Shown: piece after piece, positions 1 to 33,880 of the stretch
Numbering within the stretch: the stretch's first letter is position 1
Layout of the letters: each line of letters starts with the position of its first letter
Assembly: GCA_022508265.1 (NCBI GenBank)
Contig: JAFLVP010000003.1
Coordinates: 1-33,880 of the forward strand
Direction of reading: 5' to 3'
Source of the DNA: Clostridiales bacterium
GTDB lineage: Bacteria; Bacillota; Clostridia; Christensenellales; Borkfalkiaceae
DNA: 33,880 nt
The notes under the pieces: generated by a model
Seen by the model: the letters and a program-made list of their open reading frames with translations, nothing else
Told to the model about the DNA's origin: nothing
Databases searched by the model: none
Made by a program: the position numbers and the translations under genes

Positions 1-322
1 TTGCGATAACAAGCCAACGGATTGCAAGCGTCTGTCTTCTTTCGGGTCTTATTTCGATGGGAACCTGATAGTTGGCACCGCCTACTCTCCTTGCCTTAAC
101 TTCGAGTACGGGCATGAGATTGTTCATTGCCTGCTCGAAAATTTCCATTGCATCTTTGCCGAGTTTTTCACTCATTATATTAAAAGCGTCGTAAACGATC
201 GTCTGTGCCGTTCCGCGCTTGCCGTCGCGCATAATCTGGTTGATAAGCTTTGTCACAACCTTGGAATTATATACGGGATCGGGTAATACGTCCCTCTTGG
301 GAACGCCGCCTCTTCTGGGCAT
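1..322 (-). CDS. rpsG: 30S ribosomal protein S7 (3' end outside the window)
   Basis: S7 binds the 3' major domain of 16S rRNA and nucleates assembly of the small-subunit head. The visible first 107 codons read [20 protein letters not shown] and continue with a DGKRGTAQ stretch and the [17 protein letters not shown] rRNA-binding segment, all typical of bacterial S7. The ATG at 320-322 is preceded by the strong ribosome binding site GGAGGTAAAGAATT. The gene runs off the left edge, so the C-terminal third is not seen. It lies downstream of rpsL as in the str operon, but 456 bases separate the two genes and most of that is repeat copy A. I see no convincing separate promoter, so co-transcription through the repeat is inferred. 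Confidence 0.95.
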
Positions 323-349
323 AATTCTTTACCTCCGAAAAAAATTTGT

Positions 350-640
350 GTTCACAAAATTTGCTTGTTATTCTGTGCAAACACATTTTGCGAATTCGTT
401 TAAGGGTTTTTACCTTAAAAGGCTATTGCTTGCTACTTAGTTCACAAAATTTACTTGCTATTCTGCGCAAGCAAATTTTCGTGATTTGGGAAACTAAGTT
501 TCCCTTGATGCAATTATTAATGGCAAACATTTATAAAATTGCATCAATTCCCTTCCACTCAGGCGAAAGCATTCGCAAATTGAGTGCACGGGCGCAAAAA
601 TGTGATTTTGCTTGTGCCGTAAATTATTGTAAAATATAAC
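350..640 (+). repeat. Mosaic multi-hairpin repeat, copy A (between rpsL and rpsG)
   Basis: This copy fills most of the rpsL-rpsG gap. A degenerate first module starts with GTTCACAAAA at 350. The full series starts with GTTCACAAAA at 440. Hairpin 1 (440-484) has arm AAAATTTACTTGC, loop TATTCTGC (459-466) and arm GCAAGCAAATTTT, ending CGTGATTT. Hairpin 2 (488-504) is GGGAAAC-TAA-GTTTCCC. Hairpin 3 (505-547) pairs TTGATGCAATT with AATTGCATCAA around a loop containing GGCAAACA. Module 4 (556-586) pairs CACTCA with TGAGTG around GCGAA/TTCGC. Module 5 (about 590-621) is a GCAAAA/TTTTGC hairpin ending TGTGCCGTA. The same modules occur in the same order in copies B, C and D. Function is unknown. Confidence 0.85.
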
Positions 641-681
641 TCATTAAAGATTTAAGTTATTAAGTAGTAGCAAATCTTCTC

Positions 682-743
682 CGTTTTAAAACGAATACTG
701 CCTATTTATTGCGGTAAGGGTGATATAAATCCGAATAAATAGG
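682..743. repeat. Palindrome and long hairpin between copy A and rpsL
   Basis: Two inverted repeats sit just downstream of the rpsL stop codon. One is the perfect 12-base palindrome CGTTTTAAAACG (682-693). The other is a 10-bp stem CCTATTTATT (701-710) / AATAAATAGG (734-743) with a 23-base loop. Neither is followed by a clear T-tract on the minus strand, so neither is a standard terminator for rpsL. They could protect or process the rpsL-rpsG transcript, or be a further module of the neighbouring repeat; only one copy is visible here. Confidence 0.5.
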
Positions 744-778
744 AATTTTTACTTGTTGAAAATTACTGCGCCGAAAAA

Positions 779-1153
779 TTATTTCTTGGGTTTCTTTGCG
801 CCGTAACGGGAACGCGCCTGCATTCTCTTGGATACGCCTGCCGTATCGAGTGCGCCGCGCACGATGTGATAACGTACGCCGGGCAGGTCCTTAACTCTTC
901 CGCCTCTTATAAGAACCGAAGAGTGCTCCTGCAAATTGTGGCCTTCGCCGGGGATATAAACGGTACCTTCCTGCTTGTTGGTAAGGCGGACTCTTGCAAT
1001 CTTTCTTATTGCCGAGTTAGGCTTTTTAGGCGTGGTTGTCGTAACCGAAAGGCATACGCCGCGCTTTTGAGGGCAGTTGTCCAGAATGGGCGACTTGCTC
1101 TTGTAAACCTGTTTTTCCCTGCCGTTTCTTATCAGCTGGTTAATTGTAGGCAT
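779..1153 (-). CDS. rpsL: 30S ribosomal protein S12
   Basis: S12 sits at the decoding centre of the small subunit and governs translational accuracy. The 124-residue protein has the family's usual length and contains CPQKRGVC (27-34), [13 protein letters not shown] (39-51), [10 protein letters not shown] and [14 protein letters not shown]. Lys43 and Lys88, whose substitution gives streptomycin resistance in other bacteria, are both wild type, and Asp89, the methylthiolation site in E. coli, is present. The start is fixed by AAGGAGG upstream of the ATG. The gene has its own sigma-A-type promoter (1305-1333) and is not preceded by rpoB/rpoC as in many Firmicutes; recG lies upstream instead. Confidence 0.98.
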
Positions 1154-1304
1154 TTTTTACCTCCTTAATTTACTCGGGTGGCGTTTTATGGCACGCCCTG
1201 TATATATCACCGTCCGCTACCCTTAAAGCGTTCGGAAATAAACTTGATTTTTGCGCTTTTTGACTGAACGCACATAGTCGTCCATATTAAAATACGCAGA
1301 ACCA

Positions 1305-1333
1305 ATTCTACCAAACTTGTCAAGCCTTGTCAA
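1305..1333 (-). promoter_or_regulatory. Promoter of rpsL-rpsG
   Basis: Reading the minus strand, TTGACA (1328-1333), a 17-base spacer and TAGAAT (1305-1310) give a near-consensus sigma-A promoter. The predicted start near 1298 leaves a leader of about 145 bases before rpsL, which is room for an autoregulatory or S7/S12-responsive structure. I could not assign one. Confidence 0.85.
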
Positions 1334-1389
1334 ATGATTTTTTATTATTTGTAAAAATTATAGCCCATTTCATTATAATATAAAATAAA

Positions 1390-1437
1390 GTTCACGAAAA
1401 AAAGCCTGCTTTTCTGCGCAGGCTGTTTTTTGTGAAC
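1390..1437. terminator. Bidirectional intrinsic terminator with TTCAC/GTGAA ends
   Basis: AGCCTGC (1403-1409) pairs with GCAGGCT (1418-1424) around the loop TTTTCTGC. The hairpin has a seven-base A-run on the left and a six-base T-run on the right, so it can end transcripts on either strand. GTTCAC (1390-1395) and GTGAAC (1432-1437) extend the symmetry. On the minus strand it would end the asp23-fakA-recG transcript before the rpsL promoter. Its ends and loop match hairpin 1 of the repeat family, so it looks like a terminator variant of that module. Confidence 0.8.
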
Positions 1438-1632
1438 ATTTTTAAAACGCTTTACGGCGCAAGGAGGGTTTCCCTCCGCCCGCGCACCCGATTTGCGAAC
1501 CCTTTCGGCTTACTGGAAGGGAATTTGCGAGATTTTATTATTGTTTGCCCTTAGTTATCTCGCAAAGGGGAACTTAGTTCCCCCAAATCACGAAAAATTT
1601 AATTTGCAGAATAAAATTAAATTTTTGTGAAC
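1390..1632 (-). repeat. Mosaic multi-hairpin repeat, copy B (downstream of recG)
   Basis: This copy reads on the minus strand and begins directly after the recG stop codon. GTTCAC occupies 1627-1632. Hairpin 1 has a perfect 13-bp stem AAAAATTTAATTT / AAATTAAATTTTT around the loop TATTCTGC, followed by CGTGATTT. Hairpin 2 is GGGGAAC-TAA-GTTCCCC. Hairpin 3 pairs TTTGCGAGAT with ATCTCGCAAA around a loop containing GGGCAAACA. Module 4 keeps CGAAAGGGTTCGCAAAT. Module 5 is GGAGGG-AAA-CCCTCC ending TTGCGCCGTA (to 1453). A final GTTCAC-flanked module is the terminator at 1390-1437. Every stem differs from copy A but stays paired. Confidence 0.85.
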
Positions 1633-3639
1633 TTAATTTAAAACTATATTTTTCAAGCTCTCGTACTTCTGCGAGGCTATGCGGGCAAGCTTGTTTACGT
1701 CGTAGACGCCCGAGAACGCCTCGTCCGAGATATTCTTTGCCGTGAACACCGCGTCCACGGAGAATTTTAAATTTTTAATCTCCGACAACATTCTTCCGCT
1801 CTGGCGGGTGCCCATAAAGTCGCCGCCTCCGCGCATTTTTAAGTCCGCCTCGGCAATTTCGAAACCGTCGGTGCTGTTTTTTATAACACTCAATCTTTCG
1901 CGGGCTTCGGGCGTATCCGAACCCATTAAAAGGAAACAGTAGCTCTTTTTATCCCCTCTGCCCACACGTCCGCGGAGCTGATGGAGCTGTGAAAGCCCGA
2001 ACCTTTCGGCGTTGTAGATAATCATTGTTGTCGCCTCGGGGACGTCCACACCCACCTCGATTACGGTAGTCGAAACGAGGCAGTCGTACTCCCCCTCTTT
2101 GAACGCCGTCATAACCTCGTTCTTCTGCTTGTCCTTCATCTTGCCGTGCAAAAGCGCAAATCTTACGGAGGGCATTTTGGCTTTGAGCTCCTCGTAAATT
2201 TCGGTTACGGACATTACCGTTCCCTCGTCGTCGCCCTCTATCTTGGGGCAGACTATGTAGGTGCGGTTGCCGAGCCCCGCCTGCTCCGCAACGTAATTGT
2301 ACATTGCCGGATACTTGCTTTCGGGAATTATGGAAGTGGAAATTTCCTGCCTTGCCTTGGGCTTGTCCTTTATGGTAGTTATATCGAGGTCGCCGTAGAA
2401 AATTAAAGAGAGCGTTCTCGGAATGGGGGTTGCAGACATTATGAGAGTGTCGCACCCGTCGCCCTTTTGGGTTAAAGACGCCCTCTGCGCCACGCCGAAG
2501 CGGTGCTGTTCGTCGCAGACGGTAAAGGCAAGATTATTGAATATAACGTCGTCCCGGATAACGGCGTGAGTGCCGCAGACTATGTGCGCTTCCCCGCTTG
2601 CGAGCGCCTTTTTAATCTCTCTTTTTTCGGCGGCGGGGGTTGAGCCCGTAAGGGTTTTTACGCAGTATTCGGGGAAGTATTTTTCAATGAGCTTTGCGCT
2701 CTGACGGGCAAGCACCTCGGTGGGGGAAATCATTGCCGCCTGATAACCCGACTTGACCGCCATAAATATGCCCGCAAGCGCAACCGCGGTCTTGCCGCAG
2801 CCGACGTCGCCCTGCAAGAGCATATTCATATTGTGCGGGGAAGTTAAATTGCAGTAAATTGCGTTTACCGCGTCGTTTTGCCCCTGCGTGAAGCTGAAAC
2901 CAAAGCGGGATATAAACTCCGCAACCGCCTTGCGCGTGACGTTGTAGCGGCGGGTGCGCACGTCGTCCCTGTCCCCCTTTATGACCTTGAAAGCCGTGAC
3001 GAGCAGGAAATACTCTTCAACCGCAATTCTGAAAGACGCCTCTTTTATATCGCGGGCGCTTTCGGGACAGTGAATTTTCCGATACGCCGTAGAAAGGGGC
3101 ATGAGCGAATACTTTCTGCACAGCTGTTCCGGAATATTGCTGTAAAAGCTCGTCTTTGCGAGCGCGTCCTTTACGGCAACCCGCACAATTCCCTGCGTCA
3201 AGCTGCCCGACAGCGAATAGACGGGCACGAGCCCCTTTAAGTTGGAGACCTTGTCAGAAGGCTCGAACGAGGGATTGACGAGAGTCGCGCCCATTCCGTA
3301 TCTGTTCTGAACCCTGCCGTAGAAGAGGTATTCCCCTCTCGTCAACTTATTTGCGACATACATCTGATTGAACCAGATTGCCGAAAATATATATCCGCCC
3401 TGCTGACACATCGCCTTGACGAAGGGGCGGCGGGAATAGCGGTTGACTTCAACGTCCAGGACCTCGCACACGGTCAAAATTACGTCGTTGTGATATGCCC
3501 TTTGAACGGGCGTGACGTTGCGCATATCAAGATAGTCGCGCGGATAGTGCTTTGCGACCTCCTCAACCGTGTATATGCCGAGTTTGTTGAAATCTTTCTC
3601 TCTCTTTTCCGATATAAATTTTAATTTACAAAGTTCCAT
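1633..3639 (-). CDS. recG: ATP-dependent DNA helicase RecG
   Basis: RecG is a superfamily 2 helicase that regresses stalled replication forks and branch-migrates Holliday junctions. The 668-residue length is near the family norm. An N-terminal OB-type wedge domain is followed by the helicase motor with GDVGCGKTAVALAG (Walker A, near residue 278), CDEQHRFG (motif II), TATPIPRTL-like motif III (MSATPIPRTL) and QLRGRVGRG (motif VI), then the family-typical MGTRQSG segment near the C terminus. It is last in asp23-fakA-recG. In B. subtilis recG also follows yloU-yloV, with sdaAB/sdaAA between, which are absent here. The ribosome binding site before the ATG is weak, and a short hairpin (3659-3680) precedes it. 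The stop codon directly abuts repeat copy B. Confidence 0.97.
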   Translation of the reverse strand: MELCKLKFISEKREKDFNKLGIYTVEEVAKHYPRDYLDMRNVTPVQRAYHNDVILTVCEVLDVEVNRYSRRPFVKAMCQQGGYIFSAIWFNQMYVANKLTRGEYLFYGRVQNRYGMGATLVNPSFEPSDKVSNLKGLVPVYSLSGSLTQGIVRVAVKDALAKTSFYSNIPEQLCRKYSLMPLSTAYRKIHCPESARDIKEASFRIAVEEYFLLVTAFKVIKGDRDDVRTRRYNVTRKAVAEFISRFGFSFTQGQNDAVNAIYCNLTSPHNMNMLLQGDVGCGKTAVALAGIFMAVKSGYQAAMISPTEVLARQSAKLIEKYFPEYCVKTLTGSTPAAEKREIKKALASGEAHIVCGTHAVIRDDVIFNNLAFTVCDEQHRFGVAQRASLTQKGDGCDTLIMSATPIPRTLSLIFYGDLDITTIKDKPKARQEISTSIIPESKYPAMYNYVAEQAGLGNRTYIVCPKIEGDDEGTVMSVTEIYEELKAKMPSVRFALLHGKMKDKQKNEVMTAFKEGEYDCLVSTTVIEVGVDVPEATTMIIYNAERFGLSQLHQLRGRVGRGDKKSYCFLLMGSDTPEARERLSVIKNSTDGFEIAEADLKMRGGGDFMGTRQSGRMLSEIKNLKFSVDAVFTAKNISDEAFSGVYDVNKLARIASQKYESLKNIVLN

Positions 3640-3658
3640 TTTATCTTTTTATAAATAT

Positions 3659-3680
3659 TGCCGCAAGTACTCTTGCGGCA
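3659..3680. other. Hairpin between fakA and recG
   Basis: TGCCGCAAG (3659-3667) pairs perfectly with CTTGCGGCA (3672-3680) around a four-base loop. On the minus strand it is followed only by a mixed A/T run, so full termination is doubtful. It could partly attenuate recG or mark an mRNA processing site, which would fit recG being needed at lower levels than the genes before it. Confidence 0.6.
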
Positions 3681-3699
3681 TTAGTAAGTTTTTTTGAGT

Positions 3700-5352
3700 T
3701 TATTCCAAAGATACCATATAGTAATACACGGGCTGACCGCCGTAGTGGAAATCTACGTCGCAATCGGGATAGAGCTCGGTAATTTTTGCCGCAAGCTCTT
3801 CCGCCTCCTCTTCCTTGACGCCCTCGCCGTAGTATAAAGTTATCATCTCGTGGTCGTCGTTTTTGAGAGCCTTGACAAGCTTGACGGTCGTCTCCTCGAT
3901 GCTGTCGCTCTTGGCAAGGATACGCTTGTTGTCAAGTCCTATTATGTCGCCCTCTTTGAGCTTGAACCCGTTCATAGTGGTGTTTCTTACGGCGTAAGTT
4001 ACCTGACCGGACGATACGTTGTCGATTGCGTGCGTCATATTGGTCTTATTTTCGGGAACGGACGCTTCGGGGTTGAAGGCAAGCGCCGCCGCAAAGCCCT
4101 GCGGCACGGTTTTTGTGGGAATTACGTGAATAGTGCGGTTGTTGACGAGCGCCTTTGCCTGCTCCGCCGCAAGTATTACGTTGGAGTTGTTGGGGAACAC
4201 GAACACGTTCGAAGCGTTAATCTTCTGAACGGCGTCGGCAATATCCTGCGCGGCGGGGTTCATTGTCTGACCGCCCTCTATAATTCTGTCGCAGAGAAGA
4301 TCCTTGAATATTTCCGCAAGACCGCTGCCCGCACAGATTGCAAGCATACCCATCTCTTTCTTCTCCGCCTCCATCTTGGCTTTTAAGGCGCGGTTTTCTT
4401 CAAGCATGTTTTCTATCTTGATTCTGTCAAGCTCGCCGAGCTCGAGCGCGTAACTCAAAGCAATACCGGGGGTGTTGGTGTGAACGTGAACCTTTACGAG
4501 CTCCAAATCGCCTATACAGATTACGCTGTCGCCTATCTGCATCAGCTTTTCCTTTAATTTGTCGATGTCGGCAAGGGTGGTCATCTGTTTTAAGTTGATG
4601 ACGAAAAATTCGGTGCAGTACGCAAATTCTATCTCGCCCAAATCGAGGTTGATTATGTCCGAGTTGTCGCCGAAAACGTCCTCGTCGGATTTTGTTTCAA
4701 CGGCCTCGGTGGGGATTTCGCCGAGGTCCGCCTCATCGCCCGAGAACGCGGCAAGGAAACCGCGCATTATGGTCATAAGCCCCATGCCGCCCGAGTCCAC
4801 AACCCCCGCCTTTTTCAAAACGGGAAGAAGCTCGGGTGTGCGGGCAAGCGCCTCGTCGCCGACTTCGATAAGCGCTTTTAAAAAGGGTACGAAGTCCTTG
4901 TGCTCGCTCGCAAGACGGGGAGCCGCCTCGCTCATAAGCCTTACAACCGTAAGTATAGTTCCCTCTTTGGGAATTGCAACCGCGCCGTAGGCAACCTTGG
5001 TTCCCGCCTCCAACGCCTTTGCAAATATTTTAGTGGTAAAAGAGTCCTTCGTGTCCTTAATTACGGAACAAATTCCTCTCATTATCTGTGATGAAATTAC
5101 GCCCGAATTTCCTCTTGCGCCCTTTAAAGCGCCCTTTGAAACGCTGTCGCAAATTTCCTGAAAACGGTTCGAAGTACAACCGCCAAGCTCCTTAACCGCC
5201 GATTGCAGCGTGAGCGACATATTTGTGCCCGTATCTCCGTCGGGAACGGGGAATACATTGTATGAGTCGATTTTGGTTCTGTTTATATCAAGCATTCTCG
5301 AGCCCGAGATTATCATCTTGCGGAACTCGGTACTGTTTATTGTTTTCTGCAT
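3700..5352 (-). CDS. fakA: Fatty acid kinase catalytic subunit FakA (DAK2 domain, YloV family)
   Basis: FakA transfers phosphate from ATP to a fatty acid held by a DegV-family FakB protein, giving acyl-phosphate for phospholipid synthesis. The DAK2 kinase domain carries NVFPVPDGDTGTN (32-44) with Asp38 and Asp40 at the metal/nucleotide-binding positions known from S. aureus FakA, and GARGNSGVISSQI follows. The middle domain contains YCTEFF and KVHVHTN, which fit its proposed zinc site, and a DegV-like C-terminal domain completes about 550 residues. I chose the ATG at 5350-5352 because AAGGAG precedes it; an in-frame extension to 5400 has no ribosome binding site. A candidate FakB partner lies at 27863-28708. 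Confidence 0.93.
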   Translation of the reverse strand: MQKTINSTEFRKMIISGSRMLDINRTKIDSYNVFPVPDGDTGTNMSLTLQSAVKELGGCTSNRFQEICDSVSKGALKGARGNSGVISSQIMRGICSVIKDTKDSFTTKIFAKALEAGTKVAYGAVAIPKEGTILTVVRLMSEAAPRLASEHKDFVPFLKALIEVGDEALARTPELLPVLKKAGVVDSGGMGLMTIMRGFLAAFSGDEADLGEIPTEAVETKSDEDVFGDNSDIINLDLGEIEFAYCTEFFVINLKQMTTLADIDKLKEKLMQIGDSVICIGDLELVKVHVHTNTPGIALSYALELGELDRIKIENMLEENRALKAKMEAEKKEMGMLAICAGSGLAEIFKDLLCDRIIEGGQTMNPAAQDIADAVQKINASNVFVFPNNSNVILAAEQAKALVNNRTIHVIPTKTVPQGFAAALAFNPEASVPENKTNMTHAIDNVSSGQVTYAVRNTTMNGFKLKEGDIIGLDNKRILAKSDSIEETTVKLVKALKNDDHEMITLYYGEGVKEEEAEELAAKITELYPDCDVDFHYGGQPVYYYMVSLE

Positions 5353-5416
5353 ATTACTCCTTAATAAGGGTCGACCACCGCGAGGGGTATCTATAAACAA
5401 GCAATAAGGTAAAGTA

Positions 5417-5767
5417 TTACAACTTTACCCCTAAAATATTGACGTTTACGGTGTCAACTATCATGCCCGTAAAGCGTTCAACCTTGTATTTAACGCCTTC
5501 TTTCAATGATTCGGCTACGGCGTTTATGGAAACGCCGTATTTTATAATTACGTTTACGTCTATAAAAATTCTGTCACCCGAAGTTACTACCTTGATTCCG
5601 CGGCCGTCGGGCTGTCTTTTCATAAGCTCGGACAGCGAGTCTTTTAAACGGCGGGAAACGGTGTCAACGATGCCGTAGCATTCGAGCACAGCGTTTTTAG
5701 CCACCTTTGCGATGGCTTGGTCGGAGATTGAAATTTTTCCGTAAACGTTGCTTGTGTTGACCGACAT
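5417..5767 (-). CDS. Asp23/Gls24 family envelope stress protein (YloU-like)
   Basis: A 116-residue Asp23/Gls24 domain protein: GKISISDQAIAKVAKNAVLECYGIV at the start and the alternating hydrophobic strand pattern ending VDTVNVNILGVKL are typical. In S. aureus Asp23 is membrane-associated through a partner and linked to cell-envelope homeostasis; the YloU-type paralogue encoded next to fakA has no settled biochemical role. It is first in the transcript asp23-fakA-recG, with AGGAG before the ATG and a sigma-A-like promoter at 5854-5882. The position between rpmB and fakA is the conserved Firmicutes arrangement. Confidence 0.93.
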   Translation of the reverse strand: MSVNTSNVYGKISISDQAIAKVAKNAVLECYGIVDTVSRRLKDSLSELMKRQPDGRGIKVVTSGDRIFIDVNVIIKYGVSINAVAESLKEGVKYKVERFTGMIVDTVNVNILGVKL

Positions 5768-5853
5768 TTTTACTCCTAATTTGGGAACTTATGCTTTATG
5801 CGAAACTTCAAATTGTGATAAAATCCGAAGCTTCTCGGCTATCCCCAATGGCT

Positions 5854-5882
5854 ATTCTAAACTATTTTATTCGTTTTGGCAA
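5854..5882 (-). promoter_or_regulatory. Promoter of asp23-fakA-recG
   Basis: On the minus strand TTGCCA (5877-5882), a 17-base spacer and TAGAAT (5854-5859). It lies in the 331-base divergent region to rpmB. The leader to asp23 is about 80 bases and holds a small CCGA/TCGG hairpin around AGAAGC. The rest of the divergent region is AT-rich, with no further gene visible. Confidence 0.75.
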
Positions 5883-6007
5883 GTATTTCCTGACGAAATA
5901 TCAAAATTCGACCCTTTAAACCCGCAGAAAATACGCCTTTTGGATAATAATGCTAAAATTATTTTGCAAATTCCGCAAAAAAATAAAACAATAATACGCA
6001 TTTTTAA

Positions 6008-6070
6008 TTGATTTTTTTTAAAAGAAGTGTTATATTTTATAAGGTCGCTTTGATAACGGCCTTATTTTTA
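6008..6070 (+). promoter_or_regulatory. rpmB promoter and leader hairpin
   Basis: TTGATT (6008-6013), a 17-base spacer and TATATT (6031-6036) form a plausible sigma-A promoter. The leader then holds AAGGTC / GGCCTT, a 6-bp hairpin with one G-T pair, followed by ATTTTTAA. That arrangement resembles a weak terminator inside the leader and could be an attenuator or an autoregulatory target; the stem is short, so this part is tentative. Confidence 0.6.
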
Positions 6071-6098
6071 ACGAATTATCCCCACGGAGGTGTATCAT

Positions 6099-6281
6099 AT
6101 GTCAAGAGTTTGCGGCGTATGCGGAAAAGGTCAGACTTCGGGCAACAACGTAAGCCACTCGAAGAGAAGAACAAGAAGAACTTTCAAGGCCAACGTACAG
6201 AAAGTTTCCTATATCGAGAACGGCAAACAGGTCACAGGTTATGTTTGCACGAGATGCCTTAAAACCGTAGAGAGAGCATAA
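6099..6281 (+). CDS. rpmB: 50S ribosomal protein L28
   Basis: A 60-residue L28 of the zinc-ribbon type. Cys5 and Cys8 (VCGVCGKG) pair with Cys50 and Cys53 (YVCTRCLK) to give the CxxC...CxxC metal site; SHSKRRTRRTFKANVQ is the conserved rRNA-binding stretch. The start is the ATG at 6099, correctly spaced after CGGAGG; the upstream in-frame GTG at 6090 overlaps that ribosome binding site and is unlikely. It is the only plus-strand gene in the left half of the window and is divergent from asp23, as in many Firmicutes. Confidence 0.97.
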   Translation: MSRVCGVCGKGQTSGNNVSHSKRRTRRTFKANVQKVSYIENGKQVTGYVCTRCLKTVERA

Positions 6282-6308
6282 ATTTACGGATTTGTTTCAG
6301 TACACAAA

Positions 6309-6331
6309 AACCGCTTCATTTCGAAGCGGTT
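6309..6331. terminator. Bidirectional terminator between rpmB and the LRR lipoprotein gene
   Basis: AACCGCTTC (6309-6317) pairs with GAAGCGGTT (6323-6331) around a five-base loop, with an A-run on the left and a long T-rich run on the right. It serves the convergent rpmB (+) and LRR (-) genes. It is flanked by GTACACAAAAA and, on the right, TTTTGTGAAC (6347-6356), the same ends seen in the mosaic repeats, six bases from the LRR stop codon. Confidence 0.85.
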
Positions 6332-6360
6332 TTTTATTTTTTTAATTTTGTGAACTGCTT

Positions 6361-7440
6361 TTATGCCGTGTAGCCTGTATTGTAAGTTATTGTCAATTTG
6401 TCGTTTTTATCCTCAAACAGAGCGTCGTTATTAAAGGTTGAGCCGCTATAACTATACGAGGGGTTTTCAATTTGAATTTGAGCCCACTCCTCTTCGGTTC
6501 CGGCATAGTTGATAATTTTAAGCGAGGTGCAGTTGTGGAAGGCGTGTCCGTACAGGATACTGCCGCCGCTGAAATACGCCTCCTCTATTTTTGTGACGGA
6601 CGATGGAATATAGACCTCTTCAAGGTTGTCGCAGTAGCCGAATACGCCCGATTTTAATACGGTAATTCCACTGCCGACAACAACTTTTTTGAGCGAACGG
6701 CAGGTATGGAACGCGCCGTAACCCAAGCCGAGCAGAGTTTCCGTTTGAGGTTCCCCTTGCTCATCCGTCACGGAAATTTGCGTGTCGTGCACGCTGTCGG
6801 GTATTATAACCTCCGTCAGAGCGCTGTTGTAAAAGGCAAGATGACCTATACTTTCCAACCCCTCGGGGAAAGTAATTTTGCTCAAAGCATAGCAGTCCTC
6901 GAAAGCGCGTGCTCTTATAATTTTAAGATTTTGGGGGAGATTTACGGTTTCAAGAGTTTTGCACTCTAAAAAAGCGTAGTAGCCGATAGTTTCAACCGTG
7001 TAGGGAAGATTTACTTTCGTCAGACTCGAGTCGTAGCCGAAGATGCCCTGCGGAATTTCCTTAAGGGTGCTTCCCTCTTTAAATTCCACTTCTTCAAGCT
7101 GTGCGCAATTCGCAAACGCCGCAATGCCTATTTTGGTTATCGAGGCGGGAATTATCAGTCTGGTTATGGCACAGCCGCGGAAGCCCTCTTGGGCAATTTC
7201 CTTTACGGGGGCCTCTTTGTCGCCCTCGCCGTAGGTTGCGGGGATTTCAAGCGTGCCTGTAAGCGAGCTGACGTATCCGCCCGCCTTTACCACGTAGTAA
7301 CCCTCCTCGCCGTCATATTGGATATAGTCGTAGTCGATTGTGTAGCTACAGCCGGACGCGGTCAGGCAAATCAAAGCCAAGAATACAAAAATTATTGCCG
7401 CAAATATTGCGGTTATTTTTTTCGTGTGTTTGATTTTCAT
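6361..7440 (-). CDS. BspA-like leucine-rich-repeat lipoprotein
   Basis: A secreted surface protein of about 359 residues. The N terminus is MKIKHTKKITAIFAAII followed by a hydrophobic stretch and the lipobox LTASGC, so it should be cleaved and lipid-anchored outside the membrane. From about residue 50 on there are repeated LRR_5 (BspA/Treponema type) units such as IGYYAFLECKTLETVNLPQNL, each ending in a conserved N/P-L pattern. Such domains usually mediate protein or surface binding; the ligand is unknown. I take the ATG at 7438-7440: it has no ribosome binding site, but a promoter places the transcript start next to it. The upstream in-frame ATG at 7476 would lie inside a terminator stem. 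It is an accessory gene inside a housekeeping neighbourhood. Confidence 0.88.
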   Translation of the reverse strand: MKIKHTKKITAIFAAIIFVFLALICLTASGCSYTIDYDYIQYDGEEGYYVVKAGGYVSSLTGTLEIPATYGEGDKEAPVKEIAQEGFRGCAITRLIIPASITKIGIAAFANCAQLEEVEFKEGSTLKEIPQGIFGYDSSLTKVNLPYTVETIGYYAFLECKTLETVNLPQNLKIIRARAFEDCYALSKITFPEGLESIGHLAFYNSALTEVIIPDSVHDTQISVTDEQGEPQTETLLGLGYGAFHTCRSLKKVVVGSGITVLKSGVFGYCDNLEEVYIPSSVTKIEEAYFSGGSILYGHAFHNCTSLKIINYAGTEEEWAQIQIENPSYSYSGSTFNNDALFEDKNDKLTITYNTGYTA

Positions 7441-7447
7441 ATTATAT

Positions 7448-7476
7448 ATTGTATCATAGCGCAAAACAAAAAGCAA
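7448..7476 (-). promoter_or_regulatory. Promoter of the LRR lipoprotein gene (leaderless transcript predicted)
   Basis: Reading minus, TTGCTT (7471-7476), a 17-base spacer and TACAAT (7448-7453). The expected start is near 7441, and the ATG begins at 7440, so the mRNA would have essentially no leader. The -35 hexamer lies within the terminator stem of the preceding M19 gene. Confidence 0.65.
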
Positions 7477-7496
7477 GCCACTTAAAGCTTGCTTTT
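7469..7496 (-). terminator. Terminator of the M19 dipeptidase gene
   Basis: AAAAGCAAGC (7469-7478) and GCTTGCTTTT (7487-7496) form a 10-bp stem with an eight-base loop. On the minus strand it follows the M19 stop codon and is followed by TTTTTGTTTTG. It overlaps the -35 element of the LRR gene. Confidence 0.75.
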
Positions 7497-7508
7497 AATA
7501 TTATCGAT

Positions 7509-8447
7509 TTAACCGCAGACCTCTTTGAATACGCGTTCAAAGTTGAGGTGCGCGAGCTTTTCCAACGCGGATATTCCTATTCTGCCTTCGAGAAAGGTTA
7601 AAAGCTTTTGAATTTTGGTGCAGTCCTCCAAACCCTCGGGCGCGGGTATTCCGTCAAAATCGCTGCCGAGTGCCACGCTGTCCTCGCCGCCTATATTTAT
7701 AATATGTGAAATATGGCGTGCGACGCTTTCAAAGGTCTCGTCGCCGAGGAAATCCATACAATAATTGACGCCGATAACCCCGCCGCAGTCGGCAAGCTTC
7801 TTTATAAGCCCGTCCGTAAGGTTGCGGCTCACTCTACATACCCTCTCGCAATTTGAGTGGCTTGCAACTACGGGAATCTTTCTGTTATTTAGAATCTCCT
7901 CCGCACCGCCGTCGGACAGGTGCGAGATATCGACTATTATTTTATTTTTATCAAGCTCTTCAACCGCCTGACGCCCCAAGTCGGTAAGCCCCTTTTTACT
8001 TCTTTCAAGAAATTGCGGCACACCGTTTTCAAATTTCAGATTCGGGCTTGCAAGCAGGTTTTCGTTGTTCCATACAAGGGACGCCATTTTAACGCCCGCT
8101 TTTGAAAGACAGGCAATTTTCGAGAGGTCGTCGCCGATAAAAGAGAGGTTCTCAACAGTCAATAGACCCCCTAATATGCCCGAACTAACGCATTTTTTTA
8201 AATTTTGTGAAGAGGTTACGGGCATTAGTTTTTCGGGGTTTTCTTCCAGCTCTTTAAGATAGAAAGAGAGGTATTTTTCAAAGTCTTGCGGGGCAGAAGC
8301 GCCCTCCGTAAAGATTGCAAAGCATTGAGCTGTACAGCCGCTTTTTTTAAGCCTTTCAACGTCCGCCTGCAAATTATTTTCAATAATACCTTGTCCACTG
8401 TCGCAACACGCAGTCAGCGTGTCGCAATGTAAATCTATATAGTTCAT
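7509..8447 (-). CDS. Membrane dipeptidase (peptidase M19 family)
   Basis: A 312-residue zinc-dependent dipeptidase of the renal-dipeptidase family, which cleaves dipeptides including D-amino-acid-containing ones. The metal site pieces are visible: DLHCDT with His7 and Asp9 at the N terminus, LLTVENLSF supplying the bridging Glu region, VASHSNCERV and ISHLSDGG, and ALGSDFDG near the C terminus. No signal peptide is seen, so it should be cytoplasmic. A possible 22-codon upstream reading frame overlaps its start as ATGA, suggesting translational coupling; otherwise only a weakly placed GAGG lies upstream. It lies between repeat copy C and the LRR gene and has its own terminator. Confidence 0.92.
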   Translation of the reverse strand: MNYIDLHCDTLTACCDSGQGIIENNLQADVERLKKSGCTAQCFAIFTEGASAPQDFEKYLSFYLKELEENPEKLMPVTSSQNLKKCVSSGILGGLLTVENLSFIGDDLSKIACLSKAGVKMASLVWNNENLLASPNLKFENGVPQFLERSKKGLTDLGRQAVEELDKNKIIVDISHLSDGGAEEILNNRKIPVVASHSNCERVCRVSRNLTDGLIKKLADCGGVIGVNYCMDFLGDETFESVARHISHIINIGGEDSVALGSDFDGIPAPEGLEDCTKIQKLLTFLEGRIGISALEKLAHLNFERVFKEVCG

Positions 8448-8512
8448 TTGCGAATAAACAACCTCAATATTTTTCTTATCGGCTTCGGCGGTTTAATGCA
8501 GATTATCGTCAT
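8444..8512 (-). CDS. Possible small upstream ORF coupled to the M19 dipeptidase
   Basis: A 22-codon frame begins at the ATG at 8510-8512 after AAGGGGG with a four-base gap, and its TGA overlaps the M19 ATG in an ATGA arrangement. The predicted peptide begins MTIICIKPPKPIRK and has seven basic and no acidic residues. The ribosome binding site and overlap suggest real translation, either as a leader that couples initiation of the dipeptidase or as a small cationic peptide. The sequence is too short to judge by composition and no homologue is recognised. Confidence 0.35.
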   Translation of the reverse strand: MTIICIKPPKPIRKILRLFIRK

Positions 8513-8529
8513 ATTTCCCCCTTATTTTT

Positions 8530-8788
8530 GTTCACAAAAATTAAAAGCTAATTTGCGCTTTTAATTTTTCGTGATTTTTAGAAACTATGTTTCTCTGCCC
8601 GCAATAATTAGGGGCAAACAATTACTCAATTGCGAGCATTCACTTCCAGTGAGCCGTGCGAGCGAAGCGACGCTTTGCACACTTTATTGTAAAAAATTCT
8701 AATATTCTAGTGCAAAAAGCATTCGCAAATTGAGTGAGCGGGCGCAAATGCATGTTTTGCTTGCGCCGTATAGTGTTTAAAAGTTCAC
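8530..8788 (+). repeat. Mosaic multi-hairpin repeat, copy C (between thiN and the M19 gene)
   Basis: This copy occupies almost the whole 346-base gap. GTTCACAAAAATTAAA occurs at both ends (8530 and 8783) in direct orientation; the right one is five bases from the thiN stop. Hairpin 1 has a perfect 13-bp stem AAAAATTAAAAGC / GCTTTTAATTTTT, loop TAATTTGC, then CGTGATTT. Hairpin 2 is AGAAAC-TAT-GTTTCT. Hairpin 3 pairs CGCAAT with ATTGCG around GGGGCAAACAATTA. Module 4 is interrupted by about 65 bases (8656-8720) of a second repeat, then resumes with CATTCGCAAATTGAGTG. Module 5 is GCAAA-TGCATG-TTTTGC ending TTGCGCCGTA (8770). Confidence 0.85.
8656..8720 (+). repeat. Second hairpin repeat (R2) nested in copy C
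   Basis: The segment GCGAGCGAAGCGACGC followed by TTTGCACACTTTATTGTAAA, closed by GTGCAAAA, interrupts module 4 of copy C and is absent from copies A, B and D. Nearly the same sequence, differing at only a few positions over about 37 bases, lies in the variable arm of the FMN riboswitch (27669-27749, minus strand). It folds as a small AGCG/CGCT-type hairpin plus a GCTTTGCAC / GTGCAAAAAGC stem. Confidence 0.8.
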
Positions 8789-8793
8789 AAAAA

Positions 8794-9396
8794 TTAAATA
8801 CTTTCTGTATTTATAAAAACGAGGACGGGCCCGTTAACGTGCAGAAAGGCATTATCATCCGTTACGATATTGGATATCCCCCTGCAATTCCCGTAAGTCA
8901 AGCGTTCGGGATAGGCGTATTTCAGCCCTCTGTAACTTATTATATGCGAGGGGCCGCCGAAAGGTAACACAGAAAAGGTTTTGCCCTTATATTTACCCAA
9001 AAAAATTTCGTCGTCGGCAGGGAAAATTATAGAATTATTTGTGACCATTTCACAAATTACCCCCGATATATGCCCCAAATAAAGCAGTTGAAGGTTGCCG
9101 AGAAAGTGATCCTCTCTCCCACCGCCACCGCCGTATACAGTAACGCTTTCCGCGCCCTCTTCAATCAGCTTTTTCATCGCAATTTCGCCGTCGGTGCAGT
9201 CTTTTTCGGAGGGATATATCTCCTCGGGCGGAGGATTGGGAATTTCGCTTAAACTGTCGAAATCGCCTATGTTTTTATCTATTTTAACCTTGTTTTTGGC
9301 CCAAGAATAGGCGCCGTCACAGCAATACACCACCTTATCTCCGGTATCTATTTCGCCCGCGTACGGTTCGCCGTTTAAAAGCAAAATCGCTTTCAT
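8794..9396 (-). CDS. thiN: Thiamine diphosphokinase
   Basis: ThiN transfers pyrophosphate from ATP to thiamine, giving the active cofactor ThDP. The 200-residue protein shows GDFDS (44-48), the Asp-rich metal site, then KDCTDGEIAM and GGREDHFLGNLQLL, all signature stretches of the family. Length is normal. Its start overlaps the rpe stop as ATGA (9393-9396). It is last in the yicC-to-thiN operon, and its stop codon is followed within five bases by the GTTCACAAAA end of repeat copy C, which may serve as its 3' end. In B. subtilis thiN also follows rpe. Confidence 0.93.
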   Translation of the reverse strand: MKAILLLNGEPYAGEIDTGDKVVYCCDGAYSWAKNKVKIDKNIGDFDSLSEIPNPPPEEIYPSEKDCTDGEIAMKKLIEEGAESVTVYGGGGGREDHFLGNLQLLYLGHISGVICEMVTNNSIIFPADDEIFLGKYKGKTFSVLPFGGPSHIISYRGLKYAYPERLTYGNCRGISNIVTDDNAFLHVNGPVLVFINTESI

Positions 9397-10058
9397 CTTT
9401 TAAGCTCCGCAATTGTTTTTTGCATATCGGTAGAGTTAAATATCGCAGAACCCGCGACAAGCACGTTTGCACCCGCCGATTTTATAATTTGCGCATTGTC
9501 CAAAGATACCCCGCCATCAACCTCTATATCCATATCGGGTTTGCCCGTAACTTGGGCATATTCCCGTGCCTTTTTGATTTTTTCAAGCGTTTCGGGAATA
9601 AATTTCTGTCCGCCGTAGCCGGGGTAAACAGACATTATAAGCACCATATCCACAAGCGGGAATACGGGAAAAATATTTTCCACGGGAACGTCGGGATTGA
9701 CGACGACGCCGCACTTTACGCCGCAGGATTTTATAAGACGGAGAGTTTCTTCCAAATAGCTTTCCGAAATTTTTGCGCACGCCTCATAGTGAACGGTTAT
9801 AATGTCCGCGCCCGCCTCGGCGAAGAATTTTATCTGTGTCTTGGGGTGTTCTACCATAAGGTGCGCGTCGAGCGGCAATTTGGTGAGCGGGCGGATATTT
9901 TTGAGCATCTGACTGCCGAAAGTTATTGGCTCGACGAAACTGCCGTCCATAATATCACAGTGAATTAAATCTGCTCCGCACTCTTCGATTTTTTTAACCG
10001 CGGCGCCCATATTGGCAAAGTCCGCCGACAAAATCGACGGTGCAATTTTAATCTTCAT
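9393..10058 (-). CDS. rpe: Ribulose-phosphate 3-epimerase
   Basis: Rpe interconverts ribulose 5-phosphate and xylulose 5-phosphate in the pentose phosphate pathway. The 221-residue TIM barrel has APSILSADFANMG, HCDIMDG with the metal-binding His and catalytic Asp, DAHLMVEHP, MSVYPGYGGQKF (phosphate loop; most homologues have NPG here) and EVDGGVSLDNA with the second catalytic Asp. It overlaps rlmN by 11 bases and thiN by four. In many Firmicutes prpC, prkC and rsgA lie between rlmN and rpe; here nothing does. Confidence 0.96.
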   Translation of the reverse strand: MKIKIAPSILSADFANMGAAVKKIEECGADLIHCDIMDGSFVEPITFGSQMLKNIRPLTKLPLDAHLMVEHPKTQIKFFAEAGADIITVHYEACAKISESYLEETLRLIKSCGVKCGVVVNPDVPVENIFPVFPLVDMVLIMSVYPGYGGQKFIPETLEKIKKAREYAQVTGKPDMDIEVDGGVSLDNAQIIKSAGANVLVAGSAIFNSTDMQKTIAELKR

Positions 10059-11106
10059 TTTTGTCCCCCGAATTTTTATTTATATAGCTTGCGCGAAGCT
10101 GTCCGCACGCACCGCCTATGTCCGCACCAATCTGACGGCGCAGGGTCGCCGATAAGCCGCCCCTTTCGAGCATGCCCAAAAACGAATACGCCTGTTTTTC
10201 GGTTATGGTCTCAAGGTTTCGCTCCTTTACCTCGTTCAGCCTTATCAAATTTACGTGGCAGGGCTTGCCCTTTAAAAGCGCTATGAGCTCGTCCGCGTGT
10301 TTTTTATCGCAATTTTCGCCCGAAATTAAAGAGTACTCGAAGATATATCTCCTGCCCGTCCTTTCGAAATAATAGGCGCACGCTTTCAAAATTTCGTCTA
10401 TGGAGTACTTCCTGGCAATCGGCATGGTTCGCGCCCTGCCTTCGTCGGTGGTCTGATGCAGGGAAACCGTCAAATTTACGGGCAGACCCTCCTCGGCAAG
10501 GGCGTACATCTTGGGCACGAGCCCGCAAGTGGAGAGCGAGATGTTGCGAGGGGAGATGTTAAGTCCCTCCTCCGCGCTTACACTTTTTAAAAATTTTACA
10601 ACCTCGTCATAATTATCGAGAGGTTCGCCGCTGCCCATCAGTACGAGATTTGTAACCGCACGTTTTTCGACGGTTCCGCCCGCAAAAGCGTTGACTTTGA
10701 GAATCTGGCATAAAATTTCGCCCGAGGAGAGGTTCCTTACAAGTCCGCCGAGCGTACTTGCGCAAAATTTACAGCCCATACGGCAGCCGACCTGCGTTGA
10801 AACGCACTGCGTGTTGCCGTACTTGTACGCCATCAGGACGCCCTCTATGATATTTCCGTCGGCGAGCCCGAACAGAAATTTCTTTGTTCCGTCCGCAGAA
10901 GTAAAAACTTCTGAAATTTTGACGGGCTCGTCCTCGTATTCTGAAAGAAGCTTTTCCCGCAAAGTAGCCGAAATATTGATTTCGGAAATTTTTTTGCCCT
11001 GCATTAGTCCCGTGTAGAGTTGTTTTGCACGAAATTTTTGCTCGCCGAGCGAGAGTATTAAGTTTTCAAGCTCTGTTAGGCTCAAGTCCTGAAGAATTTT
11101 TTTCAT
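10048..11106 (-). CDS. rlmN: Dual-specificity 23S rRNA/tRNA adenine-C2 methyltransferase RlmN
   Basis: RlmN is a radical-SAM enzyme that methylates C2 of A2503 in 23S rRNA and A37 of some tRNAs. The 352-residue protein has Cys108, Cys112 and Cys115 in GCRMGCKFCAS binding the 4Fe-4S cluster, NLVLMGSGEPLDNYD (SAM binding) and a C-terminal GGACGQLR whose Cys is the methyl-carrying/resolving residue position in the family. It starts 15 bases after the rsmB stop and overlaps rpe by 11 bases, so the genes are translationally coupled in one operon. Confidence 0.97.
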   Translation of the reverse strand: MKKILQDLSLTELENLILSLGEQKFRAKQLYTGLMQGKKISEINISATLREKLLSEYEDEPVKISEVFTSADGTKKFLFGLADGNIIEGVLMAYKYGNTQCVSTQVGCRMGCKFCASTLGGLVRNLSSGEILCQILKVNAFAGGTVEKRAVTNLVLMGSGEPLDNYDEVVKFLKSVSAEEGLNISPRNISLSTCGLVPKMYALAEEGLPVNLTVSLHQTTDEGRARTMPIARKYSIDEILKACAYYFERTGRRYIFEYSLISGENCDKKHADELIALLKGKPCHVNLIRLNEVKERNLETITEKQAYSFLGMLERGGLSATLRRQIGADIGGACGQLRASYINKNSGDKNED

Positions 11107-11121
11107 TTTTACAATGTGCGG

Positions 11122-12342
11122 TTACCGTTTTTTAAATGAGGTCAAAAAGAACCCTGCGCCAAGCGAGACGTGCGGCAAAAACTGCAGGCCGAATTTCGTT
11201 GTAATATGCTCAAGCGGCGACGAGGGGATTTCCAACACAAAGTCACCGCTTTTTTCCAAAAATGAATATACAACACTGTCGTTCTCCTCGGGAAGGACGG
11301 AGCAGGTTGAATAGTACAGTCTGCCGCCGCTTTTTACATAGCGGGAACAGTTTGTTAAAATTGCAAGCTGAATTTTTGTGAGCTCCTCGATATCGCTCTC
11401 TTTTCTGAACAGCTTTATGTCGGGATTTTCGTTTATGACGCCAGTACCAGAGCAGGGAACGTCGCACAGTACCGCATCGAATTTGCTTTCAAAGTCGGGA
11501 TTAAAAATGCTACTGTCCGCCTGCACGGCGGTTATATTTTTTGCACCCATGCGCTGAATGTACGAATTTATGAGCTCTACCCTATGGGGATGAAGCTCGC
11601 AAGCCGTAACGCTGTTACACTTTTTGGAGAGAAGAACGGACTTGCCGCCGGGGGCCGCGCAACTATCGAGGAGACTGTCGCAACCCTCTATTGCGCTACA
11701 AATTGCAATGGAGCCGACGGACTGAAAAGTGTAGTCGCCGAAAAAGAAATTTTCGTCGCGAGTAAACTTCTCAAAGATGTAAGTATTTTCAAATGGGGTG
11801 CATATATGTGGCAAATAACAATACTTTTCGCTATTTTTTTCAAAGCGAACGCATATACCTTTACTGGGTGCGGACATTATCTTTTCGGCATCGGATTTAT
11901 AGCTGCGGCGGAGTTTATTTACGAGCCAAAGGGGATATCCGTACTCAACCGAAAGGCGATTAGAAGTATTTTCGGGCATGGGCGGTAGGGTATAGGAGCG
12001 CAAAAAGGCATTTACAAAGCCGCCTACGCTGTCTCCGCACACTTTTTTGGCAAGACTTACGGCAAAATCAACCACCATATAGTCGTGCTTGTCCATAATT
12101 TCAAGAAGGTATAACGCAATTTTTAGTATTATTTTAACCTGCTTTTTTGGCTGCTTTTTGACGTTTGCCCCCAATATATGCTCCAAAAAACCTTCTTTTT
12201 CAAGTACGCCGTAGCAAATTTTTACCGTGCGCGCCTTGTTTAAAGGCTCAATCGGGGTATCGGAAATTGCTTGTTTTAAGTATTTACCCCCTATATATAC
12301 CTTATTCAACACAAGATAGGGGTCAACGAGAGGGTTATTCAA
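11122..12342 (-). CDS. rsmB: 16S rRNA (cytosine-C5) methyltransferase RsmB
   Basis: RsmB methylates C967 of 16S rRNA using SAM. In 406 residues an N-terminal NusB-like RNA-binding domain (about 1-130) precedes the Rossmann methyltransferase domain with LLDSCAAPGGKSVLL (SAM motif I), AVLCDVPCSGTGV (motif IV, first catalytic Cys) and YYSTCSVLPEEND (motif VI, nucleophilic Cys). It overlaps fmt by eight bases and precedes rlmN, the classical Firmicutes order. Confidence 0.95.
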   Translation of the reverse strand: MNNPLVDPYLVLNKVYIGGKYLKQAISDTPIEPLNKARTVKICYGVLEKEGFLEHILGANVKKQPKKQVKIILKIALYLLEIMDKHDYMVVDFAVSLAKKVCGDSVGGFVNAFLRSYTLPPMPENTSNRLSVEYGYPLWLVNKLRRSYKSDAEKIMSAPSKGICVRFEKNSEKYCYLPHICTPFENTYIFEKFTRDENFFFGDYTFQSVGSIAICSAIEGCDSLLDSCAAPGGKSVLLSKKCNSVTACELHPHRVELINSYIQRMGAKNITAVQADSSIFNPDFESKFDAVLCDVPCSGTGVINENPDIKLFRKESDIEELTKIQLAILTNCSRYVKSGGRLYYSTCSVLPEENDSVVYSFLEKSGDFVLEIPSSPLEHITTKFGLQFLPHVSLGAGFFLTSFKKR

Positions 12343-13249
12343 GTATATCGCCCGCCTTTATCTTTCTACCGTTTACAAAATCTGCTGCCGCCATTTTTTT
12401 GCCGCCTGCAAGCTGCAGAGAGGTCAAAACGAGTGAACCTTGACTGCACTTGACTACAATTCCGCGCTTGTCTGCCTTAATTACCTCGCCTGCTGTCCCG
12501 TCCTCGTCTACTCCAACCTGCGCGTTGAATATATTGAGTACTTGTCCGTTGAGGTAACAAAATGCCGCAGGCTCGGGACTGTATGCCTTGATAATGCGGC
12601 ATATGTCGGGGGCAATCCCGTTAAAATCTATTTTTGCGTCCTCTTTTTTGATCTTTTTGCATAAGCTTACCTTTGCCTCGTCCTGCATAAGTAGCAGCAA
12701 ATTCCCCTGTTGGATATACGATATTCCTTCAACTGCGGCTTCGGCGGCAAGCCGGGATAATTGCTCTTTGAGCTCCCCGCAGGTCCTATCCCCTATCTCG
12801 CATCTTTTCACAAGCAATATATCGCCTGAATCGAGCTCTTCTTCGGTCTTCATAACCGTTATGCCCGTATGCGATTCCCCCGCAAGTATTGCCGATTCAA
12901 CGGGGGACGCACCGCGGAATTTGGGAAGCAGCGAGGCGTGCAGATTCCACACACCCAAGGGAAAAATATCTAGTAGCGCCTTGGGCAAAATCTGCCCGTA
13001 GGCGCAAGTTATCATTAAATCTGCGCCGAGTGCCTTAATTTCGTCGATATGGTTTCTGACCTTATCGAACGCATAGACGGGCACCCCCCTTTCAAGTGCG
13101 GCAGCCTTTACGGGGGTGGGAGTAAGTATTTGCTTTCTGCCGAGCGGTCTGTCGGGCTGGGTTAAAACGGCGCAAACTCCGTATTTTTCTAAAATACTCA
13201 AAAACGCAGGCACGGCAAATTGCGGCGAGCCTGCAAAAATTATCTTCAT
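12335..13249 (-). CDS. fmt: Methionyl-tRNA formyltransferase
   Basis: Fmt formylates initiator Met-tRNA with 10-formyl-tetrahydrofolate. The 304-residue protein has FAGSPQFAVP at the N terminus, NLHASLLPKFRGASPVESAI with the catalytic Asn and His and the folate-binding SLLP motif, and ELDSGDILL with the catalytic Asp; the C-terminal OB domain for tRNA contact follows from about residue 205. It sits one base after def and overlaps rsmB, so formylation and deformylation are produced together. Confidence 0.97.
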   Translation of the reverse strand: MKIIFAGSPQFAVPAFLSILEKYGVCAVLTQPDRPLGRKQILTPTPVKAAALERGVPVYAFDKVRNHIDEIKALGADLMITCAYGQILPKALLDIFPLGVWNLHASLLPKFRGASPVESAILAGESHTGITVMKTEEELDSGDILLVKRCEIGDRTCGELKEQLSRLAAEAAVEGISYIQQGNLLLLMQDEAKVSLCKKIKKEDAKIDFNGIAPDICRIIKAYSPEPAAFCYLNGQVLNIFNAQVGVDEDGTAGEVIKADKRGIVVKCSQGSLVLTSLQLAGGKKMAAADFVNGRKIKAGDILE

Positions 13250-13250
13250 A

Positions 13251-13715
13251 TCAGTCCTCCACAGGGAGGCCGTATACCTCGTCTGCTTTATCTATATACA
13301 GAATGCCGTCGAGATGATCGAGCTCGTGGCAGACGGCGCGGGCAAAGAAGTCTTCGGCTGTTACCGTGTGCTTTCTGCCGTTTCTGTCACGGTATTCAAC
13401 CTTGACTTTTTGGGGACGCTTTACCGTTCCCTGCTTGCCTTTGACCGAAAGACAGCCCTCCTCTCCGACCTGTTCGCCCTTCTGCGACAGGATTACGGGA
13501 TTTATGAACTCGTAATAGCCCTCCTCCACGTCGATTACAACCACGCGCAAGGGAATACCTATCTGCGGTGCGGCAAGCCCCGCGCCCTGCTCTGCGCGCA
13601 CGGTCTCTTTCATATCGTTTAAAAGTGCGTGAAGGTCGCCGTTGAAGGCCTTGACCGGTTGGCATTTTTGACGAAGCACGTCTTCGCCGACTTGTACTAC
13701 ATATCTTATAGCCAT
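13251..13715 (-). CDS. def: Peptide deformylase
   Basis: Def removes the formyl group from nascent proteins. All three signature motifs are visible in 154 residues: GAGLAAPQIG (44-53), EEGCLS with metal ligand Cys88, and HELDH with His130, catalytic Glu131 and His134. The compact length fits the type 1 deformylase class. It lies 42 bases after priA and one base before fmt. Confidence 0.97.
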   Translation of the reverse strand: MAIRYVVQVGEDVLRQKCQPVKAFNGDLHALLNDMKETVRAEQGAGLAAPQIGIPLRVVVIDVEEGYYEFINPVILSQKGEQVGEEGCLSVKGKQGTVKRPQKVKVEYRDRNGRKHTVTAEDFFARAVCHELDHLDGILYIDKADEVYGLPVED

Positions 13716-13757
13716 AAATTTCCTCTTTATATTGACAGGCAGTTTGAAGTTACTCTG

Positions 13758-15929
13758 TTAAGACAGGTTTGCGGGGTTCTCCTCGACGTACACGAGGCAA
13801 CCCGAAGATGTATTTGCCGCGGCGATTGAATAAATTTGCTCTAAAAGAGCGCCGCTTTTAAGCCGCATAAGCGTTTGATAGCGTACTTTTCCCTGAATTT
13901 TTTTGACGGGGGAGTGCATTTTATTGAGGAAAATGAACTCGTCGGGGTGCGTCGCACGCAAGCCCTCTATTGCAAAGTAGACTTTTTTGAGCGTTTCAAG
14001 AGCGAGTGCGTCGTTTTCCGAAGTTACCATAACCCGACAAATGAGTGCAAACGGGGGAAAATGTGTTGCCTCCCTCACGCGCACCTCGTTTTCAAAAAAG
14101 CCGTTGTAGTCGTAGTTTATCGCGTAGCGCAGAATATAGTTTTCGGGGCAGTAGGTCTGCAAGACGACCTTGCCCTTGCTGTCCGCGCGCCCGCTTCTGC
14201 CCGAAACTTGAGTAATTAACTGAAAGGTGCGCTCGCCGCTGCGATAGTCGGCAAAGTGAAGGCTCATATCGGCATCGAGTATCCCAACCAAAGTTACCGC
14301 GGGAAAGTCGTGCCCCTTTGCAATCATCTGGGTTCCGACTAAAATATCAGCCTCTTTTTCGCCAAACGTCTTTAAAATTTTATAGTGACCGTCCTTTCCC
14401 GAGACGGTGTCGTTGTCCATTCTTATAATGCGGGCGGCGGGAAAGAGCGATTTCAAATCGGCAACCACCCTCTGTGTGCCCGTTCCGCCGTAGCGGATGT
14501 GCACCCCTCCGCACTCGGGACACGCAGATAACATTCTGTACTTTGCCCCGCAGTAGTGGCATTTAAGGCAGTTTTCTTCGCTGTGATAAGTCAAAGACAC
14601 GTCGCAGTTTTCGCATTTTGCCACATACCCGCAATCCCGACAGATTATCTTTTGCGAGTAGCCACGCCTATTTAAAAAAATAATTGCCTGGTTGCCGCTC
14701 TTTAAGGTGGAGTCGAGCTCCTCTTTGAGTGCGGTCGAAAAGCAGGAATTGTTGCCGCGCTTGACCTCTTTACGCATATCCGAAATAATTATTTCGGGCA
14801 GAGGTTTTTTGTTGATTCTCTCGGTCAATGTCACGAGATTGTACTCGCCGCGGCTTGCACCGAGATAGCTCTCCACCGAGGGGGTTGCGCTGCCGAGAAC
14901 GAGCTTGCATTTATTGTACTCCGCACGCATGAGCGCGATATCGAAGGTGGAATAGCGCGGAGCCGTTTCGGAGACGTAGGATGAGTCGTGCTCCTCGTCT
15001 ATAATTATTATGCCCAAATTTTCGAGCGGGGCAAAAATTGCGCTGCGCGCACCGACCGCAATTTTCGCTTCGCCCGAACGGAGGCGCCACCACTCGTCGA
15101 ACTTTTCGCCTGCGGAAAGTCCGCTGTGAAGTATAGCCGCCTCTCCCTTGAACCTTGCGCGGAGCTGTGCGAGCATCTGCGGGGTTAAAGAAATTTCGGG
15201 AACGAGGAAAATTGCCGTCCTGCCGCGGGCAATTTCGCGGGCAATTAAGTTGAGGTAAATTTCCGTTTTTCCGCTGCCCGTAACGCCGTGAATCAGGTGT
15301 ACCCTTTTTGAGGAATTTTCTATGCTCTCAATGGCATTGGCCTGCATATATGTTGGAGTTTTGGCACTTTCTTCACTCAAAATATCCGGAGAAGGGTTGC
15401 GCATTATCCTGCGCGTAAACAGCTCGATTGCTCCCACCTTTACGAGGGCGTTTACGGCGGACGCGCCGAATTCTTTACAAAGAGCCGTATACTCGCACTC
15501 TCCTTCAGATAAAACATACTCCAAAGCGGCGTGCTGTTTTGACGCTCTTTTTGAAATTGGGGCGGACATATCCTTTACTTTCGCGTATTTTTTGAAAATT
15601 TCACGCACCTTTCCGTGCCGCATTTCGGACGGCAAAAACAGCCGCAGAGCCGAAACCTTGGGCACTTTAAAGCGTGAAGAAATGCGCTCCATTAGCGAAA
15701 AACATTCGGGAACGAGCGCAGGTAATTCGTCGAATACCTCCCCTATGGGCTTGACCTTTTCGGGAGCGAGCGTGCAGCTTGGGCTTACGTCTATCACGAA
15801 TCCGTCGAGATAGCGTCCGCCGAAGGGAACTTTCACTCTGCTTCCGGGCTGCAAATTGTCGGGGCAGGAATATTCGAATATTTTGTCCACTTGGCTGTGG
15901 GCTATGTCTACTATGACGCTTGCGTACAC
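13758..15929 (-). CDS. priA: Primosomal protein N' (replication restart helicase PriA)
   Basis: PriA recognises stalled or collapsed forks and reloads the replicative helicase. In 723 residues an N-terminal 3'-end-binding domain is followed by the helicase core with HGVTGSGKTEIYL (Walker A), IIDEEHDSSY (motif II) and GSATPSVES. The zinc-binding module CRDCGYVAKCENCD...CHYCGAKY...CPECGG follows, then QVSGRSGRAD (motif VI). All eight zinc-ligand cysteines are present. The gene follows rpoZ by ten bases. In B. subtilis coaBC lies between rpoZ and priA; it is missing here. Confidence 0.97.
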   Translation of the reverse strand: MYASVIVDIAHSQVDKIFEYSCPDNLQPGSRVKVPFGGRYLDGFVIDVSPSCTLAPEKVKPIGEVFDELPALVPECFSLMERISSRFKVPKVSALRLFLPSEMRHGKVREIFKKYAKVKDMSAPISKRASKQHAALEYVLSEGECEYTALCKEFGASAVNALVKVGAIELFTRRIMRNPSPDILSEESAKTPTYMQANAIESIENSSKRVHLIHGVTGSGKTEIYLNLIAREIARGRTAIFLVPEISLTPQMLAQLRARFKGEAAILHSGLSAGEKFDEWWRLRSGEAKIAVGARSAIFAPLENLGIIIIDEEHDSSYVSETAPRYSTFDIALMRAEYNKCKLVLGSATPSVESYLGASRGEYNLVTLTERINKKPLPEIIISDMRKEVKRGNNSCFSTALKEELDSTLKSGNQAIIFLNRRGYSQKIICRDCGYVAKCENCDVSLTYHSEENCLKCHYCGAKYRMLSACPECGGVHIRYGGTGTQRVVADLKSLFPAARIIRMDNDTVSGKDGHYKILKTFGEKEADILVGTQMIAKGHDFPAVTLVGILDADMSLHFADYRSGERTFQLITQVSGRSGRADSKGKVVLQTYCPENYILRYAINYDYNGFFENEVRVREATHFPPFALICRVMVTSENDALALETLKKVYFAIEGLRATHPDEFIFLNKMHSPVKKIQGKVRYQTLMRLKSGALLEQIYSIAAANTSSGCLVYVEENPANLS

Positions 15930-15939
15930 AAAAAAGCCG

Positions 15940-16155
15940 TCAGTCCTTTACGCACTTGATTTTGCCTTCGGCAATCTCTCTGCTTGCAACCGCAAGTTCC
16001 TTGATAATCTCGTTGCCGGTCGCCGTGCCTGCGGTCTGCTCGATTATCTGTCTTGCCCTCTTTGCCGCGACTACGCAAAGGCAATAGCGCGAAACGGGCT
16101 GTTCGGGAGTGCCGAGCTGTTCTATAAGTAAATCTACGGGGGGCTGATTGATCAT
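15940..16155 (-). CDS. rpoZ: DNA-directed RNA polymerase omega subunit
   Basis: Omega wraps the beta-prime C terminus and helps RNA polymerase assembly. The 71-residue protein begins MINQPPVDLLIEQLG and contains RYCLCVVAAKRARQI, the conserved helix, plus a KELAVASREIAEGKIK tail typical of Firmicutes omega. Its start overlaps the gmk stop by four bases (ATGA), the normal gmk-rpoZ coupling. Confidence 0.93.
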   Translation of the reverse strand: MINQPPVDLLIEQLGTPEQPVSRYCLCVVAAKRARQIIEQTAGTATGNEIIKELAVASREIAEGKIKCVKD

Positions 16156-16709
16156 TTTAAACCTCTCTCTCTTTCAATTATATTTTCTATTTCTTTTATG
16201 GTCGACTGCAAATCGTCGTTTATAACCACGTAATCGTACTCGTCCTTTTTGGAAACCTCGTACGCCATGCGCTTCATGCGCGCCTCGATTTTATCCTCCG
16301 TCTCCGAGTGGCGCTTTTTAAGGCGGGAGTGAAGCTCCTCGATACTCGGCGGAAGCAACATTATGAGCACGGCGTCGGGATAGCTCTTTTTTGCTTGAAG
16401 GGCGCCGTCAACTTCGATTTCGAGTATAACGTCGCTTGTCTTTAGCTTGTCCTCAACAAACTTTTTGGGCGTACCGTAGTAGTTTTCGAAGTGGTTCGAA
16501 TATTCCAAAAGCCCGCCGCTTTCAATCATATTCAAAAACCTTTCCTTGCTGATGAAAAAGTACGCCTCGCCTTCCTTTTCGCCTTCGCGGGGAGCGCGTG
16601 TCGTGCAGGATACGCTCAATTCGTAATTCCCGTCCCGAAGAAGATGTTTTACAACCGTGCCTTTGCCTACGCCTGAGGGGCCTGATAATACCAATAGTAA
16701 GTGTTTCAT
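16152..16709 (-). CDS. gmk: Guanylate kinase
   Basis: Gmk phosphorylates GMP to GDP. The 186-residue protein has the P-loop GPSGVGKGT (10-18), SCTTRAPREGE (GMP-binding) and YFFISKERF. I chose the ATG at 16707-16709, which overlaps the yicC stop as ATGA and gives the usual family length; a 31-residue in-frame extension to 16802 would lie wholly inside yicC and has no family support. Confidence 0.96.
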   Translation of the reverse strand: MKHLLLVLSGPSGVGKGTVVKHLLRDGNYELSVSCTTRAPREGEKEGEAYFFISKERFLNMIESGGLLEYSNHFENYYGTPKKFVEDKLKTSDVILEIEVDGALQAKKSYPDAVLIMLLPPSIEELHSRLKKRHSETEDKIEARMKRMAYEVSKKDEYDYVVINDDLQSTIKEIENIIERERGLK

Positions 16710-17581
16710 TCTACGTTCTGCACCTGTTCGCGTATTTTTTCTATTTCGTTTTTGAGCTCGAGCCCAAGACGGGTAACTGCCAAATCGTTGGACTTGGAAC
16801 AAATTGTGTTGGATTCGCGGTTGAATTCCTGAACGAGGAAGTCGAGCTTTCTGCCCACGATGTGCTCCTTTACAATTTCTCTGAACTGCGAAATGTGCGA
16901 AGCGAGCCTCGTCAGCTCCTCGTCGATATTGCTCTTGTCGGCAAAGATTGCGGCTTCGGTCAAAATTCTGCCCTCGTCAATCTGGACGTCCGCAAGAATT
17001 TTTTTGAGTTTTTCTTCAAGCTTAAGTCTATAATTTTCGGCAACGGCGGGTGCGCGGGTTTTGACTTTTTCAACTATTTTTTCGATGGTGTCCACCCTCG
17101 AAAGCATATCCGCAGCAAGCTTTTTACCCTCGCGCTCGCGCATTATATTGAGATTTTCAAGCGCGGCTTTAAGCGCACTTTCAAGCGCGGAAATCAGCTC
17201 GTCGTCCGCGGCGGCGATATCGTCGCTTTTGACGACGTCGGGGAAACGCAGAACGCTTGTTACGCTGAAATCGTCGGCAATATCGGGGAAAAGCGCTTTG
17301 ACCTTGCGCGCCGCTTCGACATATGCGTTTGCCGCACCCTCGTCAAGACGCAGCTCCTTCTCTTTGTCGCGCTTGTCGGTAAGCGAAATAAAAACGTCTA
17401 CATGCCCGCGCGTCATCTTTTCGCGCACAAGTGAGCGCACGTTTTCGTCGTATGCCGTAAATAGTCGGGGACTCTTTACCGAAACGTCCAGATAGCGGTT
17501 GTTTACGGTCTTAATCTCAACCGTAAGCTCTACGCCGCCGACCTTGTATTCGCCCCTGCCGTACCCCGTCATGCTGAGCAT
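16706..17581 (-). CDS. YicC/YloC family endoribonuclease
   Basis: First gene of the large housekeeping operon. The 291-residue protein begins MLSMTGYGRGE, the family's N-terminal signature, and ends with the DUF1732-type helical region around LDFLVQEFNRESNTICSKSND. Family members in E. coli and B. subtilis cleave RNA. It is followed directly by gmk; the remA gene often found between them in Firmicutes is absent. A near-consensus promoter lies at 17643-17671. Confidence 0.94.
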   Translation of the reverse strand: MLSMTGYGRGEYKVGGVELTVEIKTVNNRYLDVSVKSPRLFTAYDENVRSLVREKMTRGHVDVFISLTDKRDKEKELRLDEGAANAYVEAARKVKALFPDIADDFSVTSVLRFPDVVKSDDIAAADDELISALESALKAALENLNIMREREGKKLAADMLSRVDTIEKIVEKVKTRAPAVAENYRLKLEEKLKKILADVQIDEGRILTEAAIFADKSNIDEELTRLASHISQFREIVKEHIVGRKLDFLVQEFNRESNTICSKSNDLAVTRLGLELKNEIEKIREQVQNVE

Positions 17582-17642
17582 AAGTTACCTCTTTTACGAT
17601 TTTTTTTGCAAGAGCAAAGTAAATTGAAACTCTTCCGTTACT

Positions 17643-17671
17643 ATTATATCATTGAAAAAACAAAATGACAA
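17643..17671 (-). promoter_or_regulatory. Promoter of the yicC-to-thiN operon
   Basis: On the minus strand TTGTCA (17666-17671), a 17-base spacer and TATAAT (17643-17648). The leader to yicC is about 55 bases. No other promoter was evident inside the ten tightly packed genes, so the operon is likely read as one unit of about 8.8 kb. Confidence 0.85.
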
Positions 17672-17698
17672 GTATATAGATAGCATAAAAAAATTTAA

Positions 17699-17726
17699 TT
17701 CCGCCCGCGCAAACGCGCGGGCGGAA
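17699..17726 (-). terminator. Terminator of the nitrilase-like gene
   Basis: TTCCGCCCGCGC (17699-17710) and GCGCGGGCGGAA (17715-17726) form a 12-bp GC-rich stem with a four-base loop. On the minus strand it is followed by TTAAATTTTTTT, a typical intrinsic terminator, just upstream of the yicC promoter. Confidence 0.9.
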
Positions 17727-17729
17727 CGT

Positions 17730-18392
17730 TTAGTAGTCCTCTTTCAGGTCCTCTATAAGTCCCTTTCTGCGGGTGGTTACGATATGATAACAGTTTTTCA
17801 AACTGACTTCAAATAGAGTGGTATTTTGTGACGAAGTTGCAATTGCCCCCGTAATATCCGCGAAATAAGCCATTTTGCCCGCACACATAATTATCGGAAT
17901 TCCGTACAAATACGAGTACGCGCGGATAATTAAAGGCGGCAAATTGTTTCTGATTTCTTCAAGCATTGCAACGATTACGTTACAGCCGCATGCGGCGAGG
18001 GCGGAGACGGCTTCGGGGAAAAGTAAATCGTTTTCGACACAAATTCCCAATTTACAGCCGTTGACATTGAAAAATCCGAGCGCAGAGCCCCCCTTGTACT
18101 CCTCACAGTCAATGACGTGGTTCATATCGGCAATTCCGAGCAGTTTGCCCTTATCCGAAACAGCTACGGACTTGCGGACAAGCCCGCGGCTGACCGTTCT
18201 GCAACCGCATAAAAGCCCGCATTTGCTCTTTTTGGAGAGTTTAGCGGCGTCTTCGAACTTTTCGCTTTCGCCCTTCAACTCCTTCTCATAATCGACCTCG
18301 CCAAGCCCGCGAAAGCCGAAAATTGCTATATCGCACTCGGGCAGCACCTGAATATCTTTAATCTCGCTGTCTGCAACCACGCAAAATACCAT
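17730..18392 (-). CDS. Nitrilase-superfamily homologue, probably catalytically altered
   Basis: The 220-residue protein resembles carbon-nitrogen hydrolases: GCKLGICVENDLLFPEAVSAL matches the region around the nucleophile, with Cys118 in place, and the following VIVAMLEE and GIPIIMCAG strands fit the fold. The first triad residue is not where expected, since the usual PE motif after the first strand reads FG here (IAIFGFRGLG). The Lys region (normally YRKxH) reads IADMNHVID, without Lys. At 220 residues it is 40-80 shorter than active relatives. It may be a non-enzymatic member or a divergent amidase. It is a single-gene unit with its own terminator; there is no ribosome binding site before its ATG, so the mRNA may be nearly leaderless. 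Confidence 0.6.
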   Translation of the reverse strand: MVFCVVADSEIKDIQVLPECDIAIFGFRGLGEVDYEKELKGESEKFEDAAKLSKKSKCGLLCGCRTVSRGLVRKSVAVSDKGKLLGIADMNHVIDCEEYKGGSALGFFNVNGCKLGICVENDLLFPEAVSALAACGCNVIVAMLEEIRNNLPPLIIRAYSYLYGIPIIMCAGKMAYFADITGAIATSSQNTTLFEVSLKNCYHIVTTRRKGLIEDLKEDY

Positions 18393-18496
18393 ACTCTACA
18401 TATTATTTCAAATATAAAAAAAGTGTTAATGCAATGGGGGTCAGCATACAATATTTTATCCGAACGGCACAATTAAAGATATTTGAGAGGTATAAT

Positions 18497-19951
18497 GTGA
18501 AGAAAGCAATTTGCGTATTACTTACGGTATGCACGGCGGCGACTGTAGTCAGCTTTTCCGCCTGTGCAAAGGACAGAGACGGAGCTTTAAGCAGCTATGA
18601 TATTTACGCATCCTACGACAGCAATGCGGCGGTCCTTGACGGGACGGTCAAATTTTCCTACTACAACGATACGGAGAACGAAATTACCGACCTTAAATTC
18701 AATTTGTACGGTAACGCCTTCCGCGAAAATTCAACCTTTAAACCCGTATCCGACGCATTTAAAACACGCGCTTATTACGCGGGCACAAGCTACGGCTCTA
18801 TGAGCGTTTCAAACGTGGAAAACTGCGCGGGTTGGAACGTTGGCGGAGAGGACGAAAATATTCTTACCGTAAATCTGCTCACCCCGGTCTATCCCGAAGA
18901 GAGGGTTGAAATTACCATAACCTACAGCCTTACTCCCGCAAAAATCAACCATCGCACGGGCATAACCGCAAGGTGCGTAAACCTCGGAAATTTCTACCCC
19001 ATACTCTGTGCATATTCCAAGGACGGGTTTGTGGAATGTCCCTACTATTATTGCGGCGACCCCTTTCTTTCAGAGTGCGCAAATTATAACGTAGTTTTGG
19101 ATTTACCCCCCGAATATGCCGCAGCTACGAGCGGTAAGCTGATTTCGGAGACTGTCGCCGGCGACAGAAAAAAGTGCTCTTACACTCTGAAAAATGCCCG
19201 CGATTTTGCCGTGGTTTTGTCCGATCAATTTAACGTAATTTCGCAAAACGTAAACGGCGTTGAGGTCAGCTATTACTACACAACCGACAAAAATTCGCAG
19301 GTAAATCTCTCTGCCGCGGCAGAGAGCTTAAAATACTTCGAAAAGACGTTCGGCGAGTATGCCTATCCCACCCTGTCCGTGGTTTCAACGGGCTTTTGCT
19401 ACGGCGGCATGGAATACCCCGCGCTTGAGATGATTTCCGACAGTCAGGATTCGGCGAACACCGTATATTCTATCGTTCACGAAACGGCACATCAATGGTG
19501 GTACGCTATGGTTGGAAGCGACCAGCTTACCAACGCGTGGCAGGACGAAGGGCTTGCGGAATACTCCACACTTATGTTCTTTGAAAAAAACCCCACCTAC
19601 GGCTTTACGCGGACGGGAATTATCAACTCGGCAAAGAACGCCTATCGCGCGTACTTTACCGTTTACAGTCAATTGAACGGCACGGTAAATACCGCGATGC
19701 GCAGAAATTTGAGCGAATACGCGGGCGAGGTCGAGTACAACAATATTACATACAACAAAGGGCTGTTACTCTTTGACACGCTGCGAAATTCCATAGGCGA
19801 CGCAAGGTTTGTAAACTCTTTGAAGAACTATTTTAAGCACAACAAGTTCAAAATTGCCTCCGCCGAAGAAATTTACGGTAACTTTATTACCTCGGGCGTG
19901 GACGTCGAAGGCTTTTTCGACTCATTCGTCGAGGGAAAAATCATCATCTGA
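18497..19951 (+). CDS. M1 family zinc metallopeptidase, lipoprotein
   Basis: A gluzincin aminopeptidase-like protein of about 484 residues. The GTG at 18497 follows GAGAGG at a good distance and gives a short basic start, a hydrophobic stretch and the lipobox FSAC, so the enzyme should be anchored outside the cell. The upstream in-frame ATG at 18434 would put 21 extra residues before the signal. The zinc site is His328-Glu329-x-x-His332 with Glu351 nineteen residues on (NAWQDEGLAEYS), exactly the M1 spacing; GGMEYPALEM corresponds to the GAMEN exopeptidase loop but has Tyr in place of Asn. The N-terminal beta-sandwich domain (about 30-220) is typical. Confidence 0.9.
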   Translation: MKKAICVLLTVCTAATVVSFSACAKDRDGALSSYDIYASYDSNAAVLDGTVKFSYYNDTENEITDLKFNLYGNAFRENSTFKPVSDAFKTRAYYAGTSYGSMSVSNVENCAGWNVGGEDENILTVNLLTPVYPEERVEITITYSLTPAKINHRTGITARCVNLGNFYPILCAYSKDGFVECPYYYCGDPFLSECANYNVVLDLPPEYAAATSGKLISETVAGDRKKCSYTLKNARDFAVVLSDQFNVISQNVNGVEVSYYYTTDKNSQVNLSAAAESLKYFEKTFGEYAYPTLSVVSTGFCYGGMEYPALEMISDSQDSANTVYSIVHETAHQWWYAMVGSDQLTNAWQDEGLAEYSTLMFFEKNPTYGFTRTGIINSAKNAYRAYFTVYSQLNGTVNTAMRRNLSEYAGEVEYNNITYNKGLLLFDTLRNSIGDARFVNSLKNYFKHNKFKIASAEEIYGNFITSGVDVEGFFDSFVEGKIII

Positions 19952-19988
19952 CGGCGATTGCGAATAAAATATATTCTTTACGTATCTG

Positions 19989-20014
19989 CGCGGACTTGAA
20001 GTCCGCGTTTTTTT
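19989..20014 (+). terminator. Terminator of the M1 peptidase gene
   Basis: CGCGGAC (19989-19995) and GTCCGCG (20001-20007) around TTGAA, followed by seven T. It separates the M1 gene from the following two plus-strand genes. Confidence 0.88.
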
Positions 20015-20096
20015 GTGCACTTTCAGGCGAGTTTTTTACAATAGACGTATATTATTTCAACTTCGCGGCAATAATTTAGCCACACGAGAGGTAAAT

Positions 20097-20516
20097 ATGC
20101 GTTTTATAAAACTTTCCGTAACCGCACTGTCCGCCGCGCTGATAATTTTTGCAATTGCCGCCATTCCGAAAAGAATTTGCTTTAACGGCGGCTACAACTA
20201 CGTGTTCTATTGCGGTACGAGCTCTGCCGACTGCAAAGTTGTGCGCGCCGACGGCAACGCCAAGCTTACACGCTTATTTTTAAATGACGTCTGCGGCGAA
20301 GGCGCCGAATTTAAAGAGCTTAATATCGAAAATTTTCTTTTAAGCTTGGGCGGGGAAATTGTATTTTCGGAGAGTGCGGCGGGAATTACCAACTATTATT
20401 GCAAGGCTAACCTGCCCTATTCGGTGGAAATTGACGGTGAAAAAATCAATCTGCACATCGCGGTATGTGAGGGCTCGGTAAAAGTGGGCACTCCCATAAT
20501 TTTCGGCGGGTATTGA
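20097..20516 (+). CDS. Exported or membrane-anchored protein of unknown function
   Basis: Not recognised. A 139-residue protein starting at the ATG at 20097 after GAGAGG. Residues about 5-25 form one hydrophobic segment after MRFIK, so it is either secreted or anchored by its N terminus. The rest looks like a small alpha/beta domain with three Cys after the signal (ICFNGG, FYCGTSSADCK) plus later Cys in DVCGEG, YYCKAN and AVCEG, and it ends SVKVGTPIIFGGY. It overlaps the frame before the M23 gene, so the two are co-transcribed. A link to sporulation or envelope work is only inferred from that neighbour. A distant YwmB-type relationship is possible but I cannot show it. Confidence 0.7.
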   Translation: MRFIKLSVTALSAALIIFAIAAIPKRICFNGGYNYVFYCGTSSADCKVVRADGNAKLTRLFLNDVCGEGAEFKELNIENFLLSLGGEIVFSESAAGITNYYCKANLPYSVEIDGEKINLHIAVCEGSVKVGTPIIFGGY

Positions 20517-20566
20517 ATAAAAAAATTAAATATTGTCAAATAAACAATTTAAAAGGAGTAAAAATT

Positions 20567-21193
20567 ATGAAAAACAAAGAAAAAACCAAACCTACGAAGA
20601 AGAAAGTTTTGATGTATTACTTAATTTTGGCGGCCTGCCTTTTGGTAATTGCTGCCGTGACACTCGGAGTTGTGTTCGGGCTCAAGGCAAGCAATATGTC
20701 AAATCCTACGCTTGACGTACCCAATGAGGACGACCCCAATACCGACGATGAGCCCCCCGCAGAGGACACCTCGTCAAAATACGAATTTATTACGCCCGTT
20801 AAAGACGTTGTTTTGAGACACGCGCACAATTTCGATTACAACGAAACGATGGACTACTACCGTATGCACCGCGGTATGGACTTTACCGCAACAGAAGGAA
20901 CCGAAGTGCTTGCCTGCGTTGACGGAGTGATTACGGAGATTATCACTAATAACGACTTGTACGGGGCAATAATAAAGGTCAGCCACGCGAACGATATCGA
21001 AACTGTCTACAAGTTTGTCGTTCCCTCCCCCAATCTTAAAGTAGGAAGCACGGTAAACCGCGGCGACACGATTGCAACCGTTGCCAAAGCCACGGGCGTT
21101 GAAGTTGCCGAAGGCGACCACCTGCATTTGGAAGTTTATGAAAAGGGCAAATCGGTTGACCCCGATACCTTTCTTAAAATAATTGCAAAATAA
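20567..21193 (+). CDS. Membrane-anchored M23 (LytM) peptidase, SpoIIQ-like
   Basis: A 208-residue type II membrane protein: a basic N terminus with a Lys/Thr-rich stretch, one transmembrane segment (about residues 15-37), an acidic Pro/Asp/Glu-rich linker, then a LytM domain. The zinc ligands are all present: His101 and Asp105 in MHRGMDF and His185/His187 in GDHLHLEV, so it could be an active endopeptidase. Architecture and size match SpoIIQ, the forespore protein of the engulfment channel, but a vegetative wall hydrolase is also possible, and no SpoIID or SpoIIID gene is nearby. The start at 20567 follows AAAAGGAG; a strong terminator follows the gene. Confidence 0.85.
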   Translation: MKNKEKTKPTKKKVLMYYLILAACLLVIAAVTLGVVFGLKASNMSNPTLDVPNEDDPNTDDEPPAEDTSSKYEFITPVKDVVLRHAHNFDYNETMDYYRMHRGMDFTATEGTEVLACVDGVITEIITNNDLYGAIIKVSHANDIETVYKFVVPSPNLKVGSTVNRGDTIATVAKATGVEVAEGDHLHLEVYEKGKSVDPDTFLKIIAK

Positions 21194-21210
21194 CGTTATT
21201 ATAAAAGTTT

Positions 21211-21245
21211 TAACGCCGCAGATCGAAATCTGCGGCGTTATTTTC
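21211..21245 (+). terminator. Terminator of the M23 gene
   Basis: TAACGCCGCAGAT (21211-21223) pairs perfectly with ATCTGCGGCGTTA (21228-21240) around CGAA, followed by TTTTC. It isolates the M23 unit from the small gene downstream. Confidence 0.92.
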
Positions 21246-21282
21246 TGCTCCGAAAACCTTTCGCCCCGCCCAAAATGTTAAT

Positions 21283-21400
21283 TAACAAAATTTTTTGTTG
21301 GTTTTGTTAATAAATTACAAGCAAATTTAGCCCAAAATTATCAATTAACATAAATTATCCGTATTAACATAAAATTATGTTTGAAAGTAACATAAATTCA
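21283..21400 (+). promoter_or_regulatory. Array of TTAACA-type boxes upstream of the 30-codon gene
   Basis: The AT-rich 180 bases before the small gene hold repeated boxes: TTAACAAAA (21283-21291) facing TTTTGTTAA (21302-21310), then three direct copies TTAACATAAATTAT (21345), TTAACATAAAATTAT (21364) and GTAACATAAATTCA (21387), spaced 19 and 23 bases. Direct repeats at about two helical turns just upstream of a -35 element are typical of an activator or response-regulator array. Low-complexity AT sequence could make some matches by chance. Confidence 0.55.
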
Positions 21401-21425
21401 ATTTTTAAATTTGTTTAAAATGTTA

Positions 21426-21481
21426 TTGACTAACAAAATCCAGGGCGCTATACTGTAAGTGCAACCGAAAGAGCGGTTGCA
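21426..21481 (+). promoter_or_regulatory. Promoter and 5' hairpin of the 30-codon gene
   Basis: TTGACT (21426-21431), a 17-base spacer and TATACT (21449-21454). The transcript should start near 21460, exactly where an 8-bp hairpin begins: TGCAACCG (21460-21467) / CGGTTGCA (21474-21481). A hairpin at the very 5' end commonly protects an mRNA from decay. Confidence 0.8.
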
Positions 21482-21539
21482 AATATATTGTGATTGCAAG
21501 CATATTATAAGCCTGCATCATGCAAAAGGAGGCAGTAAC

Positions 21540-21632
21540 ATGACAACAATCTACGACGAATTAAACGAGCTCGACGATAGCGAGGTAGCTATTACGCCGA
21601 CGTCATACGAAGTACTCAACTGCGGAAGATAA
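21540..21632 (+). CDS. Small standalone protein or peptide precursor, 30 residues
   Basis: Not recognised. The ORF starts with ATG seven bases after a perfect AAAAGGAGG and encodes 30 residues beginning MTTIYDELNELDDSEVAI and ending YEVLNCGR. It has seven acidic residues, one Arg and a single Cys three residues from the end. It has its own promoter, a 5'-end hairpin and a strong terminator, and no other gene in the transcript. An acidic front with a short Cys-containing tail resembles peptide-natural-product or signalling precursors, but no modification enzyme or transporter is in this window, so that is only a suggestion. A leader peptide is unlikely because nothing follows on this strand; an RNA regulator with an incidental ORF is less likely given the ribosome binding site. 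Confidence 0.65.
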   Translation: MTTIYDELNELDDSEVAITPTSYEVLNCGR

Positions 21633-21689
21633 AATTTAAAAAACACAAAACAAGCCGTTACAAAGTGTATCGGGTGGTGTTAATACCGG

Positions 21690-21725
21690 TACGGGCTGCG
21701 GAATTTCCGCAGCCCGTATTTTATT
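21690..21725 (+). terminator. Terminator of the 30-codon gene
   Basis: A near-perfect inverted repeat centred on 21704, TACGGGCTGCGG (21690-21701) / CCGCAGCCCGTA (21707-21718), followed by TTTTATT. It ends the small transcript before the convergent ddl gene. Confidence 0.88.
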
Positions 21726-21737
21726 ACAACTTAAATA

Positions 21738-22838
21738 TTACTTTGCGCCGAGCTTTGCAGCCCCTGCGGGAATACTTTCGAGTATTCCCGTTTTAAGCAG
21801 CTTTTTGCAGTGCCTTGTCTTAAAGTCAATCTGCGCCTGACGAATGACCTTATCGAGAACCCCGTAAAAATCTTTGAAGCCGCCAGATAAAAGATAGTAG
21901 GAAAGCGAGCCGGGCACGGTGTTTATTTCACTCAAATATACCTCCTTCCCGCTCACGATAAAATCGAAGCGCACTATGCCGCGCATGTTGAGTGACAGGT
22001 AAACGTTTTTTGTAATATTTTTGATTAACTGCGACATAGTAGAGGGTAAATTTGCGGGAAACACTCTTGTGCCCCCTCCCTGATACTTGTCTTCAAAGCT
22101 CAAAATTTCACCGTTTGTGAGCGCCTCCTCACACTCCGAAGTGATGACCTCGCCATTGTAAAAATAAGCCGCACAGTTAATCTCCTGCCTTTTTTCAAAG
22201 TATTTTTCTACTATTGCGGCGCTGTCGTATATGAGCGAGGTTTTGAGCGCATTTTCGAGCTCCTCTGTATTTTCCACCCTCTCAACGCCTATGCTCGAAC
22301 CGAGGTTGACGGGCTTGACAATAAGCGGAAACTGCGGCATATTCCCGCCCGTTTTGTATTTTTGAGCATTGGTAACGTACTCGTATTCGGCAGTTTTTAC
22401 CCCAAGCCCTTTAAGTACTATTTTGGTCAAATACTTATCCATAAAGGCTGCCGACTCGAATATTCCGGCACCCGCGAGGGGAATTCCCGCCATCTCGCAC
22501 ACGCCGTTAAGCCCTCCCCCCTCGCCGGCGCCGCCGTGACAGCAGTTGAGTGCGGCGGAGAGGGCAATAAACTTCTTTATCTTGTGCTTTTTGGAAAAGA
22601 GATAAATACCACCGTCGGCAATGACCGCTTTCTGCGCCTTTTTATAGCTATCGCCCTTGAAATTTTTGATATCAAAGAGCAATTGCCCCCCATATATGTC
22701 CCCGTTTTGCGCTATGTAGACGGGAATCGGGTCGTAATCGGTGCCCTTTAAAACGTTTGCCGCCATGGTGCCCGTAATAACGGAAATTTCATTTTCATTG
22801 GACACCCCGCCGAAAATTACAGCTATTTTTTCAGACAT
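21738..22838 (-). CDS. ddl: D-alanine--D-alanine ligase
   Basis: Ddl joins two D-Ala for peptidoglycan. The 366-residue ATP-grasp protein has AVIFGGVSNENEIS (N-terminal substrate loop), CCHGGAGEGGGLNG, IVKPVNLGSSIGVERV (ATP lid) and RFDFIVSGKEVYLSEINTVPGSLSYYL with the metal-binding Glu/Asn and the Tyr-containing loop. A C-terminal Tyr rather than Phe near the active site is typical of D-Ala-D-Ala, not D-Ala-D-Lac, enzymes, though I did not verify the position. It follows the murF-like gene by 110 bases, which hold a hairpin and a strong GCGGAGGTG ribosome binding site; the product feeds directly into MurF. Confidence 0.95.
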   Translation of the reverse strand: MSEKIAVIFGGVSNENEISVITGTMAANVLKGTDYDPIPVYIAQNGDIYGGQLLFDIKNFKGDSYKKAQKAVIADGGIYLFSKKHKIKKFIALSAALNCCHGGAGEGGGLNGVCEMAGIPLAGAGIFESAAFMDKYLTKIVLKGLGVKTAEYEYVTNAQKYKTGGNMPQFPLIVKPVNLGSSIGVERVENTEELENALKTSLIYDSAAIVEKYFEKRQEINCAAYFYNGEVITSECEEALTNGEILSFEDKYQGGGTRVFPANLPSTMSQLIKNITKNVYLSLNMRGIVRFDFIVSGKEVYLSEINTVPGSLSYYLLSGGFKDFYGVLDKVIRQAQIDFKTRHCKKLLKTGILESIPAGAAKLGAK

Positions 22839-22880
22839 AAAAAAATCACCTCCGCAAATTTTTCAGCTTTGGTGAGTTGC

Positions 22881-22915
22881 CCGCATAAATTCAAATCCGG
22901 TTTGAAATTATGCGG
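22881..22915. other. Hairpin between the murF-like gene and ddl
   Basis: CCGCATAA (22881-22888) / TTATGCGG (22908-22915) with an inner TCAAA / TTTGA stem, interrupted by a two-base mismatch, around TCCGG. On the minus strand no T-tract follows, so it is not a terminator for murF; it may stabilise or regulate the ddl mRNA. Confidence 0.55.
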
Positions 22916-22948
22916 TTTTAAAATATAAATTGTTGGGTTTTTATATCG

Positions 22949-24547
22949 TCAGTATATATCGGGCAGGTCGTTTAGAAACAACACCGTATCTCCCGCTGTT
23001 ATAATAGTTTTAAGCAGCTCCTGCGCCTTTTCGAGTGTGGGCACGAGCGCAAGCTTTTCCGCGTCTCCGCCCGCCGAAAGGTAGCCCTCTTTGACAGGCT
23101 GAACGAGCGTGTCGCCGACAAGAATAACCTTATCGAGCCCCGCAAGCTTTTCGCCGAGCGCTCTGTTTTCGGTCGCCTCAAGCACCCCGAGCTCAACAAG
23201 CCCGGGAGTAACCGCTATTTTATTTCCTTCAAAATATTTCAAAACCTCTATCGCGGCGGCGGCCCCCTTTATGTTGGAGTTGTAGCCGTCGTCGAGGATA
23301 TTGACGCCGTTAGCCTCAATGAGTTGAAGTCTGTGTTCGATAAATTCAAGCCCCTCTACCGCCTCCGCAATTTCCGCGGCAGTCATGCCGAGTTCAAAAG
23401 CAATTTCGGCGGCAAGCGCAATATTGTCAACCGCGTGTCTGCCCAAAAGCCTGGTCTTAACAGCAACGCTTTCGCCGCCCAAATTCAGCTTAAAGCTGCT
23501 GCCCCTATTGTCGCAGCTTACTTCGCTTGCACAGTCGCACTTTATCTTCTCGCAAGGGTAGTTATCAAAAAGTTCTATGCAGTCCGAAGCAATAACCGCC
23601 TTTTCCTTGGTGGAAAGCAGTATTTCGCCCTTCGCCTTGACGATATTTTCAAGGCTTAAAAAACTTTCGAGGTGCTGGGGGCAGATGCCGGTGATTATTG
23701 AGTAGTCGGGAGGGCACAAGTCGCAGAGTTCGGCAATATCGCCGACGTTGCGCGCACCCATTTCGGCAATAAATACGTCGAAGTCGTCGAGCTTGTTATT
23801 ATTTATTGAAAGCGCAAGCCCCAGCGGGGTGTTGTGCGAACGGGGCGTCGCCAAGACCTTGAATTTTTTGGAAAGAATATTTGAAAGTATTTGTTTGGTG
23901 CTCGTTTTGCCGTAGCTGCCCGTAATGCCTATAACCTTTATATGCGATAGGGCAAGTTTTTGTTTTGCACGTTTGACGAATTTTTTGTTGTGGGGGACTT
24001 CGTAAATCTTTGAAACGAGATTTGCAAACAGCACCAAGGGTATTAAAAGCAGCCCGAAGAGCGATAAGGGAACATATCTTAAATATTCGAATATGGCGTT
24101 GCCCCATACTTCGGACGCAAAATTGAGGAGAGTTACGATAAGATACACGAAAACCGCCGTAAAGAAAGCCAAAACGACGTAAAGACGTTTATATCGCGGG
24201 GTGGCGGTTACGGGGACTTTTAAAGCAACTTTATTGTCCGCCCAGATGTAGAGCGGAAGAAAGATTGCATAGCCTGCAAGCCCGACAATCGCCGCCCATT
24301 CGCCTATGAACGAAAAACACAGGGAAATTACGGCAACCGAGAGTGCGCAGAGCATAGTTAAAAGAATATGCCTTGTAAATACGAGGTTAGACTTCTTTTT
24401 CGTCCACTTAATAAACTTATTGCCGTTGTACCCGCCCGACTGCAAGATGCCGAGTAGCCTATAACAGCATCCCGCAAGCAGTACCGAGAAAATCACGGCT
24501 ATAATAATGCACTCTATGGTTTTTTCAACCGAAATAAAAATTCCCAT
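22949..24547 (-). CDS. murF: MurF-type Mur ligase with N-terminal membrane domain
   Basis: MurF adds D-Ala-D-Ala to UDP-MurNAc-tripeptide. Central and C-terminal domains are clear: GITGSYGKTSTK (P-loop, 208-219), SHNTPLGLAL, AEMGARNVGDIAELC, GRHAVDNIALAAEIA and LDDGYNSN. The usual soluble N-terminal substrate domain is missing; instead residues 1-180 hold about five transmembrane segments (near 11-30, 59-80, 84-102, 122-142, 158-178). The ligase would therefore sit on the inner face of the membrane. Such membrane-tethered MurF-like proteins occur in some Firmicutes. I chose the ATG at 24545-24547, which overlaps the preceding stop (TAATG) after GGAGAG; the in-frame ATG at 24601 lies inside the upstream gene. 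It precedes ddl. Confidence 0.85.
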   Translation of the reverse strand: MGIFISVEKTIECIIIAVIFSVLLAGCCYRLLGILQSGGYNGNKFIKWTKKKSNLVFTRHILLTMLCALSVAVISLCFSFIGEWAAIVGLAGYAIFLPLYIWADNKVALKVPVTATPRYKRLYVVLAFFTAVFVYLIVTLLNFASEVWGNAIFEYLRYVPLSLFGLLLIPLVLFANLVSKIYEVPHNKKFVKRAKQKLALSHIKVIGITGSYGKTSTKQILSNILSKKFKVLATPRSHNTPLGLALSINNNKLDDFDVFIAEMGARNVGDIAELCDLCPPDYSIITGICPQHLESFLSLENIVKAKGEILLSTKEKAVIASDCIELFDNYPCEKIKCDCASEVSCDNRGSSFKLNLGGESVAVKTRLLGRHAVDNIALAAEIAFELGMTAAEIAEAVEGLEFIEHRLQLIEANGVNILDDGYNSNIKGAAAAIEVLKYFEGNKIAVTPGLVELGVLEATENRALGEKLAGLDKVILVGDTLVQPVKEGYLSAGGDAEKLALVPTLEKAQELLKTIITAGDTVLFLNDLPDIY

Positions 24548-25266
24548 TATCTCTCCAAAAATTCCGAAATCTTTTGATTGTATAGATGCGGATATTCGCA
24601 AAAACCGAAATGCCCGCCCGAAAGAATTTCAAATTGACTGCCCGCAATTAGCCCGTGAAAAATTTCGCCCTCCTCGCTTGGCGGAGTGACGGTATCGCCC
24701 TCCCCGTACAATAGCAAAGTCGGATTTTTTATCTTTTTTGCACAGTCCTTTAAATCCTCGTTGACAATTAGCCTGTAGCTCTCTTTCATCATGGGCGAAA
24801 GGCGTCTATATTCCTCGCTGCCGAAGTGCTTTTCGGCAAATTTCGGAAAGAGCTTTTTTACCCGCCTGTACGCATTTACCCGCCTGATATACTGCAATGA
24901 ACGCGGTTTTACTATGCCCGCACCACCGCAGATTATTAACTTTTCCGCAAGCTCGCCGCGCTCGGATAACAGCTTGAAAGCCACCCTTGCGCCGAAGGAG
25001 TGAGCGATGATATGCGGACTGTCAAGCCGCATATTTTTTATGAATTTTTCAAGCCAGACGGCGTAATCGCCTACGCTCCAAGCTCTTTCCGTCTGCTCGC
25101 TTCCGCCAAAGCAAGGGAAGTCGGGTGCGGTTACGCAAAAACGCTCGGACAAATATTTTATTTGATAGTAAAAGCTTTCCTTGCGGGAGGCGTAGCCGTG
25201 CAACAAAAGCACGTCTTTGCCGCTGCCCGCTCTCGTGTAAGAAACGAATTTACCTTCTAAAAAAAT
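24547..25266 (-). CDS. Alpha/beta hydrolase, probable ATT start codon
   Basis: A 239-residue alpha/beta-hydrolase of unknown substrate. LLLHGYASRKES carries the oxyanion loop, AHSFGARVAF the nucleophile elbow (Ser in HSFG), YGEGDTVTPP the acid, and SGGHFGF the His. The first ATG/GTG/TTG in frame is the GTG at 25210-25212, but it would begin inside the first core strand and has no ribosome binding site. Upstream the frame stays open and encodes FLEGKFVSYTRAGSGKDV, the expected first strands. The only start at the right distance (seven bases) after AAGGAG (25274-25279) is ATT at 25264-25266; no ATG, GTG or TTG lies between the upstream stop (25318-25320) and 25212. It is co-transcribed with rimI and murF. 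Confidence 0.85.
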   Translation of the reverse strand: MFLEGKFVSYTRAGSGKDVLLLHGYASRKESFYYQIKYLSERFCVTAPDFPCFGGSEQTERAWSVGDYAVWLEKFIKNMRLDSPHIIAHSFGARVAFKLLSERGELAEKLIICGGAGIVKPRSLQYIRRVNAYRRVKKLFPKFAEKHFGSEEYRRLSPMMKESYRLIVNEDLKDCAKKIKNPTLLLYGEGDTVTPPSEEGEIFHGLIAGSQFEILSGGHFGFCEYPHLYNQKISEFLER

Positions 25267-25341
25267 GTTACAACTCCTTAACGGATAATCAACGCAACCG
25301 AATAAATCGGTCCGGGTCTAACCTGCGCGGCATTACGGAAA

Positions 25342-25776
25342 CTACAGTTCTTTTACCATAACAAGACAGTCTTCGCCGTCGGAATAGTACCTTGTGCGGG
25401 CATATACGCCTTTAAAGCCGCATTTAAGGTACAGAGCCATTGCTACGCTGTTTGAAACGCGCACTTCCAAAAAGACCTTTTCCACGCCCTTTGATTTGGC
25501 ATATTGCAAAAGCTCTTGCAAAACGGCGGTGCCTATGCCGCTATTGCGGTAATACTCAACCACGGCAATGTTATCGATATCCGCACTGTCAACCGCCTTC
25601 GTAATGCCGCCGTATCCCACGATTTCGCCGTTCTCTTCGGCAAGCACGCCGTGAAAGCTTTCCTCTTCGAAGCTCGAAACAAGCATTTTATAGCTCCACG
25701 GCTCCTTGGGAAAGCACTCCTTTTCCATTTCGGAAATCTTTAAAATGTCCTCGTATCTCCACTCTCTTATCTTCAT
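25342..25776 (-). CDS. rimI: Ribosomal protein S18-alanine N-acetyltransferase RimI
   Basis: A 144-residue GNAT enzyme that acetylates the N terminus of S18. Visible features are IREWRYEDILKI at the start, the acetyl-CoA loop YYRNSGIGTAVL and VRVSNSVAMALYLKCGFK near the C terminus, the family signature. The start at 25774-25776 follows GGGAG and lies one base after the tsaB stop; a 26-residue extension upstream would run inside tsaB. tsaB-rimI adjacency is conserved in many bacteria. Confidence 0.93.
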   Translation of the reverse strand: MKIREWRYEDILKISEMEKECFPKEPWSYKMLVSSFEEESFHGVLAEENGEIVGYGGITKAVDSADIDNIAVVEYYRNSGIGTAVLQELLQYAKSKGVEKVFLEVRVSNSVAMALYLKCGFKGVYARTRYYSDGEDCLVMVKEL

Positions 25777-25777
25777 A

Positions 25778-26401
25778 TTACTCCCAATCAGACGCACTTT
25801 TCTGGCGTCTTTCACGCACTTCCTCTGCCTGACTTTTACGCACGTAGAGGGCATGAATATTTTTTGAAAAATTGCGTTCGTTGAGGCATATTGCGGGGGA
25901 TAAGCATTTTTTTACGTCTAATTTCGAGTAGTTTTCAAAGGGCAAATCTTCAAAGCCGTACAGCTTTTTATTTAGGTTTTTTACTTCTTCCTCGGAGAGA
26001 TATTTATATTCCTTATCGCCGCCGGAGTAAGCGCACAAATAATAGCAATTGCGCCCCGCATCTATGACGACGCAGAAATTTTCGTCTGCCACATTATATG
26101 CTATCATATCGAACGCCGTTACACCGAGAAGGGGCTTTTTCGTTGCAAGCGCAAACCCCTTTACGGTGGCAATACCTATTCTTATTCCCGTGAACGAGCC
26201 GGGGCCAGTAACCGCCGCAAAAAAGTCACACTCGTCAGGTTTGAGTTCGGCTTCGGAGAGAGCCGCGGCTATCTCGTCCATAAGTATCTGCGAGTGTTTC
26301 ATGGCACACTCGGGTAAATGCCTTAAAACCTGCCTGTCTCCCTTTTGTGCAAGAACCGTGAGATAGCGGGACGAGGTGTCTATTGCCAAAAAATTACTCA
26401 T
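25778..26401 (-). CDS. tsaB: tRNA threonylcarbamoyladenosine biosynthesis protein TsaB
   Basis: TsaB is the inactive sugar-kinase-fold partner that, with TsaD and TsaE, makes t6A37 in ANN-decoding tRNAs. In 207 residues FLAIDTSSRYLTV, HSQILMDEI and VTGPGSFTGIRIGIATVKGFA are typical. It overlaps tsaE by eight bases. tsaD is not in the window. Confidence 0.95.
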   Translation of the reverse strand: MSNFLAIDTSSRYLTVLAQKGDRQVLRHLPECAMKHSQILMDEIAAALSEAELKPDECDFFAAVTGPGSFTGIRIGIATVKGFALATKKPLLGVTAFDMIAYNVADENFCVVIDAGRNCYYLCAYSGGDKEYKYLSEEEVKNLNKKLYGFEDLPFENYSKLDVKKCLSPAICLNERNFSKNIHALYVRKSQAEEVRERRQKSASDWE

Positions 26402-26795
26402 AAATTATCTTTCTCCCGCCGCTTATCTTTTCTATGACGACCCTTTTACAGTTTTCGGGCAGTACGTCAGCAATATTTTGCGCCCACTCGATGACGCATA
26501 CTCCGCCCGAATAGAAATAGTCGCAAAGCCCCAAAGCCTCCGCCTGCGCGCCGCTTTTTAAACGGTAGCAGTCGAAGTGGTACAATTTTCCGTCGTATTC
26601 GTTCATATAGGCGTAAGTCGGGCTTAAAATTTCGTCAAAAATGCCGAGACCCCTTGCAATTCCCTTGCAAAATACCGTCTTGCCCGCTCCCATTTCGCCT
26701 TCCAATAAGACGACGTCGCCGCTTTTAAGCGTCTTTGCATATTTTTCGCCAAGCGCCATAGTTTCCTCTGCACTCGCGGTTAAAATTACTGCCAT
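26394..26795 (-). CDS. tsaE: tRNA threonylcarbamoyladenosine biosynthesis ATPase TsaE
   Basis: TsaE is the P-loop ATPase that resets the TsaBD complex in t6A synthesis. The 133-residue protein has GEMGAGKT (33-40), SPTYAYMNEY and HFDCYRLKS, and CVIEWAQNI near the C terminus. It starts the transcript tsaE-tsaB-rimI-hydrolase-murF-ddl. No ribosome binding site is present; the ATG at 26793-26795 lies seven bases past a -10 element, so a leaderless mRNA is likely. The start codon is also part of an 11-bp palindrome arm. Confidence 0.94.
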   Translation of the reverse strand: MAVILTASAEETMALGEKYAKTLKSGDVVLLEGEMGAGKTVFCKGIARGLGIFDEILSPTYAYMNEYDGKLYHFDCYRLKSGAQAEALGLCDYFYSGGVCVIEWAQNIADVLPENCKRVVIEKISGGRKIIYE

Positions 26796-26830
26796 ACGCT
26801 TATTATAGCTCGTATGGCAGTTTTTTGCAA
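26789..26830 (-). promoter_or_regulatory. tsaE promoter inside an 11-bp inverted repeat
   Basis: On the minus strand TTGCAA (26825-26830), a 17-base spacer and TATAAT (26802-26807). The -10 lies in the loop of the inverted repeat ACTGCCATACG / CGTATGGCAGT, whose inner arm contains the tsaE start codon. On the plus strand the repeat is followed by six T, but no plus-strand gene precedes it. The -35 directly follows the ribU stop codon. Confidence 0.7.
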
Positions 26831-27517
26831 TTAAGTTTGAGTATTTTGTTTAATTTTACGATTTTCGAATTTTTTGTTTGTTAGCTTAATCAGCTTTGAA
26901 ACCGATTTGTAAATAAGCATTACGATAACGGAAATCGAAACTGCCTTTATCAGGTTAAACAGCATTACCCAGCCCCACACGTAGTTGTTTAAGAAGAATG
27001 ACATTCCGAACTGCCAGTTAAAGCCCACGAATACGGGGAAGTTGAACAGCCAATTGACGGGGAACGACCATAAAACCTGTGCTATGCAACCAAGTGAAAT
27101 AAATATGATAACGCTTTTAATGCCCTTGTGATATTTGTAGGCAACCGTCGGTATAAGCACGAAGGGCAGCATCATTATGATGTTTGCAATTTCGCCCACC
27201 CCGAAAGTCGAGGAAAAGAATATCCACAGCAATTCCTTTAAGACGCCGATTATAATACCCGCCAAGGGTCCAAGCGCGAAACCGCCCAAAAGCGGGAACA
27301 CGTTTGAAAAGTCGAGTTTCAGAAATGAAATCGGCGTTCCCGGAAGCAGTGCAAACTCCAAAAAGCGCAGTGCGTAAGATAGTGCTGTAAAAATTGCAAT
27401 GTACGCTATGCGTGTTGCCGTGAAGTACTCCGAAAATACTTGCTTTGCCGTGCGTTTTTGCTCAACCTTATTGAGCTGTTCGACCCCGTCGGGGGCGTTT
27501 GTTGTTCTTTCTTCCAT
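26831..27517 (-). CDS. ribU: Riboflavin ECF transporter substrate-binding component
   Basis: The S component of an energy-coupling-factor transporter, which binds riboflavin in the membrane and is powered by a shared EcfA/EcfT module encoded elsewhere. The 228-residue protein has about six hydrophobic segments, with RIAYIAIFTALSYALRF in the first and FLKLDFSNVFPLLGGFALGP, a signature of RibU-type S components. Substrate is supported by the FMN riboswitch directly upstream. The ATG at 27515-27517 follows GAGGTG; the in-frame GTG three codons earlier lies in that ribosome binding site. Confidence 0.93.
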   Translation of the reverse strand: MEERTTNAPDGVEQLNKVEQKRTAKQVFSEYFTATRIAYIAIFTALSYALRFLEFALLPGTPISFLKLDFSNVFPLLGGFALGPLAGIIIGVLKELLWIFFSSTFGVGEIANIIMMLPFVLIPTVAYKYHKGIKSVIIFISLGCIAQVLWSFPVNWLFNFPVFVGFNWQFGMSFFLNNYVWGWVMLFNLIKAVSISVIVMLIYKSVSKLIKLTNKKFENRKIKQNTQT

Positions 27518-27564
27518 AAAAAACACCTCTGAAATTTATTTTTAAAGTTGTTCTTTAAAGAAAA

Positions 27565-27587
27565 CCGCCCCGAAAATTTCGGAGCGG
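27565..27587 (-). terminator. Riboswitch expression-platform terminator
   Basis: On the minus strand CCGCTCCGAAA pairs with TTTCGGGGCGG (one G-T pair) and is followed by TTTTCTTT. It lies between the FMN aptamer and ribU, so FMN binding should favour this terminator and shut off uptake. Confidence 0.82.
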
Positions 27588-27614
27588 AAAATAAGACGAT
27601 TGAAAAATCGACCC

Positions 27615-27800
27615 TTACTCTTTTTTCATCCGGACTATACCGTTGGTACGGGAATTTCACCCGTTCGGGGTCTTTGAAGTTTTGCACGCTATTGTTTGAA
27701 ATCTTTTACAATAAGGTGTGCAAAGCGTTGCTACGCTCGCGCAAAGACCTTCGTGGACTGTAACCACCAGTGGGGAATTGCACCCCGCCCCAAAGAATAA
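27615..27800 (-). ncRNA. FMN riboswitch (RFN element) controlling ribU, with enlarged variable arm
   Basis: The conserved RFN core is clear on the minus strand: GGGGTGCAATTCCCCACTGG, GGTTACAGTCCACGA, then ACGGGTGAAATTCCCGTACC and GGTATAGTCCGGATGAAA. Helix P1 pairs TTATTCTTT (27792-27800) with AAAGAGTAA (27615-27623). Between the two halves the variable arm is expanded to about 81 bases (27669-27749), closed by GGTCTTTG / CAAAGACC and filled with the R2 repeat also found in copy C. Confidence 0.95.
27669..27749 (-). repeat. R2 hairpin repeat inside the FMN riboswitch variable arm
   Basis: Inside the GGTCTTTG / CAAAGACC closing stem lies GCGAGCGTAGCAACGC followed by TTTGCACACCTTATTGTAAA, then AACAATA and GTGCAAAA. 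The left 37 bases match the segment at 8656-8720 with only a few changes. It folds as an AGCGT / ACGCT hairpin plus a long TTTGCAC-TATTGT / ACAATA-GTGCAAA stem. The conserved aptamer core is untouched. Confidence 0.8.
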
Positions 27801-27817
27801 CTTCAAATTGTAATTGT

Positions 27818-27846
27818 ATTATATAATACTGAAATGTCGTTGTCAA
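27818..27846 (-). promoter_or_regulatory. Promoter of the FMN riboswitch and ribU
   Basis: A consensus promoter on the minus strand: TTGACA (27841-27846), 17 bases, TATAAT (27818-27823). The start near 27811 leaves about 10 bases before helix P1 of the riboswitch. Confidence 0.93.
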
Positions 27847-27862
27847 ATACTTATAGCCGACA

Positions 27863-28708
27863 TTATTCGTGAATAAACAGCACGCCTAGAGTGTTCTTGC
27901 CGCAATGGGTAGTGACGACGCAACCCGCCGTGGTTTCGAGCACTTCTTTGAAGCTGAATGTCTCTTCAACTTGCTTTCTTGCCTTTTCAACAATTTCAGG
28001 TTCGCAGCTTGAATGAGTTATAAAGCAGCGCGTGTTGTCGTATTTATGGTAGGTTTCCGATAAATCGGATATATAGTTTTTAATGCAGCGCTCAATTCCG
28101 CCCATATATTTTTTCTTGGCGTACAGCTTGCCGTCCTTCATATCTATCATTGGATGAAGCTTTAACACCTTTGCACCCATAAGTGCGGCGAGCGAGCATC
28201 TTCCGCCCTTATGAAGATAGTCGAGCGCGTCCGGCACGAACGACGTATTTACTTTGTCGCGAAGGGACATGATGGTGTCCACGATTTCCTGCGGCTTTTT
28301 GCCCTCGGCGACAAGGTCGCATGCCTTTAATACCAATAGCCCCTGACCGGTTGAAAGTGCGTATGAGTCCACCGCGTACACTTTTCCGTCGAAGGATTTT
28401 GCGGCGGTAGCTGCGTTTTCGTGGGAGACCGAAGCCTTGGAGGAGATGTTAATATGAATAACCGTGTCGCAGTCTTCAAGGCACCTTTTAAAATACTCGG
28501 TGTATTCCTCTACCGAGGGTGCGCTCGATTTGGGTAAAACGCCGTTTTCCTTGACGAAAGAAAATATGTCCGTCGGCTTTATGTCAATACCGTCCTTATA
28601 AACCTTTTCGCCCATAATAACGCTGAGCGGCAAAATACCGACGTTGTAGCGCTCTATAAGTTCCGGACTTAAATCACAAGTAGAATCTGCTGTAATTTTG
28701 ATCTTCAT
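27863..28708 (-). CDS. DegV family fatty-acid-binding protein (FakB-like)
   Basis: DegV/FakB proteins hold a fatty acid while FakA phosphorylates it. The 281-residue protein has ITADSTCDLSPELI, LPLSVIMGEKVYKDGIDI, KSSAPSVEEY (lipid-binding loop), INISSKASVSHENA and DYLHKGGRCSLA, all typical. The FakA kinase is at 3700-5352, so both halves are in this window although in different operons; genomes often have several FakB proteins with different acyl preference. It follows glyA with GGAGGTAAT before its ATG. Confidence 0.9.
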   Translation of the reverse strand: MKIKITADSTCDLSPELIERYNVGILPLSVIMGEKVYKDGIDIKPTDIFSFVKENGVLPKSSAPSVEEYTEYFKRCLEDCDTVIHINISSKASVSHENAATAAKSFDGKVYAVDSYALSTGQGLLVLKACDLVAEGKKPQEIVDTIMSLRDKVNTSFVPDALDYLHKGGRCSLAALMGAKVLKLHPMIDMKDGKLYAKKKYMGGIERCIKNYISDLSETYHKYDNTRCFITHSSCEPEIVEKARKQVEETFSFKEVLETTAGCVVTTHCGKNTLGVLFIHE

Positions 28709-28779
28709 ATTACCTCCAAAAATCGAATTGCCCCCGTAATATATTGGAGTTAACGCGATTTTCTCGAAAAAATTTTACG

Positions 28780-30030
28780 TTATTTTACAATGCCTTTATA
28801 CAGAGGGAAGCTGTTGCAAAGATTTTTAACTTCCTTTTTAACACTCTCGAAAGCCGCCTCTTTTTTCTCGATTATGTCGGCAATAAGTCCGGCTATTATG
28901 CGTGCCTCTTTCTCTTTCATACCGCGCGTAGTAATCGCGGGAGTTCCCACCCTTATGCCCGAAGCTACAAAGGGCGATTGCTTATCGAAGGGTATTGTGT
29001 TCTTGTTAACGGTTATATGAACCTCGTCTAAAAGCGCAGTCAAGGCTTTACCGGTAAGGTCGGTCTGTGACAAATCCAAAAGTATGAGGTGATTGTCCGT
29101 TCCGCCCGATACCATTTTAATTCCGCGCTTTGTAAACTCGTCCGCCATAGCTGCAGCGTTTTTAAGTATTTGCGCCTGATACTCCTTGAACTCGGGGGAC
29201 AGCGCTTCTTGGAAAGCCACCGCCTTTGCCGCAATTATATGCATGAGCGGACCGCCCTGAAGTCCGGGGAATACCGCCTTGTCGATAACCTTGCCCCACT
29301 TTTCCTTGCACATAATGACACCGCCGCGGGGACCGCGCAATGTCTTATGCGTGGTGGTGGTCACAAAATCGGCATAGGGCACGGGCGAGGGATGCAGCCC
29401 GGCAGCCACAAGACCCGCAATGTGGGCAATATCAACGAACATAACCGCGCCGACCTTGTCGCAAATTTCCCTTATACGCTTAAAATCTATAAATCTCGGA
29501 TAGGCGCTTGCGCCCGAAATTATCACTTTAGGCTTGCATTCAAGCGCAATTTTCTCCATTTCGTCGTAGTCTATAGTTTCCTCGCCCTCTTTGACGCCGT
29601 AGGGCACGATATTGAAATACTTGCCCGAAATATTTACGGGTGAGCCGTGCGAAAGATGTCCGCCGTGCGAAAGGTTCATACCCATGACAGTATCGCCGGG
29701 GTTGCAGGTTGCAAAGAGAACGGCAAGATTGGCGCTTGCGCCCGAATGGGGCTGAACGTTGCAGTATTCACAGCCGAAAATCCGCTTTAATCTGTCCTTT
29801 GCAAGGTTTTCCGCAACATCCACGAACTCGCAGCCGCCGTAGTAGCGGTGTGCGGGGTAGCCCTCGGCATATTTGTTGGTGAGATGACTGCCCGCCGCTG
29901 CCATAACCGCAGGCGACACAAAATTTTCGCTTGCGATAAGCTCGATATTGTTCTGCTGACGCGCAAGTTCATTCTTTAACGCCTCGGCAATCTCGGGATC
30001 CGTTTGTTCAATTAGAGAAATGTCTATCAT
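28780..30030 (-). CDS. glyA: Serine hydroxymethyltransferase
   Basis: GlyA converts serine and tetrahydrofolate into glycine and methylene-THF, the main one-carbon source. The 416-residue protein has [39 protein letters not shown] and [15 protein letters not shown] with the PLP lysine at position 229, as in E. coli. The start follows AAGGAG, and a promoter is at 30120-30148. The folate product links it to Fmt. Confidence 0.97.
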
Positions 30031-30119
30031 ATTATAAACTCCTTTTTCCGCCGTCCGCCCTGACGCAATGTATTCGGCGCGCCATTCGTTGGGGATACCG
30101 ACGGTTGATTTTTTAGTAT

Positions 30120-30148
30120 ATTATATCATAACAATTTAAAGATAACAA
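30120..30148 (-). promoter_or_regulatory. Promoter of glyA-degV
   Basis: TTGTTA (30143-30148), 17 bases, TATAAT (30120-30125) on the minus strand, with a leader of about 85 bases before the glyA ATG. Confidence 0.8.
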
Positions 30149-30220
30149 GGAATTAGCGCAAAAATTTAAACTTTAACACAAATACGGATATTCAACTCCG
30201 TCCGATACATTTATGTAAAA

Positions 30221-30251
30221 AGAGCGCAACCCTCCGTGTGAAGTGCGCCCT
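30221..30251 (-). terminator. Terminator of hslV-hslU-hisS-trxA
   Basis: AGAGCGCA (30221-30228) pairs with TGCGCCCT (30244-30251), one G-T pair; on the minus strand the stem is followed by a short T-run (TCTTTTTAC). Confidence 0.75.
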
Positions 30252-30264
30252 TTAAACTAACCGA

Positions 30265-30579
30265 TTATAAATTTGCCGCAAGGAATTCCTCTGCCTCGTC
30301 CTTGGTCATATAGCCGAGAGATTTTTCCACAAGCTCGCCGCCCTTGAATACACCGACGAGGGGGATTGACATAATTCCGTAGCGTGCTGCAAGCTCCATA
30401 TTCTTGTCGATATCGACCTTTACGAATATCGCCTTGTCCGCATAGCTTTCGGAGACCTCCTCCATAACGGGCGCAAGCATTTTGCATGGTCCGCACCAGG
30501 TTGCAAAGAAATCGCAAACCACGGGCTTGTCCCCCTTTAAAAGTTCGTCAAATTTTTGAATATCAATCTGTTCTACCAT
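30265..30579 (-). CDS. trxA: Thioredoxin
   Basis: A 104-residue thioredoxin with the redox motif WCGPCK (Cys29, Cys32), preceded by VVCDFFAT, and the cis-Pro loop MSIPLVGVFKGG. It reduces protein disulfides in the cytoplasm. It begins one base after the hisS stop codon and is last in its operon. Confidence 0.96.
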   Translation of the reverse strand: MVEQIDIQKFDELLKGDKPVVCDFFATWCGPCKMLAPVMEEVSESYADKAIFVKVDIDKNMELAARYGIMSIPLVGVFKGGELVEKSLGYMTKDEAEEFLAANL

Positions 30580-30580
30580 A

Positions 30581-31837
30581 TCAATCTCCTTTAATTAAAT
30601 ATGTATAAATATCGTCGAATTTAACCGAAACCGAGGTTCCGTCAGCCATTTTTTTGAGATTTACAGAGCCCGATAAAAGCTCGTTTTCGCCGATAACTGC
30701 GACATATTCCGCCCCCAATTTGTCGGCGTACTTCATTTGGGCCTTTACGCTCCTGCCCATCAAATCCGTTTCGGCGTTTATTCCCTTTTCACGCAGAGCC
30801 ATAACTGTTTCAAGCGCCTTTTTTCTGCCGTTTTCGTCAATAGCTGCGACATATATGGGGGGCTTTTTGTTTTCGGGGAAGGCTGCGCCCACACTTTCCA
30901 TGACGAGAAGCAACCTTTCAATCCCTGCCGCAAAGCCTATTGCGGGAACACTTTGACCACCCAATTCCTCCAAAAGATTGTCGTATCTGCCGCCGCCGCA
31001 GACCGTTCCCTGTGCGCCGATATCTTCGGATACAAACTCGAAAACAGTCTTGGTATAATAGTCTAAACCCCGTACTATGCGCGAATTAACGCTATATTTT
31101 ATATTTTGCGCATCGAGATATGAGCGTACCTTTTTAAAGTGAGAGGAACACTCTTCGCACAGATAGTCGAGAATTTGCGGGGCATTTAAAGAAATAGCCT
31201 TGCACCGCTCTTCCTTACAGTCGAGAATTCTCAAAGGGTTCTTTTCGAACCTGTCTCTGCAGGTTGCGCACATATTTTCAAGATTGGGCGCAAAGTAATT
31301 TTTGAGCGCAGCGTGATATTCCTTACGGCAGGTCTTGCAACCTATGGAATTTATTTCAAGCTTGGTATTCTTGATACCGAGCTTATTTAAAAAGCTCGAC
31401 GCGGCAAAGATGACCTCTGCGTCCGTTTCGGGTGCAGGCGAGCCGAACACCTCTATACCGAACTGATGAAATTCGCGCAATCTACCCTTTTGGGGTCTTT
31501 CATAGCGGAACGCCGGAGTTAAATAAAAGGTTTTAACGGGCATGGGAGTTGCGCCGAGACCGTTTTCGATAAACAGCCTTGCCGCGCCCGCCGTGCCTTC
31601 CGGCTTTAAGGTTATAGAGCGGCCGCCCTTGTCCTCGAAGGTGTACATCTCCTTGTTGACGACGTCCGTAGTCTCGCCCACGCCGCGCAAAAACAGCTCG
31701 GTGTGTTCAAACACGGGCGTGCGTATCTCTTTATAGTTGAAAACTTCGGCAACACTTCTTGCCGTGTCCTCGACAAACTGCCATTTGTAGGATTCTTCGG
31801 GCAAAACGTCCTTGGTGCCCTTGGGTATATTTATCAT
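30581..31837 (-). CDS. hisS: Histidine--tRNA ligase
   Basis: HisRS charges tRNA-His. The 418-residue class II synthetase has motif 1 around YKEIRTPVFEHTELF, TLKPEGTA, motif 2 FRYERPQKGRLREFHQFGIE, the histidine-specific motif RGLDYYTKTVFEF and GGRYDNLLEELGG, and motif 3 AAGIERLLL. It lies 18 bases after hslU; no T-box leader is seen, so it depends on the hslVU transcript or an unseen promoter. Confidence 0.97.
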   Translation of the reverse strand: MINIPKGTKDVLPEESYKWQFVEDTARSVAEVFNYKEIRTPVFEHTELFLRGVGETTDVVNKEMYTFEDKGGRSITLKPEGTAGAARLFIENGLGATPMPVKTFYLTPAFRYERPQKGRLREFHQFGIEVFGSPAPETDAEVIFAASSFLNKLGIKNTKLEINSIGCKTCRKEYHAALKNYFAPNLENMCATCRDRFEKNPLRILDCKEERCKAISLNAPQILDYLCEECSSHFKKVRSYLDAQNIKYSVNSRIVRGLDYYTKTVFEFVSEDIGAQGTVCGGGRYDNLLEELGGQSVPAIGFAAGIERLLLVMESVGAAFPENKKPPIYVAAIDENGRKKALETVMALREKGINAETDLMGRSVKAQMKYADKLGAEYVAVIGENELLSGSVNLKKMADGTSVSVKFDDIYTYLIKGD

Positions 31838-31855
31838 TTTTATATTTTCCTTATA

Positions 31856-33169
31856 TTAAAGAACGTACTTCTTCAAATCGCGGTTTCTTATTATATTTTC
31901 AAGGTGGTCGGTGACATACTTTTCGTTGACCTCTACCTGAATTACGGGGTAATCGTTGCCGCCTGCATTAAAGGAAATATCCTCTAAAAGGCACTCCATT
32001 ACGGTATGCAGACGCCTTGCGCCGATGTCCTCCGAGGTGGAATTTATCTCTTCGGAAATTTCGGCTATTTTTTCTATTGCGTCTGATGTGAAGTGCAAAT
32101 CGATATTGTCCACCGCCAAAAGTGCGGAGTACTGCATAGTGATTGCGTTCTGGGGCTGGGTTAAAATATTGATAAAGTCCTGCTTTGTAAGGCTCTTTAA
32201 TTCGACCTGTATGGGGAATCTGCCCTGCAGTTCGGGAATTAAGTCCTCGACCTTGGAAACGTGGAAAGCGCCCGCCGCAATGAAGAGAATATAGTCGCTC
32301 TTTACGGGTCCGTACTTGGTCATAACCGTGCTTCCCTCGACTATGGGCAGAATATCGCGCTGAACGCCCTCGCGGGAGACGTCGGCACTGTTCTGATTGC
32401 CCTTGCCTGCTATTTTGTCTATTTCGTCGATAAAAATAATTCCGTCGTTCTCGGCGCGGCGAATTGCCTCCGCCGTAACCGCATCGTTGTCGATAAGCTT
32501 ATCCGCCTCCTCGGCAATAATGAGATTTTTTGCCTCTCTTACGGTTATTTTGCGCTTCTTTTTCTTGTGCATACCGAGCCCCGAGAACACCGAGCCCAAA
32601 TCAATTGCCGCACCGCTGCCGGGGGAAAGTTCCAAGGGCTTGGGGACGTCCTCGACTTCGATTTCTATTATCGTTTTATCGTACTTGCCACTGTGAATTT
32701 CTTCAACGAGCTTGTCTTCGAACACGCTTTGAGCAAGCTCGCCGCGCTCGTCCTTTTTCATTTCGGCAAGAACCTTTGCTATCCTTCTTTCGGCGACCGC
32801 GCCCGCCTTGTAGCTGACCTCCGCCGTCTTTTCCTCTTTGACAAGGCGAATTGCACACTCCGCCAAATCGCGCACCATGGACTCGACGTCCCTGCCGACG
32901 TAGCCCACTTCGGTGTACTTTGTTGCCTCGACCTTTATGAACGGAGCTTTGACAAGCTTTGCAAGTCTGCGGGCGATTTCCGTTTTACCTACGCCGGTGG
33001 GACCCTTCATAATGATGTTTTTGGGAGTAATCTCATCCATAAGCTCGGGGGAGAGCTGACTTCTGCGGTAGCGGTTACGAAGCGCGATTGCTACCGCCTT
33101 TTTTGCTTCGTCCTGACCTATGATATATTTATTGAGTTCGTGAACAATCTGTTTGGGAGTCAAATCCAT
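31856..33169 (-). CDS. hslU: ATP-dependent protease ATPase subunit HslU (ClpY)
   Basis: HslU unfolds substrates and feeds them into HslV. The 437-residue AAA+ protein has GPTGVGKT (56-63), the pore motif GYVGRDVE, a charged I-domain (about 110-230), IIFIDEIDKIAGKG (Walker B) and GARRLHTVME (sensor 2). The C-terminal end KKYVL fits the tail that docks into HslV. It begins ten bases after hslV. Confidence 0.97.
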   Translation of the reverse strand: MDLTPKQIVHELNKYIIGQDEAKKAVAIALRNRYRRSQLSPELMDEITPKNIIMKGPTGVGKTEIARRLAKLVKAPFIKVEATKYTEVGYVGRDVESMVRDLAECAIRLVKEEKTAEVSYKAGAVAERRIAKVLAEMKKDERGELAQSVFEDKLVEEIHSGKYDKTIIEIEVEDVPKPLELSPGSGAAIDLGSVFSGLGMHKKKKRKITVREAKNLIIAEEADKLIDNDAVTAEAIRRAENDGIIFIDEIDKIAGKGNQNSADVSREGVQRDILPIVEGSTVMTKYGPVKSDYILFIAAGAFHVSKVEDLIPELQGRFPIQVELKSLTKQDFINILTQPQNAITMQYSALLAVDNIDLHFTSDAIEKIAEISEEINSTSEDIGARRLHTVMECLLEDISFNAGGNDYPVIQVEVNEKYVTDHLENIIRNRDLKKYVL

Positions 33170-33179
33170 TTTCTTCTCC

Positions 33180-33716
33180 TTATATCGTCTCGCATTTTAT
33201 GTTGTCGTTGGTAAACACGCAGATTTCGCTGGCAATTTTGAGGGACTTTTTAGCAATTTCCTCTGCCGTAAAGTCGGTATTCTGAAGAAGCGCCCTCGCC
33301 GCCGCAAGCGCGTAGTTGCCACCGCTGCCGATAGCCGCAATTCCGTCGTCGGGCTCGATAACCTCGCCGGTACCCGAAACAATCAGCATCGTATTTGCGT
33401 CCGCCACAATCATCAGCGCTTCAAGCTTTCTTACCGCCTTGTCCGAGCGCCAGAGCTCGGCAAGCTCCACCGCAGAGCGCATGAGGTTTCCCGAAAATTT
33501 ATTTAGCATTCCCTCGAACTTTTCGCTCAAAGAAAAGGCGTCCGAAACCGAACCGGCAAAGCCCAAAATTACTTTGCCGCCGTAAATTCTTCTAACCTTT
33601 TGCGCACTGTTTTTGAAAATTACGCTCTCGCCCATAGTGACCTGTCCGTCGCCTGCGATAGCCGTTTTGCCTCCGCGCTTTACCGCGCAGATTGTAGTTG
33701 CGTGAAATTCAACCAT
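33180..33716 (-). CDS. hslV: ATP-dependent protease proteolytic subunit HslV (ClpQ)
   Basis: The N-terminal-nucleophile peptidase of the HslUV complex. The 178-residue protein reads [19 protein letters not shown]; the mature N terminus should be Thr7 after a six-residue leader. [30 protein letters not shown] and [13 protein letters not shown] are family signatures. Unlike B. subtilis ClpQ (MSSFHATT), position 2 is Val, not Ser, so the proposed N-terminal-Ser mechanism cannot apply. GAGGAG before the ATG overlaps the end of repeat copy D. Confidence 0.96.
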
Positions 33717-33724
33717 AACTTCTC

Positions 33725-33880
33725 CTCACAAAATAGTTTTCTATTCTGCGAAAACAATTTTCCGTGATTTTAGGGCTTCTCGCCCTCTTCGTGCGTTCTT
33801 AAGGGCACACCGTTATTTAAACGCACGAATTCACCTCGCTCAGGCGAAAGTTTTCGCAAATTGGGTGCGCTAAGCAAAAA
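33725..33880 (+). repeat. Mosaic multi-hairpin repeat, copy D (upstream of hslV, cut by the window edge)
   Basis: CTCACAAAAT starts at 33725, within nine bases of the hslV ATG. Hairpin 1 has arms AAAATAGTTTTC / GAAAACAATTTT around TATTCTGC (33742-33749), ending CGTGATTT. Hairpin 2 is AGGGC-TTCTC-GCCCT. Hairpin 3 has a perfect 10-bp stem TTCGTGCGTT (33788-33797) / AACGCACGAA (33820-33829) around a loop with AAGGGCACACCGTTATTTA. Module 4 is GCTCAGGCGAAAGTTTTCGC followed by AAATTGGGTGCGC. Module 5 is cut off by the end of the window. The promoter of hslVU is therefore beyond the window or inside this element. Confidence 0.85.

What the first reader, a model, noticed from the sequence alone, without database searches (positions are those of the whole stretch)
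350..33880. A dispersed repeat whose stems change but stay paired: five-hairpin mosaic element in four copies
Copies A (350-640), B (1390-1632, reverse orientation), C (8530-8788) and D (33725-33880) share a fixed module order. What is conserved is not the stems but the joints: GTTCACAAAA at the start, the loop TATTCTGC, the junction CGTGATTT, the hairpin-3 loop GGGCAAACA, CGAAAG..TTCGCAAAT and the ending GCCGTA. Hairpin-1 arms: ACTTGC/GCAAGC (A), AATTTAATTT/AAATTAAATT (B), TTAAAAGC/GCTTTTAA (C), GTTTTC/GAAAAC (D). Hairpin-3 stems: TTGATGCAATT, TTTGCGAGAT, CGCAAT and TTCGTGCGTT, each perfectly complemented. Compensated variation in several stems of one genome means structure, as RNA or as single-stranded DNA, is what is kept. 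I know no named bacterial repeat with these motifs. It could be a mobile structured element, a regulatory RNA family, or a transcript-end/processing device.
Basis: seen in the sequence. Interest (0 to 1): 0.88.

Follow-up and report, generated by a model that had tools for sequence, protein, structure and literature searches.

The report
Mobile mosaic repeat of DNA hairpins
A short non-coding DNA repeat, found in dozens of copies in a genus of uncultured gut bacteria, is built from five swappable hairpins whose letters differ freely while the two sides of each stem stay matched, and it appears to jump and exchange parts as DNA rather than to work as an RNA.

Summary
The four window copies belong to a ~184-nt, five-hairpin family: 51 model hits in the window's genome (29 above 100 bits), 34 of 37 genomes of its genus, weak hits in 4 of 5 of a sister genus, none in 142 further genomes drawn from the order. 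Covariation is strong (34 of 49 pairs with double changes) but not of RNA type: in 46 well-defined pairs of 85 copies G-T cells (23) are rarer than A-C (42), against 800 double Watson-Crick changes; FMN riboswitches of the genus, same filter, give 25 and 5 (filter-dependent). Empty sites show mobility. At 15 sites filled in two species, 3 elements were replaced whole, one only in hairpin 1, one only in its right half. Similarity is linked mainly within blocks H2-H3 and H4-H5. The left end abuts a stop codon in 26 of 60 copies. No Y1 transposase or reverse transcriptase is found in the window's genome. Best reading: a non-autonomous, modular mobile DNA-hairpin repeat, a new variant of the BOX/bcr1 kind; the moving enzyme is unknown.

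The parts
350..395 (+). extra hairpin 1 (no core of its own) upstream of copy A; absent at the same place in relative G073
   Evidence: R2 (H1-only) model hit 33.2 bits; alignment with G073
440..622 (+). copy A, full element
   Evidence: R1 hit 203.5 bits, E 1.1e-45; orthologous copy in G073 with one difference inside the element
442..484 (+). copy A hairpin 1 (TCAC..GTGA base, bulged C, variable stem, loop TATTCTGC)
   Evidence: pairs counted; fold
488..504 (+). copy A hairpin 2
505..547 (+). copy A hairpin 3
564..575 (+). copy A hairpin 4 core
586..617 (+). copy A hairpin 5
1390..1437 (-). second hairpin 1 just downstream of copy B (hairpin on both strands)
   Evidence: R2 hits on both strands; terminator-like on both strands
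1452..1632 (-). copy B, full element, starting directly after a TAA stop codon; none of 20 relatives has an element abutting that gene's stop
   Evidence: R1 197.8 bits; stop position; relatives
8530..8771 (+). copy C, full element with insert; absent in G073 (inserted segment about 8528-8807)
   Evidence: R1 156.5 bits; empty site
8657..8715 (+). ~59-nt optional insert in the hairpin-4 region of copy C; also in G000 C41:3716-3958 and in G073 copies (read in C1:164488 and C12:22429); present in one species and absent in the other at two shared sites
   Evidence: 7 of 62 G073 hits are 239-245 nt long
8783..8807 (+). cut-off second hairpin 1 (5' half) downstream of copy C
   Evidence: empty-site limit
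33724..33880 (+). copy D, cut by the window end (an assembly gap follows)
   Evidence: R1 104.7 bits; orthologue in G073 without the gap

Best explanation
It is a non-autonomous mobile DNA repeat of the Coproplasma family of uncultured Clostridia, built as a terminal hairpin (H1) plus a core (H2-H5) and often followed by a second H1 or its 5' half. Its stems are kept as Watson-Crick hairpins at the DNA level; their letters hardly matter. Copies insert mainly between genes, with a fixed left end that tends to abut a stop codon and a ragged right end that often stops in the loop of the second H1. Copies exchange whole hairpins or blocks, so compensated variation is largely produced by swapping complete hairpins, and new stem sequences probably arise by hairpin-templated DNA synthesis. 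Shown: family, range, insertion differences between species, exchange at fixed sites, scarcity of G-T, H1 terminal redundancy, left-end bias. Inferred: that the moving form is folded single-stranded DNA, and that an enzyme acting in trans recognises H1.
For: Copies and range. Covariation. Pairing type: 3722 WC, 23 G-T, 42 A-C, 61 other cells in 46 of 49 pairs of 85 copies, with 800 double WC changes, against 947, 25, 5, 10 and 95 for 30 FMN riboswitches of the genus under the same filter (pairs with at most 30% non-WC cells); sister genus: an H1 stem in 23 of 23 copies, 333 WC, 0 G-T, 5 A-C, 8 other. Mobility: site lacking the core in the other species for at least 2 of 30 G000 copies and at least 5 of 30 G073 copies; the others are filled in both, unresolved or without held DNA. 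Around copy B, 19 of 20 relatives have no element in the stretch past that gene's end, and the 20th (G009) has one ~139 nt past the stop in the opposite direction. Exchange: 15 shared sites, whole replacement 3, H1 only 1, right half only 1; block linkage H2-H3 r 0.47 and H4-H5 r 0.34, H1 with H3, H4, H5 about 0; 4 of 23 sister-genus copies are only 97-101 nt long and lack H2-H3. Terminal redundancy: own H1 is best (ties included) for 7 of 23 right-hand H1-like stretches, mean score 21.5 against a permuted maximum of 18.4; tandem arrays. Left end: 26 of 60 against a mean of 7.4 of 48 (maximum 12) for random intergenic placement and 3-4 of 59-60 for the right end.
Against: No enzyme was found, and few families were searched: PF01797 (Y1) absent from G000, G002, G006, G014, G016; PF00078 (RT) absent from G000, G002, G006, G016 but present in G014; TIGR02249 over cut-off in 0 of 37, though other tyrosine recombinases ring in 35 of 37, G000 included; PF04986 (Y2) silent, as was its control. 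No consistent target duplication: one 40-bp direct repeat (G073 C1:809814), a 5-nt overlap at copy C, none clear elsewhere. 16 of 23 right H1' do not best match their own H1. Solo H1 could be a deletion product. Low block linkage could partly be saturation of fast-changing stems; H1-H2 (r 0.17, 33 of 500 permutations as high) and H2-H4 (r 0.19, 13 of 500) are weakly linked. The G-T result depends on the filter: with all 49 pairs the element has 85 G-T and 52 A-C (62 of the G-T in hairpin 5), FMN 66 and 15; at stricter filters the control shrinks to 13:5 and then 4:4 while the element stays 23:42; with blind RNAalifold structures three 30-copy subsets give 43-57 G-T to 24-28 A-C.
Confidence: 0.6

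Rival explanations
1. Replication template switching alone: the hairpins are quasi-palindromes that replication keeps perfect by copying one arm from the other; the repeat is an old dispersed element with no selection on structure.
For: Template switching can make Watson-Crick compensations in one step, while two-step ones more often involve G-U (PMC8794818, passages read); the pattern here is Watson-Crick with little G-T in well-defined pairs.
Against: Does not by itself give insertion differences between species, whole-element replacement at a fixed site or the fixed left end. Compatible with the best explanation as the source of new stems.
Confidence: 0.22
2. Structured regulatory or small RNA family under selection for RNA pairing.
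For: Strong fold, strong covariation; many copies lie directly after stop codons and would be transcribed. With all pairs counted G-T exceeds A-C (85 to 52).
Against: In well-defined pairs G-T is rarer than A-C, unlike FMN riboswitches under the same filter and 12 tRNAs (9 to 1) of these genomes; mixed orientation; no Rfam match over copies at gathering score and none reaching it in 8 copy loci searched at E<=1; 0 hits in three genomes of the genus (G008, G012, G025).
Confidence: 0.06
3. Transcript-end device: terminator or 3'-end protector that replaces native terminators.
For: Left end abuts stop codons in 26 of 60 and 45 of 114 in a wider set.
Against: The simple terminator scan of window 1-9000 calls none in hairpins 1-5 of A, B or C, only the extra H1 at 1403-1424 and C's insert; the left neighbour gene is divergent in 25 of 60 copies, and some of those left ends abut a reverse Shine-Dalgarno (read by eye, not counted).
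Confidence: 0.08
4. Integron-like cassette system: H1 is an attC-like folded site and cores are cassettes, moved by a tyrosine recombinase.
For: Bulged C in 21 of 21 copies of A2 and 81 of 85 of A3, a central position unpaired in 10 of 21, a loop that can hold a 300-nt extension, H1-core-H1 arrays; compare extrahelical bases, central spacer and variable top of attC (PMC2727003, passages). Tyrosine recombinases of some kind ring in 35 of 37 genomes.
Against: No match over the integron-integrase cut-off in 37 genomes, though no control genome passed it either; GTTCAC does not fit the attC core consensus GTTRRRY (consensus recalled); no coding cassettes seen; the bulge is missing in 9 of 23 sister-genus copies, all 7 with a changed base among them.
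Confidence: 0.05

Closest known systems
BOX elements of Streptococcus pneumoniae (and RUP, SPRITE)
   Same: Short interspersed repeats with stem-loops, many copies, BOX with variable internal modules, judged parasitic and non-autonomous (PMC3049150, passages)
   Different: No sequence comparison made; here H1 is a direct terminal repeat, stems vary freely as Watson-Crick hairpins, blocks swap in place, and left ends abut stop codons
bcr1 and the bcr1-bcr18 repeats of the Bacillus cereus group
   Same: Intergenic repeats of ~150-170 bp (bcr1) with mobile-element traits, often in UTRs (PMC3446304 and PMC2267715, passages; the original bcr1 paper is not held)
   Different: No sequence comparison made; block exchange and pair-type counts are not in the passages I saw
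Integron attC sites and gene cassettes
   Same: Folded single-strand hairpin with extrahelical base, free stem sequence and variable top (PMC2727003, passages); hairpin-separated units
   Different: No integron integrase over cut-off, no coding cassettes seen, no attC consensus (recalled)
REP/RAYT and IS200/IS605-type repeats
   Same: Dispersed extragenic hairpin DNA
   Different: Y1 transposase absent from the window genome and the copy-rich relatives searched
MITEs
   Same: Small, non-coding, folded, non-autonomous
   Different: No terminal inverted repeats (by eye); no consistent target duplication

Membership tests
MITE | terminal inverted repeats | tested here: not met
   By eye on A2 the ends GTTCACAAAA.. 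and ..GCCGTAA are not inverted repeats; the right-hand H1' is a direct repeat
MITE | short target-site duplication | tested here: inconclusive
   Seven sites read: 5-nt overlap at copy C, 40-bp direct repeat at G073 C1:809814, none clear at the others
MITE | a related transposase-bearing element | tested here: inconclusive
   No element split around an ORF seen among the G000 hits; only four enzyme families searched
REP/RAYT or IS200/IS605 | Y1 transposase in the genome | tested here: not met
   0 matches in G000, G002, G006, G014, G016; 10 of 41 genomes have one
Integron | integron integrase | tested here: not met
   TIGR02249 over cut-off in 0 of 37 genomes (best in G000 71 bits, cut-off 265); no control genome passed it either, and weaker tyrosine-recombinase matches occur in 35 of 37
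Integron | attC with R/L boxes and extrahelical bases | tested here: inconclusive
   Bulged C in 21 of 21, central mismatch in 10 of 21, but no GTTRRRY box (consensus recalled)
Structured RNA family (Rfam-type) | match to a curated family | tested here: not met
   No match over copies at gathering score; 4 matches at E<=1 in 8 loci, all well below gathering
Structured RNA family (Rfam-type) | covariation tolerating G-U | tested here: not met
   In 46 of 49 pairs 23 G-T, 42 A-C, 800 double WC; with all 49 pairs 85, 52, 831
Structured RNA family (Rfam-type) | discrete transcript | not testable with these tools
   no expression data
BOX | boxA-boxB-boxC sequence modules | not tested
   No alignment with BOX sequences was made
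bcr1 | bcr1 sequence | not tested
   No bcr1 sequence was compared
Intrinsic terminator | GC-rich stem followed by a T run | tested here: not met
   Hairpins 1-5 of copies A-C not called; the extra H1 at 1403-1424 is called on both strands and C's insert hairpin on the + strand (copy D not scanned)

The most novel reading that the evidence does not exclude
A non-coding analogue of the integron: a cassette system in Clostridia in which a hairpin known only by its shape (H1) serves as the recombination site, units of H1 plus a core of swappable hairpins are excised and inserted as folded single-stranded DNA next to stop codons, and a resident recombinase that is neither IntI, Y1 nor RT drives it. 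The arms are rewritten together at each round, so the family evolves by hairpin shuffling rather than by point mutation.
Probability: 0.2. Interest if true: 0.85.

Novelty: new variant of a known kind. Interest (0 to 1): 0.62.

Why it matters
Compensated stem variation is usually read as proof of a functional RNA. Here a large, clean covariation signal carries a signature (few G-T, whole hairpins swapped between copies at fixed sites) that points to a DNA process. That warns covariation-based RNA discovery, suggests a simple test (the G-T to A-C ratio against an RNA of the same genomes, with attention to ill-defined pairs), and offers a natural family, with dozens of copies in some genomes and 93 genomes of the genus held, in which the origin of perfect hairpins, by exchange or by template switching, can be studied directly.

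Tried and rejected
Y1 transposase and reverse transcriptase as movers: not found in the window's genome; an RT is present in one copy-rich genome, G014. Integron integrase: none over cut-off. Y2: inconclusive because the control was silent. An ORF that seemed to end at H1 in G000 C28 (idea noted) was dropped: it is the edge of another ~300-nt structured repeat inserted in the H1 loop. Rfam: nothing over copies. Viral contigs, plasmids, phages: no match (one search is an exact pattern only). A first orthology alignment of copy C was poor, and a second still did not place the joint; the limits given come from the flank matches. A first count of gaps to neighbour genes took open frames running into the element as gap 0-2; redone with true stops. 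One search picked another frame's stop in several relatives; the statement on copy B rests on the model search. One G000 copy (C19:15355) may also be absent in G073 but was not resolved. Rows dropped before counts: 3 of 49 pairs in the WC/G-T/A-C count (full count also given); identical rows (91 to 85 copies); 1 of 60 copies without enough right flank; 2 of 116 copies without 300 nt of left flank; 12 of 60 copies without a usable random position; 2 of 17 site pairs. The FMN control used the best 30 of 58 genomes with a match.
Full report
WHAT IS THERE. From 21 copies of the window's genome (G000, a 1.55-Mb draft in 43 contigs; the window is contig C23:1-33880) I built an alignment (A2) and a covariance model (R1): 184 positions, 49 pairs, five helices. 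R1 finds 51 places in G000 at E<=1, 29 of them above 100 bits, and 62 in the near relative G073 at E<=0.1. Of 37 genomes of the genus, the window's own included, 34 have a match at E<=1e-4; of 24 genomes from other families of the order, none (with filters that lose weak matches). A wider draw of 151 genomes gave 7 with a match: 3 of the genus (the window's genome among them) and 4 of 5 of a sister genus at weak scores; none in 1 genome of another genus of the family nor in the other 142, of which 18 are listed as other families and 124 are not itemised. Named records with an exact motif are MAGs labelled Clostridia, Clostridiales, Candidatus Coproplasma or uncultured Christensenella (52 stretches). 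No match in plasmids or phages and no exact motif in viral contigs.

STRUCTURE. On A2, 96.4% of cells pair and 34 of 49 pairs have double changes; none of 500 shuffles reaches the covariation score, cells paired or double changes, while 21 of 500 reach the count of further pair types. Sliding partners by 1-3 columns lowers cells paired to 34-52%. In the sister genus the base of hairpin 1 changes on both sides in 7 of 23 copies, and 23 of 23 still have a stem of 12-19 pairs.

NOT RNA-TYPE COVARIATION. In 85 distinct copies, leaving out 3 ill-defined pairs, cells are 3722 Watson-Crick, 23 G-T, 42 A-C, 61 other, with 800 double Watson-Crick changes. RNA pairing should favour G-U over A-C. Thirty FMN riboswitches of the same genus (best 30 of 58 genomes with a match), under the same filter on pairs (at most 30% non-Watson-Crick cells), give 947, 25, 5 and 10, with 95 double changes; 12 tRNAs give 9 G-T to 1 A-C. 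The result depends on the filter. With all 49 pairs the element gives 85 G-T and 52 A-C, FMN 66 and 15; at limits of 20% and 15% FMN shrinks to 13:5 and 4:4 while the element stays 23:42. With blind RNAalifold structures three 30-copy subsets give 43:28, 57:24 and 55:27. Most of the element's G-T cells (62 of 85) lie in hairpin 5. G-T per double change is lower in the element at the settings. In the sister genus hairpin 1 gives 333 Watson-Crick, 0 G-T, 5 A-C, 8 other. I read this as arms that mostly change together without a G-T stage.

MOBILITY. Flanks of 30 G000 and 30 G073 copies were compared with the held stretches of the other genome. Sites lacking the core in the other species: window copy C and G000 C12:128944 in G073; G073 C12:23809, C12:3123 (where G000 keeps half a hairpin 1), C15:39526, C3:18386 and C1:809814 in G000. 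Copy B sits directly after a TAA stop. In stretches past the same gene end of 20 relatives R1 finds no element in 19; G009 has one ~139 nt past the stop in the opposite direction. At G000 C23:41516 and G073 C15:57455 the same gap holds elements in opposite directions.

EXCHANGE. At 15 sites filled in both species (alignments), three elements are replaced whole (H1 identity 0.74-0.78, core 0.68-0.75, flanks 0.83-0.92; the contrast is smallest at C6:18619). One has a new hairpin 1 on nearly the same core (0.74 against 0.94), paired in both species. One keeps hairpin 1 to the loop of hairpin 3 and has a new right half. Two have deletions in G000, one is complicated by a nested insert, and seven are near-identical. 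Distances between copies correlate inside blocks: H2-H3 r 0.47 (0 of 500 permutations as high), H4-H5 r 0.34 (3 of 500). Hairpin 1 with 3, 4 and 5 is about zero; H1-H2 (0.17, 33 of 500) and H2-H4 (0.19, 13 of 500) are weak. Saturation could add to this. In the sister genus 4 of 23 copies are 97-101 nt and lack H2-H3; others have another middle.

ENDS. The left end is fixed at the base of hairpin 1. The right side often carries a second hairpin 1, whole or stopping in the loop. Of 59 copies 23 have such a stretch within 100 nt; 7 of these match best (ties included) the hairpin 1 of their own element; the mean score is 21.5 against 14.2 (maximum 18.4) permuted. Tandem arrays occur. A model of hairpin 1 alone (R2) gives 47 and 60 hits in G000 and G073, those inside full elements included and some on both strands, and none in three genus genomes without R1 hits or in three genomes of other families; some hits have no core (for example window 350-395). 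In G000 and G073 the left end lies within -1..9 nt of a long reading frame's stop in 26 of 60 copies; random placement in the same gaps gives 7.4 of 48 (maximum 12), the right end 3-4 of 59-60. In a wider set it is 45 of 114. Sites filled in both species count twice here. By eye some left ends also abut a reverse Shine-Dalgarno. I cannot tell whether this is targeting or loss of unconstrained DNA after insertion.

MECHANISM. I think copies move and recombine as folded DNA, with hairpin 1 as the recognised end. The folded single-strand step and the enzyme are inference. Y1 transposase is absent in the five copy-rich genomes looked at (G000, G002, G006, G014, G016), reverse transcriptase in four of these five (not G014), and no integron integrase passes the cut-off, although other tyrosine recombinases ring in 35 of 37 genomes; Y2 could not be judged. 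Template switching, reported to make Watson-Crick compensations in one step (PMC8794818, passages read), is the likeliest source of new stems and a rival for the whole pattern.

COMPARISON. It works like BOX elements (PMC3049150, passages) and bcr1 (PMC3446304 and PMC2267715, passages) as a short structured repeat with mobile traits, and hairpin 1 resembles attC sites in its bulged base and free stem (PMC2727003, passages), but it does not meet MITE (no terminal inverted repeats) or integron (no integrase over cut-off) membership. Literature searches listed no paper on this repeat; most subscription papers are not held, so this is no proof of absence.

Noticed in passing
L207:3230-3565 (-) (G000 contig C28); similar pieces in several G073 loci: A second structured repeat of ~300 nt (DNA fold z -5.8) sits inside the loop of a hairpin 1, just after TATTCTGCG; pieces of it recur, often at contig ends.
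   Followed up: partly
window 8657-8715; G000 C41:3716-3958; G073 C1:164488-164731 and C12:22429-22635: Optional ~60-nt insert in the hairpin-4 region, present in one species and absent in the other at two shared sites.
   Followed up: partly
G073 C1:809814-809994: This copy is flanked by a 40-bp direct repeat of host DNA; G000 has about one copy plus a partial one.
   Followed up: no
G000 C12:128944-129128: Copy inserted near the 3' end of a lysine/alanine-rich reading frame (HU-like by eye, not tested); the G073 site lacks it.
   Followed up: partly
window 33724-33880 and G000 C23:33980-34059: Copy D runs into an assembly gap with its right part repeated behind the gap: a likely assembly artefact of the repeat.
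   Followed up: partly
window 27614-27801 (-): FMN riboswitch (RF00050, 101 bits), used as source of the RNA control family.
   Followed up: yes
G009 C16:1852-2035: An element in the opposite direction in the gap that corresponds to copy B's, upstream of an rpsL-like gene (gene name by recall).
   Followed up: no
G155, G209, G175, G223 (sister genus; loci L271-L287): Diverged relatives with a free hairpin-1 base and either no middle or another middle module, some in tandem.
   Followed up: partly
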